The notes under the pieces were generated by a model. That model worked only from the letters and a program-made list of their open reading frames with translations, was not told the origin of the DNA and ran no database searches. A DNA stretch of 64,000 bases, from positions 6,397,658 to 6,461,657 of the forward strand of contig CM041196.1 in assembly GCA_023078555.1 (NCBI GenBank), in the 5' to 3' direction. The DNA comes from Ulva prolifera (taxonomy: Eukaryota > Chlorophyta > Ulvophyceae > Ulvales > Ulvaceae). Position numbers and translations under genes: made by a program. This document shows positions 1 to 64,000 of this stretch, piece by piece (the first letter of the stretch is position 1; each line of letters starts with the position of its first letter).

Positions 1-1434
1 GTTGCCAAGCCTGCACGGAATGCTGATGCTATGATGCCTCGGCTGTCCTCAGGAACTAAATTTGAAATTTGATCAGAACTGCAGACGTTTAGAGCTGGCG
101 CGACAAACTGTGGGTGTTCAGTCCGCAAGAGTCATAGCCTGAGGCTATGTCGTTAATGGGGCTGAAATGTATACAAAGTTCTTGTAGAAAAGGGCGGTGA
201 AGGCCAGGGTGGGGACATACCGCTGTGGACCTGTTAGGCTGTGGCTTCAATGGGAACCTGCAGAGACTATGATGTATACAGCTGTGGAGTAGGGAGTACT
301 CGCATTCCCGTATGCAGCTCTATAGCTAGAGTCGACTGCGCTTGCAAAGGTGTGACTTTCTAGACAGTGGAGATGATACTGTGAACTACCAAGGATGTGG
401 TTATATATACAAAGTGTGCTGGCCCCGCAGTGCTTGAAGCAATGCATATTTTGGACAGGGGCGCGGTCGCGAGCATGGATGCGCCCCGGTGGACACTTAG
501 GCAATCGCAACCTGTACTGCAGCATGCTGTGCGAGCTCGGGTCGGCACGAGGCGTGTGTGGACATCCACACGGGGTTGAGGACGGACAAACTTGTAGATC
601 GTAAGTTTCGTTTTCAGGTTACGCATCTACTTTACGCTCACGCCGTAGCTGTCTTGACCTCTGCCCAGTGGGCATCCAGTTCGGGCAGTCGCCAAGCTGT
701 AGCTGGAATATCGTGCAGCACCATCTCATTCGTAGGCAATGTTTAGCGACACGAGTGCGTCTTGGGGTGGTTCCGGGACACCGCTGTGCAGAGCTGTGCT
801 CAGCGAGGGGGCGAGGTCTGTCTGCTCGACATGCGAATCGTGCGTTTCACATGCGTTTGCGAGAGCGCGAAGAACCAGCTATACTGCCGCCGCGTCAATC
901 ATAAAATATATTTAGAAAGAATCCGCGGCTTAGTCAGGCTCTGAAGGGTGTACGAGTCGATCTCATGAGAGTAGCGAACACGCTGGCAGAACTAGCACCG
1001 ACTGGCACACTCGCACAGGAAGTACTGTGAAAGCAGCCTGCACAGTGGCAAGCGAAAATTCCACAACACGTTCACGTCGCAGCTGGTCCACGTTCAGGCT
1101 CAGTCAGCGCGGTCTGGGAGCAGCTCTTGGAGGAGCTGTGGAGCGTGTCTGGAAGCCAGAGTGAGCCCATGGCGGAACTTCATCCCACAGACAGTATCAT
1201 GCGACCATAATACACATAGCAGAGGAATTACCAAGCTGGTGTCAGCGTCATCACTCTAGCATTGTCAGGCTTCGCGCCCAATTGCAGCCATACGTCCTGC
1301 TCACATTCACCTGCAGAGTTGCGTTGAAACGCGTTTCTTTCGATAAGAAACGTTTCAAACTCGTTTCTTATTTTAACGTTCAATGTTAACGTATGAAACG
1401 CTGGCACGCCGGGACTTCAACGAATTCAAGAGGA
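1..1434. other. Intergenic, no gene recognised
   Basis: No ORF on either strand shows a recognisable domain, signal peptide or exon with matching splice sites. An AT-rich patch near 1325-1390 (several 'gtttc' repeats) precedes the transposon that starts at 1443. Nothing else can be supported here. Confidence 0.5.
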
Positions 1435-1442
1435 CTCCAGGA

Positions 1443-1690
1443 AGGGGGGTCTGCACTCGGGCCATGCACACGTCCACCGGGAACGCGATCCACTCAGACA
1501 TCGCCCAGGGCCCTGGGCGGTGTCTATGGACTCACAATAACATACTGAATGCACACAGGCGGTCGTCTCACGTCGCTGGGCGAAAGCAGCCTTTTCGTCG
1601 AAAAGCGTATGCATGCCTGGGCAGAATGACCCATTTCGCCCAGGGAGCGCCTACAGCGCCCAGCGCGTGCCCAGAGCGCGCCCAGTGAGC
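1443..1690 (+). repeat. Left terminal inverted repeat of element copy 1
   Basis: This arm pairs with 3070-3324 in inverted orientation. The outer 16 bases are identical between the arms and identity remains high through the CCCAGGGCCCTGGG palindrome near 1504-1520; the inner limit is approximate. Confidence 0.85.
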
Positions 1691-3069
1691 CTAGGGCACC
1701 CTTATTATGTTTATATTCACTAATGGGACGTTATCTTTGATGTTATCGATTGCTGTGGAAATCGTCCTAGCCGTTGTGACTTGTGGGGTCATGTACTGTC
1801 ACATGTAGGCAGCTGCTCTGCGCGATTGGAGCGCTATGAAGAATCAATACAAGTGTTTTTTACTCTTGCGGATGGGTTGTTTTGTCGCTCTGCGGTTGAT
1901 TGCTTCAGCGGCTCTGACCCCATTTCGTTCTGGCGTGTCCAGTACATGGCATGAGTATAAAATGACAGGCTTCAACAGGCGTGCATGCTTAAATTACGGT
2001 ACAGTCGGGATACCTTCAACGATACCGACAGCTGTGATCGAGGCTGATCAAGCGGCTGTCCACATGATGAAGGTCATTGTATTGACACCACATGGATGCA
2101 GCTGGCCTGGTTGATACATCTAGATCTGGCATGTTTGACAGTATCATTTAGTTGCATCTAGATTGTATTGCAAGCGATGTCACATCTGAAGGATGCCAGT
2201 CAGGTTAAATGCTGATTGCATGGTAGCATTGTGCAAGAGGCAGAAAACCGATGCAGTTGACTGTTTACTGCTGTGAAAAAGAATACAAAAGAAAATTTAC
2301 GCGAGAAGAAATCAGCATGCGCTCTGCATCACTGTCATGGGATTCTGAACTGCATCAGAGGTGTAGGAAAGCAAGAATGCCTGGCATACAGCCTCTTTGT
2401 GTGCTTGCATCTGTGACCTGCCACATTACGCCCACTGATGGCATCACGATTGACCACGACTCACTCACGTGGATCGGTGCTGGTTGAACAGCGATAAGTT
2501 ATTGCGTAGTGCTGAATACATTTGTGTGAATGAACATGCTGTCGCGACCGTCACAGCCAGATTCGCAGCGCCTCCGTGCCCTCCATAACGAGGAAGGAGC
2601 TGATATACACAGGTGAAAATTATGACTGCAATTTGTAGATCGCGCAGGGATCATTCTTGCCGTGGCTTTGATAAGCCGGTGTACGGCAGCGTACTTTCAA
2701 TCACTGTGACGGAAGAACAATGCTGCCTTCCCCACCGAGATTAGAGATCCTGAGCCATCTGGGGCTGATGGTTTTTGGTATGTATACGTATATGCCATGG
2801 TCGATTGAAATGCTATGTTGCGTCTTTCCTGACACAGCTGTTTTGCGTCTTTGCAAACTCACGAGGCGCAGAAACTGCACACAAGTTCCGGCAGAAACCA
2901 ACAGCAAAGCCGTCAGTCACTTAACTTCACTCAATCGCTGAGTCTGTGGTAGCTAAGCCGGTCTAGGCCGGCGTGATGTCCGCTCTCCATGACTGCATCA
3001 CAGACACGTCGGACATACCCGCACGACACCGGTTGATAGGTCACTGAACATCCATGAGACATATTATAG

Positions 3070-3324
3070 TGTTTTTGGGGTGTTCTCAACCCACTGTGCT
3101 CACTGGGCGTGCGCTGGGCGCCAAATCCGCGTCCATGGGCGAAATCAGCATTTGGGGCGAAAACAGGCCTTTCCCTGGGCACTTTTCTACGTTTCGCCCA
3201 AGGACCGCCTGTGTGCATTCAGTATGTTATTGTGGGTCTATAGACACCGCCCAGGGCCCTGGGCGATGTCTGAGTGGCTCGCGTTCCCGGTGGACGTGTG
3301 CATGGCCCGAGTGCAGACCCCCCT
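3070..3324 (-). repeat. Right terminal inverted repeat of element copy 1
   Basis: Reverse-complement partner of 1443-1690. It ends GAGTGCAGACCCCCCT at 3324, directly before the 8-bp target duplication. The inner limit is judged by eye. Confidence 0.85.
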
Positions 3325-3332
3325 CTCCAGGA

Positions 3333-3828
3333 CTACTGGACCACTCTACTCCAGGCAAATCGGGACCGCGCTGCACCCGGTCACCTGCATGAGTAGGCCA
3401 CCAAGGCTTGGAGGAACCGTGGATGGCACAATATTGGGTCCAGTTCTTCATTGGGCCTGATCTCTCTTCACTCCGGATCCACTGATCAACACTTCAAGGA
3501 CACAGGCATACAGGCGGATCAAGGAAGGCCTTCCGACGGGGCTGGTGTGCTGCTTGATCGCACATGGGGCAGCAATTTGAGCTGAGGTAGCTGCATGTGC
3601 TCCAAAATTGTACTGCCACTGTGTTGATGATAGAGCTGGAGTGTCTGGAAAATTGTACTGCCACTGTCTGGAAGAAGCTGCCCAGGCCCGCCAGAATCAT
3701 GGCAACAATGGCAGGCGAGCCAGTCTATGTGCAGAAGGCTCAATAGCAGCACAACAACACGCAGTGTTCATCAATCTCTGCGGCAAAGGTGTGCCGCAGA
3801 GATTGACGATTGATGCCGTCGCAGCACA
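3333..3828. other. Intergenic with a short direct repeat and a perfect hairpin
   Basis: No gene is supported. An 'aaattgtactgccactgt' direct repeat occurs at about 3604-3622 and 3651-3669. A hairpin with a perfect 15-bp stem (TCAATCTCTGCGGCA and its complement, loop of about 6 nt) lies near 3771-3806, next to the broken exon copy that follows. Confidence 0.5.
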
Positions 3829-4025
3829 CCCAGCGCCACCCGCAGCCACTGCTCCGCAGTCCACGACACCACGCCGGGATTCTCAAGGCGCGCAGCGGAG
3901 ATCCGGTCTGTGGGCTTGAGTGCGCATGAATGCAAGAAACGCTCGCAGGTGCAAGCACCATACGGCGAGTGCGCGCCAAGCCGCTCCAAGCAGGTGCTGT
4001 GCTGTGACCAGACGTCTCTGCGCAG
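3829..4025 (-). pseudogene. Broken copy of exon 7 of the tandem membrane-protein family
   Basis: The minus strand encodes SPYGACTCERFLHSC followed about 20 residues later by AEQWLRVALGVL. These align with PYGACTCEWTMHAC and AEQWLRVALAL in the last exon of the gene at 42987-37772. Upstream nucleotides also match (cagcacctgcttgga against cagcacctgcatggc), but the reading frame shifts near 4000. The conserved GVRTSLL.RAWW block is missing because the copy ends at about 3829. No other exons of the family lie nearby, so this is a detached, decayed fragment. Confidence 0.75.
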
Positions 4026-4286
4026 GATCGCTGACTGTCTGCAGAAATTCCTCCCGGTACATCCGGTCGGCGCCGGGAACGAGGAGCACTAGTGTAGGCA
4101 GCCGTGCATGCATCTGGCATCCCACGCCTGGGAGACAAGGGCGGTGTGCGGGAAGTGGGTGCGCTGTACTCGTGCATGCATGCATGCCTGGACCTGAGGG
4201 GCCTGAGGGACTGCATCGGCATTGAGGGATAAGCCATGGTGGCGCCACCCACTGGCAGTGCGTTTGATGCAGGATCCGCCTCCAGC

Positions 4287-4371
4287 CTGGGGAGCGTGAG
4301 ACTCCCATGCATGTCTGGGGAGCGTAAGACTCCCATGCATGTCTGGGGGAGCGTGAGCCTCCCATGCATGT
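4287..4371 (+). repeat. Three-unit tandem repeat, 28-29 bp
   Basis: Three consecutive copies of a unit beginning ctggggagcgtgagactc and ending catgcatgt occupy 4287-4314, 4315-4342 and 4343-4371, with one or two substitutions between them. Each unit holds the CATGCATG palindrome that recurs throughout the window. Confidence 0.9.
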
Positions 4372-4863
4372 CTGGGCGAGCAGCCGATGCCAGATTCGAC
4401 CAGGCGAGGTCTCCCCGAGAAGTAGCTGTGCTCTACTTTGCATTCGGTGCATCAGTGCATGGTGATCCATTGCTTTGGCTAGCTATCCTATGCAGGCTCA
4501 ATCCGAATTCATGCTGCCCTGAGAACTGACTAATCCAGCCATTGGACTTACCTTGTACTTGCATACACGAGATAGCCTGCTATAGCTACCACTTGCCCAC
4601 TGGCAGCCGCAGCGAGCCTAGGATACTTATATGAAAAATTGAGTTGAACAGAAAAAAACTTCTTTGTGGAGGAGTTTTGTTCGATTTGCCTGGTGTATGT
4701 GTGTGAAGCCGCTTCGCGTGCAACCTGTGGCATCTCTCCTCTGTGATAGTCGGGCAATTGTGTGGACGCCATGCATGCACTCCTTGCAGATCTCCTCAGC
4801 GTGTGAACTCTGATTGACTGCTGTGCAGACGTGCAGAAGGGCCTGTAGCCACACAGGACGCCG

Positions 4864-5035
4864 GTGGGTGGTTGTTTTGGTGGGTGGTTGTGTTGCCGTG
4901 TCGCTGTGTCCGGCGCGGGTGCTGCCGTTGCGTGGGTGTTTTGGTGTGCGCTTCGTGTGGCTTGCTGCGTGGTGTGCGTTTCCCCTGCTTCTTGCTTGCG
5001 GTGCTACCTGCCTCGCTTGCTTTGTCCTTGTAACA
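4864..5035 (-). mobile_element. Short retroposon-like repeat (minus orientation)
   Basis: In the minus orientation this insert begins tgttacaaggacaaagcaag, the head of a dispersed repeat also found at 23.5, 23.9, 36.5 and 51.9 kb. A 14-bp direct repeat, cacacaggacgccg, flanks it at 4850-4863 and 5036-5049. The body is strongly strand-asymmetric (G/T-rich on plus, A/C-rich on minus). Variable long target duplications plus a constant head are typical of SINE-like retroposition, but no tRNA-like or 5S-like promoter was recognised. Confidence 0.65.
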
Positions 5036-5243
5036 CACACAGGACGCCGAGAGCGTGGACACGCAGCTGCGCACGGGGTCACATACTCGCCAAGTCCTTC
5101 ACGAGAATTCAGACGACAGAGCACTAGCTGTATCTCTGAGATGAATCCGAGAGGTTTGTCGGCATATCTCAGCTTGCCATCAACGTGCACTGACGTCTCG
5201 TTTGCCCATCGTCGAATTCAAGTTTCACTTTCATTTGCGTTAG

Positions 5244-6018
5244 ATGATGGCTTCGCTTCCAGCTTCCCTTTCTGGCTCCGTAGATCTGTGCATCGTGGGC
5301 TCGCCAGCGGAGGCTACCTTCGTTTACGGGCACATCACCGCTGTCGTGCCCGCTGCAGCAGCCCAGCGGTCGCGGCTAATCACTGATCTCTGCCAACAAG
5401 CAGATGAGAATGGCGAAGATCGCGGCTCCACTTTGCTCTGGCTCGTGGATTCTGCGTTGTCTCAAAGTGGCACAGATCGAGGCGAAGAAATCGACCCCTG
5501 CATCGCTATCGCACTGCATTCCACAGACAAATGACCGCTACTGCTCATCGACGTTGTACCTTGCTTGGAAGAAAGTCTTGTGCCATCTTCTTCTGCAGTA
5601 TCCGCACCCATTAACGTATACTCTTCTGTGACGCACCTGTGTGGCCGCTAACAGATGCCTCAAGGCAGGGCATGCGGCACCATAGCAGCCTCAGCAGCGC
5701 ATTGTAAGTTGCTCAGCTGGTTTCTGATGCACTCCCCCCAGCTGTGGGCAGTGAGGCAGAGTCGGCTGTGCTGGAGTGTGGGCCATGTGGTGGTCGTTGA
5801 ACCCGCCCCAGCTGCAGCTGCAGCTGTAGCAAGCAACTTGTTGAACAGTCAGCTGGCCCAGAGCATACTGTAGTCCTTGGCGTGTACTGCAGGCCGCCGA
5901 CTTTCTGGACGACGCGGCCACAGTGGCTGAGGTGCAGAAGGCCCTTGGGGAGGCTCTGCTTGGTAGAAGCATAACCGACACGCCACTCACAGAGGCACAA
6001 TCCGCTCTCGCGCGCAAG
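5244..6018 (+). CDS. Possible 5' exons of the leucine-rich-repeat gene
   Basis: An ATG at 5244 follows a pyrimidine-rich leader and opens a frame with MMASLPASLSGSVDLCIVG and TAVVPAAAAQRSRLITDLC, vaguely like the start of a BTB/POZ fold. A second stretch at 5885-6018 encodes FLDDAATVAEVQKALGEALL and ends ARK at a GTGTGT donor. Both look like protein rather than noise. I could not connect them to each other or to the exon at 6695 with matching phases. This is a lead only; it may be unrelated to the LRR gene. Confidence 0.25.
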
Positions 6019-7823
6019 GTGTGTGCTTGATCTTGTGCAGCAACTCGCCCTGCAGCTGCTCCACCACCTCATCGAGCATGCCATACTCCAACGTACAACT
6101 TCTGCAATGCCGTACACAGTGAGCCTTGCACACGAGGCATGCATGTGTTGTTTCTGTGCTCTAGTGGCGACGCACCAGCGTGTGGAGGTTCAGGTGTGCG
6201 GTCATACATGCGCACTGAGTGATTCCAGCGTGTCGTGCTTGACGCGGCTCAAGCAAAGCACTCGTCCGATGCTGGAGCTCGCGCTCGAGCCTCTGGTGTG
6301 CGTGACTGTGCGTCGGCCCACCATGGCCCCGGCCGCTGAGGGTTGTTCATGCATGCATTGATATGAATGGCGCTCCGGGTGTACATTGCACGGCCAAGCA
6401 CCCGCCCGGGCCTGGAAAGTGGAAATTCACCACCGGCATAGCACTGGCTGCTGTTGCCCGCAGTCCCGCCCAATGCTTGCGTGTCCCAGATATGCGCTCA
6501 CGCGCTTTCTGCAGGCTCTGCAGCCGTTGCTTGAGATTGGCGAGCGCTCCTGTTAAGCACACGGCCGCATTCATGCCCTCTCATCGTCACATGGCAACGC
6601 TCGCGGCCGGCTGATCAGCCTCGAGACGCTGTGTCTGTTCACGTGGCCGCGCCGCCTAAGCCGCACTACCGTCACGTGCGCTCTCTTTTCTGAAGTGGCC
6701 ACGTCACAAAAGCCCGGTTTGCAGATTGACAAAGCACTGCCGCAGCACATCGTGCGGGCGTTCCTTTACACGATTCACACCCGCCACAGCCCCGACTTTG
6801 AAGCGCAGCCCCACATATGCATCGAGCCCCTGCTGCGCCTGCCCCCCCGCACCTCCCACGCCGAAGTCGCGCAGGCCTGCTGCATGCCCTCGCACTGCAT
6901 GGCATGGCTCCACCCGTGAGTACTGCGTCATCAACGTGAAGAGCCACGCACACTTTCGATGCGCAGCATGCACAGCACGGGGCGCGCGCCGCCTGGGGGC
7001 GATGGGCGTCGAGCAGTGCTCGTGCACCTCGCCGACAGCCCTCGCGCTGGCTGCTATTGCGCCACTCTTCACGGCTGGAGGCGGTTCAGACGCCCCTGGG
7101 CCCCTTCCGGGCAGCACGGCTGGCCCTGCCGTCGACGCATGTGTGCGGGGCGCTACGACGTCCGGGGGCACATCATCCCGGAGCGCCTCAACGGAGTCCA
7201 GGACGGCCGCTGATGATGCGCAGCCAGCCTCCCCACCGCCGCAGTTGCGCGCGGTGGGCAGCGGCACGCCGCCGCCTCCGCAGCGGAGTCTGCAGTCGTG
7301 TGATGCCCTCACACATCTCAGGCTGGACGTACACGCGGAGTCGCCAGCGGCACCGTCGCAGTGGCCGCGTGCTCTAGTCCAGCTCACCGCGCTGAAATGC
7401 CTCCATGTGATTGTCCACAACTACCACAGTCCTCAGGACTTCTGCATGCCGGAGTTCACCGCCGCCCTGCGCGATCTGCCCGCCCTCGGACAGCTCGAGC
7501 TCGCGTATGCCGGCGGCACCAGGCGAGTCACGAAGCTTGGCCTGGACCCGGAGTGCCAAGGACCCATCTCAAGGGGAAGAGAATACCGAGCTCGCGGTGC
7601 GAAAGCGCAGCCTTCCCGCGGGCCAGGGCCAGCCTTGCAGCTGCTCGACGGCCTCTCGCAACTGTCACAGCTGACATCTCTGGACCTCCACGACTGTGTG
7701 ACCTTCCCCAGCGCCTCTGATGACGACCGGTCGACGGACGCACGCCGTTCCCCGTCGGCGTCGGATCTGGGGCAGCTTCGCGCGGGCCTCGGTGTTGTCG
7801 CGCGCCTGACCCGGTTGTCGGGG

Positions 7824-7841
7824 CTGACTACGCGTAGTCAG
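7824..7841. repeat. Perfect 18-bp palindrome inside the LRR gene
   Basis: ctgactacgcgtagtcag equals its own reverse complement. It lies exactly where the LRR reading frame shifts, so it may mark a footprint or small palindromic insertion. Confidence 0.9.
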
Positions 7842-8336
7842 AGGGTATACCCTCAAGATGCTCCTCGGCAGCCGAGGGCACTGCGATTGCCCGTGGTATC
7901 AGGCGTTTATGGGGGCAGTGAGGCAGCTGGCCTCGCTAGACGAGCTCATAATCTGTCCGGACATCCTCACGATGGCAGAAACGCCCCTCGACGGAGGCCC
8001 AGGCCATCAGGCGAGGCTGGCGGAGTTGTTCGTGGGGCAGGGCTTTCCCGCCCTGCATCACCTCGAGATATATTATGGGGACTGGTTCTTTTGCGGCTTG
8101 ACGCCTGCCGGCAACATGCACGCCTCCATCCGCAGAGACAACCCGGCGCTACTGGCGCGCCTCACAACCCTGCGCCTGAGTCACATTGCGAAGCTCGATG
8201 CCATCGGGCCACTCGTAGCCGACATGCCGGCGCTCCGGCAGCTGGCCCTGGATCGTTGCGGGCTGGGAGATGCAGGACTGAACAGTCTCGCAAAGGCTCT
8301 GCCGAGTCTGCCTGTGCTCACGTTTCTTGAGCTGTC

Positions 8337-8682
8337 TGTCAGAAAAGCTATCTTATGTGCAGGTCAGGACGCGCAGTCCTTGTTCAGGTCAGGTCAGGAC
8401 AGCCAACATCTCATACCTGCTGCGCACAGAGGTAGAACCGAGAGATGTTGAAGGGAAGTGCTAGCACCGGGAAACAGTAAAGAGAATGGTTACAGACCTC
8501 AGTGTGCACATGCTTATATGCACACTGAACACTCAAGGTTACGGCGGGAAACCCTCGCACGATCTCTCTCACTACATCGAGACAATCCTAACTGGCGGCT
8601 TACCCCTACACTGGATCCGCGGATCGTCCGTGCATGGGTGCACCTGTCACCACTGCTGCCCGCAGGCTCATGCATTGTGACA
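8337..8682 (-). repeat. 3' LTR of the copia element
   Basis: 346 bp. On the plus strand it reads tgtcagaaaagc at the left and gcattgtgaca at the right, identical to the other LTR except for t instead of a at position 3. A short internal 'caggtcaggtcagg' repeat lies in the part nearest the host gene. Confidence 0.96.
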
Positions 8683-8692
8683 CTCCCCCATA
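8683..8692 (-). promoter_or_regulatory. Polypurine tract of the copia element
   Basis: On the minus strand ATGGGGGAG directly precedes the 3' LTR start TGTCACAATG. This is the expected place and composition for plus-strand DNA priming. Confidence 0.8.
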
Positions 8693-8699
8693 AACCCTG

Positions 8700-10406
8700 C
8701 TAAGTCTCCACTAGCTGGAGTTTATTACGAACTTCTAACAAAGCAGGTCCGGGCAGCACTTTAGTAAACACATCTGCTAACTGGTCAACAGTGCCCACCC
8801 ATGCTACCTTAAGTTCATCCATCTGGACATATTCCCGCACTCGCAAGTGCCGCACACGAATGTGCTTGGATCTGTCAGTGGACACAGCATTCACAGCCAA
8901 GATATTGGCACTCTTATTGTCACCCCACAGAGTTGGCTTGTGTGGGACGAGTTTCAGATCGAGAAGCAACTGCTTTACCCACATCAACTCGTTGGCTGTT
9001 GCACTCATCGCGATGAGTTCAGCCTCTGTTGTATCCCCAGCCACTATACTCTGTTTCTTCGAACGCCAGAGAACACAGTTCCCATGCACCCGAATAACCA
9101 TACCAGACACGCTTTTCAGATCAGCAGAGTTCGCAAAATCTGCATCTGAATAAGCCTCTAACAAACACCCGTGTCCCTCAGAGCCTATAAACTTTATTCC
9201 TAAATTCTTTGTGGACTGCAGGTATCTCAGAACATGTTGCACGGCAGACCAATGTTCCTTTAGACTACTAGACATGTGCCGGGCCAGGGCATGTGCCACA
9301 TAGCTCAGGTCAGGTCGTGTCACTCCTGCAATATACTGGATGCTTCCTACAGCACTCATGAACCTGGAATGCTCAGCAGCACTGGCTTTCTCCAGGTCAG
9401 GATGCTCTTTCGCGCTCCTTAGTTGTTGCCGCGGCACTAAGGGAGTGGGAGATTTACGACAGTCAGACATACTGTACTTTTCAAGTAAGTTTCGAATTTT
9501 GTTTCGTTGTGTCATGATGATTGTTTTGGCCTTACGATCACGCATGATCTCTGTGCCAAGTGCCCATGCGAGTTCACCTAAATCTCTGCCCTCAAATTTC
9601 GTGAGAATGGTGTCGACAAGTTCTTGTAACCCCGCAGAGCTACTGAATATGAACAAGTCATCGACCCATAAGAAAATAAAGCAGCGACCAGATGTTCTGA
9701 CATACAGTCCGGGATCACTTTGTGCGCACACAAATCCCATCTCAGCTAAGACCTTGATTAAAGCTTTATGCCACTCGCGAGCAGCTTGCTTCAGGCCATA
9801 CAGGGTTTTATGCAATCTCCAGACACGTGCTGTCCCGTCAGTGAAGAACGGGGGCTGTTCAACGAACACTTCTTCTTCTAGCTCACCATTCAGAAAAGCG
9901 CACTGAATGTCTATGTGTCTAATCTCTAAGTCTTCCTGAGCAGCAACTGACAGCAACACACGCAGTGTCGCGTAACTACCGACAGGAGACCAAGTCTCAA
10001 AAAAGTCTATACCTTCTACCTGAGAAAAACCACGAGCTACATATCGTGCCTTATACCGCTGAACCTCGCCAGCAGGCCCACGCTTGATCTTGAGCACCCA
10101 TTTGCCCGAGATAGCCCGTTTGCCCGCAGGCAGATAGCACAACCCGAAGGTTCCGTGCTCACCCAGTGCATCTACCTCCTCCTGCATGGCGCGCAGCCAT
10201 GCATCCCTGTCCGGACCCGCAAGTCCTTCCTTCATAGAAGGCATATCAGGGTCGGAGGAGGCCTTCTGCTTCCTGGCGGCAGCTGCTCGGCGCGACCCAC
10301 GACGCTGAACACTCTGCTGCTCACCAGACTCCACATGCTGAGGCTTCAGGCCTGCACAGGACACTCCACAGTCAGCCGCGGCTGATGTGTCCTGGCTACA
10401 AGCAAA
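8700..10406 (-). CDS. pol: Copia pol, C-terminal part: reverse transcriptase and RNase H
   Basis: The ORF encodes the copia RT (RVT_2) and RNase H. RT motifs run in order: WVLKIKRGPAGEVQRYKARY with VARGFSQVEGIDFFETWSPV after it, then HIDIQCAFLNGELEEEVFVE, LHKTLYGLKQAAREWHKAL, and the catalytic box LWVDDLFIF (WVDD in place of YVDD). RNase H shows YSDADFA, TEAELIAM and GDNKSA. The frame has no ATG at its start; it is open from 10406, just after an in-frame stop at 10407-10409, and overlaps the upstream ORF by 61 nt in another frame. It is therefore probably made by frameshifting from the upstream ORF, or it was cut off by a recent indel. RT and RNase H length and motif order look intact. Confidence 0.93.
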   Translation of the reverse strand, partial: FACSQDTSAAADCGVSCAGLKPQHVESGEQQSVQRRGSRRAAAARKQKASSDPDMPSMKEGLAGPDRDAWLRAMQEEVDALGEHGTFGLCYLPAGKRAISGKWVLKIKRGPAGEVQRYKARYVARGFSQVEGIDFFETWSPVGSYATLRVLLSVAAQEDLEIRHIDIQCAFLNGELEEEVFVEQPPFFTDGTARVWRLHKTLYGLKQAAREWHKALIKVLAEMGFVCAQSDPGLYVRTSGRCFIFLWVDDLFIFSSSAGLQELVDTILTKFEGRDLGELAWALGTEIMRDRKAKTIIMTQRNKIRNLLEKYSMSDCRKSPTPLVPRQQLRSAKEHPDLEKASAAEHSRFMSAVGSIQYIAGVTRPDLSYVAHALARHMSSSLKEHWSAVQHVLRYLQSTKNLGIKFIGSEGHGCLLEAYSDADFANSADLKSVSGMVIRVHGNCVLWRSKKQSIVAGDTTEAELIAMSATANELMWVKQLLLDLKLVPHKPTLWGDNKSANILAVNAVSTDRSKHIRVRHLRVREYVQMDELKVAWVGTVDQLADVFTKVLPGPALLEVRNKLQLVET

Positions 10407-13400
10407 TCAACCCCAACTGCGGCTGAGGGGTCCGGATCCTCTCCCCCTAATTCGGACCCGGTCTCCACCTCATCTGGCTCATCCTCCCAGAAGGGCCTCG
10501 GCGCCTCAGCTCCTCGCAAGGGCTGAGCAACTGCCCCCGCGCCAGATGCTGAGGCCGCTGCCGAATTACTCCCGGAACGGACCCGCTGAGCCTCCAGATT
10601 CTGATGAGCCGCAGCTCTTTCATCATCTGAGACGGTGTAGTCCATGCGCTGTTCGTCATCGTCGTCATAGATGCCACGACTGTCATCATCGGACGGATCC
10701 TCCATGTCGTCATCAGACGCACTGACAGACATTGGAATGGGGAACGCAACTTCTACACCAGGGTCGTGCAACACAGCATTGCGCGTGACAACATACCGCG
10801 CGGTGCGAGAGGGCGTGGCGACAGGATGATGCACTTCGCCGTGAACACGAGGGGGGGCAGGAACGGCAGGGTGAGCAGCAGCTCTGGACATCGCACGCGT
10901 GCGGTGCAAAGCTGCTCTGGCTATTTCCGGCGTTGCCCTAGCAGGGTCACGTCGGATTATCTCCGCAGAGGAGCCAGCTCCAAATCGTGGAGAGTACGCA
11001 GTAGGATCAGGGTCAGGGTTGTCCTGTTGGAATGTCATTTCCATGACAGGGACCCTACCATGACCAGGGGGGGTGTGAAGCTGGTCACGCAGACGGCGCA
11101 ACACTCCCCCATCATACGTGTGCTCTGCCGCGAAAGGAGGCACATCTGCGTCAGTCACACGCTCACCCTCATCGTCCCCCTCGAAAGCAACCGTATAGGA
11201 GTTCGCAAACTCCTCAGGTTCCCTCTTGTCCACAACGGCGGACGCATCGTACTTGCGTACGTGCCGGATCATCTGATCCGCAGTGCACATCACCTGACGC
11301 ACAACAAAAACCCTACCCCCAGGAACGTCCTGGGCGTACACACGCTGCATGCTGGGGCCTAACCCAGCCCCGACCCAGTATGCAGGCACACCCCGCGGGG
11401 ACAACTTCCGCAGCTTGTCATCCCTAGGGTATGCATACACTTCAACCCCCCATGGACGCTGCTGCCGCAGCAGATCTTGGAACACCTCAACGGAGGTGTC
11501 TCGGAAAAAGGCCATATAAGGAATGATATCCTTATCACAAGACCGCACTAAAAACTCATCTAATTCTGTCGTCGCAAGCAACTTGTACTTGCGTTTCTCC
11601 TCATCCCTCAACTTATCGCGCTCGGCCTTTTTCATGCGCTTACCTTTCCCCAGGCTCTTCTCAGCTTCGTCAACGTCCGCAGACGCATTGACAGCATGCT
11701 GAGCTTTCAGGCCCTTGAGGATGCTCGCCAGTTTGTCATGGTACAATGCCGATGATGGCGTGAGATTGTGACCATGGACAACGCTGGCGAGGCATTCTAT
11801 CCACAGGAACAGAGGCAGGCCGCTCGCGAGCAGCACAGCACGGAGTGACTCAAAGGCCACTCCGATCCTCCTCTCGATCATGCCATTACAGCGATGAGCG
11901 GCTGTGGGGGTCAAGCGGTGAGTGATGCCACGACGCTGGAGGTAGAGCTTTAAGGCCGCGACCATAAACTCTCCCCCTTTGTCGGTGTGTAGGATGCGCA
12001 CACCCGGTTCACCTGGCTTCACCACATTCACCCGAATGCGTTCGATAATATAAGAGATCATGGCCGCAGCCTCACTCTTTTTGCGCAGACCTACCACGAA
12101 AGTATAACGGGTAAAGGCACACATCACAAACAAAACATATTTCACACCACCAATTCCTACTGGAGAGACAGGACCAGCTAAATCGGCGTGCAGTTGCTCA
12201 CCAGGCCACTTGGCCTGGCCCATGAGCGCACGATCATTGGCGGAGAACTTGCCCGCAGGCACCTTGCCAATTCTGCAGCCGTGACACCGATTCCCCAGTG
12301 GCTCGGAATCGACATCCAGATTCAAATGACCATAAAATTCACTGTTGGACTGCATTCGTTTTAGGACCCAATTTGACTGGTGAAAAGACAAATGCGCTAG
12401 AAAAGCAGGTTCCAGCAAGTATGCATCATATGGAACCTCAGCTCCCCCAGCATTGGGTCGCTTCAGGTCAACGGCCGCAACCGCCATATGATGCCACTGC
12501 TGTTGATCCTCAATAACTGAGGTCGGACTGCTCTGGTTAGACCAGACTACCCCCCTATTGACAGGCGCACCGACAAGAATGGGTTTGGTCTCTACTGCCA
12601 TTTTGAATGCAAAGACAGGGTGACCATCCATATCTAGTTCCTGATATTTGGCATCGTCCTCTATGTCGGTAGCCATATCACCCAGACCAGGGACATATAA
12701 CACATTCCTACGCGTGTCTAGGAACATCTGCTCTGATCTAAGACCCATCGTGCTGAGCAGGTTGTACGGACATTCGGGAGCATAGTAAACACCAGGGATT
12801 TCCACATCCAGTGGGTGCGTGTTCCCATGCTTGTCCACATAAGTACCCAGGTTCACCTGAATGGTTCCCCTACCCATGATAGAAAGCTGCCCTGGTCCCG
12901 CGAGATTGGCAACTTTCTGACACGGGCCGTACTCAGTGAACATTTCCCGATTTCCTACTATATGCATGTCCGACCCACTATCAACAATGATATTCCACGG
13001 CATGGACGCGTCCGGCTGTGGGTACTTGGCAGGCATTTCAATAGTGCAAACATCTCTGGCCGCAGCCTGTTTGCGTTGGGGGCAGTTCGCACGCAAGTGT
13101 CCCTTCTTCTTGCAGAAGAAACAGGTCCTGGTCTCCTCGCGAGGAGCCTGGCCAGCTGCAAGAGCAGCGACCACAGGACCGTCACCACGGGGCTGCTTGC
13201 GCCAGCCATGGCCTGGTTTGCCCGCGGGCGCCCCAGACCTAGCCTGCAGCGACCGCTGTTGTTTGAGCAAATCAGCATGCTCGGTTAAACGCGATATTAT
13301 CACATGAGGGGAGGAGTGTTGAACTTCGCCGCGCACAGCGTTGAACTCCTCCCCCACCTCTAACAGTTTCAATCGTAGCCATCGCTGGCCCACATCGGCA

Positions 13401-14092
13401 CCTAGTGCCTCCAGTTGAGTGTAAACACTCATCACTTCACCACAGTATGTCGCAACATCTTTATTGTGTTGTGATAAAGAATTAAACCGACTCCACAGTC
13501 TGTGGATTTCGGCTTCAGTGCTAGGTCTGTACTTGGCAGTCAAGTAAGACCATGCTTCACACAAGTGTGACATGCGATAGACAGTCGTCCTATCCGCGTC
13601 AGGCAAAGACATTAGGACCTGTGTCCTCGCCCTAGCATGAACACGCTGTTCGTCCGCAGACGGTGCGTGCTGCAACAAATGATCTAACTCGAACTGACCT
13701 AACCACAAAAAGACTTTCTGTTCGTACGCAACGAAACTTTCAGTCTTGTAATTCCAATCAGGCAATTTCCCTTTAGTCAAATCAGGTTCGCTACGTCCAC
13801 GAGACGCGCGCAGCGCCTCGGTTAACGTCTCGAGTGATATGAGTGACTCAGTGTGACCAGGATCGTTCACAACATGAGAGGAAAAAGGCACCTGCTGACT
13901 GCTCTGCCCAGTGTGGGAAGAGGGTAGTGGCCGGACAATTCGTCCGCCCCGGAGCAACATACCCGCAGGCTGTTCTCCGTCAGGGAGCTGCTGGTCAGCG
14001 TCCCTGTCGACGAGAGGCTGCTGGTCAGCATCGTCGTCACGCCTCTCTTCGCGAAGAGAGTCGGCGTTGGAGTTTGCGTTCGAGAGAGACAT
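10346..14092 (-). CDS. gag-pol: Copia gag, protease and integrase polyprotein
   Basis: 1248 residues from an ATG at 14092. A copia-type gag lies at about 90-285. A CCHC zinc knuckle, CFFCKKKGHLRANC, is at 324-337. The aspartic protease site is DSGSD at 371-375. A pre-integrase zinc region with CHGC follows near 610. The integrase core has HADLAGP, LHTDKGGEF and NGMIERRIG, giving the D-D-E triad. The C-terminal 300 residues are acidic and low complexity, as in the linker before RT. The frame ends at 10346 before RT, which continues in another frame. Most copia elements read integrase and RT in one frame, so the split here is unusual. Confidence 0.94.
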   Translation of the reverse strand: MSLSNANSNADSLREERRDDDADQQPLVDRDADQQLPDGEQPAGMLLRGGRIVRPLPSSHTGQSSQQVPFSSHVVNDPGHTESLISLETLTEALRASRGRSEPDLTKGKLPDWNYKTESFVAYEQKVFLWLGQFELDHLLQHAPSADEQRVHARARTQVLMSLPDADRTTVYRMSHLCEAWSYLTAKYRPSTEAEIHRLWSRFNSLSQHNKDVATYCGEVMSVYTQLEALGADVGQRWLRLKLLEVGEEFNAVRGEVQHSSPHVIISRLTEHADLLKQQRSLQARSGAPAGKPGHGWRKQPRGDGPVVAALAAGQAPREETRTCFFCKKKGHLRANCPQRKQAAARDVCTIEMPAKYPQPDASMPWNIIVDSGSDMHIVGNREMFTEYGPCQKVANLAGPGQLSIMGRGTIQVNLGTYVDKHGNTHPLDVEIPGVYYAPECPYNLLSTMGLRSEQMFLDTRRNVLYVPGLGDMATDIEDDAKYQELDMDGHPVFAFKMAVETKPILVGAPVNRGVVWSNQSSPTSVIEDQQQWHHMAVAAVDLKRPNAGGAEVPYDAYLLEPAFLAHLSFHQSNWVLKRMQSNSEFYGHLNLDVDSEPLGNRCHGCRIGKVPAGKFSANDRALMGQAKWPGEQLHADLAGPVSPVGIGGVKYVLFVMCAFTRYTFVVGLRKKSEAAAMISYIIERIRVNVVKPGEPGVRILHTDKGGEFMVAALKLYLQRRGITHRLTPTAAHRCNGMIERRIGVAFESLRAVLLASGLPLFLWIECLASVVHGHNLTPSSALYHDKLASILKGLKAQHAVNASADVDEAEKSLGKGKRMKKAERDKLRDEEKRKYKLLATTELDEFLVRSCDKDIIPYMAFFRDTSVEVFQDLLRQQRPWGVEVYAYPRDDKLRKLSPRGVPAYWVGAGLGPSMQRVYAQDVPGGRVFVVRQVMCTADQMIRHVRKYDASAVVDKREPEEFANSYTVAFEGDDEGERVTDADVPPFAAEHTYDGGVLRRLRDQLHTPPGHGRVPVMEMTFQQDNPDPDPTAYSPRFGAGSSAEIIRRDPARATPEIARAALHRTRAMSRAAAHPAVPAPPRVHGEVHHPVATPSRTARYVVTRNAVLHDPGVEVAFPIPMSVSASDDDMEDPSDDDSRGIYDDDDEQRMDYTVSDDERAAAHQNLEAQRVRSGSNSAAASASGAGAVAQPLRGAEAPRPFWEDEPDEVETGSELGGEDPDPSAAVGVDLLVARTHQPRLTVECPVQA

Positions 14093-14382
14093 CCTGCATC
14101 AGGACAGATGGTTGTTTGTCGCGCGCAGCAACTAACCAGTAGGATTGCTCGCAAGCAAACAGGTTGAGAAAACAAGCGAACGCGTTCGCTTTTCTCAGCG
14201 CTGATCATTAAAACAAGCTTCTCGAATTGTGTCTAACAACAATGTACTACGAGAGAGCTAAATGATGCCTGCGCTTTTGACCGCAGTCTGAGCGCCGGCA
14301 GAACAGTGGAATGCCCGCCGTGTCTGCGCACAGACATTGGCCGACGGCTTTCCTGAACAAGACCATAAACAGACATAACGCT

Positions 14383-14398
14383 AACATCACCGATACCA
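14383..14398 (-). promoter_or_regulatory. Primer-binding site, initiator-Met-tRNA type
   Basis: In element orientation TGGTATCGGTGATG follows the 5' LTR with no gap. TGGTATC is the usual start of copia sites complementary to the 3' end of initiator tRNA-Met; similarity beyond the first seven or eight bases is weaker. Confidence 0.75.
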
Positions 14399-14744
14399 TG
14401 ACAGAAAAGCTATCTTATGTGCAGGTCAGGACGCGCAGTCCTTGTTCAGGTCAGGTCAGGACAGCCAACATCTCATACCTGCTGCGCACAGAGGTAGAAC
14501 CGAGAGATGTTGAAGGGAAGTGCTAGCACCGGGAAACAGTAAAGAGAATGGTTACAGACCTCAGTGTGCACATGCTTATATGCACACTGAACACTCAAGG
14601 TTACGGCGGGAAACCCTCGCACGATCTCTCTCACTACATCGAGACAATCCTAACTGGCGGCTTACCCCTACACTGGATCCGCGGATCGTCCGTGCATGGG
14701 TGCACCTGTCACCACTGCTGCCCGCAGGCTCATGCATTGTGACA
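14399..14744 (-). repeat. 5' LTR of the copia element
   Basis: 346 bp, identical to 8337-8682 apart from one base. It should hold the element's promoter; I could not place a TATA box with confidence. Confidence 0.96.
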
Positions 14745-15123
14745 CTGTCATGGGCTGATGGGTCCCCCGCCACTGTATGTGCTGTGATGCATGCGCTGGC
14801 CGAGGGGGCCGCAGCCGGGCGCCAACGCGAAGGCGCGCCTTCGTACCCTGGACATTGCAAACTTCCATGACCAAGACATGGACGTGGCTCGGGCGATGCA
14901 GTTTGCCGACAGCCTCCAACAACTCAGCGCTCTGGAGGCTCTGCTGATGTCAAATGTGGGGCTTGGGCTGGAGGTCATGCAGCCGATCGTCGACGCCCTG
15001 GAGACGCTGCCAAAGCTGAGCATCCTCGATGTGTACTCCGATTATGATGAGGATGGTAGCCGTGCTGACGGTCTGACTCGGATGATGACCGGCTTGACGC
15101 ACGTGAAGCTCGTTGATGAGTAG

Positions 15124-18100
15124 TCGTCCTTATCATGTGATGAATTCAGGTGTGGTGCGGCGCCCTCCCACAGGGCAGACGACCAGCATGCACACCCATG
15201 GGTGAGCATGTTGGGTGCGCAAGCTGCACTGAAATATTAAATGTGCTGAAATAGCTTCAATTTGGCTCGTGAAGGCCTACAGTAGTAGATATGTACATTT
15301 AATGGATCAAGGAAGCATTCCGAAGGTGATCGCTGGAGCACTTGGCCTCCCGTGGCTTCATGATAGTGGCTCGGACGCGATGCAGCGAACGGTGACATGG
15401 CACGCAGGAGACATAGCATTGTGCACAGACCGTACAATAATGTTCTTAGTTACTTAGTTTGTACACATGACTGGTCTGCGGCACGGTCTGCCATGATCCG
15501 GCTCTCTCGTGTCCGCTCCGTGATGCCATGGCTCCGCGGCAACGCAGCACGAATTGATAGTACAATCCAGATCCAAGGCCGGAAAAGGCTAAAGTGTATG
15601 GCTTAAGCCAATTGGTGAACTCTAGTTATGTTAGTCTGCTGCTGCATGCCATCCTGTGACTGGTTCGCTTGCAGTGAGACAGATACATGCGCGGCCATCG
15701 TATGCTCTGTATGTTGGAGAGATCCACTATAGGTTCCGTGCGCGCGAGAAGTCTACGTCAGGAATAACAGAAAGCTCTTTGGTATGTATACGAGTGCCGA
15801 CTCCAGCCAAATCAGGACATGCCAGGTGTCGTGTGTGTTCGTGCTGTTGCGAAAATGCCCAAGCTGTCTGCTGTCATCCGTGGCAAAGCCACGATCATGT
15901 CCACTGTGTTTTCACGATGGTGAGATCTGATTATATCAGCCGCGAAATGGTGTGCCAAAAGCTTCTGGTTACGTGGCGTTGCCAGTAAAGCAAAGCGCAC
16001 TGCAAGCATGAATGTGAGGTTGCAGCCCTCGCGAACGCCCCGCTCAACACAATCTCGCTGAATGCAAGTACTCTTTCATATGATAAGTGCATAGTACCAG
16101 TTGCACGATGACAATGTGGAAGCCTCCGTGCGTTACGATTCGCGGGCCACTGCACACCGATCGATATTCATCAATTCGATGTCGCTGGACACAGTTTTGC
16201 CCAGGATCACTTATGCAATATGATAGCGGGCAATTAGCCTTGCTTGTGTGCCATATCGCACGTCTTCTAGTTGGCGCACTCTGCGTCTGCGCACCCACTC
16301 GCGTTTGCGCGCCTGTGAAACCAAGGCTCACCCACTGGAGTGCGCCATCGAGTGCGCGCCACATGTATGCGTGAGCATGCTGGGTGCGCTGAATTGCCTG
16401 AACACGTAAATCATCAAATAGATGCTTCATAATCAGGTACAGCATTGTAATACGTGTTTGGTACATTCCTATCATCGCTGGCGCCAATCTACGGTGGTCC
16501 TTGAACCACCTCAAGTCGCTCCCACCATGCACTGCTCAGTCTTGCTCAAATTGCTTACTACCATACATAAAATACACTCAACATTCACCATCAAATCGAC
16601 ACTAGCTGGTATATACTTGCTCACTGCACAATTGAACGTGGCCTGATCGAGTGGAGGTCTGCTCCTTCGCCAAGTCTGCTCCTGCATACCAGAGATGATA
16701 TGACGCCTTGTTGCACAGACCAAGGCATCTACGGGGTAAAAATTCACGGAAAGAAAATAATGAAGGTGCAAGGTGGCATTCAGAGATGCAAGACAGTGTA
16801 TGCACACCTGCCATGCTAGGCTTACTGCATCGGTCTTGTCAGGTATCCAAAGCTGTGGCCATTGCCATCCTGCATGCGATCAGTTTTTTCATATTCAAAG
16901 CATCTTAGTATGAAATGAGTCTATCGATCGACTGAACACATCAGCAAGCTATCGGGGCAGCAGCGAACCATTTGGACCATCAGGCCAGTTCGGTCAGCAG
17001 ATATATGCTGCATGTCCTCATTGTGGCTGTACTGATTGTCGAAGCCTCAATCTCTGTATGTTGCAATCTGTGTGCTGGTTGTAGACCTACATGAGCAAGT
17101 ATTCCTGAGACGTCCAGAGCTGGCAGCCATCCGTGTCAGGACATCAGCTACAACAGCCAGGCGTTGTGACCATTTACAGCAAATGTATCAGAATCATGTG
17201 ACCGACCGTTTGTGCTAAAGCTGCAACGAAAAGTCAATTGCTAGCTTGACAGTCTCAGAACGAACCTCTGCTCAACAAAGGTCTCTGATTGAAGTTGAAA
17301 ATTACACATTGACTGTCGACATCGGATCTGTGTCTCAAGTTGGAGAGGTGTAGCAAGTGCACCTGCACGCACGCACAGCTCTTGACATCAGGCAAACGCT
17401 TCGAGGTATGCACCATTTCAAGACAATCCATGGAACAGAAAGAGTCTAATCAACGTCACTCACGCGAACACAAGCTCGCCCTTGTCTTCGCCGGGCTCGG
17501 GGCCTGCTCGAGGGGCTTGATCAACAACGAGTGCTCGTGAAATTTGCGTGACAGCACAGTGTACAAACATAAAAGATATTAGACCATGGAGGATAAAGTA
17601 ATACATACTTGCGAAACGATGTACGCCATCGGTGAATGCAGATCACCTAGTTATACTGCAACGGGGAGCTGCAACTGACACGGCGACATGCAAGAGCTGA
17701 TCGACGCAGCATCACAAGCCTCCCTAACGCGCCGAAGGTTACATATCCACTTCAGAAAGTAATCATGTTTCGTAGCGACGGCTGCCTGCAGGCGACGCTA
17801 CCGCAAGTACTACACGCGAATGCTGTGTCCTGGCTGTTATCTGTCCATGCAATCGCTTCGACATGTAATTGCACCAGTATAACATGTCTTGCACTGGCGT
17901 ACGCGGGATAGCTGTCAGCTGCACGGGTCTTGTTCAACCATGTGTGGCGGAGTGGCAACGATGCACTGATCTACAGTTGTTCGTACCTCGGCGACGTCTG
18001 AAAGCATGAACACCATCGCGCGCCATTGCAATGCGCCGCATTCAAGGATGCTGCGCTTTGTGTAGACCGTTGGATATGACATGACGGAATTTTGTACGCC

Positions 18101-20378
18101 TGCAACACCATTGAACGGGCTGTCGATGGCTCTGTACATGTGTGGCCTTTGCTAGGACAGACCTTGCGGACAATCGACCACGGATTACAGCATGCTCTTC
18201 AATGGTGACAGATTTATGTGAATGCACGGATATCTGATCTGGTGTATGGCGCAGTTGGCTCGTACTTCACTCACACGGCATGGACACCACGTGCAATCTC
18301 CATTCACCATTCACGGACACATCCCAGCTGATTTAAGCCAACTAAATTCACATTGGCATGTGCAGCGGGTGCTGAGCCCGCCTCAGTGTTGACTAGAACA
18401 GGCTCATGCACAACCTTCACATAGTACACAGTATCCAACCAGCAGACTGAGCCGAACAGTCTTCCTCCACTTGATGAGATGGTGTAACATGCCATGCTCT
18501 GCGAATCCCCATGGCGATGGGCCTTTCATCGGCCAGGTTCCCACAAAGCACACCTCACTCAGAACCATGGCACACCCTTTGGGTGAGCTGTTCGTAGTGA
18601 CCCACGCTCCAGGAACCCAGCTCCACATTCCAACAGCTGTACAGCAACTCTGGTACTGTGATTTTGCATTCCAACACGATTAGGCCCGCCGCAGACCCGG
18701 TTGCAGTGACTTCGCTAGACCAGCTCACCCACTGTTGGCGCACCTTTGGACATGGAGCACCCACCAGGTGGGCAGAAAAGGTGATGGGTGGCCATTAGAT
18801 GCATCCCCTAGCTATCACAGGGGTTCCAAGCCCACCAACGTATGTTAAACTGACTCTAGAGCACAATGATACCTTGAGATCATCAAATCTCGCATTTCCC
18901 AAGGACTTACGATTCGGCTCACCCCAAGATCGCGCACCCAGTCCAGTGGCGCACCTGGGTGTGCAAGTGTGGCGTAGGACCTGTGCCTCCTGAGCTTGTG
19001 ATCCAGACATCAGCCGGTGCTGCAGTGAGGTTGCATGGCGAGATGGCATGGGGTCTGATCATGCTTCGTACGTAGTGCAGTGGGAGCCACTGTTCCGGAA
19101 CTTCATACAGCGAGTACCGTACGGTGACCACGCTGTTTCTACTGTGTGTGGCCGTTGCTGCTTGATGTGCTGTCAATGTTTTGCCGAGATGTAGCTGCTT
19201 GAAGTTCCAGCCAACATCAAGCAGGTACACTCGAGCTCACAGTGATGATGCCGTTGTATTACTGGCACTCTGACCCACTCCTAGGTGCAGCATTGGCGCC
19301 GCCGGCAGAGACATGCTATGGCACAGTTGCCCGGCTGTCAATTGTGCTGCTGGCTGGGGCAAAGCTTGCATTTTCAGGGGGGGGTATGGCTTAATTAATG
19401 TTGTGGTGGCCGACTGTGCAAGCTGCTGTGAAATCAATCTTGAGCCTCACATGTGGTGCCGATTATACGAACATGGTGCTGTTCAGTTGGGTTTTGGCAA
19501 AGTAGAACTTTGTCATGGTGATCACCTTCACTTGACATGCCCTGCAACGGAGACCTGTACGTTCTCCGTGCCGTGTCAGCACTGTTTGTAGATCTTGTTG
19601 TGTGTTGCCCACGCATCTGCAGTACTCGTCGGAATGCTTTGATGCCGTTGGACAAAACATCACTAGTGCATTGCACCGATTTTGTAATTGCGTGTTGTTG
19701 ATCATAGTAGACAAACGTATATACTGGAGGAACAAGCTTCAGCCTGCTATGATCATTGTCTACGTCTACACAGGTCGTCGCTCATATATATGCCACTCAT
19801 AATTACAAGCGTCCACGCTCATGCATGGTCGCTCACGCAGGCTCTTATTTACCCCCCCCATTTTCCGCATATATATGAGCGGAAGATTTTTGATATGAGC
19901 GAGTTTTTTTTTCACGAGATGTTCCACTATTGTATTTTCGGCACCAGCAGTGCGAGTTTGAATAGCACCAGGTGCATTTGTGTAAGTGTGCTTGCCCGGG
20001 CAGTACCCCTAGGTGTGGGGGGTATGCACCGTCATGTACGGTGCTGCAGGCTGCAGCTTGGTGGCCACAGCAGTCCACTCAGAGCAAGCGGTATGCCATG
20101 CCCAACAGCAAAGCCACTCGTGGCCTTGCTGAAGGCGCATGGCACACCGCCCGTCTGCGTGGCCCTGCTCACTGCACCCTTTGCACGCGAGCTGTGTCTG
20201 CGAGCTGTGTCTGTACCGTACATGCCTTGTCCCTAGAGTCTGAGACACACTCGTGCTGTAGTACTAGACACATACTATCTATCTAGTAGCATGTGGTCTG
20301 ATCCACGCACCTGCCCTCAGGCTCGCCATTCGGGATCGATCCCTGTGGCCAACACAGTGGTGTGGGCAGAGTGTACAT
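15124..20378. other. Five-kilobase stretch without a recognisable gene
   Basis: All ORFs are short, start mainly at non-ATG codons and show no domain or paired splice sites. A 'gtgagcatg(t/c)tgggtgcgc' segment occurs at about 15202-15220 and 16371-16389, possibly the ends of a decayed repeat. Base composition is less GC-rich than in the coding regions. I see no RNA gene. Confidence 0.45.
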
Positions 20379-20440
20379 GTGTGGCTGGCACAGAAGAGTA
20401 TGCCCCGGGGCAAGGGGTGCTGCTGTGGCCGACCGAGGGT
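20379..20440 (+). pseudogene. Detached start of exon 7 of the membrane-protein family
   Basis: The plus strand encodes CVAGTEEYAPGQGVLLWPTE, matching CVAGIQDYDPTQGVLLWPTE at the start of exon 7 of the gene at 42987-37772. The nucleotide match is also close over about 60 bp. It stops soon after; no other exon of the family adjoins it. It lies about 80 bp from a long poly-C run, and is in the opposite orientation to the intact genes. Confidence 0.75.
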
Positions 20441-20521
20441 GTCGATCCTGATTCAGGGTGTCGATCTCGATTCACAGTGTAGTGCCGAACGCATGCGTTG
20501 ACAGATGCCTCATCTGATCAT

Positions 20522-20546
20522 CCCCCCCCCCCCCCCCCCCCCCCCC
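20522..20546 (+). repeat. Poly-C run
   Basis: An uninterrupted run of about 25 C, one of four long C/G homopolymers in the window. Confidence 0.9.
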
Positions 20547-20784
20547 TCCAGTATGGCGTGCAAGATGAGCGTAGGGACTACAGAGCACCAATGTCACATT
20601 GGCATACTCGTTTGGACCAGCGTCTGGCCATGGCCTGCTGAAGGGCAGTGCATGGCACGCGAGCGATGGTTCGTTCTGCCTGAACTGTTCATGGCCACCA
20701 GCGCTGCGGGCGATGATGCGCTTTCCGCTTGCGCTGCACCTTCAGACTGTGCATATGTGCATTGCAAGTGATGAAGATAGTTGC

Positions 20785-21050
20785 ACCGGCTCACGTCGCG
20801 GGCCACATCTTCATCAGTCCCCGGGCCAAATGTGTGCAGAAGCAGCAGTGTGCGCACCAGCAGAACCGACCAGACCCGCAGGTGATCCAGCACCAACGCC
20901 GTGAACATCACTGAGAACAGAGATATTTGGTGACTGCTGATCGCGTGCGTACGACACACACTGTATGTTGCCTTGCAGCTGGATCCGGCCACTGCGTGCT
21001 GTCGTTAAGATGAAGCAGGCGATGCTGCCTGGAGCAGAGCTGAGGTTGAG
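20785..21050 (-). pseudogene. Sequence duplicated at 43600-43880, possible exon remnant
   Basis: The minus strand encodes LDHLRVWSVLL followed by LLLHTFGPGTDEDVARDVSR. The region at 43600-43880 encodes LDVLRVWPVLL and LLLQVHRCGQGTKDDVALN in the same orientation. A second matching block (gatgctgcctggagcagagc against gatgctgccaggagcagaat) lies upstream in both. The shared amino-acid pattern suggests a former coding exon or a transposon fragment. I do not recognise the family. Confidence 0.45.
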
Positions 21051-21847
21051 CTACTGCCCCCTGCTCCTTAATGGTCCGTCATGGAAGTAACTGTTGCCTG
21101 ATTCGATTCTGCAGTGTACGTGAATATAGCAGATCTGGCGATGTGCTGAATATGGTAAGCTGGGTCCAGCTACATCAGGCCTGGGTGGTAGTGCCAGAAC
21201 TGGTGCATGTGGCGTGGTGCTGTTGACCTGCCCGGCCCGATTGACAACTCATAGCTAAGCTGCGCACTTTGTTCCAGAGTCTTGTAGACGTTGCAACCAA
21301 TTGGTCAAACAAACGCCACGGGTGCCTGGTTGGATGCCCTCTACCTGCTGTGCTTGGGACAAAAAGTAATGGTTGGGGCTTCAACTGCCTGCTCCTGCAT
21401 GTCAGGCCCATGGCTCAGGCCAGTGTTGGGCCGTCGGGCCCGATCATACGTAACGATTCCGAATATTCAGGTCTACTTTCTGGGTGGCAGCCCTGAATAT
21501 GCTGCCAAGCGGTCCAGCAACGGCCTCTGTCTCACAGAATGTCCTATGCATCTGCTCCTGTATGTAGCTGCTCCTGAATTTGGTGTGCACACGTGAGGGC
21601 TGGCGACCGGAGGCCCCCGACACTTTTGGCGCCCGGCCACCGCCGGGCGGGGATGAGTCGTGGTGGCTGGCCGCCCAGGCCATATGCGTGTGGTGGGGTG
21701 TGCCACGACGGTGCCACAGTGTGCTGAGGCATCTGCTTGGTTCAGATGCCACATGTGATTCTTTGGTCTTGGAGTTTTTTTCCAGTGTTTTAGAACTTGC
21801 GGTGTCTGGGCCTGCACGCAGTGGCGACAGCACACACGTACACACAT

Positions 21848-23425
21848 AGGGGGGTCGGCACTCAGGCCTCATGCACGTCCAATTGAACCGCGAGCAGCTC
21901 AGAACGCTCGAGACATCGCTGGGAACGTCTATAGACTCACAATAACCTTCTGAATGCTGCTGTATCTTTGTTTAAATTCGCTAGGCGAAATGGACCTTTG
22001 GCCCGAAATCCGTGTGCATGGCTGGGCAAAAAGCCCCATTGTGCCCAGCGAGCGCGAGAACGCGCCCAGCGGGACCGGAAGCATGCCCAATGGCCTCAGA
22101 ACACCCTTAAATGCCTGTAATGCATCCTGATGCGTTATAAATGGTCTATTGTTTTGCTGCGGGCGGTACTAGTACATGCTCTGCCATGTTTGCTTCCCTT
22201 GGACACCATCGACCGCGTCGTTAGGAGCTGTTACGCACATAATAAAAACCGGAGATAGTTGAGATGGCTTTCCGGGTCTGGCGAGACTGTTGCTTGCCCG
22301 ATGTGGCTGGGGGGCAGCTTGGCTGCTGCAATTTGTACTCCACAGCGCTGGGCGTTGTCAACAGTTGATCACAACAGAGCCAAGCACAGGTTCTGCAGCA
22401 CATCAGTTCGCCATGTCCTGATAGCATGTGTGATACTTGTCCTTCCATCCAGCGTATGTGTGACGACCTGGTTGCATACATGTGTGACTCTGTACCACTG
22501 GAAATCAGTGTATCGCCTTCGTCAACAGATCAGGCATGTTTAGGACCGTGGCAGACTGTTAAGGACCATGGCAGACTGTCTCTGGTAACACTGTGCCTGG
22601 ATCTATTGCATGATGGTGTGGATTCAGGCGAACAATGACGTGCCTACGCAAGCCTTCCATTCTGTAGAATGGTGTTTGCTTGCAGACCATGCTGATGATA
22701 GGCATGTACATTTCAAATTTATATCCTGATCGCTTTTGAAGAACATATCTGGTCGGTGGTGCTGCTGTCCCTTCGATCTTAAGGTGCAAAGGTGCACTGC
22801 TATGCAGTGTAGCATGCTACACTGTCTGACCCGGAGATTCACTCAGTACCGTATGGGCAGGCATCAAAGTTTGGGTAGTCTCACAACAATTCCATCTTAA
22901 GATGAAGTTCACAACACTGGAGCTGCTGCGATGTTTTGAGTATCTCAGCAAGGAGCACGTCGCCCACCTGCTCTTTGATCACCACACAAGACAGCTGCAT
23001 ATGTGCCAATAGTCCGGTAAGCTGGTCGAAATCATGGTAATCGATGGGATGTTTCCCGGTAGTATGGACGCCCGCCATGACGCTGGTCGGACGCGAACAC
23101 CGCACGGTGACACAAGTCGAGGTGGCAGCCAGTTGAACATCAGGGCAACATATTATGGTGTTTTTCGAGTGCTCTCTGCCCACTGAGCACGATGGGCATA
23201 CGCTGGGCACCGTTTGAGGCCATCTGAGGCGTCGCTGGGCAAAACGGGCTCTTTGGTAAAAAAAATCCCGGTTTCGCTGGGCGTTTTCACCTGTTTCGCC
23301 CACACTACTTACAATCGATTCAGAAGGTCATTGCGAGTCTATAGGACTTTTCCTTGTGTTCTGGAGCGCTCTGAGGTGCTCGCGGTTCAATTGGACGTGC
23401 ATGAGGCCTGAGTGCCGACCCCCCT
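21848..23425. mobile_element. Non-autonomous DNA transposon with long terminal inverted repeats (copy 2)
   Basis: It begins AGGGGGGTCGGCACTC at 21848 and ends with the exact reverse complement at 23425. An 8-bp target duplication, acacacat, lies at 21840-21847 and 23426-23433. Arms of about 250-270 bp share blocks such as catgcacgtccaattgaacc and its complement. The 1-kb interior differs from that of copy 1 and has no transposase motif. The arms are related to, but clearly diverged from, those of copy 1, so this is a different subfamily or an older copy of the same family. Confidence 0.9.
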
Positions 23426-23458
23426 ACACACATAGACTCACGCCGCGGACGACCACGT

Positions 23459-23660
23459 GAGGGCAGGGATGGGTGTGTACGTCATCATGTGTGGGGGGCT
23501 GTGACTGCGTTGATGCGTTGTGTATGTGTGCGTCGCTGTGGGCGCTTTGGGTTAAGAATTCTGCGTGTGCTGGCTTGGTGTTGGTGTTTTGCAATTCCCG
23601 TTTGTCCCGTGGTGCTTCCCGCCTCACCGTTTGTGTCCTTGTAACACACCATATCATGAT
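23459..23660 (-). mobile_element. Retroposon-like repeat, further copy
   Basis: Read on the minus strand it starts gtgttacaaggacacaaacg and continues in the A/C-rich body seen in the copy at 23890. The far boundary is unclear and no target duplication was identified. Confidence 0.5.
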
Positions 23661-23889
23661 GGTATTGGCCATCACTGCAAGGGCGCCGTCCCGAAGGGCA
23701 TGCATCCTTGCGATCGCACAGGCTTGAATCACCGGCCTTCAAGTTCGTTACATCAACAACTCTGGCTGCATTGCGCCTCTTCACCGGCCACATGTGTGTG
23801 AACTGGCCTAGCATTGATGAATGAGAAGGCAACATCAGGTCTTGCAGTCCGTAGATTGTAAGTTAAACCAGGGTTCAATAGTCCTGACA

Positions 23890-24182
23890 ATCATGATGTG
23901 TTACAAGGACAAAGGCAGCAAGGCGGGCAGCGCCGCGAAAGAAGCAAACAAACGAAGCAAACACACAGACACCCACACACGCGACACACCACGCCCAAAA
24001 AAAAACCCAGCACCGGCGCAGCAAAAGACACAGATCCGTAGACCGCCAAGCACACACCCACACACCCACAAACCCAAACCCACACACGCACGCACAAACC
24101 CCACGGCCGACACACAACATCACAACCACCAGCACCACAACGCCCGCCGCCGTACGACAGGGCCAAACCCAACTCACTGCTG
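23890..24182 (+). mobile_element. Retroposon-like repeat, best-preserved copy
   Basis: A 293-bp insert is bounded by a perfect 22-bp direct repeat at 23868-23889 and 24183-24204 (it begins ccagggttcaatag). The insert carries the family head tgttacaaggacaaaggcag near its left end, followed by an A/C-rich body. A perfect duplication this long, differing in length from that of the 4.9-kb copy, is the mark of target-primed retroposition rather than of a cut-and-paste element. The insert itself has no credible ORF; the long Cys/Trp-rich minus-strand frame is a composition effect. Confidence 0.75.
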
Positions 24183-24204
24183 CCAGGGTTCAATAGTCCT
24201 GACA

Positions 24205-25294
24205 CTGTGTATAGTGAATTATGCATGGTACCATGTTATTCACTATCAATGGCACCTAGGATGCAGCAGGCACCACATGACATTCTCAATCAATCGGAAT
24301 GACATGCTTTTCCAGCACAATTGACGTCCATTGCCGAGATTTGGTGTGGAGCAGGGTACGTGAGTGGCCATGTGAATGCCCTGATGTTCCTGAAGCATGG
24401 TACTCCAAGCGCTGCAAGCACATGTACATAGAATCGTGCACGGTTGTGTTTCGCCTCTCGTAGGTCAGCCGCGGTCACTGCAGAACAAACTCGAAAAAAA
24501 AGAAAAAGGAGTCAGTCACCGCTGGTCGCCGACTGGTGCTCGCCAAGCAGATGAAGAATTCCCAGCAATGGAACAATTTTCTGCGGAAATGGCGACTACC
24601 CCTCAGGCAATCAGAGCAAAATAGCAGTAGCACAAGGGACGCTCTAAGCAGTCGATGAATGTTGTCAGCACTTTCCAGACTTGTTGCGAGCCGCTCGCAT
24701 TCCTGAGCGGCGTGCATGTGGCTAGTGTGCCGACCACTTCAGGTACAACTGCACCTTTCGGTCGCATCTCACAGGTGGACACCATCATGCACATGACACA
24801 GCAGTCAGCACCCAAAGCCACGGACTGGAGATGATGTCCTTGACAGCGTCAACACAGATGAAACTGTACATCGTTACACGGGGGAAATTGGAGACTCTAC
24901 TGCTGTGGCATGTCACACATGCACCACTGTGCAAAGGGCAGTCATATTTCATGGAAAGTGTGCGCTCGTGGCGCCTGCAAGACTGGCGCCGCCAGCACTC
25001 AGCAACGGAAGACCTATCACGACATCACTGCGTCATTGTACTGGCCCAGTCAAGCAGCCCACGTTGCCTGATACTACTTGTTCTGAACCTCAAACCTGAA
25101 ATGCAAAGAAAGGAAGCCTGCTCTACTATAGGAAAGAAGAGGTGGCAAGAGGACATCTGCCATATTGTTTTCATCTGAATGTACACACCCCGGCACAGCC
25201 CCTGTAGCAATCAACAGCCGCTGCAATGGGGGCCGGCGCCGACTGTCACATGCAAGTCTGTGTCCCATGAGGGGCTTGGCCACTCCGGCGGCGC
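24205..25294. other. Intergenic, no gene recognised
   Basis: No ORF with a domain or coherent splice sites. This is the downstream flank of the secreted repeat-protein gene that ends at 25295; no clear poly(A) signal was identified. Confidence 0.4.
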
Positions 25295-27587
25295 TTACTC
25301 CTCGTCAGCAGCATCATCGGCGGCGGGGAGGAGGCAGGTGGTGGGGGCCTCGATGGTGCCCTCGTAGAAGGAGGGGATCGGCGCGGAGATCCTGCGGCAG
25401 CGGGACTCGTCGTCGTTGCGGCGCACACAGTGGTAGTCCGAGTTGCAGCACGGCAGCGTGCCAGAGATGCCGGGGCCGCGGCAGATGCGGTTGTTGCGCG
25501 CACACTCGCTCGTCTTGCCGCAGACCTCAATCTCGATGCTGCAGCCGTCGCTGTGCTCGCTGGCGCGGGAGATGGCCGAGGTGATGGCGGACGCGGTGGC
25601 GGTCAGCATCCTCTCCTCGACCGCAAAGCCGAAGTCCGTCACGAAGCTGGTATCGACGCCGACTGCAGCACATGCACGGGTGTCAGACGACGTGTGGAAT
25701 GATCGATGAGTGCAAGAACATGATACAAGATGCCGGCTATGATATGGCTGCCGCATCGTGAGGGCCTTCTGTGTGCTCGGGCACAGCCACTAATCCCTCA
25801 TGGAGTTGTCATGGCATCATTGTCTTGGCGATCAATTCGGGTGAAGCAGGGGCGCACGGGCACAGGTCTCGGCGTACGCCGCGGCAACGGCTTCCACCCA
25901 GATCTCCTCAAAGACGTGCGCGTCGGCGAAGTTGGAGACATCGCAGCCGCACGTCTCGGCGGACGCAAATCCCTCGGCGAAGGCCTCGGCCTGTGCCCGC
26001 GCGACGACCTCGATGTCAGACTGCGCGAGGCCGCAGGCGCGCGTGTCGTCCCCGCCGTTGGCCTCGCAGAAGACGTCGGCCTGCGCCACAGCCTCAGCCA
26101 GTGCGTGAGCCGTCGCCTGCGCGATGCTCATGGAGTCGGCGGCGTTGACGTCGGTGTCGCCGCCGTCGACGTTGCATGCGTACGAGCGCGCGGACGCGGC
26201 GGCCTCCGCGATGCCATCGACCTCAATCACGCGGCCGCCAGCGTGCACGTCGAGATCGCAGCGCGCAAAGTAGTCCCCGACCTGGGCCTCGTTGATGACG
26301 TTGATGCTGCAGCCGTCGTTCGCGCCGGAGCGGATCGTGCCGACGACGCCCGCGAGCACCTCCGCGACCGTCTCCTGGATGTCATGCACGATGGCGCTGC
26401 CCTGGGCCGAGGACGACTCGCCGGCCTGGCTTGTAGCGCTGATCTGCATCACCGGTGGATGTCACAATGGTGGAACTCTCTGATCATTGACGTCTATCTG
26501 TTCAACTCACACAGTCGCGTCGGAAAACCGCATCGTTACAAACGTCAAGAAAGCAGGAACGACAGCGTGCGTGAGCATGCACTGCCGGTCATCGATGCTG
26601 CGTGAGCATGCACTGCCGGTCACCGATGCTGCGTGAGCATGCACTGCCGGTCATGATCAACTTGAAGGCGGTTCGCACCTCCACCCAAGCCTCTGCGGCC
26701 GCCTCCACCACGAGCTGGCGGCTGGTGCGCGAGATCGCGTCCACGGCGGCCGTGCACTTGCCGCACACCTCGGTGTTGGCGTACACGCGGCTGATGGCCT
26801 CGCCGTAGGCGACGGCGCGGGCCTGCGCGGACGCGGTGCCGGACGACGACGCCCGCGCGTTGCCGCTGGTGGCACAGTCGGCGGTGACCTCGGCGATGGC
26901 CTCGGCAAAGGCGCGCGCCACCGTGGCCACCTGCGTGTCAATATCCCTCACCTGCAGCTCCTCCGCCTGCTCGCCGCACGCGTACTCGCCGATGTCGACC
27001 CCTGCAACAACAGGGGTGTCAGCTGTCAGGCAGCTGCTCATGAGCAATATTTCTGGTATGGGTGTACTGATGGAGAAACACTCCCAATGAATTGAGATGG
27101 CAGATCAGATCCGGGCGGCCAGCATCAGATTTCAGCAGTCAAGACACAACGTCTCTGCGATTACATGGGAGCTGCATACACAGGGGAGCAGGTCTGGAGA
27201 GGATGTAGGCGGCGGACGTACATGCTTTCGACACCGCGTCCTGGAGCTCCACCCGACTAGATGAACTGCCGGTGATGCGGCAGCCGCTCGAGCTCTGCGC
27301 AGCCGCCCCTGCACTGCCACACACGGGTGTCAACACTGCCTGCCAAGTAGCTGCTTGCGGGCCACCCGTCCCGCACTGTCCGGACACATGAGGTGTGGGT
27401 CAAATGGTCCAACAGCATCCATGATGTGTGAGTCCGGCCCTGCTGCGTGTGATCCGCGGCGCGAGGACCAGGCTGTAGCATGTGCGAGCAAGTACCACGA
27501 TGGGGCAGCACGTATAGAGTTCACACCTTGTAGGCACATGGCAACTGCCATGCAGGCTGCGGGGAAGTACTTGGAAGTGATCGGCAT
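25295..27587 (-). CDS. Secreted alanine-rich, cysteine-containing repeat protein with a CC-type C-terminal domain
   Basis: Five exons: 27587-27527, 27308-27222, 27001-26679, 26443-25858 and 25662-25295. Phases join without conflict (1, 1, 0, 1), giving 474 residues. The ATG lies 10 nt after an acceptor that removes a 5'-leader intron. Residues 1-20 (MPITSKYFPAACMAVAMCLQ) resemble a signal peptide. The body has loose repeats of alternating alanine, e.g. ARAQAEAFAEGFASAETC and WVEAVAAAYAETC, with regularly placed Cys. The last exon carries Cys at about 392, 399, 405, 412, 423, 424, 430 and 440; the adjacent pair recalls knottin-like folds. It probably acts in the wall or extracellular matrix. 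I do not recognise the family by name. The divergent neighbour, a secreted peroxidase, also acts outside the cell. Confidence 0.75.
26571..26654 (+). repeat. Minisatellite, 31-bp unit, about 2.7 copies, within an intron
   Basis: Unit begins gtgagcatgcactgccggtc; copies start at 26571, 26602 and 26633, almost identical. The array lies wholly in the intron between exons 26679 and 26443 of the secreted repeat-protein gene and ends 24 bp from the donor. Confidence 0.9.
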
Positions 27588-28027
27588 GGTGTTCGGCCTG
27601 CACGGTGCGCTCAGGTGGTCATCATCTGAGCGCAGGATGCGTGCCAGTGAAAGGATTGTGGACATGGGGCAGTATGGCCAATTAGATAGAGTGATGCTTG
27701 TGACATGCACATGGTCCACTCTGAACTGATTGTACAGAGCAGGGAGATCAGGTGTGCTGCTGGTAGGTTTGACTGAAGTGTCTAGATCAACGGGCTTTTG
27801 CATGTGTGTGGCAGCTTCAGTGTTGCACGGACAAAGGCGTTGAGGCGGACAGCACTGCGGAAATCGCTGTGTGGCTGGCTCGCTGCGAGGTTGTACCGTG
27901 TATGCAGCCAGCTGTGCAAATCTGATCAACGGCTGTAGCTGTAGATCGACCAATGGAATCTCACTTTTTATGCTGCGACCAGATGCTATGGTGTGGGTAC
28001 ATGTGCCACAGGAGACGGAAAGCTCAC

Positions 28028-28197
28028 CTGTTGATGAGTTGTGTTGAAGAGCTGGTCTTGAGCTGGATCTTGCTGCTAAATTTGTTGTCAGATGAAACGT
28101 GATGAGATGTGTTGGTGTTGAGAGGCTGGGGTGGAGAGGGAAGGCAGGTTGTGATGGTGAGTTGTTGAAAGCAGAGCAGCTGTGGCGTCTTAAATAC
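28028..28197 (-). promoter_or_regulatory. TATA-like box and spliced 5' leader of the secreted repeat-protein gene
   Basis: TATTTAAG on the minus strand near 28196-28189 precedes a C/A-rich, G-poor leader running to a GTGAGC donor whose GT begins at 28027. The leader intron ends with gtgcag at 27598, ten bases before the ATG at 27587. Leader composition matches that before the peroxidase ATG at 31861. Confidence 0.55.
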
Positions 28198-28200
28198 ATC

Positions 28201-31200
28201 GACCTGTCTTTGGACGTCCGCGGTGATCAATGTGGCCGCATGCTTTCGGATTGCCAGGAACGCATGTTCGCAGCTGCGCTTCGTATGCAGCGTGTTGATC
28301 GTGCAACAGTTTTGGAGCATGCGCCGCGGTGAGATGTGTGCTCGCAGCGGTGGGAGAAAACGCAGGACTGGCCGAGAAGACCCTCACGCCACATCTGCAC
28401 AGCTCGCATCGCGTGCAGGACTGAGTAAAAATTATTGGAAGGCGCCGGGTAGATGCGCTGGCCGGGCGACGGGTTGTGTACACGATGGTCACGCATCCCG
28501 GAGCATGGACAGAAAGCTGACCCGGCCACGGGACATCTGGCTCCTAGACGGGCCAGCCTGCATCCTGCTGAGAGTTTGAACGCTGCAGTGTGCGTGAAAT
28601 GTAGAGACTGCGGTCTGAGCTGTAGACGGGCATGGCCAGGTGCAGTGCCCACAGGAATGTAGACGCTGTAGATGGCCCCCCTCGCCAAAGGAAAGCATCC
28701 CCCACCGCAGCATCGACAGTGTGACCTGCTTGTATTCAGATGCAGGTACATGATTGCGGTCACACCCGATAGAAGTAGAGAGATTCGACTGTTGCGCAAC
28801 CCTCGGCTGTACTGTGGCCCATGCCCACATCGGTCTGGGCATGTTCCCGAAGGGCAACCCATCTCCAGCAAGCAGGGGTGTGTGGTTGCTGAGTGTTGGT
28901 GTAGACCGTCGGTCCCACAACCGACAAAGTTGACCTCGGCGCGCATGCTGCTGACCATTCCTATGAACTTGCAGCAGATTAGACCCACGATGACAGACAA
29001 TGAAAATACACTGCACTCGATCACGATCGTCGTTCACCCAGCCGTTGTGGCAGTGTTAGTGCTTACGACGCACACATCCACTGGGCTGAATGCTGAGTGG
29101 AAGCCCATGACAGCACTCAGGATGCTTAGAAACATCTAGCAGATCCATTCTAGCGAGGGCAGATGGTATTGTGTTGCAGCAGTATTTCCTTGGACAAGCT
29201 TGATCAGGCAGTCGGGGTACATGGCCCTTATCGCCATGCAGCTCGCCTTCCTCAAAGTGACGCCGTCAGATAACAGCTGCTCGAATCCCAGGACTGATGC
29301 TCACTCTAGTTATAGTAGACAGTCACAACCTGCGGCTTCCGTGTTGCTGATGAAGTGGTGTTCGTTTGCAAGGCCATCGTCGGGACCGGTTCTTTGTTAT
29401 GTAGACGGTGCCCTCGAACGCCCTGGATCTGATGCAAGGGACAGACTGTGGCTGAGTGATGTAAGTTTCAGCCGGCGGGTGATCCTAAATCAGGCTGGTT
29501 GTTTTCTCGACGGTTCGTCCAGCTATTCGCTTGCTGTCGAACCCGTCCAGCCTGGCCTGCGCAGTGCGCAGAACCACACGAGGATCGATTCGCAGAGTTT
29601 CAGCTGTCACTGCATATCGCTGTATCAGCGGTGTGCAGCGGCTTTGAAGATGTCTTGTGGAAGCATGCGCGTATAGCGCCGTTGCTGGTGAGTGCTACTC
29701 CTTGGTTGATGTTGACAAAATACTCACTCAGGCATTATCTCACAGATACACAAAAGGCTTGTGTGTCAGACAGGTCTCCAGTGTGATTTACGGTATCCCC
29801 ATATGGTGATCCTCAAGCATTGTTGGGTTGCATCGTCGCTCACCAGTGCTTGTCCTTTATTGTTCAGCATGATACTTACCAAATGAAATCTTTGCGGCAA
29901 GAACAATGTGACAGCGGCTACATTGTTGAGGCCAATTAGCTGACTAGCAAGCAAGACTCCATGGGAACACTGCACCATAACAGATCACCAGATGGACTGA
30001 ATCGACCCACAGCAACACCAACGTGCTTCTCATCATAGTAAGTAGCCCATGTATCACCTAGCAAACACGTGGCGTCACAGCTTCCCTGCACTGCTAGAGA
30101 GTGCGTCGCAGGTTCAAAGGGAGCCATGTCAGCTTCATATGAACCCATGCAACATCAGATGTGCTGAATCTGGCTATCGCCATGTTCTCATCTCCAGTGG
30201 CAAGAGGCCAGCTGTGAGGGTGCATGCGCGATGTCGCAGCACCGGGCGCAGAGCAGAGTCGCCGCATGCATAAAATTGCAGCTCCCATTCAGGTGCCGTG
30301 GCTGTCACTCAGTACCACCCAAAATGCCCTCAGACCTCGGCGCCGGGTGAAGCCACCCAATGCGCGCAAAAAAAAAAAAAAGTTGCTGCATACACCATGC
30401 TCTATATCGGTACGTCTGCTGCAACTGCAAGCCTCACACACTCAACCTGTAAGTTCTGGGCCGAGTATCGGTCTGGTTTTGAGTCACCTTTACTTTGCGC
30501 GCTTTACTGCCGTAGATTTGTTGTAGTAGCTCGGTATGCCTGTTGCGGGGTGACTTCCTATGATGCCTATTGCATGGTCGGACTGCCGGTGCCATCTGTC
30601 ACCCCCCTAGAGGTTCTGCGATGGACATGCTGGAGGTTGGGCGTGATGCCTGTGCTCATCCGAGCTGATGTCGTCGGTGTTTATGTTTGAACCGTTTGGA
30701 GTAGTGCATCATCGCGGTCCCCCTGACTGCGGCAGAGTTCTGGGTGTTGCTTGGACTTTCACAGATCGTGCAGCGCCGCACAGCATCGTGATACAGCTGT
30801 AGCATAGACATGCATGTACACGTGCTGGCGACGTGGTCTAGCTTGTTCTGTATGGATGGGTGAGTTTGAATCACTGATTCTGAGTGCATCATCCTTGACT
30901 TCAAGTATGAACGTTTGTCCGCATAAGTCCTGCGGCCGGTTCGTTTGCGTGGCGTTAGACACCTCACATCGCTTCCAATGTTCGATGCGAAGTTCACAGT
31001 GCCACCTGTACACATGATGGCGTATATGCATTGTCGAGTCGATCCTTTCGAATCGGCGAAACAGACCCATGCGATGACGAGAAAGCTTTCTTGAACACAG
31101 CATCTCTGTGCAAATTGGAATCTGCGCCCCACTGCAGGCCATGTGTCTTGAGATAGTACCGAAGGTCGTTCATGCATGTATGCGCCGCGGCCCGCTTTCG

Positions 31201-31685
31201 CTCATGATCATGTTTCGGCCGCCTAGTCACCCAGCACACCGCACGCTGCTCAGCAGCTGCGGCGCACTGTGTTACAACACGCAGCGCACTGTGCGGCTGC
31301 TGATTGCGCCGACCTTCGGATCGCCGAACTAGCTGTATGAAAACATTGACCCACCGACACAGGCAGCTTCGACAAATGGGTGAACGGGCGGTAGCATGAT
31401 GGTAAACCATTTACCGATGACACTACCGGCTTGTGCTTGCTACCTCGGTCAGTGCTGTTTGGTCGCACCAGCAATCATTGCACTCACCAACTCGCGCTGT
31501 GCATAGAGCTGGTGCGTAGTACGTGCCGGTTCGTACCTCGCACCAAATCCCGGCGCCCGGCAGGCGGTCAAACACTTGTGCACAGTCGTGCATTTCCTGC
31601 AGCAAGCTGCGAGCTCGCCACGAATGCATGGCGAAGCCGGCTCGTACACATGCGGCTGCAACCCCGTGCGATGCAGTTCCGCTCT
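28201..31685. other. Divergent intergenic region, no gene recognised
   Basis: Separates the minus-strand secreted repeat protein from the plus-strand peroxidase. ORFs are short and lack domains. A run of about 16 A is at 30366-30381. No element ends or RNA genes were recognised. Confidence 0.4.
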
Positions 31686-31689
31686 GGCA

Positions 31690-31696
31690 ATATATA
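31690..31696 (+). promoter_or_regulatory. TATA box of the peroxidase gene
   Basis: ATATATA lies 165 bp before the ATG at 31861. It is followed by a C/T/A-rich, G-poor stretch (31720-31860) typical of a 5' leader. Confidence 0.55.
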
Positions 31697-31860
31697 CCAA
31701 CGCCTGAGACGCAATCATCATCCACCCCAGCTCATCTACATCTCCTGCACATCCCCTCACTTCGATTCCTTTACCTTGAACACCTCCGTTGCCTTCAATC
31801 TTCTCCACAACCTTCAAGTCCAGTTGTCTACACCAGCCTCAACCCCGCAGAATTCAGACC

Positions 31861-34168
31861 ATGATCAAGTCAGCTGCAGTTGCAGTCGGTCTGCTGGCCA
31901 TCTGCCAGGGCGCCGCAGCGCAGCGCACCTTCTCAGCAGATGCTGCTGTTGCCACCGACAACAGTGGGGAGGCGGGCAACGCCCCGGGGGCGCTCAACAC
32001 CGCCGCCGAGGAGGTCAGCGGGGGGGACACCGTCGAGCTGGAGCGGCAGGAGCTCGTGCCTGTGTCGACCCTCCCCCGAACCTGCGACTGCCTCGCTGCT
32101 ACCACCGTGGTGCGCTCCTAACAGCCTGTCCCTTCCGGTTAACCTTTACCTGTGCAATGAACAGCTCGGCAGGCTTGCACAGCAGCCTGCCAAGATTGTG
32201 TCAACCCAGCAAACATGTACTGAATGCATCTGTCCGCTGAGAAATGTGTGCTGTGAGAGTTTTACGAACTGCATTGCCATGACGGATGCGCGGGGCCGAC
32301 AGTGTGAAGTCGCGCTCGAGGTCTTCTCTCCAGCACCTGCTGACGAGAGTTGTGCAGGCCTGCATACATACAGGGTGTGTGATTATGATATCGATAATTA
32401 TTATTATAATCAGAGCCTGAAGTTTGTGGTGTTGACCATGGCTGGCAATGCAGGAGGTAGGCGATATCAGGGGAATCAGCAACGAGTTTGCAGCGGACGG
32501 CAACGCCAAGAGCTCGTCCGGCCTCTCCAACATGGTCTGGGGATTCGGCCAGTTCCTCGGTGCGCCCCCACACCCAACGCCTCCATGCAGTAGCATTTGT
32601 GAAGCCGATGGCCTTGGATGATGACCACGTCGATCCTGTCTCTGTCAACATCAACGAATGTTCTGCCGAGGCAGCAGGCACGCCTGAGTGCACCCCGCCA
32701 CAGCATGCATGCATGCGCGTGTGTGCACTAGCCACCACGACCCGCCTACCGCCATGCAGACCACGACCTTGCACTCACGATCGAGGACGAGCGGGGCCCC
32801 ACCATCGAGGTGGAGGCCGTGATGGAGGATGACCCCATGGAGCTTCACCGCGCCGTCACCACCTTCCGCCGCGGCTGCCGCACCACCCTCAACGTCCACA
32901 CCGGCCTCGTCGACGCCGGCCCCGTCTACGGCACCGACGAGGCCTACATCCAGAACACCCTCCGGGAGCCGGACACCTGCCGCATGCGCGTGGCCGATGG
33001 GGACTTTCTGCCGCTGACGACGACTGCGGACGGCGACGGCCGCTTCTTCTTCATCGCGGGAGACGTGCGGGTGTCGGAGCACGCGTTCCTCGCGTCGCAG
33101 CACACCGTGTGGGTGCGCGAGCACAACCGTATCTGTGAAGAGGTCGACGAGGACCCCGCGCTCGCAGACATGTCCCAGGACGGGAAGTTTGACCTCGTTC
33201 GGGAGGTTGTGCGCGCCAAGTTCCAGCAGGTCGTGCTAACGGAGTTCCTGCCGGCGCTCGGCATCACACAGGCTGACCTCGAGGGGGCAGAGCGGCTGAT
33301 CAACACCCCCGATGTGTCGGTCGAGTTTAGCATCGCATACCGGCTGGGGCATGACCTCATCGGCAACGACGTCGGCGGGATTGACATTGCCGGGGCATTC
33401 AACGCGGAGAACTTCCTCCTGGACAAGTCTGGCCCCGCAGGCAACCCGACCGTGACGTACAAGGCCAATGCAAACAGCCTGATCAGCAACATCATGTTGC
33501 AGCTGTCCACCACCTCCGCCAACGAGATTGACGGCAAGCTGTCCGACGCGCTGCGCAACTTCCTATTCGGCCGCGACATGGCGGAGGACCTCGCGGGCCG
33601 CAACATCTTCCGCGGCCGCGAGCTCGGAGTGCCGACGTATGCTGGAGTCGCACAGTGCTTTGGCCTTGAGCATGACGCTACGGTGCGGCTTACACCCACA
33701 ACATACCCCACGCCCCAGATCTTGTCTTTGCCCTAAGCGTGTCCTGCCCATGTTCTGCCGAGCCTGCACAATAAAAATAGTTGCCATATGCTATCAACCT
33801 AAGGGCTATACATTGCGCTTCGCTCCCTTCCCAATGTAGCCGTTGCCGGTCACCCGTCGTCGGTCAGCCAGTGTCAGTAGCCAGAGTCTCACTGGCACAG
33901 CGGCATGCAGGTGGAGGCAGAGACTCCCGACCTGTGGCTCGGCCTGCTGCGTGAGCCCAAGGCCGCCGGCTCCCCCCTCCCCCCCACCCTCCGCGCCGTC
34001 CTCGTCGAGCAGTTCCACCGCAGCTTCTTCGGCCCCGGCGGCTTCTACTGGCGCCGCAACGTGGGCGCGATCGGGGCCTTCCGCGACGAGGTCGAGGGCA
34101 GCACCTACGCCGCCATCATCTCGGCCAACACCGGCGCCTCTGTCTCTGGCAACGTCTTCCTCGCCTAG
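31861..34168 (+). CDS. Secreted animal-type (peroxinectin-like) heme peroxidase
   Basis: Four exons: 31861-32109, 32454-32559, 32760-33682 and 33911-34168; phases 0, 1, 0; 511 residues. Residues 1-20 (MIKSAAVAVGLLAICQGAAA) form a signal peptide. Splicing at 32559/32760 creates WGFGQFLDHDLALT, placing the distal heme His at about 120. Then come a Ca-site-like HTGLVDAGPVYGTDE, GDVRVSE with the likely catalytic Arg at 222, HTVWVREHNR, and YRLGHDLIGND with the proximal His at 316. RGRELGVPTY and FGPGGFYWRRN complete the fold. The enzyme should oxidise halides or phenolics with peroxide outside the cell, e.g. in wall cross-linking or defence. Oddities: the usual RTIDG-type N-terminal segment was not found, and the stretch between RGRELG and DLWLGLL is shorter than in animal enzymes, so an exon may be missing from this model or the protein may be compact. 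Confidence 0.85.
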
Positions 34169-37100
34169 ACGATGTCTGACGTGTCGGTGACAACACCGAC
34201 ACACGCACATCCGCCGCCCACAGGCGCGGCGGCGGCGGAACAAACATGCATGCATGAGCATCGCCCGGCTTCGCACAGCCCCTGGAGCGTGCAACGCCAT
34301 GTGACACGCATGGCAGGCATGCATGTTTATGCGCCCGATGAAGAGCCGAAACGGGCCTTCACAGATGTAGCTCTGGAGTGCTCTGCACGGCGCAGAGGGT
34401 AGTAGATAGAAGGGTAGTTACGTAGAGTTCAGAATGTCTGGGTATAAGTCCGGATGTAGATATCCGGCAGCCCCACTGCATCGTTTCCTACAGAAGCATG
34501 GGCCTCGGGCAGATGGCACGGCAGCAACTGTGGCTCTCCTTGCTGTCGCTTGTAGCTGTCGCGCCTGATGCTTTTCTCAGCTGGCGGGTCGTGACCAGAG
34601 CAGGCTGCATGTGTTGCAGCAGCCTGCAGCCCGTGCGTGACACCGTGCGCCAGCAGCGGCATCACACTTTTCGTTTCAGCTTTCAGGAAGTGTTGCTTGA
34701 CTTAGCCTCTTGCGACAACTGTTGGTCCGCAGAGGCGTATTTCCTTTTCTCAGAAGCATGGGCTTGGTTTGGGGAAACCTAGGCGGTGAGGTGCTTTTGT
34801 GCGGAATGCTCACACAAGCTTAAGCACGTGTCGAACTATGATCAGACTAGCTGGCAGACTGTAACCATCCCGTCAGTGAATTGCCAAAGCATTCATGGAT
34901 GCTTCTCCCATTCTGACTCTGGAGATTGTGTAGAGAATACGCAACTGTGCATTGTACAGTGTACAATGTAGTGTGGCAGCATCTGTGGTCTTGCATTTGA
35001 GCAAGCCTCCAGGCTGTAGAGGTCTGTGAGCCACGCATGCGCATCCCCTTGCACACACGGCTTGACACATCGCTCGTCCGCCTGCCACACCCACACACCG
35101 CCTGGCCAACACTGCCTCTTCACTGAGGCATGATTGCGGCGTTTCGCAGTCTCACGGCGCGATGCGGCTACATCAGCCCGTGCCCCGAACACTTGACGCG
35201 ACCTCAAACAACCCCAGTCACTGGCTCTGGCTCTGGCTCATCCTCTAAAGCACTCCCAAGCGTAGCGGCAATCGCCCCTGCTGCACCAACACCCATTCAC
35301 TTTGGTGTAAATGCACTGGTGCGCGTGTTCCAGTGCACCCCCTCTTCAGTTCCCAGTAGCGCTGCACGGACAGTCCTACATCCTTGAACGCACGCCACTG
35401 GGACGGCAGATCTATAGCGCGTCTTCTTGGCCTCCTCCCGACCTCTGCCTGATGCCGGCACCCCGCTGGGTCCCAGCCCTGCCACTCTCCATGTAGATAT
35501 CTCTTCCATAAACAGAGACCTTCAGTCACATCCCTCCATGATTGTCTGTGTAACAGCCGTCCAGCGCAGCCTGGCATCACCTCATCTGTGGTGCTGTGAG
35601 CATACTAAAAGCTGTACATGTGTGCGCTTGACCACGTGTGCTGTGCACAACGTGGCCATCTCGCCGTGCGATACTGCTACAACTATATAGATATCTCGGC
35701 GGCCGTCGGAGCAGCATGCCGTGGACTGAGAATTCTTCAAATGTCGCTGATCTGGTGCCAGCTGCTGTGCCGGCATCCTGAACTTGATCCCAGCTGACGG
35801 TGACATGGCTCTGCGGAGCTGGCCAATTGCCGCGATCGTTGTGTGCCCGGTTGCGTGCGGCCCGTCCTTCGTGAGGTCATTGCGTACCCTGGAGGTGTGC
35901 AGCAATTGTTAAGTTCACATTTGCGTGCAGAAGGATGTAGCTGTCACCTGCACGGGTGGCACTCTGCCCTGCAGATGGTCACAAACGACCAAATTTGAGG
36001 CCCCTGTGAGAAGCCACATCAGGGAATGCACTGGGCAAAGGCTGGTCCAGAGGCTGGTGGATACTGGATCCGGGAGAGGTGCAGCATATGCATATGCATG
36101 GCCTGCTTGTTGCCTGTACAGGCAACACGTCCACATGTGCTTCATCGCATCTCAGATTAATGTAGAGCCGAGGTTCTGCAGATAAGATTCCTGTCAAGCA
36201 CCATCTTGAGCAGCATTCGGTGTCCATGGCTGACCGCTGTTGTGGCATGTCATTGCCATCATCTGCCTCAGATCATCTGATGTTTATTTGATGGACTGTC
36301 AAGTGCGAGTGCAGCAGGTGGCTAGAGTGCACCTACACTCTAGGATGTTTCAGGTGGTTCGTACCCCTGTAGGGGTACGACGGCTGGGCTGGTGACACAT
36401 TTGTCTTTCTGTGCCAGCACAAGTGCCAGCACGGTTCAGAAAGTGTGTGCAGAGAAGAAATTGACCCGGTCAGCCACCGTCTGCACATGTGTTACAAGGA
36501 TAAAGGTGGCGAGGCGGGCAGCGCCGCACAAGAAGCAAGCAGATGAAGTAAACACCCAGACACCCACGCACGCAACATACACAAAGCTCACAAGTCCCCA
36601 GTGAACGACAAAGATCCGCAGACCGCCGAGTACACACCCACACAACGCCCAAACACAACCACACAACATAGAACACCTCAATGCCTGTCTCCGCACAACA
36701 CAGCCACGCCCGACACGCTGCCGCCCGAGGCAGCCCACCCGGGCCTCCCGACTGCCGGGGGTCGCCCCAGCCCCAAACCCCACCCCACCCCCAGACCCAC
36801 AGCGCACCCTGCCAGCCTGGCGCCACACCGCCGGCACACCGCCTCACAGCCTCACCGGCCCGCGCTGCATTGCACCAGGGACAATGCGGTGCCCAAGCCG
36901 TCCCCGCATTCCCCGCACATACCACCGATGCCATCCCGCACGCGAAGCGGAGCTGGCCGCCCAAGGACTGCCGTGGCTGCAAAGAAAGCTGTACGTGCAT
37001 ATGCATGCGGGGGTTCTCTGCTCGCTGTTCCCAGGCTTTGCAATTGGGTGATGTCTCGACAATTGGGACACGTGTTGACATACCGGACCTGCATCCGTAC

Positions 37101-37771
37101 TTGCAGTTGACTGCACCATCGGTGCCGTGTTGCAATGCGCTTCTGTGGCCGCTCGTGCCAGGCGAATCTGTCTTGCAAAGCGCTTCTATGGCCACACGAC
37201 CCCACTCTGAAACGGCTGTTCTTGTGACAGCTTTCCTTGTCTCCTCAGAAGTATCATAGTCGGACCTAGCTAGGCCCAATTGTGTGTGCAGCAGGTGGGG
37301 CTGTACTCCAACACAACGACGCCCAGCTACGTATACAGTGAGCCCTGCGATCGATCTGGGCGGCCATGGCCGTCGCATGCATGGCATGCCACTGGCCCCA
37401 GAAAGCGATCAGGCTGCGGCCACTGGTGCTGCACCAACCCGGCAGTGCTGGTGCCGAGCTCTGGCATCAGCTTGTGTTCCGTGCTCGGCAGGCTTGCCCC
37501 AGGCTGCACGCACACACCCCGTCTCGGTCAACTGCTGACGCCCTACGCCGTGGCTGACGATAGCCGCGCGCACATGAGACGCCTGAATGGCCGCCCACTG
37601 AAGCACACAACACCGATCGCATCCGGCTCAGGCCGTTTGCAAACTTGACATAATATATGCATCTGAGGTTGGTTTGTTGGGATAAGGCCCCCAAATTGCA
37701 GACACAGGCGTGACCACGATCCCCATTTGGGGAGGGGGGAGTCAATCTGGCACCCGGGAGCTCAGAGGCTC
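34169..37771. other. Intergenic, with one retroposon-like repeat
   Basis: No gene could be supported. The 36.5-36.9 kb part is a copy of the dispersed retroposon-like repeat (listed separately). A near-palindrome, cgtacccctgtaggggtacg, is at 36360-36379. The remaining ORFs lack domains and splice structure. Confidence 0.4.
36489..36880 (+). mobile_element. Retroposon-like repeat, longer copy
   Basis: Starts gtgttacaaggataaaggtg, the family head with one change, then the same A/C-rich body including 'agatccgcagaccgcc' as at 24030. It extends further right than the 293-bp copy. The end is not resolved; no target duplication was seen. Confidence 0.55.
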
Positions 37772-39430
37772 TTACCTGCTCTGAATTGTTGAGCCCTGCT
37801 CGACATGCTCAGCCTCGTCTGAGGCAGCCTCTGGATGAAGGCCCTGCAGCTGCGTTTCACCGCGGCCGCCGTCGTGCAGGTGCTCGACGACCCACCACGC
37901 TCTGCCCAGCAGCGACGTCCGCACCCCCAGCATGTACGCCACCACCCCCGCCGGCGCCGCCACGAGCGCCAGCGCGACCCGCAGCCACTGCTCGGCCAGC
38001 CACGACGCCACGATGGACTCGCGAAAGCGCTTGGCGGGCCTTCTGTCGCTGTGCTTGGACATGCAGGCATGCATGGTCCATTCGCACGTGCAGGCACCGT
38101 ATGGCACGTGCGGGCTCTGCTGTGCCATGCAGGTGCTGTGCGGCCAGACGTTGTCGCCCCATTCGTGCAGCGTGATGGGAGGAAGGCTGGCTTCGGTCGG
38201 CCACAGCAGCACCCCCTGCGTGGGGTCATAGTCTTGTATGCCGGCCACGCACTCTGCACACAGCGATGCGTTTGCCCACAGCATCAGCAGCATGCTGCAG
38301 CTCTGGAGGTAGATGAAAGTTAATTAAAAACCCACAAGGAGAGCCGGTCGGTTGCTTGTCCATGGTGTGTACGATGTTTTGCACAGAGTGGGTGGCGTGT
38401 CTACAATTTCTCAGGCCGAAACATGTCTGAAGATAAATAAATGTCCGGAGTTGGTAGTGAAAGGTATCTACAGGTCAGCAGGTTATACTGCAAAACTGCA
38501 GCAGTAACTTCACACTTCCAGGAGTCTCTGGAGCTGCAACGAGCTGGAGCAAGCACGCACCACGGTAGTCCACATAGCACGCATGCTTTGAGCTGTTCAG
38601 CCGGGACTCAGTCACCATGTGCAGCACGACCAGCGCCGCGAGGACCACGGCCGGGGCCGCGAGGGGCAGCCAGGCGGTCACCGAGCGCCGCAGCACGATG
38701 CGCATGCTGCAAACGTGGCGCCAGGCCCTGCTGGCACGGAGCCGTACGCGTGGTAGGGCACCGCTCCAGCTGGGGTCGGCCCCCGGCGTGTTGCTGTCGC
38801 TGCGTGTCGGTGCAGGCTCCGCTGCGTCCACAGGGAGCAGCGCAGCCGCGTGGTTCGCATCTCTGGCTGAAGCGGCCTGCACAGGGCACAGACACGCCAA
38901 TTGAGCTGACACTGTGATGAAGCCAGCGTGTGCATTGCCTCCGCATGAGGCTCTAGACCTTGAGAATGTAGTGCTGGCTTGATCAGACATCCCGTGCCTG
39001 GCTCGGAAAACGCAGCGGGCGAACGCAATAGATAGGCTGCTTGAACTGGATCACATCTTCCGTAAGAATATACAATAGTACCGTCCGTCTGTGTCCGCTT
39101 ACGATCAGCAGCGACCAGGCGGGTCAAGAATTGTGAACCACAGGCGTGAGGGGCACACCCGGGCTGTGATCTGTTCGAGTATGGCTTTGTTGGCGTAGCT
39201 CAGCTGCTTGGCGTGCGCCCTCATGCACAACCGGAAAAGATGCCAGCACGGCAGCGCCAGCAGCAGCAGTAAACTCCCAAACACGATCGCCAAGATGCGC
39301 TGAACACGATTGACCACCCCGAACTTGTTGCAATCTGCACAGCACCCTCGTCGTTGTTGCTTGGAACTGCAAATCAACAGCGCTAAATGCGCACTCAATG
39401 GCCACAATCATAACGTATGCTTGAAGCTGA

Positions 39431-39478
<48 letters not shown>

Positions 39479-41897
39479 TTTTGACAGGTTCGCTAATCGC
39501 ATGAATTGCCTTTGCCATGCGGCATGCCACGACACTCCACGTGAAGATGGAACTCGCGACCACACCTCGACAGTAAGAGCAGCTGTGTGAAGATCTGCAC
39601 CATCGGAGCTGCCAGCTGCCTGATACATGCATGACGACCATCAACACCACCCACGCTGCCAGAGTGCAGAGCAGCGCAGCGGGCAGCACTGCCCCGAGCA
39701 GCAGCGCAAGCCCGGTCTGGGCCTGCCGCGGCCTCCAGCGCAGAGACCCCACTGGCCACAGACTTTGTACTTCTTCGCAAGTGTCCTCCGAGGAGGCTTG
39801 GGCTTTGATAGGGTTTGCCTGCGCTACTCCACATCTCCCCAGCACGCCGCGCAGCACGCCGCAGCAGCTGCGGAGGCGGGGCAGCAGCAGGCGCGCGAGC
39901 AGCAGGCAGGCGAGCGCTAAGCCTGGCCCGGCGGCCAGGCCAGCCACGGTGTGCTGCGCCTCCACCCTGCCCCATGTCGTAGCATGTGTGACTGCCCAGT
40001 CGAGTTCTGACATCTGAGGCCTGTAAGCACACTGCTGCATCGCGCCGACGCAGCCGTACACACTGTCTGGGCACGCCGCCCTGTGCCCCTCCGATCTATG
40101 TGCCCTGATGCGTACTTGCCTGTACGTCTCGTAGGCGTGCCGATACACGCAACTTGAGGTGTTCCGGAACCCGAGAGGGAAGCGTGAGGGCAGCGCGGCC
40201 TCGTGCGGCCACTGCAGGTCCATCGCGCTGACATTCGCTGCCGCCGCACACCCTACACACCGCACATTTGTATCCTAACAGCAGTGGGAGGCGTATGCTT
40301 CGACAAGGAAATTAGTGCATATTGCGAGCGCCAGTGTCACGTCTTGCACGAGACAGGCACCAGGTCTTCAGGACAAGCGTCGCAAGCGCTTCAGGTCTAC
40401 ATCTACAGCGCTACCTCAGTGCCGAAGACGCATCAGATGCGGGCCGCACCGGCGTGGAGACGGATACACGAGTTCCATTGATCCATCCATATAAACTGTG
40501 CTAAGTGATTGACGGAGGTGGCATGCACCTGGTGGACGCGTTCGTGCCAGAGGCCAGGTCCAAACGTATAAACATAAACTACTGTTGCAGCGTCGACGTG
40601 GCGCAAAACGCCTTACGCATGGCGCAGGACTTGCATGACAGAGTGTGCGCAGCGCACCTCGGAACTGGTGGTAGCAGTCATGGTTGACGGCGGCCTGCGC
40701 GGCCCGGGCGGCAGGCCCTGCCCCCGCCGCTAAAATGGCAGTGACGGCTGAGGTTGTCAGTGGCGCCAGCACGCGCAAAGCCTGAAGCGCTTTTTTGGGA
40801 GCCCCCTCCGACTGGAAGAACGCCGTGGCCGTTGCCAGCATCGGCAATGCCCATATATATGCGCATGCCCGTGCTGCCTGCGCAACTGACCACAAGCTAG
40901 GCCGTTCAGGGGCATCTAGCAGCGGCGTTTCCTCATCAGCCGCTGTGGCCGTGGTGGCACTGTCGGTGGCGCCGGCTGGCTGCGCTGCTTTGCCCTGGAT
41001 GCCTGCTTCAAGGTCGACCCCGCCTGTGGCTTCTGGTGGGCGCGTGTCAGCTTGCTGCAAGGCGGCAGGAGCTCAAGTCAGCGTTTGATCTTGCATGCAC
41101 TGCATGGGTGCTTCTGCACCGAGATGTCTGCATATGCATGCCGCTGCCCACATGTACCCAACAATGCAAATGTAAATCGAAGCATAATTCTAAAACAGCA
41201 ACGAAACACTCAATGTTATTATGCTGTAGTTTCATATACCAAATACCGTACGTTGTTGTTCATTTCAAATCGTAAGTATCAAGTAGAACAACCACAAATT
41301 GGGCATCACAGATTGTTCAAACACTATCAAGGATCAGCCTCCGAGGCTTGGTTAGCGCGCCCACTGGAAGGTGCGAACAGAGAAATGCGGTGTAATGGCC
41401 ACATACAACAGCTACCAATGTCTTCAGATGGCCTTAATCTTGTTCAGAATGCGCAAGTTTGTCTCGGAGTTGCTGCGATTGCGGCCACGGGTGGCGATCA
41501 GGCATGCGCTATATATATAAAGCGCAAGTGTGCTGCCGCGGGCGTGATCATGAGCTGCGCACCTCATGATCCGCCTCGAGGAGCTCCTCGCCTGAATGCC
41601 GCTTCTCGGTGCCGCTGCCATGATGCTCAGCCGCCGCGTCCCCTGATGGCTCCTCGAGAAGGAGCACCGCAGCAGCCCAGCAGTAGTGCAGGAGCACCGC
41701 CAGGAGGGCAGCGGCCGCGGCGGCCGAGACGGCGACGATGCCGCAGATGCGCGCCACCTGGTGCTGGCTGGTCTTCTGTTTGTGGTACTGGTAGCACAGC
41801 TGCTCGTTTCCATGTGCGTCAGTGTCGCTTGTGATGTATCCTCTCCAGTAGTCTGCAGGCACGTTCACAGCCTTTGAAAAAGCACGCAGAGCCACAC

Positions 41898-41935
<38 letters not shown>

Positions 41936-42987
41936 CTGCGTATGCATTGTGAAGACCGTGTTGGGCAAGAATCTCTGTCGTGGTGGCGTCACTGGCGTCA
42001 TGGCAGCATCAAGGTGATCAATGATCAAGAAGCCATATGCTCTCACACACACCCCCAGTAACGCACCCACGCATACCCACACACGCACACATGAGTGCAC
42101 TCATAGACATGCACCCGCAGAACGTGGCACACGCAGACGCCAGTCGCGACAGACACACGCTCCACCCCCTCGCCTTCCCTCCCCACCCCCCCCCTCCCCC
42201 CCACCCGCTCGGAGCATCCGCAGTGGCACACAACGATGCCTCCGCCGCCAGCGCGGCCGAGATGGCCCAACCTGAAATTCCAGCTGCCAGGGGGGGGGGG
42301 GGGGGGGGGGGCGGGGTGGGGGGCACACCCAAATCCCTCTTCGAATATCAACCTCCCACCAACAGACTGCAGAGCCGCCCCTGCGCGACACACGCAACCA
42401 GCAACCTGGGCTGTGGTGGGCAGACATACGTGAGGGCAACTTTCCTGCTTTTGGCGGAGGTGTTGCAAAGCTTTGAGCAGGTAACATCGCGCGCCATATG
42501 ACCGGCGGCGCGGCGTTCTTGGCGCAACCTCTATAGTATACGTGATGCAAGAACGAAGTTGTGATGCAAGTGACAGGGCAGGCCCGGGATCGCAAGCTGT
42601 ACATGCGTGGCACTCACCATCGTAATGTTGGACTCTGTCTGACATTTCGCCGCACGATGCGGACCGAAGAGAGGCCATTCGTGCGAGTATCATTGCCGAA
42701 AGTCCGAGGCTTGCTGCGGCAAAGACCAACCACGGAAGCACTTGCTGCTTCACGCTTGACTTCACTTGTCCCAGGAGAGGCCCAATTTGGCTAGGCTCCG
42801 GGTCATCAACAGAAGCACGTCGTGATGACATGAGATGCTGCTGACCGTCATCTGGCACTGCTCCATGCTCGACTCTGAGGCGAGCCCGGGGCGAGTGTGC
42901 TCGCTTCATCGGCGCGGTCTCGGGTTCTCGCCCTTCAGCTTCAGCGCTTGAGCTGGATGGCAATGGTTTCGGCAAGACTGCGTCCAT
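37772..42987 (-). CDS. Tandem multi-pass membrane protein, copy III (four TM-ectodomain-TM repeats)
   Basis: Seven exons: 42987-42618, 41852-41563, 41054-40658, 40252-39566, 39334-39159, 38876-38561 and 38253-37772; phases 1-0-1-1-0-1; 905 residues. ATG at 42987. Membrane segments: about 83-103 and 157-185 (repeat 1), around 275-333 then in exon 4 (repeat 2), late exon 4 and exon 5 (repeat 3), exons 6 and 7 (repeat 4). Exon 4 holds CAAAANVSAMDLQWP with an Asn-glycosylation site; exon 7 holds CVAGIQDYDPTQGVLLWPTE and the conserved AYMLGVRTSLLGRAWW. DEETPLL at about 260-266 resembles an acidic dileucine sorting signal. Exon 3 lacks an ATG and begins at a phase-0 acceptor, so the ORFs are exons of one gene. 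Introns carry long poly-G and poly-C runs. Family not recognised; role unknown, perhaps a receptor, channel or transporter. Exon model moderately to highly certain. Confidence 0.82.
39433..39478 (+). repeat. Poly-C run in intron 4 of membrane-protein copy III
   Basis: 46 consecutive C on the plus strand, i.e. poly-G in the pre-mRNA, between exons 39566 and 39334. Confidence 0.95.
41900..41932 (+). repeat. Poly-G run in intron 1 of membrane-protein copy III
   Basis: About 33 consecutive G, 48 bp upstream of exon 2 in gene orientation. Confidence 0.95.
42290..42311 (+). repeat. Second poly-G run in the same intron
   Basis: About 22 G, followed by further G-rich sequence; a C-rich segment (42179-42205) lies about 85 bp to its left on the same strand and could pair with it. 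Confidence 0.9.
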
Positions 42988-44759
42988 CTATCTCAATGCA
43001 GGTCTTAGAGCTTTGGGACTAAGGGCTGACGTACGACGGTTTCAGAGCTGGCGAAGATGGAATGGGACAGTCGCGCACTCGTGCAGGCACCTATGCCAAC
43101 AGGTGAACGGCTCTGAAGCAATAACAATGTAAATGACACCACTGATTAGTGTGTTCTTCACATGTCAGCCTCCGCCGGCAGACAGCGGGAACAAGCCTGT
43201 AGATGCGCAGAGCAGAAGTCGAACGCTACCGGAGGCAAGCTGCGATTAGCTACTGCTCTGATATAGAGACAAGTGATCAAGCCATGATGCTGATCTTGAT
43301 TTGATGTCAGCTGTTTTCAGATCCACGTTTTGCCTGCCAAGATCAGGCCTACGGAGACATCTGGATCTGCAGCTGCTACACGGCTCCGACACCGCGTACA
43401 GAATTCCGCTTCACAGCTGTACGATGGTGCCACAAAGTCTCTGGATTTCACGACCTGGCGCGATTGTGGCTACCTTGACGGCGGCATGCTTCTGCGTCGA
43501 CGTGGCTACAGCGTGGACTAACAGCCCCTCTTGAGTGTGCACACAGCTTTCAACACTTGTCAAATGCGCATTGCATGTTAGCAACTCTTCGATATAGATT
43601 TAAGGCCACATCATCCTTCGTCCCTTGTCCACATCGATGTACCTGCAGTAGCAGAGTAGCAGCTTGCGGATATCTCGGACATAGCAGAACTGGCCAGACC
43701 CGCAGAACGTCCAGCAACAGCCACGAGCAAACAGCAGAAGCTGTGATTGGCGAGCACGTGGACAGGCTCAACATTTTCATGATTCCCTTGAGCTGCTTCC
43801 AGTGCTCGCTCTGAGTAGGACTTTTGAACAGGATGCTGCCAGGAGCAGAATGCGGTAGAGCTGCGAAGCACACTGCTCCGTCTTGGTGCAACGTATGCGG
43901 GGCACTGTCACTTTGCCCCGAGGCCCGGATGGCAGCTTTGCTGAAGCACACAGATGGGCCTAGGTGGCATCAAGTGGCATTGAGATGTGGTAGTCTAAGG
44001 ACGACACCTGTGCTGCGGACTTATTTATTTCGTTGAGGCCTGGTCACCCGTCGGGTCACTGCGTGTAAAACCCGTCCCTGAGCTGCAAGAGAGGCCCTGC
44101 CAAACAAAAGAGCCACAGCGATGCATGACACAGCCACATTTGGCATATGTGGTCCCGTTGACTTGGAGTTGTCAATGTCCAATAGGATACGGCTCAGTAT
44201 ATTCAGATTTACTTTACTTTACATGCGCCGCAGCCTCCATCCTGCAACATCGGAGGTTCTGAAGTCACGCTGCAAACGCACTGTTTCGGCGCCGGTCCAA
44301 TCCGTGGGGAAGAAGCTGACGAAGCCAGCTCTCCAAGAATACCATTACTGCTACTACTACTCATGACGTCACAAATCGAGAAAACATCTCAGCTGAAGGA
44401 CAGGCCTGCGCCGACCCCAAGCCCGCCTGCAGCCTAGGTCAGCACCCGCAATAAGGCCCGGTGGGCAACCAGCCCTGACCAACGACAAATCTCACACTCG
44501 CCAGACGAGCACGCACCAGAAAGTCCAGCCATGCGCTACCCCTCAACACTCATCAGTGACAAGTAAGCACACACCCACCTGGCTCCGCCGACACTGGCCA
44601 TTCCTTGTAGCCGCAACCCTCCACCTTTCCAGCCTCACGCCAACACGCACAGCGTAAGGGCGCAGCCACAGTGTGGAAGCATTCAGGGACACAGCGGCCA
44701 CGTCATAACTCAGCCCTAAACTCCCCAAGCTGCAGCATGCCTGCTCAAGAACAGCACGC
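42988..44759. other. Intergenic between membrane-protein copies III and II
   Basis: Upstream flank of copy III and downstream flank of copy II. No gene is supported. It holds the 43600-43880 segment duplicated at 20.8-21.05 kb. A strong promoter motif was not recognised. Confidence 0.4.
43600..43880 (-). pseudogene. Partner of the duplicated segment at 20785-21050
   Basis: Minus strand encodes LDVLRVWPVLL and CGQGTKDDVALNLYRR. It resembles the segment at 20.8 kb in both nucleotide and protein terms. No flanking exons were found, so it is described as a remnant of unknown origin. Confidence 0.4.
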
Positions 44760-47700
44760 CTACGGCTGCTCCAGTAGCGCTAGCGGCAGGGGTGCGGTGT
44801 CATGCATACTCGCAATCACCCACCACGCCCTCCCGAGCAGCGACGTCCGCACGCCAAACATGTATGCCAGTGTCACAGCTGGCCCCGCTGCCGCGGCAGC
44901 CACCCGGAGCAGCCCCGCCCGCCACCCCCACGCCGCCCGCACGGACGACCTCCAGCCGTGGCTCATTCCCGCGCAGATCATCATCTGTTTGTCGCATTTA
45001 CAGGACAGAGGAGGCTGGGGGGCGGCTCCAATCTGGGTGCCAGGCCGGGGTGGTGGGGTCTGGTCCACACCAACTGAGGGCTGCGCGGGGGTGGGGGACG
45101 GCTCCTGCGGCGCGGCCGTGGCCACTGGCGCGTCGCAGAGGCCGTCGAGGTGGTCCTTCGTGTGCATGCTCTCCCAGGCGAACGTTGGTGGGAGGGCGGC
45201 AGCGGTCGGCCAGCGCAGGCGGCCGTGCATGCCGCCAAACTCTGACATCGACGCGCCGCAGTCTGCACAGTCCACTGGGTCAGCCGCTGGCGGCTCCGGA
45301 CCCCTAGCTGCAGGAACGAGGACCTGCCAGCTATACATGTGCTGCATACATCTGCCTGGAAAGCAGGCACCGCATGCGGCCAGCAGGGCGGGACGGTTGT
45401 GCATCGACGCATTTGACACAAACGCTCACGCGCTTGCAGCACCAAAACAATGTACGAGGACGCGACTGCAGTCAAGGTCAGCACGTGAGCAGCATGTGGA
45501 CCGGGTGATCGTCTGGAGTGTCAATTTGCGATTGATACAGTGCTCCCAAGGACAATATCAGGGGCACTTACGGGGGGAGCCGGTGATGGCCACAGGTGCG
45601 CACCGCAGGGACAGTCGACTCGGGCGCACCTTGGTAGTCGGCGTAACAAGGCCGCACGGCGGCATACTCCCGCGCAGTGGTGACGACCTGTAGCGCGACG
45701 GCCACGGCCAGCACGGCCAGCGGGACAGCGAGTGGCGCCCAAGCGGCCTTGGACTGCCGCAGGTGGCGCCGCACCGTGCCCCCGCCGTGCGACAGCAGGC
45801 GGCGCACATACATGTAGCCGGCCGTGTCGCAGCATGCATGCGGTACATGTATGGAGCACGTGTGTGGAGCGGCTGTTGACGGCACCTCGAGCAGCGCGAC
45901 CGTGTGCGTGGCATCGGCTGTGGATTCGATCACTGCATGGCCTGGGGGAGACGGCGGCGCTGGCAATTCTGACTGTACATGTTCATGGCCCCCACCATCT
46001 ACCTCTGTTGGCTCTGGGCTGACTGCTGCGATATTGGCCGATGAAGCTTGTTGAGGGTCCCCAGTGACTGCGTCTCCTGGCTCTGAGCTGCTGGCAAGCG
46101 TCTCGGCTTGCCCCGACTTTGGAGGACTGTCTATGATTGCCTCTGTTGGCTCTGGGCTGCCGGCCAGTGTCCCAGCAAGCACAGCATCTGCTTCATCTCC
46201 ACCCTGCATCACGCTGACTGTGTGTATGATGGACACGGTGCACCACGATGCTTTGGCCTCTTCCCCCATTCCGGACCCCCGGAACACACGCCAGACCGTG
46301 CGTGCTGGGGACCTGTATCCCAGAGAAAAAATCCATCTGAGTGCTTCTAGGATAAGGGGCCCCAGAGCACGGATGCCACTGCATCCAATAAAAAAAGAAC
46401 TCTTCTTTCCCGGTAAAACGATCGGAGCGCCCTCCTCGGTCATGGCAGTCACCCGCCCATACACGATGACCACTTCAGCTTAACCCTCAGCTTGAGCGTG
46501 CTGAGTGTGCATGCATGTGGACACAGCAGATCTGCCTGCCAGTGAGCGGGCTTGGCTCTCCGGGACGGCCACCCCAAATTCGAGGGCACACGAGGTTCAC
46601 CTGAAATGTCATGTCAACTGGGAGTGTCATCACAATGCCGTTTGCAGCGTGCACACCTGCCCCACGTCTTGATGTTGCGCAAGAATGGCATCCTGTGCGG
46701 CGAAGAGGCGCTCATGGAAGGGGCGCATGCTCCACAACGCCAGCCCAAGGCATGGCAACGACAGCAGTGTCGCTACAATGAATCTCGTCGCCAGGTCCAG
46801 ACGCGCCTGCGCGATGGCCTGTGCCCTGTAACAGCCTGCACGCATGCCGCACGGCTTCGACTCCGGTGCTTTCGGGTGTCGAGCAGCTGTATACTATAGT
46901 ATGCGCACGGAAGCACAAGACACGAGCCTGCGCGTTTGCCAATATTTTGAGACGGGGACCAGAAGGCCCACATTAATTTGTTGAATAGACGATGCACAAG
47001 TAGAAGGAGGTGATGATCGCATTGATACGTACTCAGGCACAAACATGGCGGGGCTGTTCCACCTCTTCTCACATCATTTGAGTTGATCGATATCGCTTTC
47101 AAGTCAGGCCTGGGATCCAGGAGTTGTTGAACAGGGCAGGCTGCTTGTGGTCCATTACATACACATGCGTAAGCCTCTGACGCCATGCCAGGGGGACAGC
47201 AGCAGCAGCACACACCTGGATCACGATGCTCGGGGTCAGGGTGCAGCCTGTGATCCTGCTCACACTGATCCCTCTGCGCCTCGCTGTAAGTCGCCAGGCA
47301 CTTCAGCAGCACCGCCGAGACCGTCACCGCGAGCTGGAGCGTCACCGGCAGCACCCCCCCCAGCAGCAGCCGCCCCGCCGCCCGTTGCCGCGCCCCGCGC
47401 CACTGCGCCACCTCGTGCACGCCCCGTCGCAGCGCGTCGCCGGCATGCATTGCGCGGGCGGAGGCGCCAGCCAGCACGGCCGCGACGCGGTGCAACGCGG
47501 TCGTGACGATGCGGTTTGACCGCCGCACGAAGAGCGGGGTCGCTGAGACGAGGACAAACGCCAGCACGGCGCACGGCACGATCGTGGTGATGGACAATGC
47601 GCGCAGCGCCTCCGCCGTCCTCCATGCCGCGGCCCTTTGCTGCATCCATGCATGCGCGTCTGCTGCGGGTTTCATGGCACAGGTTTGCAGCTGCTGCTCA

Positions 47701-49697
47701 CAGCATGCGATCTCGGCGCCAGTCGTGCACCGGGGATCGTCTCCAGTTGGGAGAAAGCCCTGGATCATGTCGACAGGCAGCGCGTCCGGAAAATCGTAGA
47801 TGTCGTTGACCAGCCAGTCGTCGGGCATCCGCAGGTCAACGTCAAAGCCATCTGGGGACTCCGTGGAGAAGGGGGCATACAGGGTTTCGACAGTGTGGAA
47901 ATCCAAGACGACGGGGAACGAGGAAGGCAGGGCGCCCTCGTACGGCCATCGCAGCGCCGGCCCGGCGGCGTGGTCCCCAGACGCCCCGTGCTCGATGCTT
48001 TCTACGGCACACCCTGCACATGAACTCGGCGGATGCATGTCCATACTATGGACATAAATGCATGCATAGTACGCATGCATGCACGCATACTTACACAGCC
48101 GTGGAGCCGGGTGCAATCTCCAGTTTCAGGTCATCCACTCACAACAGTAAGTACGTTAACGCTAACGCAACATGCACATGGATGTGGCATCATGCAGGCG
48201 CGATGACGTTCCCCCAGCCCACAGCTCATTGTACTTCCATCACAGAGATGCATGCAGTAGGGTGGCCATGCCCACAGCGGCGCATCTCATTGCCAGGGGC
48301 GAGTCTTTTTTCTGAATGGGGTGTGGCATGTAGACCAATTGAGCCCTCTCGCAGCACGGCACGCGATCGGCAGCACAGCACGCAAATAGCAGCCCAGCAC
48401 GCAGCCCACAGCACACCTCGGTACTGCATGTAGCATCGATGGTTCAGCACGCTCTGGCGGTAGAGGATGTCTGCGGCCACAACGGGCGACGCGATGCCGG
48501 TGGCTACCGGGGTTGCAAGGAGCGCCAGTGCCAGCGCCCAGCGCAGTGCGCTCCGCAGCGGCGCTTCTGGATTTGGGGCCGCGACTGAGTCAGAGCCGTG
48601 TGCTGCGTTGCCGAGGAGGCGCGCTGCGGGGGATTTCGGCGGGCTCACCGGGCTCTCTGCTGTGTCCACTGGGGTGCTGCCACCGGAGTCATCATCCTGC
48701 GACACCGTGCACTGTTTGGATCCTCGTGATGAGCCCCCGGCCGTTGTCAGCAACCGATGCATGTGACACACTGTGATAGTGCTGCCGTCATGGCGCCATC
48801 TGCATGCTTGCATGGCGGCGTGCACGCTCAGATCGGACGCAAGACTCGCTGTTCACCAGCGTTCTTGTCAAAGTCAGGCTGTATCTGCACTGTGCAAAGT
48901 CTAGAACTGTAGTAGGCTGGCTCGAGTCGGCACTTGTGTGAGCAAGGGACCACATGCTGCCTTGAATACCTTGTAAAGGGCACCGGTGGAACCTCTACCG
49001 ACATGTCGGTGAGAATTTGTCCGACTCCGAGTCAGTGTTGCATGAGTGTGCACCCTTGGGGACGGAGTAGTTGCAGTCGATAGTATTGAGGGTTATGGAC
49101 TCCATACGAGAGCATTGACGCACTGCACAATTTGCACATGTTGGAGTGGCGGAACAGCTCCGCACCTCCTCAGTTGCCTCAGCTTGCAGTGTATGCAGGT
49201 CCTGTCGCAACCGCAACTGCAGCTCGAAGCCTGGGTGACTCCCGCTTTTGCGACTGGATATCCACAGTAGGGAAGGGAGCATTTGAAACAGCAGGACGAC
49301 CAGCAGTAGAGACGTATAGCTTGCGCGGAGGCACCACGTGGCGACTTTGTGTTGCACTGTGTCCCACGCTGGCGTGTGGCCGCACATGATGACGTTCCCA
49401 AACCCATCTGGATAGTCGAGAAGGACGTACACTCTCCCTGCAGAACCAGGCGCACAATGGGTTGCATTTTAGCTAGACATGGTCCTCAGAGAGCACCAGC
49501 CTTGACTGCATGGGCACAAAGTTCCCTTAACGCAGCTACAAATCAGCCATGCTAGATGCTAGCTGTGACAATATGCCGTTTTAGCGGACACCAAAGTAGG
49601 CCTGAGTATGCATCGCTGCTCGAGGTAAATGGACAGGCTGAGAGCTGGTCTGGCACATCAGGCGGGTAAGGCAGCTGCAACATGGCTAGATGCATAC

Positions 49698-49784
<87 letters not shown>

Positions 49785-50335
49785 TATATATAACTGCAAG
49801 GGACCGTATGGAAGGCACCGCAATGTCTTGCGTCACCTGGCCAGCATGGAGTATGTCAGGTGAGGTGGACCGCGTCAAGCAGCGCGCGTGGTTGAACACG
49901 GAGGTTCAGCGCAGTAAATAGATACAAGACAGCCATGTGCATAATTGTACCTGCTCCAAAGTTGCTGCACGACTGTGATGCGCCCCGAAGCCATGCCATG
50001 CACTCGAGCGCGAGGCCCGAGCAGAGACAGCAGAGCGGGATGGGGATCAGCAGGACCCAGCAGAACGCTTCAAGCTTCTTCTCACGTGGATCTCGCGGTA
50101 TGCTGGCGCTGTATATCGGCATGATGTCAGCGGCAGGGACCTGATGAGCTCTAGCTCTGGATCTGAGCAGCTCATGCTCGGGCCCAAGAAGCAGCATGAC
50201 GTCTTCAAGCCCGTGCCCCATGATCTCGACCGGGTATGCATCAGCATCGACAGGGCTGTCTCGACCTGGGGCTTGCCGCTCCGCATCTTGCGGTTCCGCA
50301 GCTCCAAGAGCCGCGCCGGTACCAGCGGTCGACAT
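44760..50335 (-). CDS. Tandem multi-pass membrane protein, copy II
   Basis: Seven exons: 50335-49951, 49437-49166, 48696-48417, 48013-47216, 46835-46657, 46203-45630 and 45262-44760; phases 1-0-1-1-0-1; 996 residues. The ATG at 50335 has an in-frame stop upstream, so it is a true start. Repeat 1 is the most diverged copy (FGNVIMCGHTP in the ectodomain). Repeat 2 opens GCAVESIEHG with RWPYEGALPSSFP. Repeat 3 exon reads GCYRAQAIAQARLDLATRFI followed by a membrane segment with SLPC. Repeat 4 has AYMFGVRTSLLGRAWWVI. Exon 6 is longer than in the other copies because of imperfect SPEPTEAI/SSEPGDAV/SPEPTEVD linker repeats. Gaps between the former ORFs are only 150-200 bp, as expected of introns. Same unknown function as copies I and III. 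Confidence 0.82.
49704..49790. repeat. TA dinucleotide microsatellite in intron 1 of membrane-protein copy II
   Basis: Almost pure (TA)n over about 80 bp, between exons 49951 and 49437. Confidence 0.95.
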
Positions 50336-51396
50336 CGCGTTCAGCACTCTACCGCCAGCGAGTCATCTCGAGCAAAAATGCAGAACATCATTGGAACATC
50401 TCGATCTACATTTATTCTTGTTTGATCACCGCCTGCTAGGTGTCGCGGCGCTCGTGCAGAGACTCTTGACTTTCACTTTGAGCTGATCGTTCAAGCCGTG
50501 GCGGCCAAGGCAGCCTTTACATCTGAGCTTGATCTATTTGCGACAGCCAATCCCGAGGAGCTGCGGTTTAGGCAGCTCTTATTGCGGCTTCCCAGCTGGC
50601 TTCCCGGTTCAACGAGCTTGATTCAAGGGCGAGCGCAAGGGCATCGCAGAAACCGTTTTCAAATTGGGGTTCTGGCCCCGCTCTCGATCAGATGAAACGC
50701 TGATCGCTCGGAGCCCGTGCATTGCCGGAGCCTGGCATCAACATGTGGGCGCCCAGCGGAGCACCTTCGCTGCAGATGCCACCTGCACCTAGATTTGCGA
50801 AGTGCGGGTGTACACAGCTCACACGGTGCGCCCACGTGGCGCCCGCTGGAAACGAACACACACGTGGCGAGTCAACACTGTTGGCCATCAAAGTCTGCTG
50901 CACCATGGTCAAAGGATGTCAGCACTGTTGCATGCACAGCTCTCTTGCTCAGATTTATGATAAACCCATGCGACCGACGCACTCAAACACAAACGACCCC
51001 GCGCACTCATCCGCCTGGTGTGCGCGGTGCGCTCTGGGTCGCTTGTAGCCATGCGTGGATGGCTCACGCAATGCGACGGTATGATGAGATCTCATCTGGA
51101 TGGTGCATCAGTAATAAGGAAAATCTGATGATGTCAGATCATGTGGGATGGTTTTTGCGCACGTGTGCCTTGCCGTGTTGCAAGCAGGTCCAACTCTCTG
51201 TTTCGGTAACGTGATCAGAGCACTACATTGCTCATGCTCTGTTTATAGGACAGTGTAACGCACAAGCTAAGGCTCACCGGTGATATACAAGGTGTCTATA
51301 TTTGCTTCTGGCAAGCGAGCTTGTCGTCGTGCTGGTCTGTGCGGGCCTGTCCTCCCACGTCGTCGGCACCATACGATTTCCCACAAGCACACGGCA
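50336..51396. other. Divergent intergenic region between copy II and the monooxygenase
   Basis: The minus-strand membrane gene starts at 50335 and the plus-strand monooxygenase at 51397, so promoters of both should lie here. No TATA box stands out. ORFs within are without domains. Confidence 0.45.
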
Positions 51397-54300
51397 ATGG
51401 CCCCATACAGCGCGAAAGTGGTGCGATCAAAGAGCCCAAAGCATTACGCTATTTTTGAGTAGTTGCTTTGACACGATGCTGGAGCATGGCACCTTGACGC
51501 ACGCTGCGGAGTTGAATGCGAGATGCAGTTTGTTCCGCGGACCGTCGCCCGCACAAACGGCGTACACGAGCTCAAAGCATCTGAGGTATCAGAAACTTTA
51601 ACAGGCAGTCATAGGAGCGGGAGCGGCAGGCATCACTGCAGTCCGTGAGCTTCGCCGGGAGGGTCACCAGGTGAAAGTGTTTGAGCAGCTGGCGAGCATT
51701 GGCGGTGTGTGGGTCCTTGATGGCAACGTCGAGAGTGACCCTCTTGGCCAGGATCCAGACCGAGACGTCGTGCACAGCAGCATGTATGATTCGCTTCGCG
51801 TCAACCTTCCTCGCGAGCTGATGAGCTTCTCAGACTTCCCCTTCTTGCCCAAGTTTATGAAGGTGCGAACGCCGCTGCACTTGTTATCCGCTTATCTTCT
51901 GTAGACGGATCTATGATGTGGAAGACTGACGTCGTCGTAGTGTTACAAGGACAAAGGCAGCAAGGCGTCGTCGTAGTGTGTGTCGCGCTGTGTGCTCCAT
52001 GGTGCTGGGTAGAGCTTGCTGGGTCAGTGGACGCTGCCAGTGTCTGGCCATGGTGCACTGGAGTCTGCGCTCGTGCCACGCTAACGTCCATGCACCGGGA
52101 ACGCGAGCAGCACAAACACCGCCCAGGAGCGTCGGCGACGTCTATGCATTCACATCCACCTTCGCCCGAGTGCAGACTTCCCTGCAGGTGCATGTATAGA
52201 TCTATCCGTCGACTGCAATTGCAACAGTAGCAGCCACGCACTCCACAGGGCCATGGTGATTAGTGCGCACCTGGGTCGATCGCACGGCAAGACATCTTGC
52301 CGTGCGAGTGCGTGGCTGCGCCTGTTGCCGTCTCCATGCTAACGTAAACCGCTGAATCGACGCAACGGCAGTGTAGGGCAGATCAATCGACGCCAGACGA
52401 TACCCCCACCACACCGAGGTGCGGCAGTACCTCGAGGCGTTCGCAGATCACTTCGGGGTGCGCGACGCGGTGCACCTCCACACCCGCGTCACGGGCATCC
52501 GGCCGGTGGCCGACGCGCCCGCCGCCGGATCAGAACCTGGCAGCTCGCCGAATGCCACACAGTGGGAGGTCCGCACGCAGCGCGCACCTCAACCTGGCGA
52601 GGGCTCCCCAACGGCGGCAGACGCGGTGGGCGTGTATGATGCCGTGATGGTGTGCAACGGCCACTACAGCTCCCCGAGGACGCCAGATGTGGCCGGGATG
52701 GAGGGGTCCCCCTGCAAGTGTGAGCACAGCCACAGCTACAGGAGGCCTGATGGGTATGCGGGCAAGCGGGTGCTGATCGTCGGCGCCCATGCGTCAGGTG
52801 CGAACATCCCAGTGTTCCAGGCAGAACTGATCAGCATCCTGTTTCAAACAGGTTGTTTCTGCAGCATCCTGTTTTTAGTTTCTGCAGCATCCTGTTTTTA
52901 CAGCATCCCATGTTTCAAAAACAAAGGCGGCGGGATGGGCCGCGCCGCGTCCAGAGCGAGCGTTGCAAGGCCTTTGCAAGGCCACATCCATGCAGTGGCA
53001 CAGCACGGGTCTGCTGAAGCTGTACATGCCTTGCTGATGGTACGATTGTGTTTGAAACAACAGATGCGTGATGCCATTGCTGGCGCTCGTGTGGCTGCCC
53101 AGTCTTGTGCACGGTGGCCAATGGTCAATGGCCACCTTTTTGGGTTAAAAATCGTTCTCGGGAGGTGGCAGCCACAGGGGGCAATCCTTCATACGCATGC
53201 CGAATCGCCACCGCCGATTCCGACCATTCGGCTCTAGCAGAAAGAATGTTCTTGAAAGCTGCAATTGTGACGGCTAGCATTGCAGAACACTCCGTCGGCA
53301 TGCTAAGTCAGGCCTGTGAGCTCGATGCTGCGCTGTTCGTGTGCCTGATCCGCGGTCGATGTCGCGGATCCATGTATCTGCAGCTGTTATCACATCATGA
53401 GCTGAGCTGCTGCGTGCCTCGATCGAGCCAGTGTCACGCGATCTAGTCTTCGACACATGCACATGATCGTGGCCCTACGCGCGCGGGTGTCTCTAAGCTT
53501 GCTAGGGCGTGCTACAGGGGAGGACATCGCGTGGGATATCGCACCGTATGCATCGGCAGTTATCCTGAGTGCTAAGTCCTGGATGAAGGCCGAGTTTGCG
53601 TCGGAGACGGGAGCCTTTGGGCCGAAGAGTAACATGTATAGACGGCCATGGATCTCCAGGATGCACACGGATGGCTCGGTGGAGTTCGAAGACGGCAGCT
53701 CGGTGCCAGCCATCGACATCGTCATGTTCTGTACAGGTGGGCATTGACCCTCGGCCCCCACAGGCCGGCCGTCTGCTGTGCGGCAGATGCACGGCCATCA
53801 CTCCGCGGTCATGCTGCCTTGCAATGTCATCTGCTGCCACCATTCAGACATTCGACGTGCTACAGGCAGCTGGGCGGTGATGCAGGGTATCACTACACCA
53901 TGCCGTTCCTCACGGACGATATCGTGTCGACGGACAGATCGCACGTGAGGCCGCTGTACCAACACCTCCTACATCCTGACTTTGGTGCAAGCCTGTCGTT
54001 CATCGGGCTGCCGTTCAAGGTCGTTCCATTCCCGCAATTCGAAGTGCAGGCGCGGCTGGTTTCCCACCTGCTGTCCGGCAAGGCCGCCCTGCCGTCCCAG
54101 TCAGAGATGGAGGAATGGATGGGCTCTCTGTACGGGTACGCCGCACCAGCCTCCGCTCTGCACTCCTGTGCGGCAGCTCTGGGTCGCCTTGCATCATTTT
54201 TAGGACTGCCATCCAGATATTTCACCCAGATATTCAACATTGTTCTATGTGGTCGGGCGCGCCGACCCAACACTCCTGTGTGGCACATCAGAGCCTCCCA

Positions 54301-54925
54301 ACGCTGTTGTTGGGGCGCAGCCTCCACCCGAGGCCGGGGGCCACGCCATCAGGGGCCCAGCCCCCGCTGCCACATGCTCTTGCAATTGCACATCCCGTCA
54401 CACGGTGATGGCATACAAGCATCCCCTCTGCAGTGTCACCTCGTGGCCCGCGGGAACCGTGTACGGCTCATGCGCATACCAATACACGTCATCTGCTCGT
54501 GCACAGCTGATCTGTGCCAATTTGCGGCCACGCCCGTTCGAATCGCAGCTCCAGGAACGCTGCAAGGTGTCCCGACACATGTGCTGCTGATGCCGAGTGC
54601 GCCAGAACGGCACAGCCCGAAGGACGGCGCGTCATGCAGGCAGGCCGATGAGGGCCGACTGTTAGACCGGCACGTGCACCAGCAAGGCACCGCGCACTGG
54701 GACTACAACGACGAGCTGGCATTGCTCAGCGGCTGCGAGGCAAGGACACCAGAGTGGCGACGAGCGATGTGGCTCCATGCCTTTGAGCTCAGGCAGAAGT
54801 ACCAGCCCACGGAGTACCGGGACAAGTGGGATGACCCGGCTTCTGTGGCTGAGGCACATGCAGCATTCCGGGAGCTCTCCAGCAAGGCGGGCAAGCTTGA
54901 AGACGGTGCTACAGCGGAGTCCTAG
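51397..54925 (+). CDS. Flavin-containing monooxygenase (FMO)
   Basis: Exons 51397-51420, 51605-51862, 52377-52797, 53518-53736 and from 53886; phases 0, 0, 1, 1. Splicing gives the start MAPYSAKVAVIGAGAAG with the FAD GxGxxG motif, then VFEQLASIGGVW, FSDFPFLPKFM, RRYPHHTEVRQYL, VMVCNGHYSSPRTPD, HSHSYRRPDGYAGK (FMO signature region), VGAHASGEDIAWD (second dinucleotide site), DIVMFCTGYHYTMPFL and LSFIGLPFKVVPFPQFEVQA. The end matches other FMOs: WDYNDELALLSGC and TEYRDKWDD, stop at 54925. It should oxidise N- or S-containing substrates using NADPH and FAD. At least one more intron probably lies between about 54230 and 54680; its borders are unresolved, although the frame is open throughout. The usual F.G part of the FMO signature is replaced by CKCE. 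Confidence 0.85.
51941..51972 (+). repeat. Head fragment of the retroposon-like repeat
   Basis: Only the head tgttacaaggacaaaggcag plus a few bases is present, within intron 2 of the monooxygenase gene. Confidence 0.6.
52049..52187. repeat. Degenerate short relative of the inverted-repeat transposons
   Basis: Segments cgtgccacgctaacgtccat and caccgggaacgcgag, followed by cgcccgagtgcagact, follow the order of the arm ends of the 1443-3324 element, but the interior is almost absent. It lies in intron 2 of the monooxygenase gene. Confidence 0.5.
52217..52327. repeat. Foldback sequence in intron 2 of the monooxygenase gene
   Basis: A perfect 12-bp stem with a 2-nt loop (CGCACGGCAAGA/TCTTGCCGTGCG, 52281-52306) is nested in longer imperfect arms (gcagccacgcactc at 52227-52240 against gagtgcgtggctgc). 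Confidence 0.8.
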
Positions 54926-56728
54926 GCTGGTAGGAGCGGTGCATGCTGCTGGCTGCCAAGTAGCCTCCTCTGGTACAACAATTGCATGACCATTGATTTC
55001 TAACTTGGCCTAGTGGCAGGGTTGTACTGTAGTGCCTGGTTCCCGAGTTTCCTGTTGTGCCAACTTTGCCTTTCGGGGTGCCTTTAGGGGCGCCGCTATG
55101 TCGCGGCAGCATGCAATGCCGACACAGTCCAATGCGAGGTGCTGCTAGCATCGCGGAAATCGGTGGGTTTGGTACTTCGCGTAGGCTTTGTGCGCGCTCC
55201 CGGCACGAGCAGCAGTATTGTCACTTGGCTGCCCCCACCACGGCGGCCTCCCTGATGCCGCCAGTGGTGACTTGCGCACATTGGCTGTGGCAATCCAGTG
55301 ATATGGCTGCTGTTCCAGTGATATGGAAGCTATACCCCTGTTCCAGTGGTATAGCTGCCATATCACTGGGTTACCACAGTGGCAGTGATCTGCACACATT
55401 GTCAGATCTTCCTGTGGACCTACTGTCAGGAGACACTGCAGTTTTTGCCGCGTCCTGAATCATTGTTACTGGTTGTAGACCCGATGCCTGTTCTCTGCAT
55501 TGCCACTTCTCTGTGCTGCCGGGGCGGCCTGTGCTCTGCAGGCATGTACTGTCGCCGAGACCGTTCAACAATTTGTGGTAGCGTTCCTGCCCACGCAGCA
55601 CCGCCAGCTACACACGGAGCACCTGCCTTCGCATTCGCCGCCCACAACCCTGCCGGGACTGAAATAAACCACTCGTAAGGTTACCGTCTCCGCAGACGCG
55701 GCCCCGGGGAACTCCTGCACGCCGCGTGCTGCGCCTCCCAGGCCCAATCGGCGTTGTCACCGTCTATGCGGCTGCCGGCACAGGCGTGGCACATCAGAGG
55801 GACGTGCTGCATGAGGACTACTTCGAGGACAGAGACGTAGCACCACGGGCATTGCGCATGAAGAACACACACCACATTCGTTTCAACACCGGCAATTCGG
55901 TTATTCAGGTAGCTGTATCATCACGATGGCTGCAGGCAGAGCCACACGACGCAGCGCTGGCGTACGACAAACCATAGTGCCACAAGCGGCAGGCCAGCAG
56001 CATTCCCGATCACCATCAGCACGTGGTCCGGATCCAGTCCATTCGGAGTCGTCAATGCCATCATGTCATGTCATTTTTAAGGATACGGCTAAGTAAATCT
56101 ACTAGATTACTTCACATGAACATGTTGCCCTCGCGACATGCGCGCTCAGACTGTGTTTATCCGTGCTGCGGCAGGTGACCAGCCTCCTTGTGGGGTGGTG
56201 CATGTTTGTGTTGAATTTGACAGGGACTCACATCTGCAGGAAAGCCTTCCACCGCCACCTCTTGTACATGCGCGTCCAAGCCTTCGTTGCGGAACAGCTC
56301 ACTTTACAATTGGTGTCATGACCGACAGATCTACCTGTGCCACCTGTCCTATGATGCGGAAAACGGCAAAGAAAAGATGGAAATTGGTGTGGGCTTGGCG
56401 AGCCCCCACACCGAAAAAAAAACGGCATCGTTCCAGGCAAGTCGAAAAAGCTCTGCACAGATCTAGACACCGGTGGCGAACTTCTGCACAGCACACTCTG
56501 GCCTGATATCGCGATGCCTCAAGGCTGCATACTCACAGAATACAAGACATTAATTAATAATTATTCAGTCATACATCACAGGCGCACTGCATGCGGCGCT
56601 GCCTCGCTGACCCTGCCCATGCGCCCCCTGCCAGACGAGTTGGATCGTAAATGCACCACAAGCAGCAGTCGAGCACAGTCCAAAAATAGAGCAAGTGGCC
56701 ATGCATGCAGTTGTAATCAAGTAGCACA
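54926..56728. other. Intergenic between the monooxygenase and membrane-protein copy I
   Basis: Downstream flanks of two convergent genes. No gene supported. It contains the inverted repeat at 55295-55369. A run of 9 A at 56415 and several AT-rich patches are otherwise unremarkable. Confidence 0.4.
55295..55369. repeat. Inverted repeat with internal near-repeats
   Basis: Arms CCAGTGATATGGC (55295-55307) and its complement (55357-55369) pair perfectly around a 49-nt loop. Within the loop 'gttccagtgatatgg' and 'gttccagtggtatag' repeat the arm, so several alternative foldbacks are possible. Confidence 0.85.
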
Positions 56729-59700
56729 CTAGAGCTCATTGTTGGGCACATGCGTACGCATATCTGCAGAGGCCTCTATGCGGCGCCCCACATCGGGAAC
56801 TGTGAGCTGAACTGTGCCACTGGGGCTGCTGCCAACTGCGCCACCTTGCAGCTCTTGCTGCTGCCCCGCACTGTCGACGTCACCGCCCGCGCCCTCCGCT
56901 CCACCATGCTCATGCAGCAGCTCGATGACCCACCACGCCCTGTGGAGCAGCGACGTCCGGACCCCGAGCATGTACGCCACCACCACCGCCGGCGCCGCCA
57001 CGAGCGCCTGCACGCACTGCAGCCACGCCTGCGCTATCCACGAGGCCATGATCGACTTGCTCCAGGCCGAGTACTCGCGGCCCCAGCTGCCGGCGCCGAT
57101 GGTGTGGCTGCGCCAGCCGCCGCCGCACTGCCACATTGCGGCCTCGCAGATGCATGCCGCGCTCTGGCGGTGGTCGATCGGGAGGCGCCAGAGGCAAGAG
57201 GGTGAGCCTGGAGGGCGCCACACGCGGAGGAATGTGCGGGGCAGGGAGTCTTCAGTTGGCCACGCGAGTTCGAATGGGGTCGGGTCATACTCCAGGACAC
57301 CCGCCACACACTCTGCACCTAGCGTCGCGTCAAGTGCAGATACGGCTCTCACTCAGGACGCCAAACCGCTACATGCGGCTCGCCCATTCGTTGGTTGCTA
57401 TTAGTGTTGAACTGCCTCAATTGCAGGAATTACATTGCTGCAATTCAGACAAACAGGCAGCAAGGAAGGCGCCCCGTGCAAAAGTGCAGGTATCCGGTCA
57501 AGGCAAAACAGTCAAGGCAAAACAGGACCTGATTACATGGAACATTTATATGTGATTTATATAGGCCCCACGTCGACGATCCCGCTGCGCTGCGAGGCCC
57601 CACGTCGACGATCCCGCTGCGCATTGACTCTCGCCCGTGAGCAGCGAGGGGGCCCGGCGAGCAGGGACATGAGGGGCGCCGCGGCTGCAGCTGTGAGAAC
57701 CTCTCTCGAAGCAGAGCGTACCTCGGTACTCTGCATAGCATGCCGATTTCCCGGCGCTGTGGCGGACATTCGTCACCACGTGGAGCACCACCAGCACAGC
57801 CAGGAGGGTGGCAGGGATGGCAAGCAGCAGGCAGGCGGGCCATGACGGCCGCAGGCGCCGGCGCATCGAGGCAGCGCTGCTCCACGGAGATTTCCACATG
57901 CTGGGTTTGGGGCTCTGGCGTGCAAGAGACTCTTCGCCGTCGGGTGGACTTACATCGGCAGGAACCCCGCCAAGAGGGGGCTCGACAGTGGTGGTGCTTG
58001 ACATGCTGGTCTGCACACCGTGGAGCTGCATTGTGCAGCAGGTGAACTGTGAGGATGCTGTGATGCAGGAGTGGCACTCGCCCTGTTGAAAAGACGACAT
58101 TTGGCAAGGGATTAATGGGCTCTAGATCTGAGCCCACAGCCCGAGCGGATCCACACAGACACCCAGCAGTGCCTGGTTGTTGTTGTGAGATTCCGGCACC
58201 AGGACAATCGAGGCTCCCAGCACAAGGAATCCAAGACAATTCTAGACTGAGACAATTCTCTACGCTGGCCCTGCAAGCCACTGGCATGCTGCAGAGATCT
58301 GGCCCAAGCTTGAGACAGGTTGTGGGATTCAGGCCATCGTACAGGCCGCCTGCTGGAGGGGGCGTCAGCCATGCCCTCAAACTGGCAACGAGGCCGGTGT
58401 ACCGAAGACTACAATGAGCAGATGCAGACCTCGCCTGACGCTTCCTCCAAGAGAGCTTGCTTTGAGAGAGCAAGCGGCCGCTGGTAGGGTCGCATGCACC
58501 TCACCGTCAGGCGGTGGCATGGCACAAACAACAGCAGCACCACCACAGCGTACGCCCAGCCGAGGCCGAGCTGTACCCGCCTGGCAACTTGAATCTTGTG
58601 GCATACTGCACGGCAAAGTGGTTGCTCATGATCAGAGGCGTGGCGATTACACAGGAGTGAGTGGGTCCAGACAAATGTGGCACGGTCACTGAGAGATCGC
58701 CCAAGGGCATATATTCCACATGCACTTTACTGTGCTTTACACAAAGGGCATATGCTTGGCCCCCACTGAGGAGCAGCGGCCCATTCCCCCAATCCCATGG
58801 TACATCCTGTAGTGGTGTGCGATGCATAAACAGATAGATCCCCACGATGGGGTACCACAGCCTACATTGAAAAACAATGCTTGATGCGTTTCTACATAAA
58901 TAAACCGTGCAGCTCTGAGATGATGCTGACCTGATGCAAGTGTGTAGCATGTATGCTCAGCTTATCGGCAAGCCCTCCTGAATGATTCCAATGCAAACTT
59001 GCAGATGATGTGATTTCTCATATGAGAGAGCGCATGCATGGGAGGCGGTGAGCAGTTGACCGACAGGGAGCACGGGAGTGACAGCCGCGCCCGGAAAAGC
59101 TGCCGCAGATTCGTGCCGGCACGAACCTGGGATTGCCGGGATATGGAATCGCGTCGCCTCGCAGGATTCGAGCTGCCAGGCGCCTAGAGGCCGGACAAAT
59201 ATGAGCAGGCTAGAAGAGTAGGCAAGACTGGACAGCAGCACCACGGGAAGTGTGGTGCCCAGCAGCAGGTCCCGCGCTGCCGTCCTCTGCTGCGGGCTCC
59301 AGCTCGGCCACTGCGCAAACACCGGCACGCCGGCGCGCGCGGCCACATCCGTAGCGGCATGCATGGCGCGTATGCGCCAAGCAGGAGCTTCTGCACCAGC
59401 ATCGGAGGCTGCTTCATGTGGGCCGGGGGAGAGCGCATCGTCCACAGCTCGCGGCGTGAATACGTACGCATGCAGCCCGCGCAGCACGCCGCCCAGCACG
59501 CCGCACAGCGCGGTCAAGGCCGCGCAGAGCTGCGGAAGGAACGGCACTGCGAGGAGGATGCAGGCAAAGACTGTACATGGTACTACAGTGATTCCTGCGA
59601 CCGTGAACAACGCCTCAGTTGCTGCCGCGGAGGTGGCCCTGTGTGTGCGCCACTCCTGCTCGGATTCTGCCGGCTTGTATGCGCATTGAAGCATGTCGTC

Positions 59701-62345
59701 CATGCATTGAACGGCTGCGGCGGGGCACTGGGTGCGGTATCTCAGGTCTTCTGTGCATGCTGAGGTGTTGAGAAAGCCGAGGGGAAAGTCGGCAGGTACG
59801 GCGCCCTCGTACGGCCACTGCAGCTCCACCGCACTGACGCCACCTGCCGCAGCGCAGCCTGCATGCATGTACATGCATGGGCAGATGCGTTTGGCGTCCT
59901 GGCGCATGAGCTGGATCATGGACGCATCTCACACCCGGCTTCGGGCCATGAATTGACCAATCATCTGGCGAGCTGGCAATACAACAATCACAACGGACCG
60001 ATACTGTCAGCTGCTTGTACGTGCACTGATCACTTGCTCTTAGTCAGCGGACTGAACACAAGGCGGCGCTGGTAAGGCCATGCGTATGCGGTCCGTGTTC
60101 GAAACATGTTGACAACCCACCGGCGCCGCAGTTTTCGTTGCACTGTTGTACAACCAGAACCAGGGTGGTGGGCCTTGACAGCGCGCCAAGCGCCGGCCGC
60201 TCTGAGCGAGAGTCTGTGCTGTGAGGCAAACCTCAAACACACACAAACGTGTGAAGCATTGTTCAGAGAAACTCGTGATGTGCATGTGTGTGGAGATTGC
60301 GAGTGGAGTGAAACTGCCAGCATTGACGTGTGCAAGCCACGGCAGGCACAGCTGCGGCGTCGGTGTTCACACCGCGATAGGACTCGTAGCAGTCGTGGTT
60401 GACGGCGGCCTGCGCCCCGCGTGCGGCCGCGGCGGCCCGCATCGCAAGTACAGTCGTGGCGGCGGGAAACGCCATCAGCACTAGCACGAGAATCACTCGC
60501 GGCGCCGGCTCAAGCGCCACCTCCAGAACCGCAGACGCGCCGTCCGACCACATGCATTGGCTGACCCGGTGGCGGCCACGTGAGTGCTGCAGCAGAGGTA
60601 TTCTCGCAGTCGGGCTGCCTGCGCCGTCGGTGTGGAGACCCTCCGGGCTGCTGTCGTGCTCGGCCTTCTGCACAGCAGCACATGCATGACGGTCATGCGA
60701 AATGCATAATCGTGCGGCAAGTATTCGCAGCGTCTGTCTGCCGCGACGAAGAAACGTCGGCGTTGCACGGGCAGGTGCATGTCTCACATCTACCGTATCG
60801 GGTGGCCTGTCTGGCCTCGTATGATGTATGGCACATATGGTCGTGCCAGGGACATGAACTGCGTCGTTGTATGCGTCATGTAGATGTATTCGTAAATTCA
60901 TTCAAAAGGCACCGCCGCCACACACCATTCATCCGCACGGTGTGTGACTTGCCGTTGTCTCTGCATTGACCACCAGCAGCGATGTGGCTCAGCTGTGCTG
61001 TAATCCTGTGCGCCCTCCCGTTGCGACCTGCGTCTCCGGCCTTGTCCTTACAATTGTGTGACAGATCGTGACGCGGACCGGTGCACACAGCAGGCCCCGC
61101 AGTGCTGAGTCAGCTGCAGAACAGCACCTCAGCCATGATGCCCACAGCCTCCTTGCAAGGCATGCACTCCGCCGTTCCTGCAGCTGTGAGCTCCTCAAGC
61201 GGCTCCTGGCTTTCGTGTGCATGCTGCGCTGCGGCGGTGCGGCGGTAGTGGTGGAGGATGGCCAGGAGGGCCTGCGCAGCACCCAGCATGCACGCCATGA
61301 AGAAGCAGACGCATGCCGCATGGTGCTGGACGGTGGAGCTCTTGGGCGTGAAATAGCAGACGGTCTGATTGCCAAAGACGTCAAAGCGTGGAGTGGACTG
61401 GCCTCCCCATGCATGCCCTGCAGGCACAGCTGACATCAGCATGTGGGTGAACTCGAGGTATCTATCTGTCTGTTGTGAAGTGTATATACGACAGATGTGC
61501 ATCAGCTTCGAACTTCAAAGAACAGAATAGCGATATCATGTAATTTCATGCTGCTATGCAATTTCATGCTGCTATTTGGCAAGGCGCCAATGGATTTGCA
61601 CCGAAATCCGCATACAAATGCAATGTAGCTGTCTGTGACCTCCACTGGACCTGTGGTGTGCCCAGGTAGATTCCTCTCGCGGATGGTACCTACGATGGGA
61701 TTTCTGCCAGGCTAGACAGTGCCTGGTGAGACAATTGACCACCTCAGCCACGCAGTACAGGTGCACGCTACAGCGACATCTTCCAGAGGTCGTAGACATG
61801 AAGCGTTATAAGTTGCATAAGGTTGGATTACATACAATGGACGGATCCCATGCGGAGTGTTGCGGCTTGTGGTGCAAACGGCGTGACCGTATCAGCTGAA
61901 GTGATCCCTAACTGGGTCACACACTTTTCTATCCGCACGCGGCCCAGTTGCAAATCGCACCATAATAGTCACTACACTTGCATGCTTCTGCTCGTCTATG
62001 AGCCATGCGCTCCAGCACCACAGCGGAGCACAGCAAAGAACATGGCAGCGCAATGAGGAGCACTTGAAGCAGTAGTCGCGATGTCAGGCATCTGCCGACA
62101 ACAGCCTTCGTCATCATGCTGGTGACCCCTTGATCGCTTTTCGCGGAGCGATCGTCAGAACGGTCTAGGCCTGCAGCTTCACAACCGGAGTCCGGGCTGC
62201 ACATGTCGCGGCCATTGGCAGCGGCATCCACCTTGCCGTCATCATTCGCAACAGCAGGTGTTGAATCATTCAGAGGATGCTCCACTGCCTTGCTCGTACA
62301 CGACAAGTGCACACCGACAGTGCAGCTGTCGTCTGGGCGCCTCAT
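56729..62345 (-). CDS. Tandem multi-pass membrane protein, copy I
   Basis: Seven exons: 62345-61961, 61417-61128, 60667-60373, 59858-59127, 58605-58430, 58010-57722 and 57312-56729; phases 1-0-1-1-0-1; 916 residues. ATG taken at 62345. Repeat 1 has the ectodomain FDVFGNQTVCYFTP (Asn-glycosylation site). Repeat 2 has CAAAGGVSAVELQWPYEGAV and LNTS. The repeat 3 exon, easily missed because it is short, reads VCHKIQVARRVQLGLGWAY with VPCHRLTVRCMRP. Repeat 4 has CVAGVLEYDPTPFELAWPTE and AYMLGVRTSLLHRAWWVIE. Exons 2 (290 nt) and 5 (176 nt) have exactly the lengths seen in copy III. Copy I is closer to copy III than to copy II in these features. Function unknown; topology suggests four luminal or extracellular Cys-containing loops and cytosolic linkers. 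Confidence 0.82.
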
Positions 62346-64000
62346 GCGGATGCTCCAGGTCAGCAGAACGTCATGCGCAGGCTCAGGCGCCCAAAGCAGC
62401 GAAATGTTACATAGAAAATTGATTGATTAACTAACGCAGTAGCTTCAACGGCAGCCCTAGGCCGCGGCAGCGATCAGATGCCAGCTCCGGCAGTGATGGT
62501 CGCGATCGAGACAAATATCCCTGCATCGACGGGATCAATCCTCAGACACACCCGTTTCCAGGCCCTACTTCAGTACCGTATGTTTGAAGTTTTGCTTGTG
62601 TAGGTTCTCACGCCACGTAAGGCATACATACATGCAGCTCGACGCATGCAGCTTCCATCTCGGTCGACCTCGATGCGTACTGTCAAGTTGAAGAGTGGCC
62701 CAGCCGGCAAGGCTGCCAGAGAGTCCCCCGACACCAGATGGTACGGAGGATGGCATTGATAATGCACTGGAGAGCTGTTGCGCAACGGTCTCGCAGGACT
62801 GCAGCTGCAGAGATGGGGGTGGGCAGTGCCACTGGGCACTCGGTCTGCATGCACGTCCACTGGGAGCGCGGGCACCTCAGAACGCTCTGGAACACGCTTT
62901 AAAGAGCTATAGACTGAGTAGAACAACCTGAATCGGTCTTAAGCATACTGGGCGAAACAGGTGTGAATGCCCAGCGAAACGAGGGGTTCTTGACCAAAAG
63001 TGCTGTTTTGCCCAGCACGGCTCATATGGCGTCAAACGGCGCCCAGCGCATGCCCATTGTGCTCGGTGGGCCGAGAACACCTCGAAAACACCATAATATG
63101 TGTCACTGGTGATCATAGATAAGTCAGCTGGTTGTTGGTGTCCGTCTGACTGGACGGCACGGGTCGCGACGACTCGTCAGCGTGGCCACGGCGAGCGACC
63201 AGCTCGCCGGGGCTGATCACCACGATAAGGCATATATTGCTGAATAATATGTATGTTTTCTCTACTCTACAAAGCATTTGTGTCAATCGGCCGGAACAGG
63301 TTGATGAGCACACCATCCTGGCTTCGAGCTGAAAGCTCGATATCCAGACTCAACCAGCGCGAATTTTACATGTCACTTTCCGATCAGTACCTGGCCACTA
63401 GGCAAGAAGCAGTCCATTACTGGCCGTGGTCCACTGATTCTGAATTCACAAGACGGAAAGGCTGTGCTGAGGCCAAGCCTTCAGCATTGATCTGGCGTGC
63501 AGTGCACAATTTCATGAGGGTGACGCACAACGCACGCTGCTTTGGTTTTTCTCATACCATGAAGTAACAGCTCTATCTCACTGCGATACATGACCTGATG
63601 CATCAGACCTGTGTGGTGCACGTTCACAAACATGTCAGCACGCCTACATGTGCTCACACCTGGAGTGGCTTGCAACAAAACATAGCTGACTCCACACCGG
63701 ACGCGACAATTGATTAGTCTCCGATTGAAAGACGCAGCAGCATTATATGGACTCATGGCATCTACACACGTATCTTGTGTCACACAGAAGCAGTTTAATT
63801 GTCACACAACTGGATGTTCCCAGTGTCACAAGACCCGAGCAAGGTTTAGCTCGTAAACCACCCAGCCTTTGATACTGATGTGAGCAGCCAGCCATATACT
63901 GCTAACTCAGTCTGTGATTTAGTGTGTTGCTCACTGCACAATGCTTCCTGAGCAATCGAGGCAGCGCAATAGCATATACATCAGCAGGAGAGCTCAATAC
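62346..64000. other. Intergenic to the window edge, with one arm of an inverted-repeat transposon
   Basis: Upstream flank of membrane-protein copy I. Apart from the transposon arm at about 62812-63105, no gene is supported; a 104-codon plus-strand frame at 63253-63567 has no recognisable domain. Confidence 0.4.
62812..63105 (+). mobile_element. Single arm of an inverted-repeat transposon related to copies 1 and 2
   Basis: Starts in a G-rich stretch and runs through ctgcatgcacgtccactggg, an 'agctatagactgagtagaac' segment, cgcccagcgcatgcccattg and ends near gaaaacaccataatatgtg. The block order matches one arm of the 21848-23425 element. No opposite arm is visible before 64000, so it is either a decayed solo arm or an element continuing beyond the window. 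Confidence 0.65.

Follow-up and report, generated by a model that had tools for sequence, protein, structure and literature searches.

At least six related genes form a local cluster in the genome of Ulva prolifera, the complete copies having seven exons, and three of them lie in the window (the whole stretch of 64,000 nucleotides that was analysed). Most probably, these are nuclear paralogues encoding a membrane protein that has about eight spans, a reading that concerns gene family and architecture, not function. The initial annotation had described three tandem genes; genes A, B, and C stand as the three paralogues of the window, while the gene count rises to at least six with copies D, E, and F outside it.

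Gene models and extent of the cluster

Gene A (42987-37772, 905 aa), gene B (50335-44760, 996 aa), and gene C (62345-56729, 916 aa) all run on the minus strand and have seven exons each, and their lengths agree with the 905-996 residues first proposed. The rebuilt models comprise the following 21 exons, separated by 18 introns (TM, transmembrane span).

42618..42987, minus strand: gene A exon 1, N-terminus (modelled as cytosolic), TM1, start of ectodomain 1; ATG to GT donor, ends in phase 1
41563..41852, minus strand: gene A exon 2, ectodomain 1, TM2; 290 nt, AG/GT, ends in phase 0
40658..41054, minus strand: gene A exon 3, TM3, terminal CYHQFR; ends in phase 1 within the motif CY..FR|GC
39566..40252, minus strand: gene A exon 4, ectodomain 2 (LQWPHEAALP), TM4, cytosolic loop, TM5; 43% identity to C exon 4
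39159..39334, minus strand: gene A exon 5, ectodomain 3, TM6; 176 nt, acceptor chosen by phase
38561..38876, minus strand: gene A exon 6, TM7, terminal CYVDYR; ends in phase 1 within the motif CY..YR|EC
37772..38253, minus strand: gene A exon 7, ectodomain 4 (LLWPTEASLP), TM8, AYMLGVRTSLLGRAWW, stop; 154/160 identical to P0003
49951..50335, minus strand: gene B exon 1
49166..49437, minus strand: gene B exon 2; 272 nt
48417..48696, minus strand: gene B exon 3, TM3, CYMQYR; acceptor chosen by phase
47216..48013, minus strand: gene B exon 4, ectodomain 2, TM4, TM5; 229/265 identical to P0001
46657..46835, minus strand: gene B exon 5, ectodomain 3, TM6; 179 nt
45630..46203, minus strand: gene B exon 6, long cytosolic loop, TM7, CYADYQ; acceptor chosen by phase
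44760..45262, minus strand: gene B exon 7, ectodomain 4, TM8, stop; similarity to P0006 starts about at the acceptor
61961..62345, minus strand: gene C exon 1
61128..61417, minus strand: gene C exon 2; 290 nt
60373..60667, minus strand: gene C exon 3, TM3, CYESYR
59127..59858, minus strand: gene C exon 4, ectodomain 2, TM4, TM5; 219/234 identical to P0002
58430..58605, minus strand: gene C exon 5, ectodomain 3, TM6; 176 nt
57722..58010, minus strand: gene C exon 6, TM7, CYAEYR; a second in-phase acceptor lies upstream
56729..57312, minus strand: gene C exon 7, ectodomain 4, TM8, stop; 127/131 identical to P0008, which covers the later part

All 18 introns have GT..AG borders. A, B, and C share the intron phases 1-0-1-1-0-1, as does E, phase being the main criterion for the donor of A exon 4 and the acceptors of A exon 5, B exons 3 and 6, and C exon 6. 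The lengths given earlier for exon 2 (290/272/290 nt) and exon 5 (176/179/176 nt) were reproduced in A, B, and C, and inspection by eye found no ATG at a conserved place before TM3 or TM7, as had been claimed for the internal pieces. Similarity tails off about a dozen residues beyond the donor of B exon 4 and likewise beyond that of C exon 4. The donor of A exon 4 is the least certain border. An acceptor of B exon 7 lying 45 nt upstream (B of 1011 aa) was used in the paralogue, six-frame, hydropathy, hhalign, and full-length-alignment profile comparisons, and in those exon-level Pfam, PDB, and contig comparisons that contained B exon 7; the 996-aa protein was used for the intron check, the identities to relatives, the motif and topology counts, and the invariant-residue check.

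Three further copies lie within 56 kb past the right end of the window, D on the minus strand and E and F on the plus strand. Copy E is complete, with seven exons. D and F were partly recovered: exon 1 of D was not found, and F extends past the stretch examined.

The proteins are clearly paralogous: A and C share 36% identity over 825 columns (E 6e-91), and the 1011-aa B shares 29% with C (E 5e-29) and 24% with A (E 3.5e-15). When the three gene regions were compared in six frames, with the longer B exon 7, 38 of 42 matches (E<=1e-3; a count in which a single stretch can recur in reciprocal and antisense readings) lay more than 70% within exons on both sides. The motif CY..(Y/F)(R/Q).C occurs exactly twice per protein in A, B, C, and E, and in all eight cases it spans intron 3 or intron 6, which provides, at the level of sequence, the best internal proof of splicing. 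On this sequence evidence, the seven-exon paralogous gene models are confirmed, and the gene family is real.

Membrane topology and internal repeats

Hydropathy profiles (with the 1011-aa B) gave eight peaks in B and E and nine in A and C. The ninth peak, which adjoins TM3 in A (1.27) and TM4 in C (1.83), was excluded, being absent from B and E; should it be a genuine span, the topology of A and C would change. Eight hydrophobic spans are common to A, B, C, and E, and their best reading is the four successive TM-ectodomain-TM units put forward in the initial annotation, qualified by the ninth peak of A and C and by the fact that homology could be demonstrated for units 2 and 4 only. Both termini would be cytosolic in this arrangement, and the four loops between paired spans would be outside the cell or lumenal. 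With the N-terminus inside, the ectodomain loops (1363 residues) contain six sequons versus one in cytosolic loops (1657 residues), and cysteines number 75 versus 38, respectively. Lysine and arginine within 12 residues of the spans account for 52/384 positions outside and 74/384 inside, a modest positive-inside signal. Sequons are few overall, and B has none. Structure predictions, run on single whole exons, reached a pLDDT of 49 (exon 7, 10 sequences) and 45 (exon 4, 5 sequences), and the models were unusable.

Ectodomains 2 and 4 are cysteine-rich and carry the signature CY..(Y/F)(R/Q).C - L.WP....LP - C(x6)C, with LP present in most. The motifs named at the outset, WP.E..LP and AYM(L/F)GVRTSLL.RAWW, were all found in A, B, and C. 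Alignment of the N half with the C half by hhalign gave a probability of 97% (E 3e-11, score 87), whereas 60 shuffles scored no higher than 21 and the reversed control 17.6. Unit 2 against unit 4 scored 86 (20 shuffles, at most 16), whereas unit 1 against unit 3 gave no detectable homology (15.5, with shuffles up to 18.5). Profile comparison thus shows ectodomains 2 and 4 to be homologous internal repeats. The four invariant cysteines of each may pair as two disulphides.

An ancestral four-TM gene with four exons (phases 1-0-1) may have been duplicated end to end, and the duplication joint would then have been fused into exon 4, leaving 4+4-1=7 exons. With no homology detected between units 1 and 3, the case for a doubled four-TM gene comes from units 2 and 4 and the symmetry of the phases alone.

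Comparison with known families

The proposal that no named family has this architecture held in Pfam, NCBIfam, and PDB sequences, where a strong profile match was sought and no convincing family match was found. When full-length C was compared with 5.8 billion proteins, 7987 candidates were scored and none reached E<=1; the method depends on exact words being shared, and spliced eukaryotic proteins are possibly few in the set. Pattern matches in prokaryote contigs (168 and 18) and viral contigs (26) contained no relative, plasmids gave no match to 37772-40265 (the only stretch compared), Rfam gave none at the gathering threshold, and no tRNA was found. In the accessible parts of the literature, nothing relevant to such a family appeared among the matches listed.

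A transporter or channel deserves the most serious consideration as an alternative, although we judge it to have only about a one-in-four standing: an eight-TM pore would be built of two pseudo-symmetric four-TM halves, with the ectodomains serving as gates or assembly surfaces. Transporters commonly show internal duplication, the N and C halves are homologous here, and conservation is good in TM8 and its flank (AYMLGVRTSLL) and where TM5 begins (LLLG.VLP). However, the half-to-half homology that can be detected is centred on an ectodomain and the TM that follows, and no charged residue is found among the invariant ones in the eight spans of A. Nor did Pfam, NCBIfam, or PDB yield a convincing transporter. 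The best NCBIfam match is ThiW (E 0.061, in one of four full-length proteins), and matches to aquaporin chains in PDB cover one helix-sized stretch only (E 0.047 or worse). Aquaporin/MIP proteins carry NPA motifs, which occur in none of the four proteins, and membership of that family was rejected.

It is improbable that these proteins are very diverged, doubled members of a known four-TM superfamily of the claudin/PMP22, amastin, or tetraspanin type. The suggestion comes from two sub-threshold Pfam matches, Claudin_2 (PF13903) on C exon 4 (E 0.014, 15.6 bits vs a cut-off of 29.1) and Amastin (PF07344) on B exon 4 (E 0.04, 14.3 bits vs 27.2), but each occurs in only one of six exon 4 proteins, and neither the Claudin/PMP22 nor the amastin profiles match any of the four full-length proteins. 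Claudin/PMP22 proteins form a four-helix bundle with an extracellular beta sheet, and their first extracellular loop carries GLW-C-C (pattern GLW..C(8-10)C). The present proteins resemble them in having a TM-flanked, cysteine-containing ectodomain and, in one paralogue, a weak profile resemblance across the last part of ectodomain 2 and TM4; they differ in having about eight spans instead of four, long cytosolic loops (85-134 residues between TM2 and TM3), a score far under the curated cut-off, and no GLW-C-C in any of the four proteins, and membership was rejected. Amastin surface glycoproteins are likewise tandem-arrayed multi-pass surface proteins, but they have about half as many spans, the present genes are interrupted by introns, and the amastin signature pattern is found in none of the four proteins; with a score below the curated cut-off, this family was rejected too. 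Tetraspanins are similar in architecture only, a short loop followed by a long cysteine-rich loop, in an order that fits units 1-2 and 3-4. They gave no Pfam match at E<=5 (11 exon proteins) or E<=1 (4 full proteins), the TM2-TM3 loop is long, and CCG, which marks the large extracellular loop of tetraspanins, occurs once among the four proteins, in a cytosolic loop of A and in no ectodomain; membership was rejected.

Relatives, gene integrity, and putative function

Nine protein matches (P0001-P0009) were found, all of them fragments on contigs of <5 kb. P0001-P0006 and P0008 are close counterparts of A, B, C, or E with 82-98% identity. A (154/160), C (219/234 and 127/131), and E (119/121) are 94-98% identical to their relatives, and B (157/168, 229/265, and 135/164) is 82-93% identical. 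More distant are P0007, which shares 56% identity with E exon 7, and P0009, which shares 62% with A exon 7. The tail of P0009 does not align, and its best match over A exon 7 crosses two stops at its end.

Several separate smaller tandem genes (e.g., exons 1-2, 3-5, and 6-7) would be a quite unlikely reading of the cluster. The exon 2 frame of A, C, and E meets a stop no more than six codons past the donor, so a two-exon gene could end there, and introns 2 and 5 sit in poorly conserved cytosolic loops. However, B exon 3 and E exon 6 lack any ATG ahead of TM3 and TM7 (by eye), all four complete copies (A, B, C, E) have one and the same exon order and are joined in phase 0 with GT..AG borders at introns 2 and 5, and the homology of the two halves fits one doubled unit. 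A decaying pseudogene array is scarcely credible, since the incomplete models of D and F and the stop-crossing match of P0009 are set against frames open across seven exons in A, B, C, and E and 82-98% conservation of their exons in relatives (seven comparisons).

The intact seven-exon genes most likely constitute a taxonomically narrow family, one seen to date in this genome and in close relatives only. Their products most likely belong to the cell surface or the secretory pathway and carry paired cysteine-rich ectodomains; local gene duplication would have diversified them. As for function, we can only tentatively suggest that an external ligand or a neighbour might be bound or sensed by the two paired ectodomains, in a role such as recognition, adhesion, or sensing. 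Recognition proteins are expected to change fast, but A, C, and E are too similar to their close relatives to fit this; such change shows in B alone and between paralogues. A more speculative idea, which we consider unlikely as a whole, is that these proteins could be surface receptors or adhesion proteins of a new eight-pass class, whose ectodomain would have a new fold closed by disulphides (CY..YR.C - L.WP.E..LP - C(x6)C). Such a class would have originated when a four-TM gene was doubled internally and would have expanded locally in a single algal lineage, perhaps in the service of partner or microbe recognition.

The cluster exemplifies genes that are fragmented into many pieces by exon-blind gene finders. 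Algal and protist genomes commonly contain orphan families of multi-pass membrane proteins, which limits the practical weight of one more. If the reading is true, it would provide an undescribed protein family with exon-level evidence of origin by internal duplication, and a conserved ectodomain amenable to expression and structure solution. It would also add a family of surface proteins to a lineage in which knowledge of such proteins is scant.

A gene family of seven-exon architecture with a repeated ectodomain

The initial annotation described three tandem seven-exon genes for membrane proteins in the window, and this observation is real and was correctly interpreted. When these paralogues (A, B and C) were rebuilt afresh from the minus strand between 37.5 and 64 kb, each again had seven exons, with GT..AG borders in 18/18 introns, intron phases of 1-0-1-1-0-1 and unchanged sizes of exon 2 (290/272/290 nt in A/B/C) and exon 5 (176/179/176 nt). 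The cluster exceeds the three window genes, as copies D, E and F also belong to it.

42987-37772, minus strand: gene A, seven exons, 905 aa
50335-44760, minus strand: gene B, seven exons, 996 aa
62345-56729, minus strand: gene C, seven exons, 916 aa
Beyond the window, minus strand: gene D, a copy without an identified exon 1
Beyond the window, plus strand: gene E, complete, 811 aa, seven exons, phases as in A, B and C
Beyond the window, plus strand: gene F, a copy recovered in part

A and C share 36% identity across 825 aligned columns (E 6e-91), and B is, by protein alignment, a more distant paralogue than these are to each other. Six-frame comparison of the three regions placed 38 of 42 matches, a count that takes in reciprocal and antisense readings, inside exons. 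The GT..AG introns and the large genome mark the host as a eukaryote, and splice-site style and base composition may point to a green alga. The window's assembly (G000; 88.9 Mb, 44 contigs; window at C1:6397658-6461657) was queried with exons 2, 4 and 7 of C, exon 4 of B and of E, and P0007 and P0009, two protein matches from short contigs. Among the matches listed, all with E of 1e-3 or lower fall in C1 at about 6.435-6.515 Mb and those elsewhere have E of 0.066 or worse; match counts are lower bounds, only the best candidates having been scored. A match on a small contig (C25:1155-1322), equal in identity and E-value to that of E exon 2, may be a second copy of gene E, either a duplicate or an alternative haplotype.

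Other features were observed in and around the cluster (L009, L012 and L013 are stretches beyond the window, with local coordinates):

8700-14092, minus strand: Ty1/copia-type retroelement, two adjacent ORFs; scores above cut-off for reverse transcriptase (PF07727, E 5e-57) and Pol_BBD, and just under it for integrase core and gag
25295-27047, minus strand: alanine-rich ORFs with cysteines recurring by eye, without Pfam matches in the two pieces scanned; possibly a secreted or structural protein with a repetitive sequence
32810-33736, plus strand: animal-type haem peroxidase exon (PF03098, E 5e-42)
52419-54925, plus strand: flavin monooxygenase-like gene between B and C, on the opposite strand (PF00743, E 7e-16 in one ORF; the next just under cut-off)
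About 41900-42310 and 39430-39480: long poly-C and poly-G tracts, gene A introns 1 and 4
About 49710-49790: long TA repeat, intron 1 of B
L009, about 3350-4330: roughly 0.9 kb of CA/TG dinucleotide repeat, intron 2 of E
L012:55-573 and L013:2880-3572: two PLAC8-like ORFs between D and E (PF04749, E 1.3e-9 for one; 4.6e-5, under cut-off, for the other)

A splice-spanning motif and the internal repeat

In the four complete proteins (A, B, C and E), the motif CY..[YF][RQ].C occurs exactly twice, and by exon borders it spans introns 3 and 6 in 8/8 cases, so only splicing assembles this motif, which the two repeats share. L.WP and a C(x6)C pair follow it; this pair and the motif's two cysteines are the four invariant cysteines of ectodomain 2 and, likewise, of ectodomain 4. 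A profile of the N-terminal half matches that of the C-terminal half with a score of 87 (probability 97%, E 3e-11); 60 shuffled controls never exceeded 21, and the reversed control reached 17.6. The exon 4 profile matches that of exon 7 with E 2e-8. Among the four TM-ectodomain-TM units, 2 versus 4 was the only significant pair; unit 1 versus unit 3 scored 15.5 (shuffles up to 18.5), and neither this nor the remaining four pairs gave significant homology by this comparison.

Because units 2 and 4 each have an intron at the same position in the motif and in the same phase, a doubled four-exon gene is the simplest history. Phases 1-0-1, a fused joint and again 1-0-1 would yield the seven exons, and units 1 and 3 would have diverged past recognition after the doubling.

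Relatives and known families

Searched against 5.8 billion proteins, full-length C had no match among 7987 scored candidates, the exon 4 profile had two (7998 scored) and the exon 7 profile seven (7995 scored). Matches P0001-P0009 come from contigs shorter than 5 kb. Identities are 154/160 for A with P0003; 157/168, 229/265 and 135/164 for B with P0004, P0001 and P0006; 219/234 and 127/131 for C with P0002 and P0008; and 119/121 for E with P0005. P0007 most resembles E exon 7 (56%) and may be the counterpart of F; P0009 most resembles A exon 7 (62%) and may represent another paralogue. Similarity to P0001 and P0002 extends across exon 4 and weakens about 12 residues beyond its donor even though the open frames continue, which gives the donor some independent support. 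Prokaryote and viral contigs yielded no relative more distant than these; within those contigs and the 5.8 billion proteins, the family is restricted to close relatives.

As the initial annotation had supposed, the family is undescribed in all the searches run, with sub-threshold or weak matches only in Pfam, NCBIfam and PDB. Pfam gave sub-threshold, single-member matches alone: Claudin_2 (E 0.014), Amastin (0.04), DUF2976 (0.14) and PIGO_PIGG (2.2) for six exon 4 proteins, Cyt_bd_oxida_I (0.035) for five exon 7 proteins, and AflR (0.089) for four full proteins. The best NCBIfam match was ThiW (E 0.061), in one of four proteins. Against PDB sequences, exon 4 had no match, exon 7 had 12 (to aquaporins and beta-lactamases; best E 0.047) and the full profile had five (best E 1.2). 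The claudin and amastin signatures are absent from the family's proteins; the sole CCG sits in a cytosolic loop. Structure predictions were unusable as models.

Membrane topology and possible role

B and E each show eight hydropathy peaks; A and C show a ninth, which adjoins TM3 in A and TM4 in C. Eight spans were modelled because the other eight recur in 4/4 proteins (A, B, C and E). With the N-terminus inside, outer loops would hold 6/7 sequons and 75/113 loop cysteines, and positive charge beside the TMs would be 74/384 inside versus 52/384 outside. These signals are moderate and consistent. The ectodomains would then lie outside or in the lumen, with disulphides formed.

A transporter is the main rival to surface recognition or sensing and only slightly less likely; among the invariant residues within the TM spans, none is charged. 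A fast-evolving recognition role is somewhat disfavoured because A, C and E are highly conserved between close relatives (94-98% identity), B varying more (82-93%). We put forward surface recognition or sensing as a tentative, possible role for the family.
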